Made by a program: the position numbers and the translations under genes
Notes under the pieces: generated by a model
What the model saw: only the letters and a program-made list of their open reading frames with translations
The model's database searches: none
What the model was told of the DNA's origin: nothing
Part shown: positions 1 through 64,000 of the stretch, in pieces
Numbering within the stretch: position 1 is the first letter of the stretch
Layout of the letters: each line of letters starts with the position of its first letter
Assembly: GCA_949710005.1 (NCBI GenBank)
Contig: OX453282.1
Location: 16,122,209 to 16,186,208 of the forward strand
From: Ricordea florida
Taxonomy: Eukaryota; Cnidaria; Anthozoa; Corallimorpharia; Ricordeidae
Reading direction: 5' to 3'
DNA length: 64,000 nt

Positions 1-744
1 CAAGTGTATCTAGTCACATACAGTCAGGCCGACACAACACGCTTCCCAACAAGGCAATCTTTTGTAGATATCGTCCTAGAATCTTTCTGTGGTTGCAATG
101 GAAGAATTTTGCAATGGTGCTGTTCTTTAGAAGAGCATGCCGATGGTGGATTACACTATCACATGTGCCTAAAATTTGATCGCCTTCAAAGATGGATATC
201 AAGCAAGAGAGCTCTGTTGGAGCAAGATGTTAGTGTGCACTATTCCGATAGCCATTCTAACTACTTCACCGCTTATCAATATGTCACTAAGGAAGATAGA
301 GAAGCACTGCATAGCGAAGGACACCCAGATCTAACGAATGAAGGTCTTAGACGAGGAAACCAGGCAAGTGCAGCAGTACACGCTCGAGGAATTGCACGCC
401 GAAACGAAAGCCGCCGTGTCAACAGATCAACTGATAGCACCAGATCGAGAGGTAGTAGGAAGCGAACGCGTATGTCTTCCTTTGAGCTGTCCGAATTAAT
501 AGTGAAGAAAGGTATTAAAACGAAACTGGAACTCATGAAATTAGCCAAAGATCAGAAAGCGGAAGGAAAAACAGATGTAGCGGAGTTTATAGTAAATAGA
601 GGGCCTAAAGTTGTCAGTGAAGTTCTTAATACAGCCTGGGAGATAGAGACTGCAGATGAACAGTTATTACGGCTTAATAAATCAAGAATAGACATTTTAC
701 AGGAGTGTAAAGACGAGCCATGCGTGGACGGATGCGAAGGTTAG
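1..744 (+). CDS. Rep N-terminal HUH endonuclease, unit 1 (5' end outside window)
   Basis: This is the same reading frame as the complete copy at 3618-4481, entered at residue 41. The HUH motif (His-Tyr-His) and the YxxK motif are intact. The start codon lies to the left of the window. The only difference noticed from the other units is a silent T at 84. The frame ends at the TAG shared by all units. Confidence 0.8.
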   Translation, partial: QVYLVTYSQADTTRFPTRQSFVDIVLESFCGCNGRILQWCCSLEEHADGGLHYHMCLKFDRLQRWISSKRALLEQDVSVHYSDSHSNYFTAYQYVTKEDREALHSEGHPDLTNEGLRRGNQASAAVHARGIARRNESRRVNRSTDSTRSRGSRKRTRMSSFELSELIVKKGIKTKLELMKLAKDQKAEGKTDVAEFIVNRGPKVVSEVLNTAWEIETADEQLLRLNKSRIDILQECKDEPCVDGCEG

Positions 745-1303
745 TGGTTAGTATGCGCCAAGCAGATCTTACAGGAGAATGGGATCACCGAAGGTAGTTT
801 TACCACAGCGGTATTAGAATTGTTGAAAAAAGGCAGAGGAAAATACCGTAATATTCTTATCGTGGGTCCTGCAGACTGTGGAAAAACGTTCATTCTCAAC
901 CCAATAACCAAGATCTATCACGTATTTTCAAACCCGGCAACATCTACATTTGCTTGGATAGGTGTGGAAAAGGCCGAGTGTGTCTTCCTTAACGACTTCC
1001 GGTGGAATAGCGCGCTTACTCCCCTGGCATGATCTACTTCTTATGTTAGAAGGACAACCAGTGCACCTCCCCGCTCCGAAATCACACTATGCTAAGGATA
1101 TCTTGTTTGAGAGAGACACCCCAATCTTCGCTACAAGCAAACACCCCATTGTTTATGTTAAGAGTGGTGCGATAGATGAGCGTGAAAGTGACATGATGCG
1201 CGTTAGATGGCTCGTTTTCAACTTTAACAGGGTTATACCCCGTGAACGTCAAAAAGAACTTGAATCGTGCGCGTCTTGCTTCGCAAGACTCATTTTGGGT
1301 TAG
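745..1303 (+). pseudogene. SF3 helicase segment, unit 1, frameshifted
   Basis: This is the helicase half in the same position as 4482-5039, but it carries one extra C at about 1019, in the stretch just after Walker B. The upstream frame therefore ends at 1032, and motif C and the C-terminus lie in another frame (open to 1303). Only this unit has the insertion, and it makes the distance from unit 1 to unit 2 3,737 bp upstream of this point. Its helicase product would be truncated after Walker B. Confidence 0.8.
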
Positions 1304-1786
1304 ACATATGTCGAATAACAATAGTCTATACTGCATTGCATTATTGTAAATAGTATGGCGATAGAAGTACAATGTTTTCAACGTTTTCATGGTTTACGCT
1401 TTACGTTTATGAAGTGTAAAGATGAAGGTCGAATTACTTTATATCAAACACCGTAAGCCGTAAACCGCGATAATCACTTAGCATTAGTAATGCAACACCG
1501 TTGAAAGGTAGCATTACAACTAAAACATTATGGAACATACTAACCTTTTTATAAATTCAGTGGCTTAGGAAAAATACCGTATAAAGTTCTATTTTTAAAA
1601 ATGCCATAATGACGAAGCCAAGTGATTATGCAAAAGAGATAAGGTTTGTTTACATTCTCAAACTAGTGCGGTACTGTCAAACATTTAAGAATTTATTCCC
1701 ACGGAAGTACAATATATACAAAATGTTGCGTATAAAAAAACTTTCCTCAGTACAATAGTACAATACTTCTGTCAGTCTTATCGTAT

Positions 1787-2866
1787 TTAGCATTTTGTAC
1801 GATGCCCACGATTTATTATAATTAAATCTATACGCTTGTTCATGGAGTCTATTAAATGGTCGATAACGCCGACAGGTATTTCTTGAATGTTCCTCTTCAC
1901 TCTTTCAGCGAACTGCTCCTTGTTTTCATATGTTATGTGTTTTTCTAACGCTTCTTCCTTTAACTGCTTCTTTGTGATATGAAACAAGTTCTCAATAGGG
2001 TTTAAATCCCGACTTCGAGGGGGAATAGGGAATATTGTTGCATGAACTGATTCCATTGCAATTTTTACCTTTGCGCTATTTTGACTCGGATCCCCGTCTT
2101 GTAAAAATAGTCGTGTTCTGCATTTTTCCGCTCTACAATAAACGTTTTCAAAATGCTCAAGAACAAATAGAGCAAAGAACTTGCCATCTAAATAATCGTA
2201 TTCTTCGCATAAAATGACACCCTTACGGTACGAAATCGCAACAAACACATGCACAACTCTACCGCCAGTTCCTTCGTGACTGCCCTTGGCTGTACAGTAC
2301 TGCGATAATCCTTCCTCTTTTTTTCTCCATATGCGGCCGCTAGCTGCTCTTGCCTGATCGAAGGGATTGTATTTGTGGTAAAAGCTTACTGCGTCGAGAT
2401 AAAAGCACACATCTTCTTTCCAGAAGTCTAAAGGACGCTCTCTTTTAATCTGTCTTGCGAATGATAGTCTCCTTACTACATCCTTATCAGTTAGAATACC
2501 CTTTTTCCTGGCTTGGTGATATCCATAGCCCAACCTTTCCATGTATCGTTGCATGGACCTGACTGATATGTCTTCTGTAGTAAGTCCTACCTCACACATC
2601 AGTCTCCTGCATGTGAAATGTCCAGTAGTTCGGCGTAAATTGTAGATTGCACGCTCAATCCTGCGCTCATAGCGCGCGCTTAATATTCGCGGTTTCCCTG
2701 CCTTACGTTTACTTCTTTTCTTCGTATTTGGGGATTTCACAGACCGAAACACCGTTGATCTTGACACGTGACACTTTCGTGCTATTTCATTGACTGTCAA
2801 GTCTCCCTGTTCTTTCAGGATCTGCACCTTTGCTGCTGTTTTGGGATCGATTTCACGCCAAACCAT
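1787..2866 (-). CDS. Tc1/mariner DD34E transposase, unit 1
   Basis: Full-length 359-residue copy with Lys183 and Cys359 (variant type a, shared with unit 3). All catalytic residues described for 5523-6602 are present. Confidence 0.92.
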   Translation of the reverse strand: MVWREIDPKTAAKVQILKEQGDLTVNEIARKCHVSRSTVFRSVKSPNTKKRSKRKAGKPRILSARYERRIERAIYNLRRTTGHFTCRRLMCEVGLTTEDISVRSMQRYMERLGYGYHQARKKGILTDKDVVRRLSFARQIKRERPLDFWKEDVCFYLDAVSFYHKYNPFDQARAASGRIWRKKEEGLSQYCTAKGSHEGTGGRVVHVFVAISYRKGVILCEEYDYLDGKFFALFVLEHFENVYCRAEKCRTRLFLQDGDPSQNSAKVKIAMESVHATIFPIPPRSRDLNPIENLFHITKKQLKEEALEKHITYENKEQFAERVKRNIQEIPVGVIDHLIDSMNKRIDLIIINRGHRTKC

Positions 2867-3340
2867 TTTGGTACTAAGTGATCGCTACACGCACAGAAAA
2901 CGTCTGATTCTAAAGGACATTTGGAACACTTTATTGTATTATTACGTGTTAAACAGCCTCGACATCAATACTTTCTTCGATTTCACGCTTTGTATTGTTA
3001 TAATAGCAATGTATAATGATGCTTAGTGCTTTACATGTCTTTTTTTCAATAAATGTAATGAGGCCCTTCTTTCAGACAATCGCCGTCAATATACCTTGAC
3101 ACCCTACTAAGACAATGACCACAATGTCCCCTCCCGATTCCCTTATATTCAAACCCCCTTCCCCGGTGCAATGTTGTTTGATAGAACGCCAGTGGGATGT
3201 CAATCGAAAGACACTCCAACATTGCTCCGGGGAAGGGGGTTTGAGCGGAATAAAACTACATACTTCGAAAGATAATTGACTTCTTCTAGTAAACACTGCA
3301 AAAGTGCGGTATGGGTGTCAAGGTTTTTGACGGGGATTGT

Positions 3341-3617
3341 CTAAATACACGTTTTCCTGATTTTGGACGTTTCACTGGTCGGAATGACATGAAATTTGAT
3401 AGTACGTACCCCCTAAATACTACGAACATGAAAGTGTATAACGAAAAAGAGAGGATGTCCTTATAGCTAAGTAGTTCAAGAAATTCTTTCGAAAAACGCA
3501 AATGTCTTATGATGCAAATATTATAATGGCGCGCTAAGAATTGTGGGCTGTGTATATAGACGTGAATTCTAGTCTGTACGTCAAACATTTTGATGTACAT
3601 TTCACCCAATTGATAGA
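3341..3617 (+). promoter_or_regulatory. Leader and probable promoter of rep
   Basis: This 277-bp stretch separates the nested inverted repeat from the rep start codon. A TATA-like run (TATATA at 3553-3558) lies about 60 bp upstream of the ATG, and an imperfect palindrome (GTACGTCAAA facing TTTGATGTAC) sits between them at about 3577-3599. The stretch is the same in every unit, so each copy has its own promoter candidate. That it acts as a promoter is inferred from position and the TATA-like run. Confidence 0.45.
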
Positions 3618-4481
3618 ATGGAGACAGGCGAAGATAGTCAGTGTGAAGTTAACCTTGAATACGAAGACAGTTGCAGTATAATCTCGGATATTGTAGAAGA
3701 GGAGTTAGATACGGTCCCTTCTGAGCCAATTGTAAGACAAGTGTATCTAGTCACATACAGTCAGGCCGACACAACACGCTTCCCAACAAGGCAATCTTTT
3801 GTAGATATCGTCCTAGAATCCTTCTGTGGTTGCAATGGAAGAATTTTGCAATGGTGCTGTTCTTTAGAAGAGCATGCCGATGGTGGATTACACTATCACA
3901 TGTGCCTAAAATTTGATCGCCTTCAAAGATGGATATCAAGCAAGAGAGCTCTGTTGGAGCAAGATGTTAGTGTGCACTATTCCGATAGCCATTCTAACTA
4001 CTTCACCGCTTATCAATATGTCACTAAGGAAGATAGAGAAGCACTGCATAGCGAAGGACACCCAGATCTAACGAATGAAGGTCTTAGACGAGGAAACCAG
4101 GCAAGTGCAGCAGTACACGCTCGAGGAATTGCACGCCGAAACGAAAGCCGCCGTGTCAACAGATCAACTGATAGCACCAGATCGAGAGGTAGTAGGAAGC
4201 GAACGCGTATGTCTTCCTTTGAGCTGTCCGAATTAATAGTGAAGAAAGGTATTAAAACGAAACTGGAACTCATGAAATTAGCCAAAGATCAGAAAGCGGA
4301 AGGAAAAACAGATGTAGCGGAGTTTATAGTAAATAGAGGGCCTAAAGTTGTCAGTGAAGTTCTTAATACAGCCTGGGAGATAGAGACTGCAGATGAACAG
4401 TTATTACGGCTTAATAAATCAAGAATAGACATTTTACAGGAGTGTAAAGACGAGCCATGCGTGGACGGATGCGAAGGTTAG
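3618..4481 (+). CDS. Replication initiator (Rep), HUH endonuclease domain, unit 2
   Basis: Rolling-circle initiators of this class nick one strand at an origin through an active-site tyrosine and stay bound to the 5' end. The 287-residue frame starts at ATG 3618, after an acidic N-terminal tail (residues 1-40). Motif I is YLVTYSQA (43-50), resembling the FLTYxxC-type motif of CRESS-DNA Reps. Motif II is His-Tyr-His (92-94), for metal binding. Motif III is Tyr134-Val-Thr-Lys137 (YxxK), with Tyr134 the predicted nucleophile. A basic Arg/Ser-rich stretch (about 158-190) and a charged helical linker follow. The frame ends at TAG 4479-4481, but the same frame continues open into the helicase. Domain order matches CRESS-DNA virus and parvovirus initiators; which of the two is closer cannot be decided here. 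Confidence 0.85.
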   Translation: METGEDSQCEVNLEYEDSCSIISDIVEEELDTVPSEPIVRQVYLVTYSQADTTRFPTRQSFVDIVLESFCGCNGRILQWCCSLEEHADGGLHYHMCLKFDRLQRWISSKRALLEQDVSVHYSDSHSNYFTAYQYVTKEDREALHSEGHPDLTNEGLRRGNQASAAVHARGIARRNESRRVNRSTDSTRSRGSRKRTRMSSFELSELIVKKGIKTKLELMKLAKDQKAEGKTDVAEFIVNRGPKVVSEVLNTAWEIETADEQLLRLNKSRIDILQECKDEPCVDGCEG

Positions 4482-4545
4482 TGGTTAGTATGCGCCAAGC
4501 AGATCTTACAGGAGAATGGGATCACCGAAGGTAGTTTTACCACAG
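4477..4545 (+). other. Candidate 69-nt intron spanning the TAG between Rep and helicase domains
   Basis: GTTAGT at 4477-4482 (preceded by AAG) resembles a 5' splice site. CCACAG ending at 4545, after a short pyrimidine run, resembles a 3' splice site, and CTTAC at 4505-4509 could be a branch point. The interval is 69 nt, a multiple of three, and contains the TAG, so removing it would keep the frame. The same signals recur in all nine units. Against it: it is short, other AG dinucleotides lie before 4545, and stop-codon readthrough or separate expression are alternatives. Confidence 0.4.
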
Positions 4546-5039
4546 CGGTATTAGAATTGTTGAAAAAAGGCAGAGGAAAATACCGTAATATTCTTATCGT
4601 GGGTCCTGCAGACTGTGGAAAAACGTTCATTCTCAACCCAATAACCAAGATCTATCACGTATTTTCAAACCCGGCAACATCTACATTTGCTTGGATAGGT
4701 GTGGAAAAGGCCGAGTGTGTCTTCCTTAACGACTTCCGGTGGAATAGCGCGCTTATCCCCTGGCATGATCTACTTCTTATGTTAGAAGGACAACCAGTGC
4801 ACCTCCCCGCTCCGAAATCACACTATGCTAAGGATATCTTGTTTGAGAGAGACACCCCAATCTTCGCTACAAGCAAACACCCCATTGTTTATGTTAAGAG
4901 TGGTGCGATAGATGAGCGTGAAAGTGACATGATGCGCGTTAGATGGCTCGTTTTCAACTTTAACAGGGTTATACCCCGTGAACGTCAAAAAGAACTTGAA
5001 TCGTGCGCGTCTTGCTTCGCAAGACTCATTTTGGGTTAG
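4482..5039 (+). CDS. Superfamily 3 (S3H) helicase domain, unit 2
   Basis: The frame is open directly after TAG 4479-4481 and in register with the Rep domain. Walker A is GPADCGKT (GxxxxGKT pattern), Walker B is in VFLNDFRW, and motif C is in FATSKH, where the usual Asn of SF3 motif C is Lys. An Arg-rich stretch (RVRWLVF) follows. SF3 helicases unwind DNA for viral and plasmid initiators and are normally fused behind the HUH domain. There is no in-frame ATG before Walker A; the first one comes after Walker B. This part therefore probably reaches the cell only as an extension of Rep, through splicing or readthrough. It ends at TAG 5037-5039. Confidence 0.82.
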   Translation, partial: WLVCAKQILQENGITEGSFTTAVLELLKKGRGKYRNILIVGPADCGKTFILNPITKIYHVFSNPATSTFAWIGVEKAECVFLNDFRWNSALIPWHDLLLMLEGQPVHLPAPKSHYAKDILFERDTPIFATSKHPIVYVKSGAIDERESDMMRVRWLVFNFNRVIPRERQKELESCASCFARLILG

Positions 5040-5522
5040 ACATATGTCGAATAACAATAGTCTATACTGCATTGCATTATTGTAAATAGTATGGCGATAG
5101 AAGTACAATGTTTTCAACGTTTTCATGGTTTACGCTTTACGTTTATGAAGTGTAAAGATGAAGGTCGAATTACTTTATATCAAACACCGTAAGCCGTAAA
5201 CCGCGATAATCACTTAGCATTAGTAATGCAACACCGTTGAAAGGTAGCATTACAACTAAAACATTATGGAACATACTAACCTTTTTATAAATTCAGTGGC
5301 TTAGGAAAAATACCGTATAAAGTTCTATTTTTAAAAATGCCATAATGACGAAGCCAAGTGATTATGCAAAAGAGATAAGGTTTGTTTACATTCTCAAACT
5401 AGTGCGGTACTGTCAAACATTTAAGAATTTATTCCCACGGAAGTACAATATATACAAAATGTTGCGTATAAAAAAACTTTCCTCAGTACAATAGTACAAT
5501 ACTTCTGTCAGTCTTATCGTAT
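5040..5522. other. Intergenic region between convergent helicase and transposase, with inverted repeats
   Basis: This 483-bp stretch holds no convincing gene. It contains a 15-bp inverted repeat with two mismatches (5127-5141 facing 5188-5202), and a second short pair with AATCACTT at about 5207 facing AAGTGATT at about 5356. On the - strand, AATAAA (TTTATT on + at 5428-5433) lies about 90 bp past the transposase stop and is a reasonable polyadenylation signal for it. No clear AATAAA follows the helicase on the + strand. Confidence 0.5.
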
Positions 5523-6602
5523 TTAGCATTTTGTACGATGCCCACGATTTATTATAATTAAATCTATACGCTTGTTCATGGAGTCTATTAAATGGTCGAT
5601 AACGCCGACAGGTATTTCTTGAATGTTCCTCTTCACTCTTTCAGCGAACTGCTCCTTGTTTTCATATGTTATGTGTTTTTCTAACGCTTCTTCCTTTAAC
5701 TGCTTCTTTGTGATATGAAACAAGTTCTCAATAGGGTTTAAATCCCGACTTCGAGGGGGAATAGGGAATATTGTTGCATGAACTGATTCCATTGCAATTT
5801 TTACCTTTGCGCTATTTTGACTCGGATCCCCGTCTTGTAAAAATAGTCGTGTTCTGCATTTTTCCGCTCTACAATAAACGTTTTCAAAATGCTCAAGAAC
5901 AAATAGAGCAAAGAACTTGCCATCTAAATAATCGTATTCTTCGCATAAAATGACACCCTTACGGTACGAAATCGCAACAAACACATGCACAACTCTACCG
6001 CCAGTTCCTTCGTGACTGCCCTTGGCTGTACAGTACTGCGATAATCCTTCCTCTCTTTTTCTCCATATGCGGCCGCTAGCTGCTCTTGCCTGATCGAAGG
6101 GATTGTATTTGTGGTAAAAGCTTACTGCGTCGAGATAAAAGCACACATCTTCTTTCCAGAAGTCTAAAGGACGCTCTCTTTTAATCTGTCTTGCGAATGA
6201 TAGTCTCCTTACTACATCCTTATCAGTTAGAATACCCTTTTTCCTGGCTTGGTGATATCCATAGCCCAACCTTTCCATGTATCGTTGCATGGACCTGACT
6301 GATATGTCTTCTGTAGTAAGTCCTACCTCACACATCAGTCTCCTGCATGTGAAATGTCCAGTAGTTCGGCGTAAATTGTAGATTGCACGCTCAATCCTGC
6401 GCTCATAGCGCGCGCTTAATATTCGCGGTTTCCCTGCCTTACGTTTACTTCTTTTCTTCGTATTTGGGGATTTCACAGACCGAAACACCGTTGATCTTGA
6501 CACGTGACACTTTCGTGCTATTTCATTGACTGTCAAGTCTCCCTGTTCTTTCAGGATCTGCACCTTTGCTGCTGTTTTGGGATCGATTTCACGCCAAACC
6601 AT
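5523..6602 (-). CDS. Tc1/mariner-family DD34E transposase, unit 2
   Basis: Cut-and-paste transposase of 359 residues without introns. A first helix-turn-helix lies at about residues 10-42, a basic stretch with a GRPR-like AGKPR motif at 49-60 (possible nuclear signal and DNA contact), and a second Tc3-type helix-turn-helix at about 62-140. The catalytic triad is Asp158 (YLDAV), Asp257 (LQDGDP) and Glu292 (DLNPIEN), with 34 residues between the last two, the Tc1 spacing. No stop or frameshift interrupts any of the nine copies, so the gene is plausibly functional. It is transcribed toward rep's 3' end and diverges from the next unit's rep. This copy has Arg183 and Cys359 (type b). A Tc1 transposase beside a Rep/SF3 initiator is unusual. 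Confidence 0.94.
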   Translation of the reverse strand: MVWREIDPKTAAKVQILKEQGDLTVNEIARKCHVSRSTVFRSVKSPNTKKRSKRKAGKPRILSARYERRIERAIYNLRRTTGHFTCRRLMCEVGLTTEDISVRSMQRYMERLGYGYHQARKKGILTDKDVVRRLSFARQIKRERPLDFWKEDVCFYLDAVSFYHKYNPFDQARAASGRIWRKREEGLSQYCTAKGSHEGTGGRVVHVFVAISYRKGVILCEEYDYLDGKFFALFVLEHFENVYCRAEKCRTRLFLQDGDPSQNSAKVKIAMESVHATIFPIPPRSRDLNPIENLFHITKKQLKEEALEKHITYENKEQFAERVKRNIQEIPVGVIDHLIDSMNKRIDLIIINRGHRTKC

Positions 6603-6810
6603 TTTGGTACTAAGTGATCGCTACACGCACAGAAAACGTCTGATTCTAAAGGACATTTGGAACACTTTATTGTATTATTACGTGTTAAACAGCCTCGACA
6701 TCAATACTTTCTTCGATTTCACGCTTTGTATTGTTATAATAGCAATGTATAATGATGCTTAGTGCTTTACATGTCTTTTTTTCAATAAATGTAATGAGGC
6801 CCTTCTTTCA
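6603..6810. other. Intergenic region upstream of the transposase, with a nicking-site-like stem-loop
   Basis: This is the 5' region of the - strand transposase. TATTATTAC at 6673-6681 fits NANTATTAC, the consensus cut by CRESS-DNA Reps. It is flanked by a 5-bp stem, AACAC (6661-6665) and GTGTT (6682-6686), which would place it in the loop. The match recurs in every unit, at 2937, 6673, 10409, 14145, 17881, 21617, 25353, 29089 and 32825. About one match per unit is expected by chance, so the call rests on the stem and the location. A second match, on the - strand at 4585-4593 inside the helicase, has no stem. Confidence 0.4.
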
Positions 6811-7077
6811 GACAATCGCCGTCAATATACCTTGACACCCTACTAAGACAATGACCACAATGTCCCCTCCCGATTCCCTTATATTCAAACCCCCTTCCCC
6901 GGTGCAATGTTGTTTGATAGAACGCCAGTGGGATGTCAATCGAAAGACACTCCAACATTGCTCCGGGGAAGGGGGTTTGAGCGGAATAAAACTACATACT
7001 TCGAAAGATAATTGACTTCTTCTAGTAAACACTGCAAAAGTGCGGTATGGGTGTCAAGGTTTTTGACGGGGATTGTC
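6811..7077. repeat. Nested inverted-repeat block (ITR-like or origin region), present in every unit
   Basis: Outer arms 6811-6840 and 7049-7077 are imperfect inverted repeats ending in GACAATC/GATTGTC. Inner arms 6885-6912 and 6953-6980 are 28-bp inverted repeats with one mismatch around a 40-nt loop. The word GTCAA or its complement TTGAC occurs six times in these 267 bp, where about 0.5 would be expected; these could be Rep-binding iterons. The array ends at 33228, flush with the outer end of the right outer arm. Equivalent blocks start at 3075, 6811, 10547, 14283, 18019, 21755, 25491, 29227 and 32963. It may be a terminal repeat shared between units of a concatemer, or a replication origin. 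Confidence 0.7.
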
Positions 7078-7353
7078 TAAATACACGTTTTCCTGATTTT
7101 GGACGTTTCACTGGTCGGAATGACATGAAATTTGATAGTACGTACCCCCTAAATACTACGAACATGAAAGTGTATAACGAAAAAGAGAGGATGTCCTTAT
7201 AGCTAAGTAGTTCAAGAAATTCTTTCGAAAAACGCAAATGTCTTATGATGCAAATATTATAATGGCGCGCTAAGAATTGTGGGCTGTGTATATAGACGTG
7301 AATTCTAGTCTGTACGTCAAACATTTTGATGTACATTTCACCCAATTGATAGA

Positions 7354-8217
7354 ATGGAGACAGGCGAAGATAGTCAGTGTGAAGTTAACCTTGAATACGA
7401 AGACAGTTGCAGTATAATCTCGGATATTGTAGAAGAGGAGTTAGATACGGTCCCTTCTGAGCCAATTGTAAGACAAGTGTATCTAGTCACATACAGTCAG
7501 GCCGACACAACACGCTTCCCAACAAGGCAATCTTTTGTAGATATCGTCCTAGAATCCTTCTGTGGTTGCAATGGAAGAATTTTGCAATGGTGCTGTTCTT
7601 TAGAAGAGCATGCCGATGGTGGATTACACTATCACATGTGCCTAAAATTTGATCGCCTTCAAAGATGGATATCAAGCAAGAGAGCTCTGTTGGAGCAAGA
7701 TGTTAGTGTGCACTATTCCGATAGCCATTCTAACTACTTCACCGCTTATCAATATGTCACTAAGGAAGATAGAGAAGCACTGCATAGCGAAGGACACCCA
7801 GATCTAACGAATGAAGGTCTTAGACGAGGAAACCAGGCAAGTGCAGCAGTACACGCTCGAGGAATTGCACGCCGAAACGAAAGCCGCCGTGTCAACAGAT
7901 CAACTGATAGCACCAGATCGAGAGGTAGTAGGAAGCGAACGCGTATGTCTTCCTTTGAGCTGTCCGAATTAATAGTGAAGAAAGGTATTAAAACGAAACT
8001 GGAACTCATGAAATTAGCCAAAGATCAGAAAGCGGAAGGAAAAACAGATGTAGCGGAGTTTATAGTAAATAGAGGGCCTAAAGTTGTCAGTGAAGTTCTT
8101 AATACAGCCTGGGAGATAGAGACTGCAGATGAACAGTTATTACGGCTTAATAAATCAAGAATAGACATTTTACAGGAGTGTAAAGACGAGCCATGCGTGG
8201 ACGGATGCGAAGGTTAG
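7354..8217 (+). CDS. Rep HUH endonuclease domain, unit 3
   Basis: Intact 287-residue copy with no coding difference from unit 2. It ends at the conserved TAG. Confidence 0.85.
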   Translation: METGEDSQCEVNLEYEDSCSIISDIVEEELDTVPSEPIVRQVYLVTYSQADTTRFPTRQSFVDIVLESFCGCNGRILQWCCSLEEHADGGLHYHMCLKFDRLQRWISSKRALLEQDVSVHYSDSHSNYFTAYQYVTKEDREALHSEGHPDLTNEGLRRGNQASAAVHARGIARRNESRRVNRSTDSTRSRGSRKRTRMSSFELSELIVKKGIKTKLELMKLAKDQKAEGKTDVAEFIVNRGPKVVSEVLNTAWEIETADEQLLRLNKSRIDILQECKDEPCVDGCEG

Positions 8218-8775
8218 TGGTTAGTATGCGCCAAGCAGATCTTACAGGAGAATGGGATCACCGAAGGTAGTTTTACCACAGCGGTATTAGAATTGTTGAA
8301 AAAAGGCAGAGGAAAATACCGTAATATTCTTATCGTGGGTCCTGCAGACTGTGGAAAAACGTTCATTCTCAACCCAATAACCAAGATCTATCACGTATTT
8401 TCAAACCCGGCAACATCTACATTTGCTTGGATAGGTGTGGAAAAGGCCGAGTGTGTCTTCCTTAACGACTTCCGGTGGAATAGCGCGCTTATCCCCTGGC
8501 ATGATCTACTTCTTATGTTAGAAGGACAACCAGTGCACCTCCCCGCTCCGAAATCACACTATGCTAAGGATATCTTGTTTGAGAGAGACACCCCAATCTT
8601 CGCTACAAGCAAACACCCCATTGTTTATGTTAAGAGTGGTGCGATAGATGAGCGTGAAAGTGACATGATGCGCGTTAGATGGCTCGTTTTCAACTTTAAC
8701 AGGGTTATACCCCGTGAACGTCAAAAAGAACTTGAATCGTGCGCGTCTTGCTTCGCAAGACTCATTTTGGGTTAG
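8218..8775 (+). CDS. SF3 helicase domain, unit 3
   Basis: Intact and in frame with the preceding Rep, with Walker A, Walker B and motif C all present. It has no ATG before Walker A. Confidence 0.82.
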   Translation, partial: WLVCAKQILQENGITEGSFTTAVLELLKKGRGKYRNILIVGPADCGKTFILNPITKIYHVFSNPATSTFAWIGVEKAECVFLNDFRWNSALIPWHDLLLMLEGQPVHLPAPKSHYAKDILFERDTPIFATSKHPIVYVKSGAIDERESDMMRVRWLVFNFNRVIPRERQKELESCASCFARLILG

Positions 8776-9258
8776 ACATATGTCGAATAACAATAGTCTA
8801 TACTGCATTGCATTATTGTAAATAGTATGGCGATAGAAGTACAATGTTTTCAACGTTTTCATGGTTTACGCTTTACGTTTATGAAGTGTAAAGATGAAGG
8901 TCGAATTACTTTATATCAAACACCGTAAGCCGTAAACCGCGATAATCACTTAGCATTAGTAATGCAACACCGTTGAAAGGTAGCATTACAACTAAAACAT
9001 TATGGAACATACTAACCTTTTTATAAATTCAGTGGCTTAGGAAAAATACCGTATAAAGTTCTATTTTTAAAAATGCCATAATGACGAAGCCAAGTGATTA
9101 TGCAAAAGAGATAAGGTTTGTTTACATTCTCAAACTAGTGCGGTACTGTCAAACATTTAAGAATTTATTCCCACGGAAGTACAATATATACAAAATGTTG
9201 CGTATAAAAAAACTTTCCTCAGTACAATAGTACAATACTTCTGTCAGTCTTATCGTAT

Positions 9259-10338
9259 TTAGCATTTTGTACGATGCCCACGATTTATTATAATTAAATC
9301 TATACGCTTGTTCATGGAGTCTATTAAATGGTCGATAACGCCGACAGGTATTTCTTGAATGTTCCTCTTCACTCTTTCAGCGAACTGCTCCTTGTTTTCA
9401 TATGTTATGTGTTTTTCTAACGCTTCTTCCTTTAACTGCTTCTTTGTGATATGAAACAAGTTCTCAATAGGGTTTAAATCCCGACTTCGAGGGGGAATAG
9501 GGAATATTGTTGCATGAACTGATTCCATTGCAATTTTTACCTTTGCGCTATTTTGACTCGGATCCCCGTCTTGTAAAAATAGTCGTGTTCTGCATTTTTC
9601 CGCTCTACAATAAACGTTTTCAAAATGCTCAAGAACAAATAGAGCAAAGAACTTGCCATCTAAATAATCGTATTCTTCGCATAAAATGACACCCTTACGG
9701 TACGAAATCGCAACAAACACATGCACAACTCTACCGCCAGTTCCTTCGTGACTGCCCTTGGCTGTACAGTACTGCGATAATCCTTCCTCTTTTTTTCTCC
9801 ATATGCGGCCGCTAGCTGCTCTTGCCTGATCGAAGGGATTGTATTTGTGGTAAAAGCTTACTGCGTCGAGATAAAAGCACACATCTTCTTTCCAGAAGTC
9901 TAAAGGACGCTCTCTTTTAATCTGTCTTGCGAATGATAGTCTCCTTACTACATCCTTATCAGTTAGAATACCCTTTTTCCTGGCTTGGTGATATCCATAG
10001 CCCAACCTTTCCATGTATCGTTGCATGGACCTGACTGATATGTCTTCTGTAGTAAGTCCTACCTCACACATCAGTCTCCTGCATGTGAAATGTCCAGTAG
10101 TTCGGCGTAAATTGTAGATTGCACGCTCAATCCTGCGCTCATAGCGCGCGCTTAATATTCGCGGTTTCCCTGCCTTACGTTTACTTCTTTTCTTCGTATT
10201 TGGGGATTTCACAGACCGAAACACCGTTGATCTTGACACGTGACACTTTCGTGCTATTTCATTGACTGTCAAGTCTCCCTGTTCTTTCAGGATCTGCACC
10301 TTTGCTGCTGTTTTGGGATCGATTTCACGCCAAACCAT
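9259..10338 (-). CDS. Tc1/mariner DD34E transposase, unit 3
   Basis: Intact 359 residues with Lys183 and Cys359 (type a, as in unit 1). Confidence 0.93.
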   Translation of the reverse strand: MVWREIDPKTAAKVQILKEQGDLTVNEIARKCHVSRSTVFRSVKSPNTKKRSKRKAGKPRILSARYERRIERAIYNLRRTTGHFTCRRLMCEVGLTTEDISVRSMQRYMERLGYGYHQARKKGILTDKDVVRRLSFARQIKRERPLDFWKEDVCFYLDAVSFYHKYNPFDQARAASGRIWRKKEEGLSQYCTAKGSHEGTGGRVVHVFVAISYRKGVILCEEYDYLDGKFFALFVLEHFENVYCRAEKCRTRLFLQDGDPSQNSAKVKIAMESVHATIFPIPPRSRDLNPIENLFHITKKQLKEEALEKHITYENKEQFAERVKRNIQEIPVGVIDHLIDSMNKRIDLIIINRGHRTKC

Positions 10339-11089
10339 TTTGGTACTAAGTGATCGCTACACGCACAGAAAACGTCTGATTCTAAAGGACATTTGGAACA
10401 CTTTATTGTATTATTACGTGTTAAACAGCCTCGACATCAATACTTTCTTCGATTTCACGCTTTGTATTGTTATAATAGCAATGTATAATGATGCTTAGTG
10501 CTTTACATGTCTTTTTTTCAATAAATGTAATGAGGCCCTTCTTTCAGACAATCGCCGTCAATATACCTTGACACCCTACTAAGACAATGACCACAATGTC
10601 CCCTCCCGATTCCCTTATATTCAAACCCCCTTCCCCGGTGCAATGTTGTTTGATAGAACGCCAGTGGGATGTCAATCGAAAGACACTCCAACATTGCTCC
10701 GGGGAAGGGGGTTTGAGCGGAATAAAACTACATACTTCGAAAGATAATTGACTTCTTCTAGTAAACACTGCAAAAGTGCGGTATGGGTGTCAAGGTTTTT
10801 GACGGGGATTGTCTAAATACACGTTTTCCTGATTTTGGACGTTTCACTGGTCGGAATGACATGAAATTTGATAGTACGTACCCCCTAAATACTACGAACA
10901 TGAAAGTGTATAACGAAAAAGAGAGGATGTCCTTATAGCTAAGTAGTTCAAGAAATTCTTTCGAAAAACGCAAATGTCTTATGATGCAAATATTATAATG
11001 GCGCGCTAAGAATTGTGGGCTGTGTATATAGACGTGAATTCTAGTCTGTACGTCAAACATTTTGATGTACATTTCACCCAATTGATAGA

Positions 11090-11953
11090 ATGGAGACAGG
11101 CGAAGATAGTCAGTGTGAAGTTAACCTTGAATACGAAGACAGTTGCAGTATAATCTCGGATATTGTAGAAGAGGAGTTAGATACGGTCCCTTCTGAGCCA
11201 ATTGTAAGACAAGTGTATCTAGTCACATACAGTCAGGCCGACACAACACGCTTCCCAACAAGGCAATCTTTTGTAGATATCGTCCTAGAATCCTTCTGTG
11301 GTTGCAATGGAAGAATTTTGCAATGGTGCTGTTCTTTAGAAGAGCATGCCGATGGTGGATTACACTATCACATGTGCCTAAAATTTGATCGCCTTCAAAG
11401 ATGGATATCAAGCAAGAGAGCTCTGTTGGAGCAAGATGTTAGTGTGCACTATTCCGATAGCCATTCTAACTACTTCACCGCTTATCAATATGTCACTAAG
11501 GAAGATAGAGAAGCACTGCATAGCGAAGGACACCCAGATCTAACGAATGAAGGTCTTAGACGAGGAAACCAGGCAAGTGCAGCAGTACACGCTCGAGGAA
11601 TTGCACGCCGAAACGAAAGCCGCCGTGTCAACAGATCAACTGATAGCACCAGATCGAGAGGTAGTAGGAAGCGAACGCGTATGTCTTCCTTTGAGCTGTC
11701 CGAATTAATAGTGAAGAAAGGTATTAAAACGAAACTGGAACTCATGAAATTAGCCAAAGATCAGAAAGCGGAAGGAAAAACAGATGTAGCGGAGTTTATA
11801 GTAAATAGAGGGCCTAAAGTTGTCAGTGAAGTTCTTAATACAGCCTGGGAGATAGAGACTGCAGATGAACAGTTATTACGGCTTAATAAATCAAGAATAG
11901 ACATTTTACAGGAGTGTAAAGACGAGCCATGCGTGGACGGATGCGAAGGTTAG
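11090..11953 (+). CDS. Rep HUH endonuclease domain, unit 4
   Basis: Intact copy identical in protein to unit 2. Confidence 0.85.
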   Translation: METGEDSQCEVNLEYEDSCSIISDIVEEELDTVPSEPIVRQVYLVTYSQADTTRFPTRQSFVDIVLESFCGCNGRILQWCCSLEEHADGGLHYHMCLKFDRLQRWISSKRALLEQDVSVHYSDSHSNYFTAYQYVTKEDREALHSEGHPDLTNEGLRRGNQASAAVHARGIARRNESRRVNRSTDSTRSRGSRKRTRMSSFELSELIVKKGIKTKLELMKLAKDQKAEGKTDVAEFIVNRGPKVVSEVLNTAWEIETADEQLLRLNKSRIDILQECKDEPCVDGCEG

Positions 11954-12511
11954 TGGTTAGTATGCGCCAAGCAGATCTTACAGGAGAATGGGATCACCGA
12001 AGGTAGTTTTACCACAGCGGTATTAGAATTGTTGAAAAAAGGCAGAGGAAAATACCGTAATATTCTTATCGTGGGTCCTGCAGACTGTGGAAAAACGTTC
12101 ATTCTCAACCCAATAACCAAGATCTATCACGTATTTTCAAACCCGGCAACATCTACATTTGCTTGGATAGGTGTGGAAAAGGCCGAGTGTGTCTTCCTTA
12201 ACGACTTCCGGTGGAATAGCGCGCTTATCCCCTGGCATGATCTACTTCTTATGTTAGAAGGACAACCAGTGCACCTCCCCGCTCCGAAATCACACTATGC
12301 TAAGGATATCTTGTTTGAGAGAGACACCCCAATCTTCGCTACAAGCAAACACCCCATTGTTTATGTTAAGAGTGGTGCGATAGATGAGCGTGAAAGTGAC
12401 ATGATGCGCGTTAGATGGCTCGTTTTCAACTTTAACAGGGTTATACCCCGTGAACGTCAAAAAGAACTTGAATCGTGCGCGTCTTGCTTCGCAAGACTCA
12501 TTTTGGGTTAG
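11954..12511 (+). CDS. SF3 helicase domain, unit 4
   Basis: Intact, in frame behind the conserved TAG, identical in protein to unit 2. Confidence 0.82.
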   Translation, partial: WLVCAKQILQENGITEGSFTTAVLELLKKGRGKYRNILIVGPADCGKTFILNPITKIYHVFSNPATSTFAWIGVEKAECVFLNDFRWNSALIPWHDLLLMLEGQPVHLPAPKSHYAKDILFERDTPIFATSKHPIVYVKSGAIDERESDMMRVRWLVFNFNRVIPRERQKELESCASCFARLILG

Positions 12512-12994
12512 ACATATGTCGAATAACAATAGTCTATACTGCATTGCATTATTGTAAATAGTATGGCGATAGAAGTACAATGTTTTCAACGTTTTCATGG
12601 TTTACGCTTTACGTTTATGAAGTGTAAAGATGAAGGTCGAATTACTTTATATCAAACACCGTAAGCCGTAAACCGCGATAATCACTTAGCATTAGTAATG
12701 CAACACCGTTGAAAGGTAGCATTACAACTAAAACATTATGGAACATACTAACCTTTTTATAAATTCAGTGGCTTAGGAAAAATACCGTATAAAGTTCTAT
12801 TTTTAAAAATGCCATAATGACGAAGCCAAGTGATTATGCAAAAGAGATAAGGTTTGTTTACATTCTCAAACTAGTGCGGTACTGTCAAACATTTAAGAAT
12901 TTATTCCCACGGAAGTACAATATATACAAAATGTTGCGTATAAAAAAACTTTCCTCAGTACAATAGTACAATACTTCTGTCAGTCTTATCGTAT

Positions 12995-14074
12995 TTAGTA
13001 TTTTGTACGATGCCCACGATTTATTATAATTAAATCTATACGCTTGTTCATGGAGTCTATTAAATGGTCGATAACGCCGACAGGTATTTCTTGAATGTTC
13101 CTCTTCACTCTTTCAGCGAACTGCTCCTTGTTTTCATATGTTATGTGTTTTTCTAACGCTTCTTCCTTTAACTGCTTCTTTGTGATATGAAACAAGTTCT
13201 CAATAGGGTTTAAATCCCGACTTCGAGGGGGAATAGGGAATATTGTTGCATGAACTGATTCCATTGCAATTTTTACCTTTGCGCTATTTTGACTCGGATC
13301 CCCGTCTTGTAAAAATAGTCGTGTTCTGCATTTTTCCGCTCTACAATAAACGTTTTCAAAATGCTCAAGAACAAATAGAGCAAAGAACTTGCCATCTAAA
13401 TAATCGTATTCTTCGCATAAAATGACACCCTTACGGTACGAAATCGCAACAAACACATGCACAACTCTACCGCCAGTTCCTTCGTGACTGCCCTTGGCTG
13501 TACAGTACTGCGATAATCCTTCCTCTTTTTTTCTCCATATGCGGCCGCTAGCTGCTCTTGCCTGATCGAAGGGATTGTATTTGTGGTAAAAGCTTACTGC
13601 GTCGAGATAAAAGCACACATCTTCTTTCCAGAAGTCTAAAGGACGCTCTCTTTTAATCTGTCTTGCGAATGATAGTCTCCTTACTACATCCTTATCAGTT
13701 AGAATACCCTTTTTCCTGGCTTGGTGATATCCATAGCCCAACCTTTCCATGTATCGTTGCATGGACCTGACTGATATGTCTTCTGTAGTAAGTCCTACCT
13801 CACACATCAGTCTCCTGCATGTGAAATGTCCAGTAGTTCGGCGTAAATTGTAGATTGCACGCTCAATCCTGCGCTCATAGCGCGCGCTTAATATTCGCGG
13901 TTTCCCTGCCTTACGTTTACTTCTTTTCTTCGTATTTGGGGATTTCACAGACCGAAACACCGTTGATCTTGACACGTGACACTTTCGTGCTATTTCATTG
14001 ACTGTCAAGTCTCCCTGTTCTTTCAGGATCTGCACCTTTGCTGCTGTTTTGGGATCGATTTCACGCCAAACCAT
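12995..14074 (-). CDS. Tc1/mariner DD34E transposase, unit 4
   Basis: Intact copy with Lys183 and Tyr359 (type c, shared only with unit 7). The Tyr comes from a single base change at 12999. Confidence 0.93.
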   Translation of the reverse strand: MVWREIDPKTAAKVQILKEQGDLTVNEIARKCHVSRSTVFRSVKSPNTKKRSKRKAGKPRILSARYERRIERAIYNLRRTTGHFTCRRLMCEVGLTTEDISVRSMQRYMERLGYGYHQARKKGILTDKDVVRRLSFARQIKRERPLDFWKEDVCFYLDAVSFYHKYNPFDQARAASGRIWRKKEEGLSQYCTAKGSHEGTGGRVVHVFVAISYRKGVILCEEYDYLDGKFFALFVLEHFENVYCRAEKCRTRLFLQDGDPSQNSAKVKIAMESVHATIFPIPPRSRDLNPIENLFHITKKQLKEEALEKHITYENKEQFAERVKRNIQEIPVGVIDHLIDSMNKRIDLIIINRGHRTKY

Positions 14075-14825
14075 TTTGGTACTAAGTGATCGCTACACGC
14101 ACAGAAAACGTCTGATTCTAAAGGACATTTGGAACACTTTATTGTATTATTACGTGTTAAACAGCCTCGACATCAATACTTTCTTCGATTTCACGCTTTG
14201 TATTGTTATAATAGCAATGTATAATGATGCTTAGTGCTTTACATGTCTTTTTTTCAATAAATGTAATGAGGCCCTTCTTTCAGACAATCGCCGTCAATAT
14301 ACCTTGACACCCTACTAAGACAATGACCACAATGTCCCCTCCCGATTCCCTTATATTCAAACCCCCTTCCCCGGTGCAATGTTGTTTGATAGAACGCCAG
14401 TGGGATGTCAATCGAAAGACACTCCAACATTGCTCCGGGGAAGGGGGTTTGAGCGGAATAAAACTACATACTTCGAAAGATAATTGACTTCTTCTAGTAA
14501 ACACTGCAAAAGTGCGGTATGGGTGTCAAGGTTTTTGACGGGGATTGTCTAAATACACGTTTTCCTGATTTTGGACGTTTCACTGGTCGGAATGACATGA
14601 AATTTGATAGTACGTACCCCCTAAATACTACGAACATGAAAGTGTATAACGAAAAAGAGAGGATGTCCTTATAGCTAAGTAGTTCAAGAAATTCTTTCGA
14701 AAAACGCAAATGTCTTATGATGCAAATATTATAATGGCGCGCTAAGAATTGTGGGCTGTGTATATAGACGTGAATTCTAGTCTGTACGTCAAACATTTTG
14801 ATGTACATTTCACCCAATTGATAGA

Positions 14826-15689
14826 ATGGAGACAGGCGAAGATAGTCAGTGTGAAGTTAACCTTGAATACGAAGACAGTTGCAGTATAATCTCGGATATT
14901 GTAGAAGAGGAGTTAGATACGGTCCCTTCTGAGCCAATTGTAAGACAAGTGTATCTAGTCACATACAGTCAGGCCGACACAACACGCTTCCCAACAAGGC
15001 AATCTTTTGTAGATATCGTCCTAGAATCCTTCTGTGGTTGCAATGGAAGAATTTTGCAATGGTGCTGTTCTTTAGAAGAGCATGCCGATGGTGGATTACA
15101 CTATCACATGTGCCTAAAATTTGATCGCCTTCAAAGATGGATATCAAGCAAGAGAGCTCTGTTGGAGCAAGATGTTAGTGTGCACTATTCCGATAGCCAT
15201 TCTAACTACTTCACCGCTTATCAATATGTCACTAAGGAAGATAGAGAAGCACTGCATAGCGAAGGACACCCAGATCTAACGAATGAAGGTCTTAGACGAG
15301 GAAACCAGGCAAGTGCAGCAGTACACGCTCGAGGAATTGCACGCCGAAACGAAAGCCGCCGTGTCAACAGATCAACTGATAGCACCAGATCGAGAGGTAG
15401 TAGGAAGCGAACGCGTATGTCTTCCTTTGAGCTGTCCGAATTAATAGTGAAGAAAGGTATTAAAACGAAACTGGAACTCATGAAATTAGCCAAAGATCAG
15501 AAAGCGGAAGGAAAAACAGATGTAGCGGAGTTTATAGTAAATAGAGGGCCTAAAGTTGTCAGTGAAGTTCTTAATACAGCCTGGGAGATAGAGACTGCAG
15601 ATGAACAGTTATTACGGCTTAATAAATCAAGAATAGACATTTTACAGGAGTGTAAAGACGAGCCATGCGTGGACGGATGCGAAGGTTAG
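14826..15689 (+). CDS. Rep HUH endonuclease domain, unit 5
   Basis: Intact copy identical in protein to unit 2. Confidence 0.85.
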   Translation: METGEDSQCEVNLEYEDSCSIISDIVEEELDTVPSEPIVRQVYLVTYSQADTTRFPTRQSFVDIVLESFCGCNGRILQWCCSLEEHADGGLHYHMCLKFDRLQRWISSKRALLEQDVSVHYSDSHSNYFTAYQYVTKEDREALHSEGHPDLTNEGLRRGNQASAAVHARGIARRNESRRVNRSTDSTRSRGSRKRTRMSSFELSELIVKKGIKTKLELMKLAKDQKAEGKTDVAEFIVNRGPKVVSEVLNTAWEIETADEQLLRLNKSRIDILQECKDEPCVDGCEG

Positions 15690-16247
15690 TGGTTAGTATG
15701 CGCCAAGCAGATCTTACAGGAGAATGGGATCACCGAAGGTAGTTTTACCACAGCGGTATTAGAATTGTTGAAAAAAGGCAGAGGAAAATACCGTAATATT
15801 CTTATCGTGGGTCCTGCAGACTGTGGAAAAACGTTCATTCTCAACCCAATAACCAAGATCTATCACGTATTTTCAAACCCGGCAACATCTACATTTGCTT
15901 GGATAGGTGTGGAAAAGGCCGAGTGTGTCTTCCTTAACGACTTCCGGTGGAATAGCGCGCTTATCCCCTGGCATGATCTACTTCTTATGTTAGAAGGACA
16001 ACCAGTGCACCTCCCCGCTCCGAAATCACACTATGCTAAGGATATCTTGTTTGAGAGAGACACCCCAATCTTCGCTACAAGCAAACACCCCATTGTTTAT
16101 GTTAAGAGTGGTGCGATAGATGAGCGTGAAAGTGACATGATGCGCGTTAGATGGCTCGTTTTCAACTTTAACAGGGTTATACCCCGTGAACGTCAAAAAG
16201 AACTTGAATCGTGCGCGTCTTGCTTCGCAAGACTCATTTTGGGTTAG
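15690..16247 (+). CDS. SF3 helicase domain, unit 5
   Basis: Intact, in frame behind the conserved TAG. Confidence 0.82.
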   Translation, partial: WLVCAKQILQENGITEGSFTTAVLELLKKGRGKYRNILIVGPADCGKTFILNPITKIYHVFSNPATSTFAWIGVEKAECVFLNDFRWNSALIPWHDLLLMLEGQPVHLPAPKSHYAKDILFERDTPIFATSKHPIVYVKSGAIDERESDMMRVRWLVFNFNRVIPRERQKELESCASCFARLILG

Positions 16248-16730
16248 ACATATGTCGAATAACAATAGTCTATACTGCATTGCATTATTGTAAATAGTAT
16301 GGCGATAGAAGTACAATGTTTTCAACGTTTTCATGGTTTACGCTTTACGTTTATGAAGTGTAAAGATGAAGGTCGAATTACTTTATATCAAACACCGTAA
16401 GCCGTAAACCGCGATAATCACTTAGCATTAGTAATGCAACACCGTTGAAAGGTAGCATTACAACTAAAACATTATGGAACATACTAACCTTTTTATAAAT
16501 TCAGTGGCTTAGGAAAAATACCGTATAAAGTTCTATTTTTAAAAATGCCATAATGACGAAGCCAAGTGATTATGCAAAAGAGATAAGGTTTGTTTACATT
16601 CTCAAACTAGTGCGGTACTGTCAAACATTTAAGAATTTATTCCCACGGAAGTACAATATATACAAAATGTTGCGTATAAAAAAACTTTCCTCAGTACAAT
16701 AGTACAATACTTCTGTCAGTCTTATCGTAT

Positions 16731-17810
16731 TTAGCATTTTGTACGATGCCCACGATTTATTATAATTAAATCTATACGCTTGTTCATGGAGTCTATTAAA
16801 TGGTCGATAACGCCGACAGGTATTTCTTGAATGTTCCTCTTCACTCTTTCAGCGAACTGCTCCTTGTTTTCATATGTTATGTGTTTTTCTAACGCTTCTT
16901 CCTTTAACTGCTTCTTTGTGATATGAAACAAGTTCTCAATAGGGTTTAAATCCCGACTTCGAGGGGGAATAGGGAATATTGTTGCATGAACTGATTCCAT
17001 TGCAATTTTTACCTTTGCGCTATTTTGACTCGGATCCCCGTCTTGTAAAAATAGTCGTGTTCTGCATTTTTCCGCTCTACAATAAACGTTTTCAAAATGC
17101 TCAAGAACAAATAGAGCAAAGAACTTGCCATCTAAATAATCGTATTCTTCGCATAAAATGACACCCTTACGGTACGAAATCGCAACAAACACATGCACAA
17201 CTCTACCGCCAGTTCCTTCGTGACTGCCCTTGGCTGTACAGTACTGCGATAATCCTTCCTCTCTTTTTCTCCATATGCGGCCGCTAGCTGCTCTTGCCTG
17301 ATCGAAGGGATTGTATTTGTGGTAAAAGCTTACTGCGTCGAGATAAAAGCACACATCTTCTTTCCAGAAGTCTAAAGGACGCTCTCTTTTAATCTGTCTT
17401 GCGAATGATAGTCTCCTTACTACATCCTTATCAGTTAGAATACCCTTTTTCCTGGCTTGGTGATATCCATAGCCCAACCTTTCCATGTATCGTTGCATGG
17501 ACCTGACTGATATGTCTTCTGTAGTAAGTCCTACCTCACACATCAGTCTCCTGCATGTGAAATGTCCAGTAGTTCGGCGTAAATTGTAGATTGCACGCTC
17601 AATCCTGCGCTCATAGCGCGCGCTTAATATTCGCGGTTTCCCTGCCTTACGTTTACTTCTTTTCTTCGTATTTGGGGATTTCACAGACCGAAACACCGTT
17701 GATCTTGACACGTGACACTTTCGTGCTATTTCATTGACTGTCAAGTCTCCCTGTTCTTTCAGGATCTGCACCTTTGCTGCTGTTTTGGGATCGATTTCAC
17801 GCCAAACCAT
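16731..17810 (-). CDS. Tc1/mariner DD34E transposase, unit 5
   Basis: Intact copy with Arg183 and Cys359 (type b). Confidence 0.93.
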   Translation of the reverse strand: MVWREIDPKTAAKVQILKEQGDLTVNEIARKCHVSRSTVFRSVKSPNTKKRSKRKAGKPRILSARYERRIERAIYNLRRTTGHFTCRRLMCEVGLTTEDISVRSMQRYMERLGYGYHQARKKGILTDKDVVRRLSFARQIKRERPLDFWKEDVCFYLDAVSFYHKYNPFDQARAASGRIWRKREEGLSQYCTAKGSHEGTGGRVVHVFVAISYRKGVILCEEYDYLDGKFFALFVLEHFENVYCRAEKCRTRLFLQDGDPSQNSAKVKIAMESVHATIFPIPPRSRDLNPIENLFHITKKQLKEEALEKHITYENKEQFAERVKRNIQEIPVGVIDHLIDSMNKRIDLIIINRGHRTKC

Positions 17811-18561
17811 TTTGGTACTAAGTGATCGCTACACGCACAGAAAACGTCTGATTCTAAAGGACATTTGGAACACTTTATTGTATTATTACGTGTTAAACAG
17901 CCTCGACATCAATACTTTCTTCGATTTCACGCTTTGTATTGTTATAATAGCAATGTATAATGATGCTTAGTGCTTTACATGTCTTTTTTTCAATAAATGT
18001 AATGAGGCCCTTCTTTCAGACAATCGCCGTCAATATACCTTGACACCCTACTAAGACAATGACCACAATGTCCCCTCCCGATTCCCTTATATTCAAACCC
18101 CCTTCCCCGGTGCAATGTTGTTTGATAGAACGCCAGTGGGATGTCAATCGAAAGACACTCCAACATTGCTCCGGGGAAGGGGGTTTGAGCGGAATAAAAC
18201 TACATACTTCGAAAGATAATTGACTTCTTCTAGTAAACACTGCAAAAGTGCGGTATGGGTGTCAAGGTTTTTGACGGGGATTGTCTAAATACACGTTTTC
18301 CTGATTTTGGACGTTTCACTGGTCGGAATGACATGAAATTTGATAGTACGTACCCCCTAAATACTACGAACATGAAAGTGTATAACGAAAAAGAGAGGAT
18401 GTCCTTATAGCTAAGTAGTTCAAGAAATTCTTTCGAAAAACGCAAATGTCTTATGATGCAAATATTATAATGGCGCGCTAAGAATTGTGGGCTGTGTATA
18501 TAGACGTGAATTCTAGTCTGTACGTCAAACATTTTGATGTACATTTCACCCAATTGATAGA

Positions 18562-19425
18562 ATGGAGACAGGCGAAGATAGTCAGTGTGAAGTTAACCTT
18601 GAATACGAAGACAGTTGCAGTATAATCTCGGATATTGTAGAAGAGGAGTTAGATACGGTCCCTTCTGAGCCAATTGTAAGACAAGTGTATCTAGTCACAT
18701 ACAGTCAGGCCGACACAACACGCTTCCCAACAAGGCAATCTTTTGTAGATATCGTCCTAGAATCCTTCTGTGGTTGCAATGGAAGAATTTTGCAATGGTG
18801 CTGTTCTTTAGAAGAGCATGCCGATGGTGGATTACACTATCACATGTGCCTAAAATTTGATCGCCTTCAAAGATGGATATCAAGCAAGAGAGCTCTGTTG
18901 GAGCAAGATGTTAGTGTGCACTATTCCGATAGCCATTCTAACTACTTCACCGCTTATCAATATGTCACTAAGGAAGATAGAGAAGCACTGCATAGCGAAG
19001 GACACCCAGATCTAACGAATGAAGGTCTTAGACGAGGAAACCAGGCAAGTGCAGCAGTACACGCTCGAGGAATTGCACGCCGAAACGAAAGCCGCCGTGT
19101 CAACAGATCAACTGATAGCACCAGATCGAGAGGTAGTAGGAAGCGAACGCGTATGTCTTCCTTTGAGCTGTCCGAATTAATAGTGAAGAAAGGTATTAAA
19201 ACGAAACTGGAACTCATGAAATTAGCCAAAGATCAGAAAGCGGAAGGAAAAACAGATGTAGCGGAGTTTATAGTAAATAGAGGGCCTAAAGTTGTCAGTG
19301 AAGTTCTTAATACAGCCTGGGAGATAGAGACTGCAGATGAACAGTTATTACGGCTTAATAAATCAAGAATAGACATTTTACAGGAGTGTAAAGACGAGCC
19401 ATGCGTGGACGGATGCGAAGGTTAG
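18562..19425 (+). CDS. Rep HUH endonuclease domain, unit 6
   Basis: Intact copy identical in protein to unit 2. Confidence 0.85.
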   Translation: METGEDSQCEVNLEYEDSCSIISDIVEEELDTVPSEPIVRQVYLVTYSQADTTRFPTRQSFVDIVLESFCGCNGRILQWCCSLEEHADGGLHYHMCLKFDRLQRWISSKRALLEQDVSVHYSDSHSNYFTAYQYVTKEDREALHSEGHPDLTNEGLRRGNQASAAVHARGIARRNESRRVNRSTDSTRSRGSRKRTRMSSFELSELIVKKGIKTKLELMKLAKDQKAEGKTDVAEFIVNRGPKVVSEVLNTAWEIETADEQLLRLNKSRIDILQECKDEPCVDGCEG

Positions 19426-19983
19426 TGGTTAGTATGCGCCAAGCAGATCTTACAGGAGAATGGGATCACCGAAGGTAGTTTTACCACAGCGGTATTAGAA
19501 TTGTTGAAAAAAGGCAGAGGAAAATACCGTAATATTCTTATCGTGGGTCCTGCAGACTGTGGAAAAACGTTCATTCTCAACCCAATAACCAAGATCTATC
19601 ACGTATTTTCAAACCCGGCAACATCTACATTTGCTTGGATAGGTGTGGAAAAGGCCGAGTGTGTCTTCCTTAACGACTTCCGGTGGAATAGCGCGCTTAT
19701 CCCCTGGCATGATCTACTTCTTATGTTAGAAGGACAACCAGTGCACCTCCCCGCTCCGAAATCACACTATGCTAAGGATATCTTGTTTGAGAGAGACACC
19801 CCAATCTTCGCTACAAGCAAACACCCCATTGTTTATGTTAAGAGTGGTGCGATAGATGAGCGTGAAAGTGACATGATGCGCGTTAGATGGCTCGTTTTCA
19901 ACTTTAACAGGGTTATACCCCGTGAACGTCAAAAAGAACTTGAATCGTGCGCGTCTTGCTTCGCAAGACTCATTTTGGGTTAG
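19426..19983 (+). CDS. SF3 helicase domain, unit 6
   Basis: Intact, in frame behind the conserved TAG. Confidence 0.82.
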   Translation, partial: WLVCAKQILQENGITEGSFTTAVLELLKKGRGKYRNILIVGPADCGKTFILNPITKIYHVFSNPATSTFAWIGVEKAECVFLNDFRWNSALIPWHDLLLMLEGQPVHLPAPKSHYAKDILFERDTPIFATSKHPIVYVKSGAIDERESDMMRVRWLVFNFNRVIPRERQKELESCASCFARLILG

Positions 19984-20466
19984 ACATATGTCGAATAACA
20001 ATAGTCTATACTGCATTGCATTATTGTAAATAGTATGGCGATAGAAGTACAATGTTTTCAACGTTTTCATGGTTTACGCTTTACGTTTATGAAGTGTAAA
20101 GATGAAGGTCGAATTACTTTATATCAAACACCGTAAGCCGTAAACCGCGATAATCACTTAGCATTAGTAATGCAACACCGTTGAAAGGTAGCATTACAAC
20201 TAAAACATTATGGAACATACTAACCTTTTTATAAATTCAGTGGCTTAGGAAAAATACCGTATAAAGTTCTATTTTTAAAAATGCCATAATGACGAAGCCA
20301 AGTGATTATGCAAAAGAGATAAGGTTTGTTTACATTCTCAAACTAGTGCGGTACTGTCAAACATTTAAGAATTTATTCCCACGGAAGTACAATATATACA
20401 AAATGTTGCGTATAAAAAAACTTTCCTCAGTACAATAGTACAATACTTCTGTCAGTCTTATCGTAT

Positions 20467-21546
20467 TTAGCATTTTGTACGATGCCCACGATTTATTATA
20501 ATTAAATCTATACGCTTGTTCATGGAGTCTATTAAATGGTCGATAACGCCGACAGGTATTTCTTGAATGTTCCTCTTCACTCTTTCAGCGAACTGCTCCT
20601 TGTTTTCATATGTTATGTGTTTTTCTAACGCTTCTTCCTTTAACTGCTTCTTTGTGATATGAAACAAGTTCTCAATAGGGTTTAAATCCCGACTTCGAGG
20701 GGGAATAGGGAATATTGTTGCATGAACTGATTCCATTGCAATTTTTACCTTTGCGCTATTTTGACTCGGATCCCCGTCTTGTAAAAATAGTCGTGTTCTG
20801 CATTTTTCCGCTCTACAATAAACGTTTTCAAAATGCTCAAGAACAAATAGAGCAAAGAACTTGCCATCTAAATAATCGTATTCTTCGCATAAAATGACAC
20901 CCTTACGGTACGAAATCGCAACAAACACATGCACAACTCTACCGCCAGTTCCTTCGTGACTGCCCTTGGCTGTACAGTACTGCGATAATCCTTCCTCTCT
21001 TTTTCTCCATATGCGGCCGCTAGCTGCTCTTGCCTGATCGAAGGGATTGTATTTGTGGTAAAAGCTTACTGCGTCGAGATAAAAGCACACATCTTCTTTC
21101 CAGAAGTCTAAAGGACGCTCTCTTTTAATCTGTCTTGCGAATGATAGTCTCCTTACTACATCCTTATCAGTTAGAATACCCTTTTTCCTGGCTTGGTGAT
21201 ATCCATAGCCCAACCTTTCCATGTATCGTTGCATGGACCTGACTGATATGTCTTCTGTAGTAAGTCCTACCTCACACATCAGTCTCCTGCATGTGAAATG
21301 TCCAGTAGTTCGGCGTAAATTGTAGATTGCACGCTCAATCCTGCGCTCATAGCGCGCGCTTAATATTCGCGGTTTCCCTGCCTTACGTTTACTTCTTTTC
21401 TTCGTATTTGGGGATTTCACAGACCGAAACACCGTTGATCTTGACACGTGACACTTTCGTGCTATTTCATTGACTGTCAAGTCTCCCTGTTCTTTCAGGA
21501 TCTGCACCTTTGCTGCTGTTTTGGGATCGATTTCACGCCAAACCAT
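20467..21546 (-). CDS. Tc1/mariner DD34E transposase, unit 6
   Basis: Intact copy with Arg183 and Cys359 (type b). Confidence 0.93.
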   Translation of the reverse strand: MVWREIDPKTAAKVQILKEQGDLTVNEIARKCHVSRSTVFRSVKSPNTKKRSKRKAGKPRILSARYERRIERAIYNLRRTTGHFTCRRLMCEVGLTTEDISVRSMQRYMERLGYGYHQARKKGILTDKDVVRRLSFARQIKRERPLDFWKEDVCFYLDAVSFYHKYNPFDQARAASGRIWRKREEGLSQYCTAKGSHEGTGGRVVHVFVAISYRKGVILCEEYDYLDGKFFALFVLEHFENVYCRAEKCRTRLFLQDGDPSQNSAKVKIAMESVHATIFPIPPRSRDLNPIENLFHITKKQLKEEALEKHITYENKEQFAERVKRNIQEIPVGVIDHLIDSMNKRIDLIIINRGHRTKC

Positions 21547-22297
21547 TTTGGTACTAAGTGATCGCTACACGCACAGAAAACGTCTGATTCTAAAGGACAT
21601 TTGGAACACTTTATTGTATTATTACGTGTTAAACAGCCTCGACATCAATACTTTCTTCGATTTCACGCTTTGTATTGTTATAATAGCAATGTATAATGAT
21701 GCTTAGTGCTTTACATGTCTTTTTTTCAATAAATGTAATGAGGCCCTTCTTTCAGACAATCGCCGTCAATATACCTTGACACCCTACTAAGACAATGACC
21801 ACAATGTCCCCTCCCGATTCCCTTATATTCAAACCCCCTTCCCCGGTGCAATGTTGTTTGATAGAACGCCAGTGGGATGTCAATCGAAAGACACTCCAAC
21901 ATTGCTCCGGGGAAGGGGGTTTGAGCGGAATAAAACTACATACTTCGAAAGATAATTGACTTCTTCTAGTAAACACTGCAAAAGTGCGGTATGGGTGTCA
22001 AGGTTTTTGACGGGGATTGTCTAAATACACGTTTTCCTGATTTTGGACGTTTCACTGGTCGGAATGACATGAAATTTGATAGTACGTACCCCCTAAATAC
22101 TACGAACATGAAAGTGTATAACGAAAAAGAGAGGATGTCCTTATAGCTAAGTAGTTCAAGAAATTCTTTCGAAAAACGCAAATGTCTTATGATGCAAATA
22201 TTATAATGGCGCGCTAAGAATTGTGGGCTGTGTATATAGACGTGAATTCTAGTCTGTACGTCAAACATTTTGATGTACATTTCACCCAATTGATAGA

Positions 22298-23161
22298 ATG
22301 GAGACAGGCGAAGATAGTCAGTGTGAAGTTAACCTTGAATACGAAGACAGTTGCAGTATAATCTCGGATATTGTAGAAGAGGAGTTAGATACGGTCCCTT
22401 CTGAGCCAATTGTAAGACAAGTGTATCTAGTCACATACAGTCAGGCCGACACAACACGCTTCCCAACAAGGCAATCTTTTGTAGATATCGTCCTAGAATC
22501 CTTCTGTGGTTGCAATGGAAGAATTTTGCAATGGTGCTGTTCTTTAGAAGAGCATGCCGATGGTGGATTACACTATCACATGTGCCTAAAATTTGATCGC
22601 CTTCAAAGATGGATATCAAGCAAGAGAGCTCTGTTGGAGCAAGATGTTAGTGTGCACTATTCCGATAGCCATTCTAACTACTTCACCGCTTATCAATATG
22701 TCACTAAGGAAGATAGAGAAGCACTGCATAGCGAAGGACACCCAGATCTAACGAATGAAGGTCTTAGACGAGGAAACCAGGCAAGTGCAGCAGTACACGC
22801 TCGAGGAATTGCACGCCGAAACGAAAGCCGCCGTGTCAACAGATCAACTGATAGCACCAGATCGAGAGGTAGTAGGAAGCGAACGCGTATGTCTTCCTTT
22901 GAGCTGTCCGAATTAATAGTGAAGAAAGGTATTAAAACGAAACTGGAACTCATGAAATTAGCCAAAGATCAGAAAGCGGAAGGAAAAACAGATGTAGCGG
23001 AGTTTATAGTAAATAGAGGGCCTAAAGTTGTCAGTGAAGTTCTTAATACAGCCTGGGAGATAGAGACTGCAGATGAACAGTTATTACGGCTTAATAAATC
23101 AAGAATAGACATTTTACAGGAGTGTAAAGACGAGCCATGCGTGGACGGATGCGAAGGTTAG
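22298..23161 (+). CDS. Rep HUH endonuclease domain, unit 7
   Basis: Intact copy identical in protein to unit 2. Confidence 0.85.
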   Translation: METGEDSQCEVNLEYEDSCSIISDIVEEELDTVPSEPIVRQVYLVTYSQADTTRFPTRQSFVDIVLESFCGCNGRILQWCCSLEEHADGGLHYHMCLKFDRLQRWISSKRALLEQDVSVHYSDSHSNYFTAYQYVTKEDREALHSEGHPDLTNEGLRRGNQASAAVHARGIARRNESRRVNRSTDSTRSRGSRKRTRMSSFELSELIVKKGIKTKLELMKLAKDQKAEGKTDVAEFIVNRGPKVVSEVLNTAWEIETADEQLLRLNKSRIDILQECKDEPCVDGCEG

Positions 23162-23719
23162 TGGTTAGTATGCGCCAAGCAGATCTTACAGGAGAATGGG
23201 ATCACCGAAGGTAGTTTTACCACAGCGGTATTAGAATTGTTGAAAAAAGGCAGAGGAAAATACCGTAATATTCTTATCGTGGGTCCTGCAGACTGTGGAA
23301 AAACGTTCATTCTCAACCCAATAACCAAGATCTATCACGTATTTTCAAACCCGGCAACATCTACATTTGCTTGGATAGGTGTGGAAAAGGCCGAGTGTGT
23401 CTTCCTTAACGACTTCCGGTGGAATAGCGCGCTTATCCCCTGGCATGATCTACTTCTTATGTTAGAAGGACAACCAGTGCACCTCCCCGCTCCGAAATCA
23501 CACTATGCTAAGGATATCTTGTTTGAGAGAGACACCCCAATCTTCGCTACAAGCAAACACCCCATTGTTTATGTTAAGAGTGGTGCGATAGATGAGCGTG
23601 AAAGTGACATGATGCGCGTTAGATGGCTCGTTTTCAACTTTAACAGGGTTATACCCCGTGAACGTCAAAAAGAACTTGAATCGTGCGCGTCTTGCTTCGC
23701 AAGACTCATTTTGGGTTAG
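23162..23719 (+). CDS. SF3 helicase domain, unit 7
   Basis: Intact, in frame behind the conserved TAG. Confidence 0.82.
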   Translation, partial: WLVCAKQILQENGITEGSFTTAVLELLKKGRGKYRNILIVGPADCGKTFILNPITKIYHVFSNPATSTFAWIGVEKAECVFLNDFRWNSALIPWHDLLLMLEGQPVHLPAPKSHYAKDILFERDTPIFATSKHPIVYVKSGAIDERESDMMRVRWLVFNFNRVIPRERQKELESCASCFARLILG

Positions 23720-24202
23720 ACATATGTCGAATAACAATAGTCTATACTGCATTGCATTATTGTAAATAGTATGGCGATAGAAGTACAATGTTTTCAACGT
23801 TTTCATGGTTTACGCTTTACGTTTATGAAGTGTAAAGATGAAGGTCGAATTACTTTATATCAAACACCGTAAGCCGTAAACCGCGATAATCACTTAGCAT
23901 TAGTAATGCAACACCGTTGAAAGGTAGCATTACAACTAAAACATTATGGAACATACTAACCTTTTTATAAATTCAGTGGCTTAGGAAAAATACCGTATAA
24001 AGTTCTATTTTTAAAAATGCCATAATGACGAAGCCAAGTGATTATGCAAAAGAGATAAGGTTTGTTTACATTCTCAAACTAGTGCGGTACTGTCAAACAT
24101 TTAAGAATTTATTCCCACGGAAGTACAATATATACAAAATGTTGCGTATAAAAAAACTTTCCTCAGTACAATAGTACAATACTTCTGTCAGTCTTATCGT
24201 AT

Positions 24203-25282
24203 TTAGTATTTTGTACGATGCCCACGATTTATTATAATTAAATCTATACGCTTGTTCATGGAGTCTATTAAATGGTCGATAACGCCGACAGGTATTTCTT
24301 GAATGTTCCTCTTCACTCTTTCAGCGAACTGCTCCTTGTTTTCATATGTTATGTGTTTTTCTAACGCTTCTTCCTTTAACTGCTTCTTTGTGATATGAAA
24401 CAAGTTCTCAATAGGGTTTAAATCCCGACTTCGAGGGGGAATAGGGAATATTGTTGCATGAACTGATTCCATTGCAATTTTTACCTTTGCGCTATTTTGA
24501 CTCGGATCCCCGTCTTGTAAAAATAGTCGTGTTCTGCATTTTTCCGCTCTACAATAAACGTTTTCAAAATGCTCAAGAACAAATAGAGCAAAGAACTTGC
24601 CATCTAAATAATCGTATTCTTCGCATAAAATGACACCCTTACGGTACGAAATCGCAACAAACACATGCACAACTCTACCGCCAGTTCCTTCGTGACTGCC
24701 CTTGGCTGTACAGTACTGCGATAATCCTTCCTCTTTTTTTCTCCATATGCGGCCGCTAGCTGCTCTTGCCTGATCGAAGGGATTGTATTTGTGGTAAAAG
24801 CTTACTGCGTCGAGATAAAAGCACACATCTTCTTTCCAGAAGTCTAAAGGACGCTCTCTTTTAATCTGTCTTGCGAATGATAGTCTCCTTACTACATCCT
24901 TATCAGTTAGAATACCCTTTTTCCTGGCTTGGTGATATCCATAGCCCAACCTTTCCATGTATCGTTGCATGGACCTGACTGATATGTCTTCTGTAGTAAG
25001 TCCTACCTCACACATCAGTCTCCTGCATGTGAAATGTCCAGTAGTTCGGCGTAAATTGTAGATTGCACGCTCAATCCTGCGCTCATAGCGCGCGCTTAAT
25101 ATTCGCGGTTTCCCTGCCTTACGTTTACTTCTTTTCTTCGTATTTGGGGATTTCACAGACCGAAACACCGTTGATCTTGACACGTGACACTTTCGTGCTA
25201 TTTCATTGACTGTCAAGTCTCCCTGTTCTTTCAGGATCTGCACCTTTGCTGCTGTTTTGGGATCGATTTCACGCCAAACCAT
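24203..25282 (-). CDS. Tc1/mariner DD34E transposase, unit 7
   Basis: Intact copy with Lys183 and Tyr359 (type c, shared only with unit 4, three units away). Confidence 0.93.
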   Translation of the reverse strand: MVWREIDPKTAAKVQILKEQGDLTVNEIARKCHVSRSTVFRSVKSPNTKKRSKRKAGKPRILSARYERRIERAIYNLRRTTGHFTCRRLMCEVGLTTEDISVRSMQRYMERLGYGYHQARKKGILTDKDVVRRLSFARQIKRERPLDFWKEDVCFYLDAVSFYHKYNPFDQARAASGRIWRKKEEGLSQYCTAKGSHEGTGGRVVHVFVAISYRKGVILCEEYDYLDGKFFALFVLEHFENVYCRAEKCRTRLFLQDGDPSQNSAKVKIAMESVHATIFPIPPRSRDLNPIENLFHITKKQLKEEALEKHITYENKEQFAERVKRNIQEIPVGVIDHLIDSMNKRIDLIIINRGHRTKY

Positions 25283-26033
25283 TTTGGTACTAAGTGATCG
25301 CTACACGCACAGAAAACGTCTGATTCTAAAGGACATTTGGAACACTTTATTGTATTATTACGTGTTAAACAGCCTCGACATCAATACTTTCTTCGATTTC
25401 ACGCTTTGTATTGTTATAATAGCAATGTATAATGATGCTTAGTGCTTTACATGTCTTTTTTTCAATAAATGTAATGAGGCCCTTCTTTCAGACAATCGCC
25501 GTCAATATACCTTGACACCCTACTAAGACAATGACCACAATGTCCCCTCCCGATTCCCTTATATTCAAACCCCCTTCCCCGGTGCAATGTTGTTTGATAG
25601 AACGCCAGTGGGATGTCAATCGAAAGACACTCCAACATTGCTCCGGGGAAGGGGGTTTGAGCGGAATAAAACTACATACTTCGAAAGATAATTGACTTCT
25701 TCTAGTAAACACTGCAAAAGTGCGGTATGGGTGTCAAGGTTTTTGACGGGGATTGTCTAAATACACGTTTTCCTGATTTTGGACGTTTCACTGGTCGGAA
25801 TGACATGAAATTTGATAGTACGTACCCCCTAAATACTACGAACATGAAAGTGTATAACGAAAAAGAGAGGATGTCCTTATAGCTAAGTAGTTCAAGAAAT
25901 TCTTTCGAAAAACGCAAATGTCTTATGATGCAAATATTATAATGGCGCGCTAAGAATTGTGGGCTGTGTATATAGACGTGAATTCTAGTCTGTACGTCAA
26001 ACATTTTGATGTACATTTCACCCAATTGATAGA

Positions 26034-26897
26034 ATGGAGACAGGCGAAGATAGTCAGTGTGAAGTTAACCTTGAATACGAAGACAGTTGCAGTATAATCT
26101 CGGATATTGTAGAAGAGGAGTTAGATACGGTCCCTTCTGAGCCAATTGTAAGACAAGTGTATCTAGTCACATACAGTCAGGCCGACACAACACGCTTCCC
26201 AACAAGGCAATCTTTTGTAGATATCGTCCTAGAATCCTTCTGTGGTTGCAATGGAAGAATTTTGCAATGGTGCTGTTCTTTAGAAGAGCATGCCGATGGT
26301 GGATTACACTATCACATGTGCCTAAAATTTGATCGCCTTCAAAGATGGATATCAAGCAAGAGAGCTCTGTTGGAGCAAGATGTTAGTGTGCACTATTCCG
26401 ATAGCCATTCTAACTACTTCACCGCTTATCAATATGTCACTAAGGAAGATAGAGAAGCACTGCATAGCGAAGGACACCCAGATCTAACGAATGAAGGTCT
26501 TAGATGAGGAAACCAGGCAAGTGCAGCAGTACACGCTCGAGGAATTGCACGCCGAAACGAAAGCCGCCGTGTCAACAGATCAACTGATAGCACCAGATCG
26601 AGAGGTAGTAGGAAGCGAACGCGTATGTCTTCCTTTGAGCTGTCCGAATTAATAGTGAAGAAAGGTATTAAAACGAAACTGGAACTCATGAAATTAGCCA
26701 AAGATCAGAAAGCGGAAGGAAAAACAGATGTAGCGGAGTTTATAGTAAATAGAGGGCCTAAAGTTGTCAGTGAAGTTCTTAATACAGCCTGGGAGATAGA
26801 GACTGCAGATGAACAGTTATTACGGCTTAATAAATCAAGAATAGACATTTTACAGGAGTGTAAAGACGAGCCATGCGTGGACGGATGCGAAGGTTAG
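26034..26897 (+). pseudogene. Rep HUH endonuclease domain, unit 8, with a nonsense mutation
   Basis: Codon 158 is TGA (26505-26507) where all other units have CGA, a C to T change at a CpG and hence a common spontaneous transition. The HUH and YxxK motifs lie before the stop, so a 157-residue catalytic fragment could still be made. The linker and helicase would be lost. The frame is otherwise open to the conserved TAG at 26895-26897. Confidence 0.85.
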
Positions 26898-27455
26898 TGG
26901 TTAGTATGCGCCAAGCAGATCTTACAGGAGAATGGGATCACCGAAGGTAGTTTTACCACAGCGGTATTAGAATTGTTGAAAAAAGGCAGAGGAAAATACC
27001 GTAATATTCTTATCGTGGGTCCTGCAGACTGTGGAAAAACGTTCATTCTCAACCCAATAACCAAGATCTATCACGTATTTTCAAACCCGGCAACATCTAC
27101 ATTTGCTTGGATAGGTGTGGAAAAGGCCGAGTGTGTCTTCCTTAACGACTTCCGGTGGAATAGCGCGCTTATCCCCTGGCATGATCTACTTCTTATGTTA
27201 GAAGGACAACCAGTGCACCTCCCCGCTCCGAAATCACACTATGCTAAGGATATCTTGTTTGAGAGAGACACCCCAATCTTCGCTACAAGCAAACACCCCA
27301 TTGTTTATGTTAAGAGTGGTGCGATAGATGAGCGTGAAAGTGACATGATGCGCGTTAGATGGCTCGTTTTCAACTTTAACAGGGTTATACCCCGTGAACG
27401 TCAAAAAGAACTTGAATCGTGCGCGTCTTGCTTCGCAAGACTCATTTTGGGTTAG
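26898..27455 (+). CDS. SF3 helicase domain, unit 8
   Basis: The domain frame itself is intact, but it sits behind both the conserved TAG and the extra nonsense codon of this unit's Rep, so it is probably not expressed as part of Rep. Confidence 0.7.
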   Translation, partial: WLVCAKQILQENGITEGSFTTAVLELLKKGRGKYRNILIVGPADCGKTFILNPITKIYHVFSNPATSTFAWIGVEKAECVFLNDFRWNSALIPWHDLLLMLEGQPVHLPAPKSHYAKDILFERDTPIFATSKHPIVYVKSGAIDERESDMMRVRWLVFNFNRVIPRERQKELESCASCFARLILG

Positions 27456-27938
27456 ACATATGTCGAATAACAATAGTCTATACTGCATTGCATTATTGTA
27501 AATAGTATGGCGATAGAAGTACAATGTTTTCAACGTTTTCATGGTTTACGCTTTACGTTTATGAAGTGTAAAGATGAAGGTCGAATTACTTTATATCAAA
27601 CACCGTAAGCCGTAAACCGCGATAATCACTTAGCATTAGTAATGCAACACCGTTGAAAGGTAGCATTACAACTAAAACATTATGGAACATACTAACCTTT
27701 TTATAAATTCAGTGGCTTAGGAAAAATACCGTATAAAGTTCTATTTTTAAAAATGCCATAATGACGAAGCCAAGTGATTATGCAAAAGAGATAAGGTTTG
27801 TTTACATTCTCAAACTAGTGCGGTACTGTCAAACATTTAAGAATTTATTCCCACGGAAGTACAATATATACAAAATGTTGCGTATAAAAAAACTTTCCTC
27901 AGTACAATAGTACAATACTTCTGTCAGTCTTATCGTAT

Positions 27939-29018
27939 TTAGCATTTTGTACGATGCCCACGATTTATTATAATTAAATCTATACGCTTGTTCATGGAGT
28001 CTATTAAATGGTCGATAACGCCGACAGGTATTTCTTGAATGTTCCTCTTCACTCTTTCAGCGAACTGCTCCTTGTTTTCATATGTTATGTGTTTTTCTAA
28101 CGCTTCTTCCTTTAACTGCTTCTTTGTGATATGAAACAAGTTCTCAATAGGGTTTAAATCCCGACTTCGAGGGGGAATAGGGAATATTGTTGCATGAACT
28201 GATTCCATTGCAATTTTTACCTTTGCGCTATTTTGACTCGGATCCCCGTCTTGTAAAAATAGTCGTGTTCTGCATTTTTCCGCTCTACAATAAACGTTTT
28301 CAAAATGCTCAAGAACAAATAGAGCAAAGAACTTGCCATCTAAATAATCGTATTCTTCGCATAAAATGACACCCTTACGGTACGAAATCGCAACAAACAC
28401 ATGCACAACTCTACCGCCAGTTCCTTCGTGACTGCCCTTGGCTGTACAGTACTGCGATAATCCTTCCTCTCTTTTTCTCCATATGCGGCCGCTAGCTGCT
28501 CTTGCCTGATCGAAGGGATTGTATTTGTGGTAAAAGCTTACTGCGTCGAGATAAAAGCACACATCTTCTTTCCAGAAGTCTAAAGGACGCTCTCTTTTAA
28601 TCTGTCTTGCGAATGATAGTCTCCTTACTACATCCTTATCAGTTAGAATACCCTTTTTCCTGGCTTGGTGATATCCATAGCCCAACCTTTCCATGTATCG
28701 TTGCATGGACCTGACTGATATGTCTTCTGTAGTAAGTCCTACCTCACACATCAGTCTCCTGCATGTGAAATGTCCAGTAGTTCGGCGTAAATTGTAGATT
28801 GCACGCTCAATCCTGCGCTCATAGCGCGCGCTTAATATTCGCGGTTTCCCTGCCTTACGTTTACTTCTTTTCTTCGTATTTGGGGATTTCACAGACCGAA
28901 ACACCGTTGATCTTGACACGTGACACTTTCGTGCTATTTCATTGACTGTCAAGTCTCCCTGTTCTTTCAGGATCTGCACCTTTGCTGCTGTTTTGGGATC
29001 GATTTCACGCCAAACCAT
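27939..29018 (-). CDS. Tc1/mariner DD34E transposase, unit 8
   Basis: Intact copy with Arg183 and Cys359 (type b). Confidence 0.93.
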   Translation of the reverse strand: MVWREIDPKTAAKVQILKEQGDLTVNEIARKCHVSRSTVFRSVKSPNTKKRSKRKAGKPRILSARYERRIERAIYNLRRTTGHFTCRRLMCEVGLTTEDISVRSMQRYMERLGYGYHQARKKGILTDKDVVRRLSFARQIKRERPLDFWKEDVCFYLDAVSFYHKYNPFDQARAASGRIWRKREEGLSQYCTAKGSHEGTGGRVVHVFVAISYRKGVILCEEYDYLDGKFFALFVLEHFENVYCRAEKCRTRLFLQDGDPSQNSAKVKIAMESVHATIFPIPPRSRDLNPIENLFHITKKQLKEEALEKHITYENKEQFAERVKRNIQEIPVGVIDHLIDSMNKRIDLIIINRGHRTKC

Positions 29019-29769
29019 TTTGGTACTAAGTGATCGCTACACGCACAGAAAACGTCTGATTCTAAAGGACATTTGGAACACTTTATTGTATTATTACGTG
29101 TTAAACAGCCTCGACATCAATACTTTCTTCGATTTCACGCTTTGTATTGTTATAATAGCAATGTATAATGATGCTTAGTGCTTTACATGTCTTTTTTTCA
29201 ATAAATGTAATGAGGCCCTTCTTTCAGACAATCGCCGTCAATATACCTTGACACCCTACTAAGACAATGACCACAATGTCCCCTCCCGATTCCCTTATAT
29301 TCAAACCCCCTTCCCCGGTGCAATGTTGTTTGATAGAACGCCAGTGGGATGTCAATCGAAAGACACTCCAACATTGCTCCGGGGAAGGGGGTTTGAGCGG
29401 AATAAAACTACATACTTCGAAAGATAATTGACTTCTTCTAGTAAACACTACAAAAGTGCGGTATGGGTGTCAAGGTTTTTGACGGGGATTGTCTAAATAC
29501 ACGTTTTCCTGATTTTGGACGTTTCACTGGTCGGAATGACATGAAATTTGATAGTACGTACCCCCTAAATACTACGAACATGAAAGTGTATAACGAAAAA
29601 GAGAGGATGTCCTTATAGCTAAGTAGTTCAAGAAATTCTTTCGAAAAACGCAAATGTCTTATGATGCAAATATTATAATGGCGCGCTAAGAATTGTGGGC
29701 TGTGTATATAGACGTGAATTCTAGTCTGTACGTCAAACATTTTGATGTACATTTCACCCAATTGATAGA

Positions 29770-30633
29770 ATGGAGACAGGCGAAGATAGTCAGTGTGAAG
29801 TTAACCTTGAATACGAAGACAGTTGCAGTATAATCTCGGATATTGTAGAAGAGGAGTTAGATACGGTCCCTTCTGAGCCAATTGTAAGACAAGTGTATCT
29901 AGTCACATACAGTCAGGCCGACACAACACGCTTCCCAACAAGGCAATCTTTTGTAGATATCGTCCTAGAATCCTTCTGTGGTTGCAATGGAAGAATTTTG
30001 CAATGGTGCTGTTCTTTAGAAGAGCATGCCGATGGTGGATTACACTATCACATGTGCCTAAAATTTGATCGCCTTCAAAGATGGATATCAAGCAAGAGAG
30101 CTCTGTTGGAGCAAGATGTTAGTGTGCACTATTCCGATAGCCATTCTAACTACTTCACCGCTTATCAATATGTCACTAAGGAAGATAGAGAAGCACTGCA
30201 TAGCGAAGGACACCCAGATCTAACGAATGAAGGTCTTAGACGAGGAAACCAGGCAAGTGCAGCAGTACACGCTCGAGGAATTGCACGCCGAAACGAAAGC
30301 CGCCGTGTCAACAGATCAACTGATAGCACCAGATCGAGAGGTAGTAGGAAGCGAACGCGTATGTCTTCCTTTGAGCTGTCCGAATTAATAGTGAAGAAAG
30401 GTATTAAAACGAAACTGGAACTCATGAAATTAGCCAAAGATCAGAAAGCGGAAGGAAAAACAGATGTAGCGGAGTTTATAGTAAATAGAGGGCCTAAAGT
30501 TGTCAGTGAAGTTCTTAATACAGCCTGGGAGATAGAGACTGCAGATGAACAGTTATTACGGCTTAATAAATCAAGAATAGACATTTTACAGGAGTGTAAA
30601 GACGAGCCATGCGTGGACGGATGCGAAGGTTAG
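29770..30633 (+). CDS. Rep HUH endonuclease domain, unit 9 (last unit)
   Basis: Intact copy identical in protein to unit 2. Confidence 0.85.
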   Translation: METGEDSQCEVNLEYEDSCSIISDIVEEELDTVPSEPIVRQVYLVTYSQADTTRFPTRQSFVDIVLESFCGCNGRILQWCCSLEEHADGGLHYHMCLKFDRLQRWISSKRALLEQDVSVHYSDSHSNYFTAYQYVTKEDREALHSEGHPDLTNEGLRRGNQASAAVHARGIARRNESRRVNRSTDSTRSRGSRKRTRMSSFELSELIVKKGIKTKLELMKLAKDQKAEGKTDVAEFIVNRGPKVVSEVLNTAWEIETADEQLLRLNKSRIDILQECKDEPCVDGCEG

Positions 30634-31191
30634 TGGTTAGTATGCGCCAAGCAGATCTTACAGGAGAATGGGATCACCGAAGGTAGTTTTACCACAGCGG
30701 TATTAGAATTGTTGAAAAAAGGCAGAGGAAAATACCGTAATATTCTTATCGTGGGTCCTGCAGACTGTGGAAAAACGTTCATTCTCAACCCAATAACCAA
30801 GATCTATCACGTATTTTCAAACCCGGCAACATCTACATTTGCTTGGATAGGTGTGGAAAAGGCCGAGTGTGTCTTCCTTAACGACTTCCGGTGGAATAGC
30901 GCGCTTATCCCCTGGCATGATCTACTTCTTATGTTAGAAGGACAACCAGTGCACCTCCCCGCTCCGAAATCACACTATGCTAAGGATATCTTGTTTGAGA
31001 GAGACACCCCAATCTTCGCTACAAGCAAACACCCCATTGTTTATGTTAAGAGTGGTGCGATAGATGAGCGTGAAAGTGACATGATGCGCGTTAGATGGCT
31101 CGTTTTCAACTTTAACAGGGTTATACCCCGTGAACGTCAAAAAGAACTTGAATCGTGCGCGTCTTGCTTCGCAAGACTCATTTTGGGTTAG
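30634..31191 (+). CDS. SF3 helicase domain, unit 9
   Basis: Intact, in frame behind the conserved TAG. A private T to C change at 31290 lies downstream, in the inverted repeat of the convergent intergenic region. Confidence 0.82.
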   Translation, partial: WLVCAKQILQENGITEGSFTTAVLELLKKGRGKYRNILIVGPADCGKTFILNPITKIYHVFSNPATSTFAWIGVEKAECVFLNDFRWNSALIPWHDLLLMLEGQPVHLPAPKSHYAKDILFERDTPIFATSKHPIVYVKSGAIDERESDMMRVRWLVFNFNRVIPRERQKELESCASCFARLILG

Positions 31192-31674
31192 ACATATGTC
31201 GAATAACAATAGTCTATACTGCATTGCATTATTGTAAATAGTATGGCGATAGAAGTACAATGTTTTCAACGTTTTCATGGTTTACGCTTCACGTTTATGA
31301 AGTGTAAAGATGAAGGTCGAATTACTTTATATCAAACACCGTAAGCCGTAAACCGCGATAATCACTTAGCATTAGTAATGCAACACCGTTGAAAGGTAGC
31401 ATTACAACTAAAACATTATGGAACATACTAACCTTTTTATAAATTCAGTGGCTTAGGAAAAATACCGTATAAAGTTCTATTTTTAAAAATGCCATAATGA
31501 CGAAGCCAAGTGATTATGCAAAAGAGATAAGGTTTGTTTACATTCTCAAACTAGTGCGGTACTGTCAAACATTTAAGAATTTATTCCCACGGAAGTACAA
31601 TATATACAAAATGTTGCGTATAAAAAAACTTTCCTCAGTACAATAGTACAATACTTCTGTCAGTCTTATCGTAT

Positions 31675-32754
31675 TTAGCATTTTGTACGATGCCCACGAT
31701 TTATTATAATTAAATCTATACGCTTGTTCATGGAGTCTATTAAATGGTCGATAACGCCGACAGGTATTTCTTGAATGTTCCTCTTCACTCTTTCAGCGAA
31801 CTGCTCCTTGTTTTCATATGTTATGTGTTTTTCTAACGCTTCTTCCTTTAACTGCTTCTTTGTGATATGAAACAAGTTCTCAATAGGGTTTAAATCCCGA
31901 CTTCGAGGGGGAATAGGGAATATTGTTGCATGAACTGATTCCATTGCAATTTTTACCTTTGCGCTATTTTGACTCGGATCCCCGTCTTGTAAAAATAGTC
32001 GTGTTCTGCATTTTTCCGCTCTACAATAAACGTTTTCAAAATGCTCAAGAACAAATAGAGCAAAGAACTTGCCATCTAAATAATCGTATTCTTCGCATAA
32101 AATGACACCCTTACGGTACGAAATCGCAACAAACACATGCACAACTCTACCGCCAGTTCCTTCGTGACTGCCCTTGGCTGTACAGTACTGCGATAATCCT
32201 TCCTCTCTTTTTCTCCATATGCGGCCGCTAGCTGCTCTTGCCTGATCGAAGGGATTGTATTTGTGGTAAAAGCTTACTGCATCGAGATAAAAGCACACAT
32301 CTTCTTTCCAGAAGTCTAAAGGACGCTCTCTTTTAATCTGTCTTGCGAATGATAGTCTCCTTACTACATCCTTATCAGTTAGAATACCCTTTTTCCTGGC
32401 TTGGTGATATCCATAGCCCAACCTTTCCATGTATCGTTGCATGGACCTGACTGATATGTCTTCTGTAGTAAGTCCTACCTCACACATCAGTCTCCTGCAT
32501 GTGAAATGTCCAGTAGTTCGGCGTAAATTGTAGATTGCACGCTCAATCCTGCGCTCATAGCGCGCGCTTAATATTCGCGGTTTCCCTGCCTTACGTTTAC
32601 TTCTTTTCTTCGTATTTGGGGATTTCACAGACCGAAACACCGTTGATCTTGACACGTGACACTTTCGTGCTATTTCATTGACTGTCAAGTCTCCCTGTTC
32701 TTTCAGGATCTGCACCTTTGCTGCTGTTTTGGGATCGATTTCACGCCAAACCAT
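31675..32754 (-). CDS. Tc1/mariner DD34E transposase, unit 9
   Basis: Intact copy with Arg183 and Cys359 (type b). A private change at 32281 is silent and falls in the codon of catalytic Asp158. Confidence 0.93.
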   Translation of the reverse strand: MVWREIDPKTAAKVQILKEQGDLTVNEIARKCHVSRSTVFRSVKSPNTKKRSKRKAGKPRILSARYERRIERAIYNLRRTTGHFTCRRLMCEVGLTTEDISVRSMQRYMERLGYGYHQARKKGILTDKDVVRRLSFARQIKRERPLDFWKEDVCFYLDAVSFYHKYNPFDQARAASGRIWRKREEGLSQYCTAKGSHEGTGGRVVHVFVAISYRKGVILCEEYDYLDGKFFALFVLEHFENVYCRAEKCRTRLFLQDGDPSQNSAKVKIAMESVHATIFPIPPRSRDLNPIENLFHITKKQLKEEALEKHITYENKEQFAERVKRNIQEIPVGVIDHLIDSMNKRIDLIIINRGHRTKC

Positions 32755-33228
32755 TTTGGTACTAAGTGATCGCTACACGCACAGAAAACGTCTGATTCTA
32801 AAGGACATTTGGAACACTTTATTGTATTATTACGTGTTAAACAGCCTCGACATCAATACTTTCTTCGATTTCACGCTTTGTATTGTTATAATAGCAATGT
32901 ATAATGATGCTTAGTGCTTTACATGTCTTTTTTTCAATAAATGTAATGAGGCCCTTCTTTCAGACAATCGCCGTCAATATACCTTGACACCCTACTAAGA
33001 CAATGACCACAATGTCCCCTCCCGATTCCCTTATATTCAAACCCCCTTCCCCGGTGCAATGTTGTTTGATAGAACGCCAGTGGGATGTCAATCGAAAGAC
33101 ACTCCAACATTGCTCCGGGGAAGGGGGTTTGAGCGGAATAAAACTACATACTTCGAAAGATAATTGACTTCTTCTAGTAAACACTGCAAAAGTGCGGTAT
33201 GGGTGTCAAGGTTTTTGACGGGGATTGT

Positions 33229-33356
33229 GGGTTTTGCACACTCAATGAAAAGCTGAAATAAATGGCCAAAGTAAACTGTATACACACGCCTACAAAAATT
33301 TACAGCCGACTTTAAGCTGGTTTTTAGGATTGAGCGACTTGCATGCGATTTGCATA
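33229..33356. other. Flank immediately right of the array; no feature seen
   Basis: Unique sequence between the array end and the first dispersed repeat. It starts GGGTTTTGC, not with the TA dinucleotide left by Tc1-type insertion. Confidence 0.5.
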
Positions 33357-33914
33357 TGAATGAGACTATGAAGCTATGAAGGATCGTACGAGACTTTGAT
33401 CACCATGCTCAGCGGAGTTCACCACAAAAAGTATCATCAAATTCATGATAATAGTGAATTCACCTTCATTTAACAATTCACGATATGGGTCAATTCACAG
33501 GGGATACTGTGTTGATCGTCGACGTCGAGAATGAGCAAGCCTGCGCTGCTCGCGGTCTGCGGTGTCCCTGAAGGCATGAAAGCGAGGCGCCTTATTTCAA
33601 AAGGTCAGCATTAGGTAACATAGGGTGAAGTAGACCCGAAGAGTCGGAATTTCCGATCGTCCCATTGACGTCATTTTCCGATCGTTTTCTGACAAAACAA
33701 CAAAGATGGCGGCACAAAGTGACATGTGGACTGCTATTTACTCTGCTAACCTTTCTTTATGATAGTACAGGCATTACATATTTTATATTTCATGTGGGCG
33801 AACAACCACCTCTAATCAGCGGGTGAACAAAATGATGTGTCTCCCAAAGGAATACTCTTCTTACTCACTCGATGTTATGCTACTCAGCAGCGGACAATAC
33901 ATAACATAGGGTGA
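33357..33914 (+). repeat. Dispersed repeat R1, longest copy
   Basis: Positions 33357-33726 match 49171-49540 in the same orientation almost base for base. Positions 33605-33914 match 48628-48940 in the opposite orientation. The segment 33605-33914 begins TCAGCATTAGGTAACATAGG and contains the word AACATAGGGTGAAG at both ends in the same orientation. It has no long reading frame and looks like a non-autonomous element or composite. The three copies differ in which part they keep. Confidence 0.8.
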
Positions 33915-34371
33915 AGCTTTCTTAATAGTATAACGATAAACACCCGGACGAAACGGTGGGATTAATATACAACATTATTTTATGTAAATTTAGCAAAACT
34001 AGTAAATGAAAAGGAAAACATGGTCTGAATTTTGACGGTGTTTAGGTACTTTTTTATGAACAAAATATTCTAATACATGTATTTGAACTCACTTTCTTGA
34101 GGACTTAATAAAATCATGAATGTATTTTCCAAGATTGTGTTGGTTTGAGATGACCTTAGTGGGGATTTCTTTAATATTAGCATTAATTGAAACAGCGAAG
34201 GTAAACAAGGTCGGGAATCATTAAAAATACCAAAAGCATCTTCAATCACCTACCTCTCCCTGACAGGATGTGAGCTACCGATAGTAAATCATTAACTATT
34301 TCCTTCTTCCGCTTACCTGGCTGTGTTTCGAGGGAAAATTTGGTGGGTAAATTGATTTTTTCGCCGTGAGG

Positions 34372-34554
34372 ATGGAGGACATTGCAATTGATTCGGAATA
34401 TCGCAAAGAAAATAAAAGCACTGAGGAACAGCTGGAAGCAACATCTTACGTTTATTCTATTGATCAAGCGGAAAGGTTGATAATGCAAATTTTGAAACGA
34501 AAAACATTGTCAAATTTGCCTGTTACAAGGCTGACAAAAACTTTGGAATCGATG
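34372..34554 (+). CDS. Candidate first coding exon, 61 residues, unknown function
   Basis: ATG at 34372 opens 61 codons up to a strong donor, ATG|GTAAGT, at 34554/34555 (phase 0). The peptide is Glu/Lys/Leu-rich and probably helical, with no recognised domain. It could be the first exon of gene A, but no confident acceptor joins it to the exon at 35803. It could also be a chance frame. Confidence 0.3.
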
Positions 34555-34689
34555 GTAAGTTGATAGGGGGCATGTCAACAAAAAAGGATTATGGCCAATG
34601 TGCCTAAGGGGTACGTCAAAAAGTTTGGTGTGGTGATGTACCACTGGGACCCCAGAGCTGTTAGCCTATATTAAACATTGCGCTAAGCC

Positions 34690-34905
34690 CTTAAGAGTGA
34701 TTTTCTGTAAGATTCGAACTTCCGCCTGACACGGCATCTCATCGATTTGGCTGATTTTTGGCATGAAGTCCTAGAATGGTGCCCTAAATACTGAATGCAT
34801 ATTCTTTGGTTTGAATTCTCTTTCCTTTGAAAGATACAGAAATGACGGTTTGACCGGGCTTCCGGAGGGCCGCCATATTGGCCGATTTAGGAAGTTTTTA
34901 AAGCA
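34690..34905 (+). repeat. Diverged dispersed repeat R2, left copy
   Basis: It aligns along its length, with many mismatches (roughly two-thirds identical by eye), to the reverse complement of about 44330-44560. Shared landmarks are CTGTAAGATTCGAACT, a TTGGCTGA word and GCCATATTGG in the same order. Confidence 0.65.
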
Positions 34906-35802
34906 TTTATTTCGGCCTTGGCATAGAAATAAATTGTCCATTACTCGTACAGCTAAAAAGAACTATCCTTTAACTTTGTATTTACGTACATTTAATTGAA
35001 AACGGTTAAGCATGAGCTTGGAACGGTTGAATTGTCTTACTACATATTTTCGGTATTCGGAATGCAGACAAATTTAGTAGAAATTGAAAAGTATATATCA
35101 CCCATGCCACATCGAATTAGAACAAACCACCTTACCTGAATGGAGTTTGTTTATAGGCAAGTTAGACCGATGAATAAAAAAATTGGGCAAATGCCATGGA
35201 GAAGAAATATGTTAACATCAATGTGCAATGATTTCAGCCCGGCCATTGCCCGAGTTTGCCCTCAGTCATTTACAAAGCAAATCGGTGAATCTTGCTCGAA
35301 AACTTCTTTAATGAATCTTGCCTCGTCCAGGTTATTATCTAACGCTAAATAACACTTCACTTTTTATGGAAAAGAATGGTGAGTCTTTCCCGATTTTGCG
35401 TCTGTATTTTGCGAATATAAATATTACACACGTTTGATTCACTCACACGCAGTCATGTCATGCTTCAATTTGTCACATCATGTCCGCACTAATTCAATTT
35501 CATTATTTCCCACTATATCATACTGTTTGCAGTCAAATACATATAACAACCAATTCCGTCTGCAAATAAAGATAACACAACCTTTACAAAATTTTAGCAA
35601 ACGCTAACTAGACTCAACAATGTATAAATACAGCTTTATGCAAATTCCTGCACAGTGTTCGGTACGAGGAAAAATTTGCTAAAGCGACTCTTCCCCTTTC
35701 AGTATATTCCCGCCACTGGACTTAAAGCGTAATCATTGAAAAGGATTCTACTAAGTGGTATGAGAATGAAAAAAAAAACAGCTTATTAAGTCAACTTACG
35801 TG

Positions 35803-35975
35803 ATGGTAACATCAGCACTGTATGAAAGTCCGAAAGTTATTGCGCACGACGAAACAATAATATCTTGGGAGAAAGAAATGCACGCTGGAACGCAAGCAGG
35901 AATGAACATACTTTATCAGATGTCAACGTCTTCGTGGGCTGTCAGTTCTTCCCGTGCTTTCAGTTTGGAAAGAAG
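35803..35975 (+). CDS. Gene A, probable first exon
   Basis: ATG at 35803 opens 57 codons and leaves two bases before a good donor, AAG|GTAAGT, at 35975/35976. The next exon (36209) begins with the single base needed to complete the codon, which supports the link. No domain is recognised. The frame is also open back to 35791, so the true start or an upstream exon may differ. Confidence 0.4.
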
Positions 35976-36208
35976 GTAAGTTATTGTTTTCTTCTCTAAC
36001 AATGACATTTAATTTCCCTTAATTTTCGACAAATCCGGTTATTTTATATCATCCTGGAATTCCAGAAAATAACAAGTCATCTTTTTCAACGAGGAAGTGC
36101 TGCCACCGGTTACGGTGAAATTTCACTTACAGGGGGTTGTCATTAACGGTGTGAGATTAACTACAAGCCAAGTGGAATGTAAGTTTAATCAAGTTTATTC
36201 CTTAACAG

Positions 36209-36390
36209 AAATATGGTCAGATGTGGGTATGCTAAATTTGTTAACGGGGTGGCTTGTGGAGTAACTATTGCATCAAGCGAGTGCTTGACGTTAAAGCAGT
36301 GTTCCAGAAACATCAAACCCCATTTAAGAGGACTGAAAGTGGCGGATAAAAATCTAAAGGACGAGATACAGTTACTTTTGGGGCGAGCAG
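36209..36390 (+). CDS. Gene A exon, N-terminal region
   Basis: Acceptor TTAACAG ends at 36208 and donor GCAG|GTAAGG follows 36390. The 60-odd codons resemble the start of gene B (Leu-x-Leu-x-x-Cys followed by a helical Glu/Lys/Leu region), which supports coding. Entry and exit phases fit both neighbours. Confidence 0.6.
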
Positions 36391-37088
36391 GTAAGGAATG
36401 AATATTTTATTTTGATATAGTTAAGTGCATTACTGAAAAATTTTAACACAAAATTGGCACGAGTCGAGCTAGCCCGGGGCGAGCATAATTTGGCGCGAAC
36501 ATTCTAGGCGGGAATGGACTGTTTCTAAATAACACCTTTCCAGGAGTAGCTGTTGTCAAAAAGAAATGATTTTACAAGTCTTACGGAATATTTAGAGGCT
36601 AACTTTTACGAGCTTCTTCTGGTAAACGCCACGTGAATTATGTTCTGATCTTTTTAAAATCGGCGCACAGCGGCAAAAATGTTATTCCGGACTTGAGAGC
36701 CTTGGGTACTCTTTGGCCGCGCGGTAACTCCCATGCGACACTACGGTCTAGTATGGAGGGATTTGTTGCGATTCTTATTCCTGGTATACAATGTTTGCGC
36801 TAGGCACTACGCAACCTAAAGTATAGTAGTGCACATACCTAGCCAGTAAGTTTGAGCGTAAGAAAAAAGGAATGATTGGGTGTAAGAAGGGCGGGGGCGG
36901 GGGGGAGGGGTGGAGGGCAACCAAAAAAATCTTTCCGAGAGCACGGCAGCAGATTAGCATTTCTCGTTCTAATTTGCAAAAGTAATCTGCAAAACCATTT
37001 TGAAGAACCTAATCTTTACCGACGGATTCCGTGGGTTAATATATTTATATATTTTTTTTACTATATTTTGTAAGTTTGTTTTCCTCAG

Positions 37089-37295
37089 AGGTAGAAGCTG
37101 AGAAAATAACTATCTGTCCCCGGCATCGCGATGTGTATGGAACTCGGTGGAAGTGCAACAAAAGACGATGTGTTATTCCCAGCGTCATTAGCGGTCACAC
37201 CGGTATACCACCTCCAAAAGGTGACCGAGGAGTCACCTTTTTACAAGCAGAATCGATATTCAGTGTTTTGGGAGTACTAGTACCAGTCGGAGTAC
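37089..37295 (+). CDS. Gene A exon, Cys/His-rich zinc-binding-like region
   Basis: Acceptor TTTTCCTCAG ends at 37088 and donor GTAC|GTAAGT follows 37295. The exon encodes ICPRHRDVYG followed by a Trp and a Cys, matching ICEKHRNHFG in gene B, and ends in VPVGV. With the CRQC word at the start of the next exon it forms a Cys-His...Cys...Cys-x2-Cys pattern that looks like a small zinc-binding module. Phases match on both sides. Confidence 0.7.
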
Positions 37296-37768
37296 GTAAG
37301 TATCACTAAATATAAGTAAAATTTCCAGTCAACGATACTTTACGTACACCAAGTTACAACTTTAAGTTCGCTACGGTCATTACGATCGTCAACGGCGCCC
37401 ACCTTTATTCGGTGATTAAAGCTACGTGCATTTCTGTGATAAAACTGGCCTCTTCATTCAAATACTACCTGGCTTTAGTAACTGTTCTAACATCTTGTTA
37501 AGTCATGAAGTCGATCCAAGGGTCTGGTACTTTGGAGCAATCGTCCTTTCTTGCCACGTTTCGCTATCGTTCGATTCCTCTTCAGTAATCTACGTACGTT
37601 ACTTCTACTCTTTTCTACCTTTCCCTGCCAACGAACACCAATTACATGAATTCTGAGGATTATGATATGAGCAGTTATTTCGTTATCGTTTATTACGTTT
37701 GGATCAAATGTTTAATTCTAGCTTATATTTGCCTATTTTGATATTTGCTTTTTGTTTCTTTTTCTTAG

Positions 37769-38340
37769 CTATTTGTCGACAGTGCAGAGACAAAGTAAAA
37801 AAAATCCGTGAAGAAGAAAAACTAACAAATTGTCAAGTAGACAGTTCTACAAAAAAAGTCCAAGAGAGAACAAGCAGTTTGCATGCAACGAAACAGTGCT
37901 CTGATTTAAGCATCGACGATTGCGATAGAAAGGAATGTGAAGGAATTTATAGTGATGCTAATGTTGATGACGGCGTTAGGGATCTTTCTAAATTCCATGC
38001 GGATGGCAATAGCATTGAGGGTAGCCTTTATAGTTGTACTAAAGGCGATGACATCTGCAAAGTTCAAGTGCCCGGTGGCGTTGGTGATAGTGGTAGTAAC
38101 GATTGTTCGTGTAGCGACGATAATTTTGGTTGCAATAACGTTGGCGATAAGAGAGATGTTGACGTTGATATTAATAATCAGGAAGATGACGGCTGTGATT
38201 ATGTTTGCACTCTAGCCGCTCCAAGTGACACTGTTAGTGGTCGGGATGATAATGGTGATAGTGGCGGAAATAGTGGTGATGATGATGTTTGTTGTGGAGA
38301 CACTAGTGGGACCAATTGCGAATATAAAGGCAACTCCCTG
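37769..38340 (+). CDS. Gene A exon, Asp/Ser/Gly/Cys-rich low-complexity region
   Basis: Acceptor CTTTTTCTTAG ends at 37768, and CTG|GTAAGC ends the exon at 38340 in phase 0. The first residues complete the Cys-x2-Cys of the previous exon. A short basic helix follows, then about 150 residues rich in Asp, Ser, Gly, Asn and Cys, probably disordered. An ATG at 37708 lies upstream in the same frame and would give a membrane-like N-terminus, but the acceptor and phase agreement favour an internal exon. Confidence 0.6.
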
Positions 38341-38511
38341 GTAAGCTACATTTGTTTTTCCGGTATCTGTTTCTATACGAGCTACATCTTACCAATTTGA
38401 AAAGCAATTGACTTTAACGAGTTGAAAATTAATAAAATTTTAGCCCTTCTCCCCTGGTTACCAATGATTAAAATTTTTAAAACTAAAACAACTTATTAAT
38501 TAAATTTGCAG

Positions 38512-39504
38512 GTTCTTTCACCCATAGAAGCTGAGAGAAGAAAGTTACAAAAAGTCGAAAAAGAAAGAGTAAGTCTAGTTGCAGATGCGATGAGATCGCA
38601 TGTGGTAGAATTTAGAAAAACTCAGTTGAACAAATTTCTTAAAAGTTGCGGCTTAGCTCCAGTTCGTAAGGTAGACATGGGATCACCAACAGCAGCAGAA
38701 AGAACAAGAAGAAGAAACATAGCTGAAGCATGCCAAGTTATGGTTGCTGTTTTGCGATTACTGTCACCAAATTATCCCTGTGAACTGTGGCTAAACGTAA
38801 AGGACTCTAACGACATGTGTGAAGCTTTAGAAGTACGTAAAGAGGTTGCCTTAAGAGAAGATGACGTGAAGTATCTGCGAGCGCTTGCTGAATCATACAA
38901 TAACGCCACAAGTGCAACTGTTAAACTGCAAATTCTTTCTATAATGGCGGATATCACCACGTTGCAAGAAATACGCAATTACATTCCAGGCCTAACAAAA
39001 TATATGTTTTGTCAAGCAAGACAACATATTTTAGTTTCTGGGCGAGGAGCTCCTGTAATTGCAAAACAAAGCCCGAGATGGAGAATCGATCTTAACCAGT
39101 TGGATCACTTCTTGGATTTTATTACCAGTCCCTACATCGTGCAGGATTTACCATTCGGTGAACGGTTTCTGAAATTGTCGACTGGGGAAGTAGTGCAGAC
39201 ACCGAATGTTATCAGAGTATCGGTCAGCGGACACATCATTGACCAATACGTACAGTATTGCAACGAAACAGAGGTGAAACCTCTAAGCAACAGCACATTA
39301 CGACGCATTTTATCGTCCTGTCAGGCATCTACGCGAAAGTCCTTACAAGGTCTCGATTATTTTGTTTGTGAGGGTAGCAAGGCCTTTGATGACTTGGAAC
39401 AACTCATTGGGAACCTTGTTGACAGTGGGTTTGACGCACGTACAGCGCAAAACCTTCAGATGAAGTTAAAGGAGGGAAAGAATTACGTTAAAACGGATTT
39501 CAAA
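38512..39504 (+). CDS. Gene A exon, conserved central region
   Basis: This 331-codon exon lies in phase 0 between TTTGCAG (to 38511) and AAA|GTAAGA (39505). It aligns well with the gene B product, for example TPNVIR/MPNVIR, LDHFLDF/LDHFIDF and KSLQGLD/KSLSGLD. The first half is basic and helical. I do not recognise a named domain. The protein is large, nuclear by composition (no signal peptide or membrane segment), and of a type I recall as expanded in cnidarian and mollusc genomes. Confidence 0.75.
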
Positions 39505-40285
39505 GTAAGAACCTATGGTAATATAATTATTAAATATGTGTAATTCCAGAAAATGTCCAAATGCCCCTCCCCCACGGAGGGCAACGGAAATTCGGAAGGG
39601 AGGGGGGGTCCATAAGATAGCAACTTTTGAGGGGGTGGGGGTGGCAAGCTATTAGTTATTTTACTCTCAATCGGTGTTCCAAAGCAATTTTTTTTTCATC
39701 GATGATCTTTTATTTGCGGTCGGTTGAGTGCTTTTTTACAGCTTGCACGATTTTATATAACAATTGTCGTCGGCTTGTGAATAAACGTCTGGTTATCTAT
39801 GGGTTGCTTTGTTGCACAATATATTGCGGTATTCAATATAATGTGGTCATGTTGTATTAAGCTTTCCTCTAACACGTTTTTAACTGAAAAGAAGTAATTG
39901 AAGTTCATTGGTTTAAGAGAAGGGGTACGACAAACACCCCCTGAAATAGGGATTCCAGGGGGTGGGGGTCTAAAACAAAAGTGCCCTCCGTGAGGGTATG
40001 GATATTTTTCTACCTACCTTTCTTTCGGCGCTCCTGATTTGAAGAAGAGTGTACTTTAAAGCACACAGTTTATAATGACGAGTGGGAGTGATACAGTGGG
40101 GAAAAGGTTTTTTTATGGCGAATTATTTGCCAATCCGATCTGTCAAATGATGCACTGTCAAAAATAACACTTTCGTCATTGTTTAGTGTCTCTGTCATAT
40201 TTTATGTATATTCTCCAGAATAGCCTGGTCTCGCGTAATTTTGCTCTGAGACTATCTTGCTTCTACAATAGGTTCATGTTTCCAG

Positions 40286-41255
40286 CTCTTCGCGCGTGTC
40301 AGATCACTGTAGCCAATATGCACTAAGTGACAGCAAATATCCTGCTTTTAGAGGTACCTGCACTCAAGATCATGACCTGATCGCTGTGAAGACCTTAAAG
40401 CTGTTCTGTCCGACACCCAAAAGGCAATTCAGGAATCCTGCTTCGAGTGCCAGTATGATAAGGAGGATGCTCTTCACAGATTTCAAGAAGCAACTCGAGC
40501 AATTCAGCTCTGGAAGTCACACCAGCTCAGACTTGTTAATCAGGATAATGCCCGTACAGACGTTATTGAATGCCTCGATGACAGCAAAGTGCTCCTTGTA
40601 CAAGACTGGGCTATGAAATTTCTCCCTCGTCAGTACCGAGAATCCCAAGGAGAATGGTTTGCGAAAAAAGGGATCTCCTGGCACATCACTGTAGCGATCA
40701 GAAAGAAAGAGAGTGAACTTGAAACACAGGCGTTCGTGCATGTAGTTGAGAAGTGTATCCAGGACAGCCCTTGTGTTGTCCAGTTAATGGAACATGTTCT
40801 TTCTACTCTCAAGAGGGAACACCCTGAGATCAAAAGCGCCTTTTATCGCCAAGACAATGCAGGCTGCTACCATGCAGCCAACACCATCCTTGCCTGTAAA
40901 GACATCAGCCAGCGATCGGGAATCTTCATTCAACAATTAGACTTCTCCGATCCGCAAGGAGGAAAGGGCGCTTGTGACCGTTTTGCAGCAACAATGAAAA
41001 ACCATGTACGCTCTTTTGTTAACGAAGGTAACGACGTCCTTACAGCAGAGCAATTTCTCTCTGCGCTTACCTCACGAGGTGGAGTGTCTGGAGCCCGAGT
41101 GTCTCTGGTGCAAGGCAACAGTTCTAATAAAACCAATGTAAAGTGGCCAGGAATCAGCAAGCTGAACAATTTTGAGTTTAGCAGTGATGGAGTGAGGGTA
41201 TGGCGAGCTTATCAAGTTGGCGAAGGAAAGTTTTTCCCTTGGTCAGAATTTGGAG
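40286..41255 (+). CDS. Gene A exon with possible RNase H-like/DDE core; reading frame disrupted near 5' end
   Basis: TTTCCAG ends at 40285 and GAG|GTACTT at 41255/41256. Similarity to gene B lies in one frame at about 40299-40376 and in another from about 40382 onward, and entry from the phase-0 upstream exon meets a TAG. So there are at least two frame disruptions or a mis-sequenced patch. From 40385 the frame is clean. Three spaced acidic motifs could form a transposase-type catalytic triad: VQDWAMKF, YRQDNAGCYH and GGKGACDRFA. Gene B has His for Asp in the second. The DDE reading is my inference from motif shape, not a database match. Confidence 0.6.
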
Positions 41256-41430
41256 GTACTTTTTATTCTCTTTATCTATCTCTCTCACTAACTCTCCCTC
41301 TCCCCTATTGCTACTCTCCTCCACCCCCCCCCCCCCAAAAAAAAAGACTTTGCTTCAATCGTTTGAAAATTGGTGTTTGGCTTTTTTATTGCAGTGGGCG
41401 CTGTTTGATATTTACTATTTTATGCTTCAG

Positions 41431-42356
41431 AAACGGAATATCCTATCAATTCAATGACGAATGCCACGTTTTCAAATGGAGACTTTCGCCCCTTAAAAAC
41501 CCGAAAAAAGAAACAGGTAGTTCAGCAGGAGACGTTAGCCGAGGTCGACAGTGAAGAAGAAAAAGAGGAGACTGAGGGGACCGCCTGTGGGAGATTGTTT
41601 TCTTGTCCAAACGAAGGGTGCGTTCGTGTCTATACCCGTTACGGATCTATGGTCAATCATGTTACCTACGGAAAATGTGACTTCAGAGAAGAAAGAGAAT
41701 CTGTAATGGACACTGCAAAGGTCTTGTACAGTAAAAAGCTTTGGGTCAGTGATGGTCGTATTTCAGCTACAGCAAACGTCCATTGCAATCAAGCAACATC
41801 AAGTGGTTTACACCAGAACGAAGGAGAAGGCTGGGCACTGAAATCGATCAAGAAAAACAAACCTTTCGGTGACAAACAGAAAAAATTCCTAGAAGAAAAG
41901 TTCATGGTTGGCGAAACGACGGGAAGAAAGTTGGATCCTGTAACTGTAGCCAGAGAAATGAAAACTGCTCGCCAAGATGGTAACGGAGAGAGACTTTTTT
42001 CTTCTTCGGAAGTATTGACCGCGACCCAGATTCAAAGTTTTTTCTCTAGAAGGGCAAGATGTGGGAGATTTTCTGAAAATGACCCAGAAAATCAGGAAGC
42101 TGTCCAAGTGGAAGAAGAACTTGAAGACTTTCGGAGAGATGTAATTGAGCAAGTGCAGCCCAGGCATCCAATCATGTATGATGCCCACAACTTGTGTGAT
42201 CTTGTAGCTTCAGGGAAACTAAAGAAACTCACAGTACCGAAGCTTAAGGAAATCTGTAGCGCTTTTGAGCTGAATCTTCCTGAGGAACGGAAGAAAGCCC
42301 CTTTTGTAGATGCTTTGACCAAATTAGTTAAGAATTGCTCGTGTTGGTCCTCTTGA
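41431..42356 (+). CDS. Gene A last exon, C2H2-like finger and C-terminal region
   Basis: TGCTTCAG ends at 41430, the phase fits the previous exon, and the stop is TGA 42354-42356. It begins with a Glu-rich stretch, then a finger-like Cys-x4-Cys-x12-His motif (FSCPNEGCVRVY...), a conserved block (KKFLEEKFMVGE, FFSRRA) and a C-terminal helical domain of about 70 residues with HPIMYD and LKEICSAFEL, all shared with gene B. The C-terminal block may be a SAP-like DNA-binding helix pair, judged by pattern only. Confidence 0.75.
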
Positions 42357-44329
42357 ATGACAAATTGTATCAAATCTCCACAAATGTGATTAAGTCAAAG
42401 CATAGCAGTCCCTTTACACGTAAGATGTACAATGAGGTTACAATAAGCTTGGACTTAAGGGAGTACTCCTGTTTTTTTTTGGAGGGGGGGGGGGTGTGGG
42501 GTGATAAAGGTATATACATTTGCCAGTTAGTTCTCTAATAGGCTCAGAGGCACCTTGTTGTAGTGGTGGGCTATCTGGCATTTGTCTTCTTATTATTCAC
42601 TTCATATCTCAACAACCCTCCAATCCAGTCTTTTCCAATTTTCCCGAAATGTTTAACACCCCCTCCCTCAAATTTCATTGGAAAAGTTATTCAAAATTTT
42701 TTTAAAAACTCTTTGAACCTAGGAATCTGAACGATTATTGATTCATTTTTTGAATGAATGAAAACCAGCACTTTCAACCAGAGCCCCCACTGGCTACCTT
42801 GAATCCATTTTTAATAATCCTTTATCTCGCGAGAAAAAAAGCGAAAAAAAAAAGGTTAGTTGAGCCAAGCATCGGTTCGTACTGTCTTGTCTGTGCTTTT
42901 TTTAGGCTATTTATGTTCACACTATACCGAGTATCTCTTCATGCCGACACGAAAAGCTATCTGGAAAAGTATGAATACCTATCCGATATGTGACACTCCA
43001 CTTTATAATTTGGCGCAGCAAAGCGCTTCGCTCCGTTACAGAAATCGCGCTGAAATCACCGTTCTAATGCGTGAGCAAAAGTCCCATCCATATTTTTATC
43101 GTGTCGGCGCAAAAGGTATCTAGTGTGAACATAGCTTTAGCTTTAGGTGTGTAACAAGGTCCAGGCGTTCAGTGAGAGGGGCGCCTTTGGCTGATTTTTG
43201 TCCTTACATCTCTGCGTCGTCCCTCTAATCTAAACGCCTAGAACAGACTATTTCCGGGTGAAGAATTAGACAGTAATGGCAGTAACCACTTGTTAGGAAT
43301 GAGGCTACCATCAACGATCAAAAGAATTGTACCTTTGCCACGCCCAATGTGTGAAAACCGGAAATAGTGATGTTCATTTCAGACCCTGAATAGCTCATTT
43401 CTTAGAGCGGGAGCGTCAAGAATATAGGAAGGAAAGTGTAAAGTTAAAGGAAAGTTGATTTCGATCTCACACCACAAGGCAAGTGGTTTTATTTAGCTTT
43501 AACATCTTCAAAAACTAATTATCTGGTTTTGATTTGAGCATGATAATTGCGAGCAGTTGTTGTTAGGTGTTGTTGTTCCGGCTGCTCGAAAGCAGGAGTT
43601 GTAACGCCATGTTGAACGTGACTACCGACGTTTCGCAGAGAAAATGCCGTTTTGAGATATCTCTGAATGTGGAAATTGTACATCTTTATATATTTTGTTT
43701 CAATTTTTCTCCTTTGTGATATCTTTCAAAAGTTTTAGTTTTGGGAAAATTACGATATAGTTCCCACGTGGCGTCCGCGGTACCCGTAAATGCACAAGCG
43801 ACACATTTATATTTATAGTTTACCATTCCGCTGATGAAATCCGGCTTTTTGCAGTGTTTCTGACAGCAATTCTGTCACTGTCATTAAAGAGGCCATTTTT
43901 GATATACCTTTTACTCAGATTTGGACAGAAATTATTTTATTTATCACTATTTTTGGCAACATCAGTGAGCATTTGTGTGTAATTTAATTAGCAAAGCGAC
44001 TAGAACATGCTGCCCATTTAAAAAATTTCTTTCTGTCGCGTTGCATTTGCCCAATTTTTTTATTAACGAATTCGATTTGGCTACAATCAGTCAGTATTTA
44101 GGCAAAGCAGCAAGTTTCAATCCTGTGTGGCAAGGGAGATATACGCCTTTGGATTGTTGGTAATTTTGAGAGCATAAATTATGCAAAAAGTGTGCACGAC
44201 CGAAAGTTGAGCCGGTCTTGGCGAAAAAGCTGCTATGTACGGAGTAAACTTCAAAATTATAATAAGGAAGGATAGTTTTTGACATGTATCTCATCAGTGA
44301 TAGAATTGCTTCAAAGACAGGCTTGCAGT
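42357..44329. other. Intergenic region, no gene recognised
   Basis: AT-rich sequence with homopolymer runs (T and G runs at about 42470-42495) and scattered short frames without similarity or splice signals. Confidence 0.5.
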
Positions 44330-44560
44330 TGGATTCGTAAAACCTCCTTCGATTTAACCAATATGGCGCAGGGCGAAGGTTCCAAAAAACGGTCATGTTG
44401 GTAATTTTCAAAGTAAGAAGATTTAGAACCTAAAAATATTCATTTCTTATTTAAGACCCAAAACCAACTTTACATGCTAATTTTCAGCCAATTCGGTGAG
44501 ATAGCGTGGCAGCGACTTTTATATATAGTTCGAATCTTACAGACAATTGCTCTTAAAATC
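44330..44560 (-). repeat. Diverged dispersed repeat R2, right copy (inverted)
   Basis: Reverse-complement partner of 34690-34905. The pair encloses gene A. A run of C at about 44861-44880 follows downstream. Confidence 0.65.
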
Positions 44561-45073
44561 CCTCCCTATCCTAGAGTGCCTATTTTCATCTCTTCTGCCA
44601 AGGGTGACACTTTCTTTGCTATTTAGTAAATTTAGATTCGCTGATCGGTCATACATCTGAATGTTAACTCCCAGTCTCCCTAGTCTAGATGGAATGTTTC
44701 AACCAACAGATCAGTTTCCTGGAAAATGATACGCTAAATTCAAGATTAAAACTTCAAACTTTCTCATTTTTACACAACATCCCAGACTAAACTAATTGAA
44801 AATCATACCCTGCTTTCACCTTGCGGCAGGTCTACTATATTGCTCATATATGGAAGTAACCCCCACCCCCCCCCCCCCCCAAACCAATTCTTCTGCCTAA
44901 AATAATACACATTGCAGCTATTGAGAAATTGCTTCTCTTCTGGACATACACCCTACCGCCTGCTGTAATTTAACTGGGAAATTAAAAAAACACACACACA
45001 GAAGGCATCTTGCATTTATTAGAAAAAATTCAGCCATTAGTGGAAAGCCAATAATGTGGGAAAATAGATTATA

Positions 45074-47011
45074 GCGGGGCTCCCGCGCGCGAAGCGCGCG
45101 TGGAGCAGAGCCCCATACTCATGGAATATGGTCAACCTCTTTTCTTTTGGTTGTCACGTGACTGACCGAGCGTACGTACGTACGTACGTACGCGTCTACA
45201 GATTGTACGGGTAGGGTAGGGGAGACTATCAAAAGGAAGGGAGGGGTATCTCAGGCTTGTCTTGGCAAATCCACATCTTTTATATTGGACATTCACAATA
45301 TGGTCAATTGACAGCTGTCAAAACGGGATAGCCACTGACCAGCATCACATGACCATATTGCGAGCTCATGTGTCAACTCATCGAGGTGACGTGATTTATT
45401 TGGAAGCTGTTCTGGTAGCCCGCATATTTTTGGCGGGAAATTGCGTTGACGACCGAAAAAGAAATTTTCAGTTCATTGTCTTTTGAGACACAATATTACT
45501 ACTCTACACTGTTAAAGTTTTACTAAAGGATAAACGAAACAATTTCTATTGCTATGTCAACAAACAATAGCAGAGAAAATATAACTTGCAGAACACAGGG
45601 TTCAGGTGAAGAGCAACGGGAAAGAGAGCAAGAATTAACTGAGGAAGAATGAGCGAAGTAGATCGCCAAAGAAGGCGCGCTCGGGAAAGAGAAAGGAGAC
45701 GAAATTATAGCGAAGAACGCCGACAAGCAGAAAGAGTCCGGGCTCGGGAAAACAGACAAAATTGTAGCGAAGAATGCCGAGAAGCGAAAAGACTTCGTGC
45801 TGTGGAAAACAGACAAAATTTTAGCGAAGAAAGCCGAGAAGCGCAAAGACTCTGTGCTGTGGAAAACAGACAAAATTGTAGCGAAGAAAGCCGAGAAGCG
45901 GAAAGAATCCGTGCTGTGGAAAACAGACAAAATTGTAGCGAAGAAAGCCGAGAAGTGGAAAGACTCCGTGCTATGGACCACAAATTTGCATAAGTTTTGT
46001 CTGCATAATATTTGCTCACTGATGCGTGACTCAGCACTCGCACTTTCCACTTTCCCTTAAACTTGACACTTGACTTGGAAAACCGACTTCTAAACAAACC
46101 TTCTTCAGAAAAATGATCTTCTGAATGCACTACTTTTGAATGAGAAGCAAACTGATGAAAGATTTCAAATTTTTATGTCCTTTAATCATATAAACATCTC
46201 CCCTGTCGACGGCTAAGAAATACTCCCGCGGGAATTTTCTCTTGGCGGCAAATTGCAGAATGTAGCGCTTTCACTGGCAGCTTTTCAAGTTGTCGACGTT
46301 GTCATTTAGTGTGTCGATTGAGAAGTTTGGTTTCAACGCCGTTGTTTTCGTAAAAAATGTTCTTCTAAATTGTAAAATGTCTCAAATGTATGTTAGTCAT
46401 TCACGTGCTGCGTTGGACCAGGTCTACTTATAGTTCACACTTTTACGGTTATTTATTTCTTTTGTTAAGTAATTACAGCTCATTGTAGTGAATAAATGAA
46501 GGCAGTAATTTTTTAAACTTACAATGTAATTAAGAAAAGAATAATTAATAATTATTTTTCATTCTCGTGAAAAATGTTTTTCGGGCTGGTAGATGTTGGT
46601 TACAGCTTGCCCGAAGGGCAATCTGTAAAATTAATTTTCTTTGCATCCTGCTTGGAGTAAACATTTATTTTACCGAGGTGTTCGTTTTAACACGAAAATG
46701 ACAAGAGTTGTGTCCTGCATTTCCCAGTAGCGTGTACAAATCTTTTAAATACATTTACGCAAATAGAATGGTTAATTTCATCAGGAATAGAATACAGTAC
46801 ATTGATAATTTGTGTTTTTTGTAGAATATACTCCATGACTTTGTAGGTAGAAAGACCGTACTTATGGCAGACGAAAGTTTAGACAAAAATCATAGCAAGT
46901 TAACCGACCTCGACACTTAACTATAGTTAAAAAAGTTTGTGAATTCCTTCGCAATATTTTAGAATGCTTTTACAGTTTAAAGTGAAATGAAAGTACTAAC
47001 GGGAGCCCCGC
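45074..47011. mobile_element. Possible TIR element of about 1.9 kb carrying a coiled-coil repeat ORF
   Basis: A 12-bp inverted repeat, GCGGGGCTCCCG at 45074-45085 and its complement at 47000-47011, brackets the region. The left end continues into an imperfect GC-rich hairpin (to about 45114). No target-site duplication is obvious and no transposase is visible, so it would be non-autonomous or decayed. A (CGTA) run lies at 45171-45192. Confidence 0.4.
45649..45993 (+). CDS. Arg/Glu-rich protein of 19-residue repeats
   Basis: 114 residues from ATG 45649. About five tandem repeats of 19 residues (57 bp each in DNA) follow the pattern RAVENRQNCSEESREAERL, with small changes between copies. Charged heptad-like spacing predicts a long helix or coiled coil. 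The frame ends soon after the last repeat. The repeats could be the N-terminal part of a larger mobile-element protein; I do not recognise the family. Confidence 0.45.
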   Translation: MSEVDRQRRRARERERRRNYSEERRQAERVRARENRQNCSEECREAKRLRAVENRQNFSEESREAQRLCAVENRQNCSEESREAERIRAVENRQNCSEESREVERLRAMDHKFA

Positions 47012-47069
47012 TTTTAGGCTTGGCTAAATCTATATATTATTATAGCTGTGACATTGTAACTAGATTAGT

Positions 47070-47277
47070 TTAACCCTTTAAACCCTACGATCAACATTTG
47101 AATTCTCATTTCTTGCCCCCATTTCCTACAGACGTAGTGGGAAGAAGTTGATAAAATATCAAGCAAATTCATCTTGTGTGATTATGTCCTTAATTCTCAT
47201 GACCACACTGTTTTACAAAGCATTGATAGTACAAGAAGACATTTAATGCTGGTCACTCTTAGGGCTTAAAGGGTTAA
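47070..47277. mobile_element. MITE-like element of about 208 bp
   Basis: Terminal inverted repeats of 17 bp with one mismatch (47070-47086, TTAACCCTTTAAACCCT, facing 47261-47277), beginning with TTAA. It has no coding capacity. Short TIR and size fit a non-autonomous DNA transposon. Confidence 0.6.
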
Positions 47278-48627
47278 GTAATATATTGACACAATTTTGT
47301 TTTGTTGACTGAAGAGAGTTGGTTATAAGACGCACCCCAAAACGTTATTAGCAAAGGGATTTAAATCTATTAACCAAACTTACATTGAAATATTGCTTGA
47401 CCTTATAACTGAAAAATATGGTAATCATACACTAAGGATAGAAGCAAACCATATTTTTAATAGCAATTAGTAGCACAAAATAAGCCAAACCACCAGCCCC
47501 TGCCTTGTGGCCTAAAAAGTAGCACTAACAAGCCAAATACTGACTGAATGGCTCAGTGTGCCCTTACATATCAAATAAATATTCAGGTAAGTATTGCGAG
47601 TGTAACAGAATTAATGGCACTACAAGTAGCTGATAAGTGTAACATATTGAGTGGAGTTCTTACTTAACTTCTAGCTTTCAGGTACAACCACTCCAGCCCT
47701 GTTCTGTTTTAACAGATTTAAAAGACAGCCTTTGAAATAAGATCAATATGTTTGCCTCAAATAATTCCTTCACTGTCAAAATTAAGATGATGCTAACAAA
47801 AACTAATGATACTTCTTGCAAGCAGACTTTTAAAGTTTTGTTGCCACTGCTACAGATTACAGAAATGGAAATCACAGACTCCATTATTACAACAAATCCC
47901 TGGAACATGTTTGTATATTTTGCTACATGACATACTAAGGCAACGTGATGTAACAAAATATGGTATAACACTATGTACAATGTACAAGGCTCAATTGCTA
48001 CTGTTATTCCTCCTTATGAAACAACAGCGGAATGCAATTGGCCAATAATGTGATGGCTGTGTAAGAAATGGGAAATGTCATCAGACACTGAACACAATGT
48101 AAAACCTTCCGCACTTTGGCATTTAGGTCGTTTATAACAATAAAGTCAGCAACAATGCCTACTGACTTAGCAAAGTTACGGGTGAGTTACTACAGGGACA
48201 GACTTAAACATTGTCTCTTTCATGGTGGCTATTATTAAACAACCGTTGGTGTAGACTTGAAATTGTACCCAACGTTTCAGGGGAGGAGCTAAGTGCGCAC
48301 TCTTTTCTTGTACAATGTCTGGCAATTGAGCCTACATCTATATCCGATTCATCTCACAAATAATTAATATGTGTTTTATACCTTACACAACAATAACATG
48401 TTCTGTTTCAATATTTACTAGCTAGGGCTTCTTGTAACGGTTTTCCCTTTAATAATGTTAACAGGTGATGTGGTAAGATTCAAAATTTCCACATAACCCA
48501 TACATCTATTATTCATGCAGCAATCTCAAACTATTTCACACAAATAGTTTATATGAATATAGCCGAAACACGTACGCCTAAGAAATGTAAGGGGCTGAGC
48601 GGAAATCTTACCGCAAAGTAATTATCC
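47278..48627. other. Intergenic region, no gene recognised
   Basis: AT-rich, with only short frames lacking similarity or consistent splice sites. Confidence 0.5.
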
Positions 48628-48940
48628 TCACCCTATGTTATGTATTGTCCGCCGCTGAGTAGAGTAACATCGAGTGAGGAAGAAGAGTATTCCGTTGGGA
48701 GACACATCATTTTGTTCACCCGCTGATTAGAGGTGGTTGTTCGGCCACATGAAATATTATAAAATATGTAATGCTTCTCCTATCATAAAGAAAGGTTAGC
48801 AGAGTAAAGAGCAGTCCACAGGTCACTTTGTGCCGCCATCTTTGTTGTTTTGTCAGAACACGATTGGAAAATGACGTCACTGGGACGATCGGAAATTCCG
48901 ACTCTTCGGGTCTACTTCACCCTATGTTACCTAATGCTGA
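48628..48940 (-). repeat. Dispersed repeat R1, inverted copy
   Basis: Reverse complement of 33605-33914 with scattered substitutions and one short indel. Confidence 0.8.
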
Positions 48941-49170
48941 TTTCAAAATCATCCATGGATCTTTTCTTATTCAAACTCAAGTTTTTTTTTTTTCTGCGTG
49001 GTCGTGTGGAAAGAGGTTAGCGGGAACAGGGCCAATAAGGCTAAATCGGAAGAAAAGTATGTCCGGCGATTGAGGAGTAGTATTGTTGTTTTTCCCACAT
49101 ATCGCTTCTTCGCCTTCGATAACTTGGAATCAGATGAATGGCATCAAGTTTCACGACTGTTTTTTTTTTT

Positions 49171-49540
49171 TGAATGAGACTATGAAGCTATGAAGGATCG
49201 TACGAGACTTTGATCACCATGCTCAGCGGAGTTCACCACAAAAAGTATCATCAAATTCATGATAATAGTGAATTCACCTTCATTTAACAATTCACGATAT
49301 GGGTCAATTCACAGGGGATACTGTGTTGATCGTCGACGTCGAGAATGAGCAAGCCTGCGCTGCTCGCGGTCTGCGGTGTCCCTGAAGGCATGAAAGCGAG
49401 GCGCCTTATTTCAAAAGGTCAGCATTAGGTAACATAGGGTGAAGTAGACCCGAAAAGTCGGAATTTCCGATCGTCCCAGTGACGTCATTTTCCGATCGTT
49501 TTCTGACAAAACAACAAAGATGGCGGCACAAAGTGACATG
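49171..49540 (+). repeat. Dispersed repeat R1, direct partial copy
   Basis: Matches 33357-33726 over 370 bp with very few differences, much closer than the inverted copy at 48628. It follows a T-run and ends at a T-run, which may indicate a different insertion route or a recent copy event. Confidence 0.85.
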
Positions 49541-50448
49541 TTTTTTTGACACAGTTTTTTACCGTGAGAACCAAGAAAGCTGATTGGTCAACATTAATTG
49601 GATTAGTAAACAAACCCAACTATCACTGAAATTTCTGTAAAACCTTAGAAAACTTTCTGATAAAATCGCTCAGCTTAAACACGACGTCGAAAAGAATTCC
49701 GGTGCGATATATACAGTCTGGTAGGTTTTTTGCGGTCGTGGAACCAACCATATAGTATACAATATATACAAAACTTAGGCGTGAACCCACATTCACGTTT
49801 GTTCGAAGCCGTATTATCAAGTGTAGCCCGAGTGAACGCTCCCATGAGCGTCTAGTTCACTTGCTTCCAATACAAGATTTGAAGGGCCAACTTTTGACTC
49901 AAAACATCGATTCTGTGAGTTGTAGTTTGATAAGCTCATTACATCTCTAAAGGTGCGGTCCATAACTTACCCCCTAGTATTGGCTCTGTAATACCTGACA
50001 TCTTATAGCTCGAAGACGCGTTAATTGGCCAGCAATTGGCGTTAGGTGGTATTATAAGCCCTGTTTGCAATCGCTTTAGGAATGGTTACAAACAGCGCAT
50101 ACGTACCAGTTATCGTAAGCAACCATAAAGATAGAAGTAAAGGGGAACGTTATAAAAAAATAAGGATTACTGCTGACATTAAGAGATACGTAGCTCCTTT
50201 GTGGTCTATTATGAAGTAGTAAAACGTTGGCCAATACCTTGCAATTGCTATAAGTCACTTTTAAACCGGTCAACTTTCTATTGTACAGTAATGTAATGTT
50301 ACAAACATTGGTGTTTTATAAATTACTCCTGAAGTACGATAAACGCAATATTTTATCCTACAGCTATATCTAGATAGCTTTACGAGGAGGGAACTGAAGC
50401 TAAGAAAACCCAACAGCTTTTTCATGGACCGCTTAACGTGGTTGTACT
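49541..50448. other. Intergenic region, no gene recognised
   Basis: AT-rich sequence downstream of gene B. No supported feature is seen. Confidence 0.5.
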
Positions 50449-50590
50449 GTGAAACACATTCACATTCATTAATCATATCTGAGAGTTTAGCCATACAGTT
50501 TATCTGTGGGAGACATGAGAGAATTTTTCGGTCCCTTGATTTTACAAGAATCTGAAAGTGACTGCAGATCGTAGTTAGCATGGTTCTAAT
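50449..50590 (-). pseudogene. Degenerate tandem duplicate of the gene B tail
   Basis: This sequence repeats the end of gene B (50591 to about 50710), including the word GTGAAACACATTCACATTCA at both starts and similar words for VKSRD and ECECVS. Spacing is about 142 bp. The duplicate has drifted and lies beyond gene B's stop codon, so it is probably untranslated. Confidence 0.6.
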
Positions 50591-53473
50591 GTGAAACACA
50601 TTCACATTCACTAATCATTTCCGACAGTTTGTCAATGAGAGCTTTCTTTTTGTCTCTCGACTTAACAGGGAGCTCAAAGTGGCCGCAGACGATCTTGAGC
50701 ACTGATACACTGAATTCTTGGAGCGTCTTGCTGTGGTAACGTTCGCACAGGTCAAACGTGTCGTAGCAGATGGGGTGCGAGACGTTGAGTTGCGTGTTTA
50801 CCTTTTCTATTAGATCTTGTCGGTTAGCGTCCTCCTGCAGGCATTCGGCATCTTCCTCTTGGTCCGGTGATATCCCGACCATACCCTGATCTTTGCGCCG
50901 CGTTGCTGCTAGTCGTGAGAAAAAGCTCTGGACTTGGGTTTTCGTCATCCACTCTGCTCTAGTGAACAGACGTTTATTAGATTCATTTTTTGGCATTTCG
51001 CCTGTCTACTGCAATATGGGCAGGATCGGCTTTGCGCCCACTCCTTTCCCCAAGTGAAAACCGTGCCGTCAGGTATTCTTTAACCTTCTGTGAAAATCTT
51101 ACGTTGCTTCTTGGCTTACTCAGGGCCCATCTTGTTTGTAGAGGCGGAGCATCAGAAAAGTCCTCAGGAAGTGTTCTTGAACCCTTGGAATCTGAAGAAC
51201 AGCTTTTGATATCAGCGGTGTCGACAGATGAGAATTTGAGGGCCCACTCTCTTCTGATCACATCATACTGGCTTACTCTGCTGACAGTATGCTTGCCGAC
51301 GTCAAGGTGCAACTCCAGTTGCCCAAACGTTTCGAAAGCCTCAACACATCCAAGAACGGAACATTCGAAGAGTGGCACCGGACTCACAATTTTCTTGCTA
51401 ACTTCTAAGCGGCGCTTAACTTCTCGCTTCTCGGGGGGATCATAAAACCCATTTGATTCGGCGGTCTGGAGCAATGTTGGACCCTGGTGCTTGATACAGA
51501 AACCGTCATATGGAAGGAACTTCCCTTTACCAATATCATAACATTTCCAAACCCTCAGGCCAGAATCTTCATACTGGAAGTTGTGGAGACTACGGAACTG
51601 CTCTATTTTATTACTGGAAGTGACTTCTCTGATTCTTTGACTACGCTGACTGCAGCGGTTGTTCCCTTCACTGGGTGTTCTGTTAAGGCATTTCTCATGT
51701 CCACAGCAGTTAGAACATCGTGGCCTTCGTTGCAGTAGGTGCGAATCGAGGACTTCATTGGACATAGTATACGATCACAAATATCCTTGCCAGATTGCGG
51801 CTCTGAATAATGATAATTTTGGACTGTAACGCCAACTCTGTTTGCAACATCTCTCACAGCGAGTATCAGGGAGCTATTGTGATAACAACCAGCTTCATGC
51901 GACCTTAGATAGACTCTCTGCAGCCCAGAATTCTTAACTTTCAGCAGCTTGAAAAGGTCTTCAAGGATTGACGTGACTGCATACCAGTCCTGAGTACACT
52001 GGTCAAACAAGTGCGCGTAAGAGATAACTTCAGTTGTGCCAGAGTGGCTGCTAGAAATTACGCTGCTGATATGCCAACTGAGACCTCTTTTCCCGTACCA
52101 GTCACTTTGTTTCTCTCTATAGCGAAGCTGCAGAAACTTCATGGCCCAATCCATTATGTGAGCTTTCCATTGGACAATGGCTTCCGAAGATTTGTCAATG
52201 TCGTACAAATGCAAAAAGTCATCTTGTTGCTCCTGGCTGTAAAAACTCAGATTTTTGCCATCCTTGACAATTTGGTGCATCTTCTGCAAACACAAAGTGA
52301 TGTCGTCACATTGAGGGCAGCGAAGCATATGTTGGTGTGTACAATGTTCCTGGAAATCTGGATCCTTCGGATCGCTGAGACCCAGCTTACGGCAGGGGTC
52401 GGGGCATTGACTTTCAACATCTTGGCAGTGACTTTGGTATTCTGTTTTGAAGTACCTCTTACCGTCGCGAAGCGACCTTCTCAATTCATCGGCTACGTCC
52501 TTCTTCAGGCCTGTTTGATTAAGTTCATCTACTATTCGGTCCAGTCGATCGAGTCCCGCTGAACCATCGGCTGCTATATTGTCCAAGCCACTAAGTGACT
52601 TCTGCTGAGACGCTTCCCTTACCTCAAGAACTCGAAATAGAGTTGCACGGCTTAGTGGTTCGAACTGCCCTTCTTCACAAAACTGGAGGTACTGCTTGAC
52701 CATTGTTGCCTTTGTCACCTTCCGAATAACGTTGGGCATCGTGATCGTTTCGCCGCTGTTAAGCCTTAGTTTCCTCGTACCGAACGCCACATCTTGATAG
52801 AAGTATGGGCGATTCACAAAGTCTATGAAATGGTCAAGTTTCACCGGGGGTAGGCAAACTCGATGAGAAGGCGACGTTTCTACTAAGGAGCCTGGCCCAC
52901 AATCTCGCGCACGAGCTCTAGCACATCTGATTTGCCAATCGGTTAACTTAGCGTATGGCTCATGGATCCTCTGAAGGGTCTTCACTGGATATCGATATGC
53001 ATACAGGCTCAGAATCTGGGTCTTTACGTTCTTAGTGCTAGCGTTACTGTAGGCCTCCATTAGTGGTACAAGGTCACTGAGGTGTGCGTCTTTTTCTGGT
53101 GTGACACAGGACTGAAACAGTTCTGGTCCGGCCTTCGGAGCTATGACGTCACAAGGCAGATTGCAGGCTTCCGTAGCGTTGTCAATACAGACCTCCTTCT
53201 CTTGTTCACTCGCCTCGTCCCATGAGGTTTTGAGCTGAAACATTAAGGGACTGACCCTACCAGCATTAGGTGCCACTTGGTGAAGACTTTCCATTGCATC
53301 ACTTAATGCTGCAATTGCCACCTTAGCTCCACTCCTAGCTTCGTCTTCTTCTTCCGAGCTCTGACTGTCCTGTTCAGACTCGCGCCCTGAAGCCCAATCA
53401 GCAGTGTAAGCGGCAGATTTCGGATGAGCTGGTGTTACATTAGGGGTTGACATGACAGTTGCGAGTTTTACAG
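50586..53473 (-). pseudogene. Gene B large exon (paralogue of gene A), with two frameshifts
   Basis: TTGCAG on the - strand (AG at 53475-53474) precedes about 2.9 kb equivalent to several gene A exons without their introns. The frame runs to about 51625, shifts, runs to an A6 run (T6 on +, 50986-50991), shifts again and ends at TAG 50588-50586. It contains an acidic Ser/Glu region, the conserved central block (MPNVIRK, LDHFIDF), a core with MDWAMKF and SGKDICDRIL, a C2H2-like finger (FECSVLGCVEAF...) and the C-terminal block ending in ECECVS. The Asp of gene A's second acidic motif is His here. The shifts may be real decay or homopolymer sequencing errors. Confidence 0.65.
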
Positions 53474-53555
53474 CTGCAATACCTTTGGCGAGTCTAGGAG
53501 TAACGAAAGGAAAAATATAACCCTGTAGTACATTAATCTTGACTAGTTTAATCAA

Positions 53556-55519
53556 AATAAAAGTTATTTAGATACAGTACAAGTATGCCTATTGGGTGTG
53601 ATATGGGGCGTAGTACCATCTCGTTCTACTTCAGCAATGTTGCGCGCAGTAATTTCAACGTTGGCCTACTATAGGCGACATTGCGCACAATGACGTGGTA
53701 TAACTGTCCGTCATTCTCTGCACTCCGAGCATCCAATAACCAACTAACACACGAGGATTTGCTTTTTCGTCTTTTGTGTTCCTAGAACAAATGCGCTTAG
53801 CGCTAAACAGTAGCCTGTGTAGCAGCCGTTTTCCTTTCCTTTTCCGGGCGGAGAGATCGAACGCACTCGCTCGCAGTTTCGTTCTCTTCACGCGCTTATT
53901 TAAATTGGAAACGCCTACTACGCAGGCTGTTGAACAGTTGCGGCTTATTCTAATGTTGATGTCACCAATTTGGTCATGTTATACAAATGTGGCTTCTAAC
54001 TGGCTCGGTGAGTCAGCGCTGATTGTGCAGAAATTTCAGCTTGTAGCCATCTCTAGAGAAAAAAGATGTTTCGTGTTACATTGTGTGCCATTTCGCTGCG
54101 TATGTCCGGTCCTTCATTCTTTTTGAGTCAAAACAAAACTTTATTGAAAGTGCTGACCAGCTGAACACTAGTTTCGCCATTGGTAAACGCCCAATTAGTG
54201 TCCCGATGCATATACAGTCTTTGTGCAAAATAGAGAATATATTTATTTTTAAACATCATTATTCTCGTATCATCATTAACGAACATTCACATGAGTATTT
54301 TGTTTTTGTTTTTTTTTTTCTAGGTAGAGACGGGTTAATAGACTTCCGACACATTTGCCAGTAATAAGAGCAAATACAAAATAATCCATGATCACCTGGA
54401 AGGCTCATCTTCCTGTTGGGTATTGCTCTGGACCTGTTGCAACCACGCCTTGTTTTCCTCCAATTTGATATGGTGAAACTTAGAGCAAGGTACACAAATC
54501 ACTGAAAAGCATAGTCAATAGGAAATAACATTCTTAGCTTGGAAACGAATGCAAATTGAAACTGAGTAGCACAAAACGGGTACGTTGTGGTGTCGAACAG
54601 GCCCAGTCAGTGCAAAATCTAGAGAGTGTACACTAAAAATGTGAGTAATTTTCTCTTTACTTTTTACGTTTCTTTTTCTTTGCAAATAGCTAATCCCTAC
54701 CGCAATATGGACAACTCTTAATAAATAATACGCTTGAAGATTTTTCCCTGTTTCAATCACCGGCATGATTACGGTGTTTGTTTCAGCTTGAGACGGTTGA
54801 AAATACTCAAAGAGCTGTAAAAAAAAAATTTAATAAAAACTTAAAAAACAAAAAAGCGAAAGTTGTTTTCTTTCATCGGAAACCAAATGTAGTGTACTTT
54901 TCAGTAATTATTTTCAGACCTAAAAGCATTTTCATGTCTCTTTAGTTTTAGCGCGTAAAAGACTGCAAACATAACAAATTTGCATACGCGAAAATTGACC
55001 AGCCGCTTTTCTCAAACATGGAATTTTAGCTTCTACCTTCATTTTCATGCTTTCTTCGTATAAAAAAAATCGTTTTTTAACCATTTTCATTCAACACTTC
55101 TAGTTAGGAGCGCACCATACATATATATTTACTGCGATTTTAATAATTCTTCCGTGCTTATCTAACACTTCAATTTAATTTAATTAAGGCACGTCAACCA
55201 ACAATATTGTCGACAGAGACCGAAACTTAAACGCACGGCTTATTTAATCGGACTCGATTTGAGTACTTTCTTCTCGTTTCTTCGTTATCTTTGAATTAGA
55301 AAAGGAGAAATCAATGTTTCTTTCTGAAACAGTAATTCTAATCTTATCCATAAATGTTCTGCTAGGAACAAAGCGAAAACAGCATCGTAACAATGCCACA
55401 AATGTTACTTCGAAGTTTGGTTCTGTTGGCTTAGGAATGAACAAAAAGTAAAAATTAGGTCTTGTTAGCCCTGATACTTTGTGTTGATTTATGCCATATC
55501 AACAATTCTTCAGACTTAC
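53556..55519. other. Probable intron of gene B with no confident exon
   Basis: The exon ending at 55520 is phase 1 and the exon starting at 53473 needs phase 1, so they could join directly. The Cys-x2-Cys word present in gene A at this point is missing, so an internal exon may have been missed. Several A/T runs are present; no other feature is supported. Confidence 0.4.
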
Positions 55520-55916
55520 GGGATCCCGCTGGAACATGCTTCCTATAAATACCAGTTATTTCCCTTGACATATCAGGGCTGACTGCGTTTCTTGTCTTCA
55601 GTTGCTTCTGCCGACCAGAATGCAGCGGATACTGGCATGTGCGTCGCGGGCGCCAGTCTTTACCAAAGTGATTTCTGTGTTTCTCACAGATCCATAGTCC
55701 TTCGAGTTGTTCAGGGGAAAGGTCATGAGGCAAACCCAACCTGTTGAGAATTTTCTCAAATTCTTGTATGGAACCTTTTAGCTGGCTGAGGTGCCACGTT
55801 TGCAACTGGTCATCGATATTACTTCGACAGTCAGACAGCTTTATCAGGCTGAGTGCACTTGCCGATTCGGAACAAAATGATTCCCCTTTGGTCTCTAATA
55901 AGCACTCGTGTTCCAT
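55520..55916 (-). CDS. Gene B first exon, Cys/His-rich module
   Basis: ATG at 55916-55914; donor TCCC|GTAAGT after 55520. It encodes about 132 residues: a helical N-terminus similar to gene A exon 36209-36390, then ICEKHRNHFG, a Trp, a Cys and a His, ending in HVPAGS, parallel to gene A exon 37089-37295. That one exon here corresponds to two in gene A shows a different intron arrangement between the paralogues. Confidence 0.6.
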
Positions 55917-56941
55917 ATTTTGATTTTCGAGATTACTGAGCCGTTTCGCAATTGTAAACTGGCCAGCGGAATTACACCTGACGTTATTAACCGGAACTCC
56001 GTGGAAGCAGCATCACATCAAAACGCCATCTTTCAGGGATCTAACTGGCGAGATTTCTTCAACCTTTTAATTCTTGATTTTCTCCCTCATACAAGTCTTG
56101 GAAGAAACCATGCTCTGATAAGATGTTTGGATAGGATGTTTAGCACAAATCGGCCTGGAGTTGGCGAGCTTTTTTCGCCCTCAAGCCGAAGCTCGATAAA
56201 ACTCGCGCTTAAGTTTCGAACGAAGGGAATACCTGCCTATTTACTGGAACTTTTGATGAAGTCAGGAATGTGAAGGCTTGGAAAACAGCCGAAGTTAGAG
56301 AAACACCCGAGCTGCGTAGCAGGTAACCTGTATTTATGATAAGATCTGCTCGAGATAGGTCAATTTCGGTGCAGGCGTGAAAGTTGCAAATGCACGTACA
56401 TGTGCTGATACAAACGGCCATAACTTTTGAAATACCAAAAACGTACATACGTTTTTGCATATTTTTGTCGACAAAGGACCACCCTTTTCGGCTGTATAGA
56501 CTGGAGCTCTCAACTAGGTCCCAAAGTTTAGAAATTAGCTTCTAGATGAAGGCTATTTCCAGCTATCGTTCGATGGCGATTAATAGTGTCCAGCAATTTG
56601 CTTAATTTCGTCTTGCCACTGAGATAAAGAAAAAAATTGTTGATCTCCTGAAAAACTAGAGAGATTCATGAGTAAATTGACATAAGATTCAATACTAGAT
56701 GTTGCGAATCAAGTATTTTTCAGCGCCACGAAAAATGCCAATTTTATGCATTTGGAGACGTTGCAAGGGGCGCTGACCGGACGAAATATTTTTTGGCTCC
56801 TAACGCGACCAGAAAATAATTTTGAATCAAACCAATTCTGTTTTTATTCTAACCTTGATAAAGTCTTTCAGTTGCCAGAGTTTAAGGCAAAATTATTTTT
56901 GGCGCGAAATTGAGTCGGCGGTTCTTACAGAGACAACCTCT

Positions 56942-57318
56942 TAAAACGTGGGTAACTTGGGGTAAAAGAGGGTAAACAGGGTAAAACATGGGTAACTTGG
57001 GTTAAATGAGGGTAAACAGGGTTAAACGTTTGTAACTTGGTATAAATGAGGGTAAACAGGGTAAAACATGGGTAACTTGGGTTAAATGAGGGTAAACAGG
57101 GTTAAACGTTTGTAACTTGGTATAAATGAGGGTAAACAGGGTGAAAGGTGGGTAACTTGGGGTAAATGAGGGTAAACAGGGTAAAAGGTGGGTACCTTGA
57201 AGTAAATGAGGGTAAACAGGGTTAAACGCGGGTAACTTGGGGTAAATGAGGGTAAACAGGGTAAAATATGGGTAACCTGGAGTAAATGATTGTAAACAGG
57301 GTAAAACGTGGGTAACTT
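56942..57318. repeat. Minisatellite, 40-bp period, about 9 copies
   Basis: Core GGGTAACTTGGGGTAAATGA then GGGTAAACAGGGTAAAACGT, repeated about 9.4 times with substitutions. Each unit is itself built from four GGGTAA-like words about 10 bp apart. The + strand is G-rich. It has no coding meaning. Confidence 0.9.
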
Positions 57319-59552
57319 CGATTGTCAAGCAACGATATGTAAATTAGAAGTTAGGGACGCCTTGTGGGTCTAACATGGAGGCATTACCGTAGATACACAT
57401 ATTTGTTGTAGAGGGTGCTGAAATGAAATGCTTATAATTAATAGGATGTCATACCCTGATATATTGTACTGTGCATGTCGTTTTATAGATATGCTATTGT
57501 ACGTATATTTGGTCCATCCGCTCTGTAATCTGAGTATTCTGTATTTTGATTCCTGAATTATCTCTCCGAGACGGTTTATCTTGGTTTAACACTCCAAAGC
57601 TTGTCATTGTGTCAAACTACAGTAACGTGTCACATATAACTCACTTCGTGACAACTCAAATTGCGAAATGGTAAGTTTGGAATTTTAATTAAGTCTTGCC
57701 TATTAGATCACCACTTCTTCAATAACAGGACATCAATTTCTTTGTTTGGCAAGGATATTATAAGAAAAGATCCTTTCTATCGTGTAGTTCTCAGTCTCGT
57801 TATCTGTAAATAAGCAAGGGGTTGCTAAAGTGAACTGTTGCATAATGTTATGTAACGATTTCGAGCGCAAACCGTCACGGAGACGATTAATGCTGCATAA
57901 TAAAGGCGCAAGTATATACAATCTATGTTTGACATTTTTTCCCACGTTTTGTCAGGGTAAAATTGAATTACAGGTGATTTTGATTACCAAGAGACACATT
58001 TTTTAAGAACTGTTATGGACGTTTCCCAAATGGTGTTGCTTATAAAATGAACAAAGTAGTTTTAGGCAGAGAAAACGTTCTCTTTTTGCCTAACTTTAGC
58101 TTTTAAGGTAATATGTTTATATACTTACGTTATCAATTCACTTTCAACCCATTTTGTTTATTTTTCTGGTAAGCTAGCTACCACTTTGTCATGCACCGAG
58201 GGTGGTCGCCTTCGAGTGAGTTTACTACATTCGTATTCAGATTTGTCAATGTTGCCAACCGAGATCACAGAAAATGAAAACGTTTTCCCCTGCTGGTAAT
58301 TTCAAACTCGCCACCACTTGTAACAATAAGGAGCTAAAGGAAAACGGCCACCAGGACTGTATCAAATGCTGGCGTTTGAACAACGGCTGGGAGTATGTTA
58401 TCAAGTCATTATGTTGTAATTAAATGGGTTCGTGGTAACTTAAGCAAAGATAATTGCTTTGCTTATTTCGTACTTATATTAACCTTAAAATTCATATTTT
58501 GTTGAAAGTTAATTTTAGCTTTAAATAACACATGTCAAAATTATCGTGTATTATGGACATTGAATGTGTTATTTGAAAAAGGATTTGTTTGGTCTGTAAT
58601 CTATCGTTTGGAGTGGCCTTCAAGAGGCATTATTTTTCCCTCGAAAATGGCCTTCGCCATTTTCGAGGGAAAAACCTTAAACAGGCGCGCCGCTAAAAAG
58701 GCGCTAAATCGGAAAAGCAATTTGAATGTAACGACGCACGATTCTGATTGCCTCAGAAAGGCATTGCACTATCGTTACTGGTTATACTTTCACACGTGAA
58801 AGAGCTGTATGACATTCTAATTGGCTGTATACGCTCGTATAGAATTCTACAAATCAGCTTTATGGAATAAAATTATCGTCTTATGTGTAATAAGATGTCT
58901 AATGTTGCTAGTTAAGCTAGCAAATTATCAAACATTGGTCTTGAATCGTAAGTTCCTTATGGGATTCGTTTTCTCTTTTCACTACATTCACTAAGGGCGA
59001 AAAAAAAAATAAAAGGACCATATTGTGAGAGTCTTTATTTTAGTAAAGAACAACTTTTCTTTGCATTCTGCTTTGGCTTAAAATATGCCTACCACTATGA
59101 ATGTATTGTCTAACCTGCCTGTTTTCTTTTAATTAATAAGTATGCTGGTGATTTGACGTCTTCCAAATCTGATTTTAAGGCCAGCTGAACAACGGGAACT
59201 AGAATCTTTAGTAATTTTGGTGTTTTCTAGAGTTATATGCATGCCACCAAAGGCCACACCTATGGGGCGTAACTGCCAAGTCAATTGTATGTAAAATAAT
59301 GGCAATTCTAAGATAACCGCTTGATGTTGAAATAAGACAATTAATGAGAGTCATTGAAACGACAGAATATCTCTGAAATTATAAGTAAGCAAAAAGTATG
59401 CTGCAGTCACTAGATCAGAAGAGACGCGATCAAAGGATGAACTAAGCGAAGTATATTGAAGGCGTCATTACTTCCAAGAACGTTCTGCATTGTGTATATG
59501 AGTCTTACGTTTTCTTAGTGAATTTCTTGTTTGTTTGTTTGTTTGTTTGTAG
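57319..59552. other. Region upstream of the GFP-like exons; no gene recognised apart from a hairpin
   Basis: The first exon expected for a GFP-like gene (N-terminal strands with the GEGxGxP motif) was searched for by eye and not found. A TTTG run (59529-59550) forms the tract before the first visible exon. Confidence 0.45.
58633..58674. repeat. Perfect 19-bp hairpin with a 4-nt loop
   Basis: Arms 58633-58651 and 58656-58674 are exact complements (TTTTTCCCTCGAAAATGGC on the left arm), with loop CTTC. It could be a young palindrome or the end-to-end remnant of an inverted element. The loop is very short for a microRNA precursor. Confidence 0.85.
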
Positions 59553-61880
59553 GGGATCACAGAAATTAACCCTTACATTGGTGGAGGGCGGGCCTCTGAT
59601 TTTCTCTTACGAAATCCTGACAACGATGTTTCAATATGACATCAGGGCATTCGTGAACTACGCAAAGAATATACCAGATATTTTTAAGCAGACCTGTTCT
59701 GGTCCTTATGGTGGATATTCCTGGCAAAGGACCATAACTTTTCACGACGGAGGGATTTGCACTGCTTCAAGCCACATAAGGTCAGAAACTTGTATCACTA
59801 ACTTAGTCTTTAGAGAAAAAAATTAGTACAGTGACTACAGTGACCCACTTCAGTTGAAAGAAATAAAATAAGATAGTTGTCATTGTTAAGTTTAAATCTC
59901 AGAGTATGGTGTGCGTCCTTTCTTTTAAATACGTCGTTGTAGAATATCCAAAAGTCTATTGGTTTGGCCCTAATGTTCGTGCTTTCTTCGTACCTGTTGA
60001 AAGTTCCTTCATGGAATATCTTAAGCCACATGTACCAATTTTTCCCTTTTTAAAGCCTTTAATCCTTGTGTCTAGTTTTGTAGAACCAAAAGACTGCATT
60101 GCTTGAATTAACAATTTATCAAACGCAAATTCTATGTGTATATCAAATGCACCCCAACAAAACCACTACGGAAGACACTCAAAATTACGTTTACAAGGAC
60201 CAGACCACAAAACCAGGATCTACGTCCCCTACGTGCCCTATAAGAAGACAAATGAAAAAGTTTCCTTTCGTGACGGGGCTTTATATATCTAGCAAAATAA
60301 AATGAGGAAAGAAAACATAACCTCTTCTGATGTGATAAGGGGCTAGAATCTATTTTTAGGGCGGAATATAATTATATCTCGTTCTACGGCTGCGCAGTTT
60401 TTCAATACCACAACATGAAAGTCGAGGTCAAACGAGACAAGATCCCCATGGCGCATTGAAACTACAGCCAAGTGATGAGAAGGACATCACCCATTGGTCA
60501 GTTAATATAGTTGCCGGATCTAAAAATAGATTCTGTCCCCTTATCAAAGTAATAGAACCCAGTATGGAAGATGCGTTCTCTCACCTCATTTTCTCTTGTA
60601 GCTAGTTATTTGTAAGCAGGCGTTTTTACTCAATCCCATTGGTAATTATCTCTCTTGAAAAAATCGTTTTAGCTTCTCTGTACACTCTCACTTCACTTTT
60701 AACAGCGTGGACGGCGACACTTTCTATTTTGACATTCGATTTATGAGAGCGAATTTTTCCTCAAATACTCCAGTGATACAGGAAAGAACAAGGAAATGGG
60801 AGCCATCCACTGAGATAATGTTTGAAACTGATGTATTGCTGAGGTGTGACGTTACCACGTCTCTGTTGCTTGAAGGAGACGGCCATTACCGATGTAACTT
60901 TAAAACTATTTACAAGTAAGTTCTTATGTGCATGCCGTGAAATCTTAGTAACTTGGCTCAATCAACTAAATTTATTAGTTTAGTTCTCGCCGTGACCACT
61001 AAAGGATATATGGGCCATCTAAGAGTAATCGGTATCGTCTTTTCAGTTGTGGGGTTCAGGGGCAGCCCTTGTAAAGATTGCAATATAGTATGCAAGGTTC
61101 TGAAAGAGAAAAGATAACGTTCGGATTTCTAACTCCGATGACTGCGGGGATGGATGATGGCCACCGAAATCATATTAAATCTGTAAAATAGATAGAAGTT
61201 AAAACGAATTCTCAAATTATTGAATTACATCCCAAAGGACCTGTTAATATGATAGTGCATGGGGAAGAAATGGGCAACTGGAGCATGAATAGTTGCGATG
61301 GAGAAAGAGCTCGCGTTTACCATCAAGGGATGAACTTGCTTCTTACATCTTTTAAGGATTTCTGAGCAGATGCAGCTTAGTTCTCACTGTAAGACAGAAC
61401 GTGGTTCCTCTCTCGCTCTTTTTATGTCCTTGACTCAGTGACTCTAGTTTTGACTGTAAAGGCAAAGCATTCTTGGTAGTGATGTTTGTTGTAGGAGCAT
61501 GACTCACTCAATTAACACCCACCCACTAATTAAATTTTGATCTCACTTTAGTTAACCAGTTATCTTCAAAACTGTGTAAAGCCATTCCGATGTCAGGAAA
61601 AGATGGTGAAATAGTTTTCGGGATTGTATCCGCGGAAAGTCATTTTTAGTTCGAGTTTTAAGCGAATCAAGATGTATATACACACAGCAAAGTGTCACTT
61701 ATGCAAATTGTTTATTTATTTGTCAGACCCAACAAGAAGTTCAAGATCCCAGGTTACCATTTTGTTGACCACTTCTTTGAGATAAGGAGTCAAAAGAATG
61801 ATTACAACATGATTGCCCTTCTTGAGGAGACTGTTGCCCGCTTCCCTCCTCTGGAGAAAAAGAGCCAAGCAAAGGCGTAA
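59553..61880 (+). CDS. GFP-like protein gene (3 exons seen, first exon not found), chromophore Gly replaced
   Basis: Exons 59553-59780, 60706-60915 and 61727-61880 (stop TAA) have GT-AG borders and matching phases. The product shows GFP-family beta-barrel words: GGPLIFSYEIL, IPDIFKQT, GGYSWQRTITF, DGGICTAS, KWEPSTE, LLEGDGHYRCNFKT and PGYHFVDH. The Arg in WQR (the chromophore-maturation Arg) and a Glu near the C-terminus (LLEE) are present. The chromophore tripeptide reads Gln-Tyr-Asp (59632-59640) where this family has x-Tyr-Gly. Gly is required for the backbone cyclisation, so no chromophore is expected. Absence of the N-terminal exon upstream in the window, together with this change, suggests a non-fluorescent or pseudogenised copy. 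Confidence 0.88.
60334..60545. mobile_element. MITE-like element in a GFP-like gene intron
   Basis: Inverted ends of about 25 bp: GATAAGGGGCTAGAATCTAT at the left (60334 onward) facing its near-complement at about 60521-60545. Total length is about 212 bp, non-coding, and it lies wholly inside the intron 59781-60705. Confidence 0.65.
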
Positions 61881-63273
61881 AGCCAAACAGCCTAAGAAGA
61901 CAAGACAGTTGTAGACAAGAGAAATAAAAAAACAGAAAACCTTTAAATGATTTGGTCGGACTTAGCTTTTGACACGGTCCAAAAAAATAATATAATTCCA
62001 TTGATACTACGTATTTACAGCCGTAAATTGCAAAGCAAGATCAAGTTCAAGTCTGAAAACAAAAGAATTCAAGAACTCACTCTCAGAGGACGAGAGTATA
62101 ATTTTACGTTGGCTTTCACATAGCCCGCAGAATATTTAAACAGTCATTAGATTCATAACGACGAGCCAGGAAAGAATAACTGACATTAATTTAGAGAATG
62201 CCTCCTTAAGTCGAGATTATTGCTACACTGATCGCAAAAAGGGACAATATAATAGCTTTATTAGGCGAATTGTTAGAGGAAATTTACTTGCTTACATCAA
62301 GTTTAAACCGAGTTAACTGCGCCGGAAACCGTTGATAAAAATAAGAAATAGCAATTAAATTGAGAAGTGTTACAGCAAGAGTCAATAGCAGAAACATTAA
62401 TTGAAGCCGGAGAGTCGCCATGTTACGAAATGAGAGGAGAAAAATTCAGGTCTTATTACTTAAAGTGAACCAAAGAATTCGTTGTTTATCAAAAGAGATG
62501 TATTGCCGACAAGAAGTTCCAGGCTATGACATCCGCAGTCACAAAAAGAATGGCCGATGTCTTATTAAGTTTGCAAAACAATAGGTCCGCAATGCGTACA
62601 TGTGTGGTTTACTGGACCACGTGACATGCGTTTGACTCTCTCGGACCGAAATAAATAAATAAACAAGACGCCTAGGGGCCTATTAGACACGGTTACCCAT
62701 GGTCACAAAATTTGACCAGTACAGTAACCTGCTATTAGTCAATGCGACCAGGAGAAGAAATCATGGGTGAAATAAGGGAAGTGACGAAAGTTACCAGACA
62801 GATGAGCCTTTGGAATACTCAATGGATTTCGGTCTGAAACCTATGTAAAAAAAAAAAAAAATTCCAAAGTTAAGCCCTGCGGGTGGGGTCACTGGGGTGG
62901 GTGACCGTAGGAGTATACCCTGTGTTTTCAACTGTTTTAGGCCATGTTACTGCTGGTATCCTGACCAGCGGGCTTATCCCCTCGTTTATTAAGAGTATGC
63001 GCACGGGGCCTCGGCATTGGCGGGCACGAGGCCACCGTGAAATTACCTGAAGTTGATGATATTTGTGAGTTGTTTTCAGCCTCGTGTATGTATTAAACGT
63101 TGTGTTCTAAATGTTCATCGCCACGGCTATCATTTGTGCCGCCAGTCACAGTCACAGTTACAGTAATTTCACGACCTCATGGTTCTTATGGATTTACAAG
63201 GATAGTTACGGTGGTGCTTCTACGTATCTATAGTTTTCGATCTGGTTTTACGGTTTGAGGGATATTTACGGTC
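61881..63273. other. Intergenic region, possibly including an LTR end near its right side
   Basis: No gene recognised. The last about 400 bp before the gag-like frame may be LTR or leader of a retroelement, but I could not define LTR borders or a primer-binding site. Confidence 0.3.
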
Positions 63274-64000
63274 ATGGAAGGTGAAGGCAAGGAATTTGCG
63301 GCTTATTTCGAGGACGACAATTTGCTGAGTTTGCAAGTTTCGCGTTCGCACTCCCCAACAATGGATACGGAACTGTTTCGTGTTGTATCGCCGCTTCACA
63401 CTCAGCCAACGGATGCAGCATCAGAAACGGAACTTCCTAATTCAGTAAAGGTTCAAGGTTCGCTGAATATGGGAGCAAAATCGACGGTCAGTGATGCTGA
63501 AGCCCTAGGAGTGGGCGAAAGGAGGAAAATTCCAACGGATAAAGGTAAACAACACGAGTTACAAAGGTTAAAGGATCATAGAACTGTGGCGTTACGTCAC
63601 GTAACTAGACAGATAAACAAAATGAAACCGTTACTTGCTGATTTTAACAATTATGAATTTGTGTCAGTTGAAATGGAAGGTCTTAACAATTTGCTTGTTA
63701 AACTGCAAGACGCTCAGGATAATTATGTTGATGCGTTAGAAGATGAAATTGTTATTGTTGATGCCAATTCATGGTACGATGCTCACGATGAAGATGTCTT
63801 TAAGTTTAAACAGTCTGTCATTGAATATTTGTCCAAGGCGAAAAGGCATCAGTCAGATGAAGTAAACTCTGTTATCTCTAGTGGGTCTCATCGCACAAGA
63901 AAGTAAAATCACTCTAAACGGTCCACCTCATCTTCAGTTTCATCTAAAACTAAGTTGATGGAAGCAAAAACTAAGGTTGCAGCACTGGAAATTGAAGCAT
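63274..64000 (+). pseudogene. BEL/Pao-like gag N-terminal region, with an internal stop, cut by window edge
   Basis: ATG at 63274 opens 210 codons. After an acidic/Ser-rich start, residues from about 95 on (RLKDHRTVALRHVTRQINKM, LQDAQDNYVDALEDEI) form charged helices of the kind found at the start of BEL/Pao retrotransposon polyproteins in invertebrates. The frame meets TAA at 63904-63906 and then continues open and similar in character (Ser-rich, then KTKLMEAKTKVAALEIEA) to the window end. So a single stop interrupts a longer frame. The family assignment is by pattern recall, without a search. Confidence 0.5.

What the first reader, a model, noticed from the sequence alone, without database searches (positions are those of the whole stretch)
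1..33228. Chimeric element joining a rolling-circle Rep/SF3 initiator and a Tc1 DD34E transposase, amplified as a tandem array
Each 3,736-bp unit encodes an HUH endonuclease with HYH and YxxK motifs, an SF3 helicase and a complete Tc1/mariner transposase in opposite orientation. HUH/SF3 initiators belong to CRESS-DNA viruses, parvoviruses and related plasmids; Tc1 transposases normally travel alone between short TIRs. Open transposase frames in all nine copies and near identity of units suggest recent activity. The pairing could give one element two lifestyles: rolling-circle copying and cut-and-paste integration. I know of no described element with this layout, but I cannot search.
Basis: partly seen in the sequence, partly recalled or inferred. 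Interest (0 to 1): 0.92.

Follow-up and report, generated by a model that had tools for sequence, protein, structure and literature searches.

The report
Jumping gene with its own replicator
This animal genome carries a family of small mobile elements that combine a virus-like DNA-copying gene with a cut-and-paste jumping gene, and that are found as single copies and as whole tandem arrays, which suggests one element with two ways of life.

Summary
The array is nine 3.74-kb units plus one extra 263-bp repeat; 661 bp of it lie left of the window and it ends at 33227. Each unit has a Rep gene (geminivirus-like HUH nuclease, parvovirus/papillomavirus-like SF3 helicase) and a convergent Tc1/IS630 DD34E transposase. 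Genome-wide, 46 of 63 Rep places (9 in this array) have this transposase within 3.5 kb (chance 0.1), including families only 40-50% identical. Single copies are [repeat-genes-repeat], with direct terminal repeats that are each a conserved imperfect palindrome. Solo repeats also exist. At 46 of 47 insertions with both ends in hand (36 solos, 9 monomers, 2 arrays) a matching 2-bp duplication flanks the ends. Best reading: a composite mobile element whose integrants are n units + 1 repeat (n = 0, 1, 9). The transposase pastes it in, and Rep probably copies it from the palindromic repeat and makes concatemers. Transposase integration is well supported; rolling-circle copying is inferred, and unequal recombination between repeats could also make arrays and solos. 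Rep is interrupted by a stop in all nine units here. My paper searches found no description.

The parts
1..33227 (+). tandem array: nine 3.74-kb units plus one terminal repeat; 661 bp of it lie left of the window (start C11:16121548)
3077..3339 (+). 263-bp palindromic repeat CAATC...GATTG shared by neighbouring units; further copies start at 6813, 10549, 14285, 18021, 21757, 25493, 29229 and 32965 (last one ends at 33227)
3149..3244 (.). inner hairpin, arms 3149-3176 and 3217-3244; core CAATGTTG in 6 of 6 aligned repeats of several families (CAACATTG in 5 of 6)
3618..4481 (+). Rep first half: HUH endonuclease, 287 aa (one copy per unit, +3736 each)
4557..5039 (+). Rep second half: SF3 helicase, 160 aa, same frame behind an in-frame stop
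5523..6602 (-). Tc1/IS630 DD34E transposase, 359 aa, convergent with Rep (also 1787-2866, then +3736 each to 31675-32754)
33228..33229 (.). target-site duplication TG at the right end of the array; its twin TG lies directly left of C11:16121548 (L009)

Best explanation
A composite mobile element made of a Rep replicon and a Tc1/IS630 transposon. The 263-bp palindromic repeat does two jobs: its outer arms are transposase ends and its inner hairpin is probably the Rep origin. Integrated forms are n units + 1 repeat (n = 0, 1, 9). Shown: anatomy, recurrence of the pair, and 2-bp duplications at the outer ends of solos, monomers and arrays. Inferred: Rep nicks in the repeat and copies from the left to the right repeat ('copy-out'), which regenerates the full palindrome in a circle; further rolling-circle copying makes head-to-tail concatemers; the transposase cuts any left end and any downstream right end and pastes that piece into a C-NN-G site ('paste-in').
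Against: No circle, single-stranded form or expression was looked at or seen. Unequal recombination between direct repeats explains arrays and solos as well. Rep of this array is interrupted in all nine units, so its amplification would need Rep in trans. Two array variants are shared by non-adjacent units, as after exchange. One of 47 sites has no matching duplication (L073). 17 of 63 Rep places lack a transposase within 3.5 kb; 18 of 31 transposase loci without HUH show no Rep trace. With one pair per family the Rep/transposase distance correlation is not significant (five own families r 0.75, 447 of 5000 permutations; seven with two contig-length-matched pairs r 0.53, 487 of 5000).
Confidence: 0.6

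Rival explanations
1. Cut-and-paste element whose arrays and solo repeats are made only by homologous recombination between its direct terminal repeats (as LTR elements give solo LTRs); Rep does something else or is a passenger.
For: Direct repeats of about 98-99.6% identity; solos as well as arrays keep the flanking duplication; variants at two positions shared between non-adjacent array units; Rep interrupted in all nine units.
Against: Does not explain why open Rep frames of about 450-540 aa with nearly invariant HUH and SF3 motifs are found in several families, why the inner hairpin is conserved between families, or why regularly spaced copies recur at nine loci.
Confidence: 0.27
2. An animal ssDNA virus (CRESS or parvovirus type) that captured a Tc1 transposase and still makes particles.
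For: Rep fold and hairpin repeats resemble these viruses.
Against: No third frame of 150 aa or more in the unit; no relative confirmed in viral contigs by pattern scans (6 and 216 candidate stretches); terminal repeats are direct, not inverted.
Confidence: 0.06
3. One-off Tc1 insertion beside an endogenous Rep, later amplified, or an assembly artefact.
For: Only that units are almost identical.
Against: The pair recurs in diverged families; unit variants differ; both array ends abut other DNA with matching TG. Reads were not available.
Confidence: 0.02

Closest known systems
Tc1/mariner - IS630 transposons
   Same: DD34E transposase, HTH DNA-binding part, 2-bp target duplication, mostly TA in family F5
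   Different: second gene (Rep), palindromic direct repeats of about 185-290 bp at both ends, array and solo forms; family F1 duplicates TG, CA, GA, AG and others as well as TA
CRESS-DNA virus / geminivirus-type Rep and parvovirus NS1
   Same: HUH plus SF3 domains; HUH fold nearest geminivirus Rep, full-length relative nearest AAV Rep68 and papillomavirus E1
   Different: no capsid-sized frame in the unit, no viral-contig relative found, integrates with a transposase-type duplication
Teratorn (piggyBac + herpesvirus; PMC10175614, passages read)
   Same: DNA replicon fused with a DDE transposase; the proposed origin is also integration of a unit out of a rolling-circle concatemer, flanked by two transposon copies
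   Different: 4 kb against 180 kb, other transposase and replicon families, Rep-type initiator
Helitrons / rolling-circle transposons (recalled)
   Same: HUH enzyme in a eukaryotic mobile element
   Different: SF3 not Pif1-type helicase; target duplication present; separate DDE transposase
Bacterial HUH replicons or conjugative elements that integrate with DDE transposases (for example TnGBS, some filamentous phages; recalled only)
   Same: HUH enzyme for copying or transfer and DDE enzyme for integration
   Different: bacterial; other layout (recalled, not compared here)

Membership tests
Tc1/mariner-IS630 | DD34E catalytic triad | tested here: met
   D158, D257, E292 with 34 residues between; DDE_3 above cut-off; IS630 model E 7.9e-24, below its curated cut-off; aligns to Sleeping Beauty, E 1e-5
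Tc1/mariner-IS630 | 2-bp target-site duplication | tested here: met
   46 of 47 sites
Tc1/mariner-IS630 | duplication is TA | tested here: not met
   F1: 4 of 20 TA. F5: 5 of 5 full copies TA; 17 of 20 solos TA/TA, one AA, one TT, one mismatched
Tc1/mariner-IS630 | single transposase gene between short TIRs | tested here: not met
   Rep gene present; ends are palindromic direct repeats of about 185-290 bp
CRESS-DNA virus | HUH Rep with SF3 helicase | tested here: met
CRESS-DNA virus | capsid gene | tested here: not met
   no other frame of 150 aa or more in the unit; the largest other frames of a full unit are about 107 aa and were not searched singly; spliced frames not tested
Parvovirus | terminal repeats as inverted hairpins on a linear genome | tested here: not met
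   repeats are palindromic but in direct orientation at the full copies examined
Helitron | Rep fused to Pif1-type helicase, no target duplication | tested here: not met
   SF3-like helicase; duplications present
Rolling-circle replicon | circular or concatemeric episomal form | not testable with these tools
   needs DNA or reads

The most novel reading that the evidence does not exclude
A new class of animal mobile element that alternates between a Rep-driven rolling-circle episome and Tc1-type integration ('copy-out, paste-in'). One palindromic repeat serves as both origin and transposon end. Multimers of any length can be inserted at once, and deletion derivatives are carried in trans, so it could be a direct source of new satellite DNA.
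Probability: 0.5. Interest if true: 0.92.

Novelty: categorically new. Interest (0 to 1): 0.85.

Why it matters
Eukaryotic DNA transposons are sorted into cut-and-paste (DDE) and rolling-circle (HUH) kinds (recalled); this element carries both enzymes and a repeat that looks built for both. It gives a concrete, testable route by which a replicon becomes a transposon, and by which tandem arrays (satellite-like DNA) could arise in one insertion. The Rep family is large (1455 database proteins among 7994 scored candidates), but of the rows listed few carry any name and none a function. Each module belongs to a known superfamily; the new thing is the combination and the n + 1 repeat layout.

Tried and rejected
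Rejected: one-off insertion (recurrence); assembly artefact is unlikely (differing unit variants and matching ends) but reads were not available. Rejected: integration by Rep alone (2-bp duplications and CAA/TTG ends). Rejected: simple composite of two independent MITE insertions, because the inner flanks of the repeats are GA/TC rather than duplications. Weaker than I first thought: that the palindrome is clearly longer on the inner side. Inner flanks extend it by 3-5 bp (8 copies with both inner ends found), outer flanks by 0-4 bp (9 copies), partly because C-TA-G is itself a palindrome. Led nowhere: viral contigs, prokaryote contigs (58 candidate stretches, none confirmed), Rfam, PHROGs for Rep; the PDB sequence profile for Rep gave only weak E1/AAV Rep40 hits (E 0.03-0.15). 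Contig lengths shared between the listed Rep and transposase proteins: three above 5 kb (13745, 24302, 515071; shifted mean 0.04) suggest the pair on other contigs, but three below 5 kb (3485, 3803, 4136) are no more than chance (mean 2.2) and I do not count them. Two of the ten pairs rested on such lengths (P0004/P0146 on 4136, P0010/P0097 on 515071), so I repeated the test without them. Papers: ten searches listed no title or abstract start describing a Rep + Tc1 element (one search listed 12 of 33 papers); seen were listings plus passages of PMC5013282, PMC6668415 and PMC10175614. Repbase and most subscription journals could not be searched. VIA-align rows cover residues 35-156 of ORF1; other parts were barely tested. 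No call names the species of the window.

Full report
What is there. The window lies on contig C11 of a 538-Mb genome. From the left edge to 33227 it is a head-to-tail array with period 3736. The 10 kb left of the window show that 661 bp of the array lie outside; it holds nine units (3737 and 8 x 3736 bp) and ten copies of a 263-bp repeat, one at each end and one at each joint. Each unit encodes Rep on the + strand and a Tc1/IS630 transposase on the - strand, the two genes convergent. The transposase is open in 9 of 9 copies with a DD34E triad and aligns with Sleeping Beauty. Rep is split by an in-frame stop in 9 of 9 units; one unit has an earlier stop and the first unit has a 1-bp length change. 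Open Rep frames of about 450-540 aa exist at other loci.

The pair recurs. Of 63 Rep-HUH places of at least 450 bp in this genome (this array's nine included), 46 have the transposase within 3.5 kb (random placement mean 0.12, at most 2 in any of 1000 trials) and 42 of these are convergent. Array units are counted singly: 20 of the 46 lie in the arrays on C11, C3, C16 and C9. Of 31 transposase loci without HUH (one array collapsed to one locus), 13 have a helicase piece beside them and 18 have no Rep trace. Search counts are lower bounds and some stretches are withheld. Rep and transposase distances agree over eight pairs of this genome (r 0.97, 1 of 5000 permutations), but this is driven by close pairs; with five, one per family, r is 0.75 and 447 of 5000 permutations reach it.

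Ends and target. Single copies are repeat-body-repeat with both repeats in the same orientation (L010, L011, L012, L024, L025, L026, L031, L032, L017). Solo repeats are also scattered in the genome. I fetched 20 F1 repeats: 16 were solos with both ends; three had lost an end and one belonged to a larger copy, and these four were dropped before the count. I fetched 20 F5 solos and dropped none. Loci for which I did not have or did not locate both ends (L013-L016, L018-L023, L027-L030) are not in the count. Matching 2-bp duplications: 27 of 27 (16 F1 solos, 3 F1, 5 F5 and 1 F2 full copies, the nine-unit array TG/TG, and a second array on C2 TA/TA) and 19 of 20 F5 solos. F1 uses TG 7, TA 4, CA 3, GA 2, AG 2, TC 1, CT 1 (shuffled mean 4.2 matches of 20, maximum 11 in 10,000), inside a palindromic target with C next to the duplication in 37 of 40 half-sites. 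F5 is mostly TA. The unit-internal flanks of the same repeats read GA (8 of 8 found, of 9 copies) and TC (9 of 9) and extend the palindrome by 3-5 bp, whereas the outer flanks are host DNA (extension 0-4 bp, partly because C-TA-G is a palindrome). So the outer ends stop where a transposase would be expected to cut, and the inner boundary is a different, conserved one.

The repeat. It folds far better than shuffled sequence (z -10.6, -6.3, -6.2 in three families). Six aligned repeats share the terminal arms and an inner hairpin with CAATGTTG in 6 of 6 and CAACATTG in 5 of 6, beside C- and G-rich stems. I take the inner hairpin as the likely Rep origin (inference).

How it most likely works. Shown: composite anatomy, recurrence, and 2-bp duplications around solos, monomers and arrays. 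Inferred: Rep nicks in the left repeat, copies to the right repeat and releases a circle with one full palindrome; rolling-circle copying gives concatemers; the transposase cuts one left end and any right end downstream, so integrants are n units + 1 repeat. Regularly spaced copies at nine loci, including deletion derivatives with 2.06-2.43-kb units, fit this; three of the nine show only two copies, and two have one off-register gap. The main rival is recombination between the direct repeats, which also yields arrays and solos with intact duplications; shared variants at two positions in non-adjacent units and the interrupted Rep favour some role for it here.

Comparison and verdict. The transposase is a Tc1/IS630 member by triad and 2-bp duplication, with relaxed TA in F1. 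Rep is a HUH-SF3 initiator of the CRESS/parvovirus type. The element fits neither family's definition as a whole. The nearest published idea is Teratorn, a piggyBac-herpesvirus fusion whose proposed origin also passes through a concatemer (PMC10175614, passages). Ten paper searches listed no Rep + Tc1 element, but Repbase and most subscription journals were not searchable, so priority is open.

Noticed in passing
window 51603-53555 (-) and 38506-41554 (+): Long frames without Pfam or NCBIfam match; the first belongs to a multi-copy family in this genome (126 matches, 68 of 600 candidates scored, several frames of about 1000 aa), and the frames at 38506-41554 look similar by eye. An unannotated repeat family.
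   Followed up: partly
window 45697-45977: 57-bp tandem repeat (4.9 copies) inside a 175-aa frame on the - strand.
   Followed up: no
window 56942-57318: G-rich 40-bp minisatellite built of GGGTAA-like pieces (9.4 copies).
   Followed up: no
C2:23.93 Mb (L033, L034), C2:15.73-15.78, C14:24.30, C4:14.92 Mb: Arrays of shortened units (2.06-2.43 kb) in which my queries found only part of the helicase (and, at C2:15.7, a transposase piece with stops); the C2:23.93 Mb array is bounded by TA duplications. They look like deletion derivatives turned into satellite-like DNA.
   Followed up: partly
L010-L012, L037-L055 against L024-L032, L057-L076: Two families of the same element differ in target duplication: F1 relaxed (TG, CA, GA, AG, TA and others), F5 almost only TA, a natural comparison for Tc1 target choice.
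   Followed up: partly
L024:994-1212 and 5618-7067: One F5 copy sits inside a minisatellite, so the pre-insertion site could be read from the neighbouring repeats.
   Followed up: no
L023:2005-3417 (-): Open 471-aa Rep frame without a transposase frame of 150 aa or more in the fetched 8 kb (only 2 kb on the expected side were held).
   Followed up: partly
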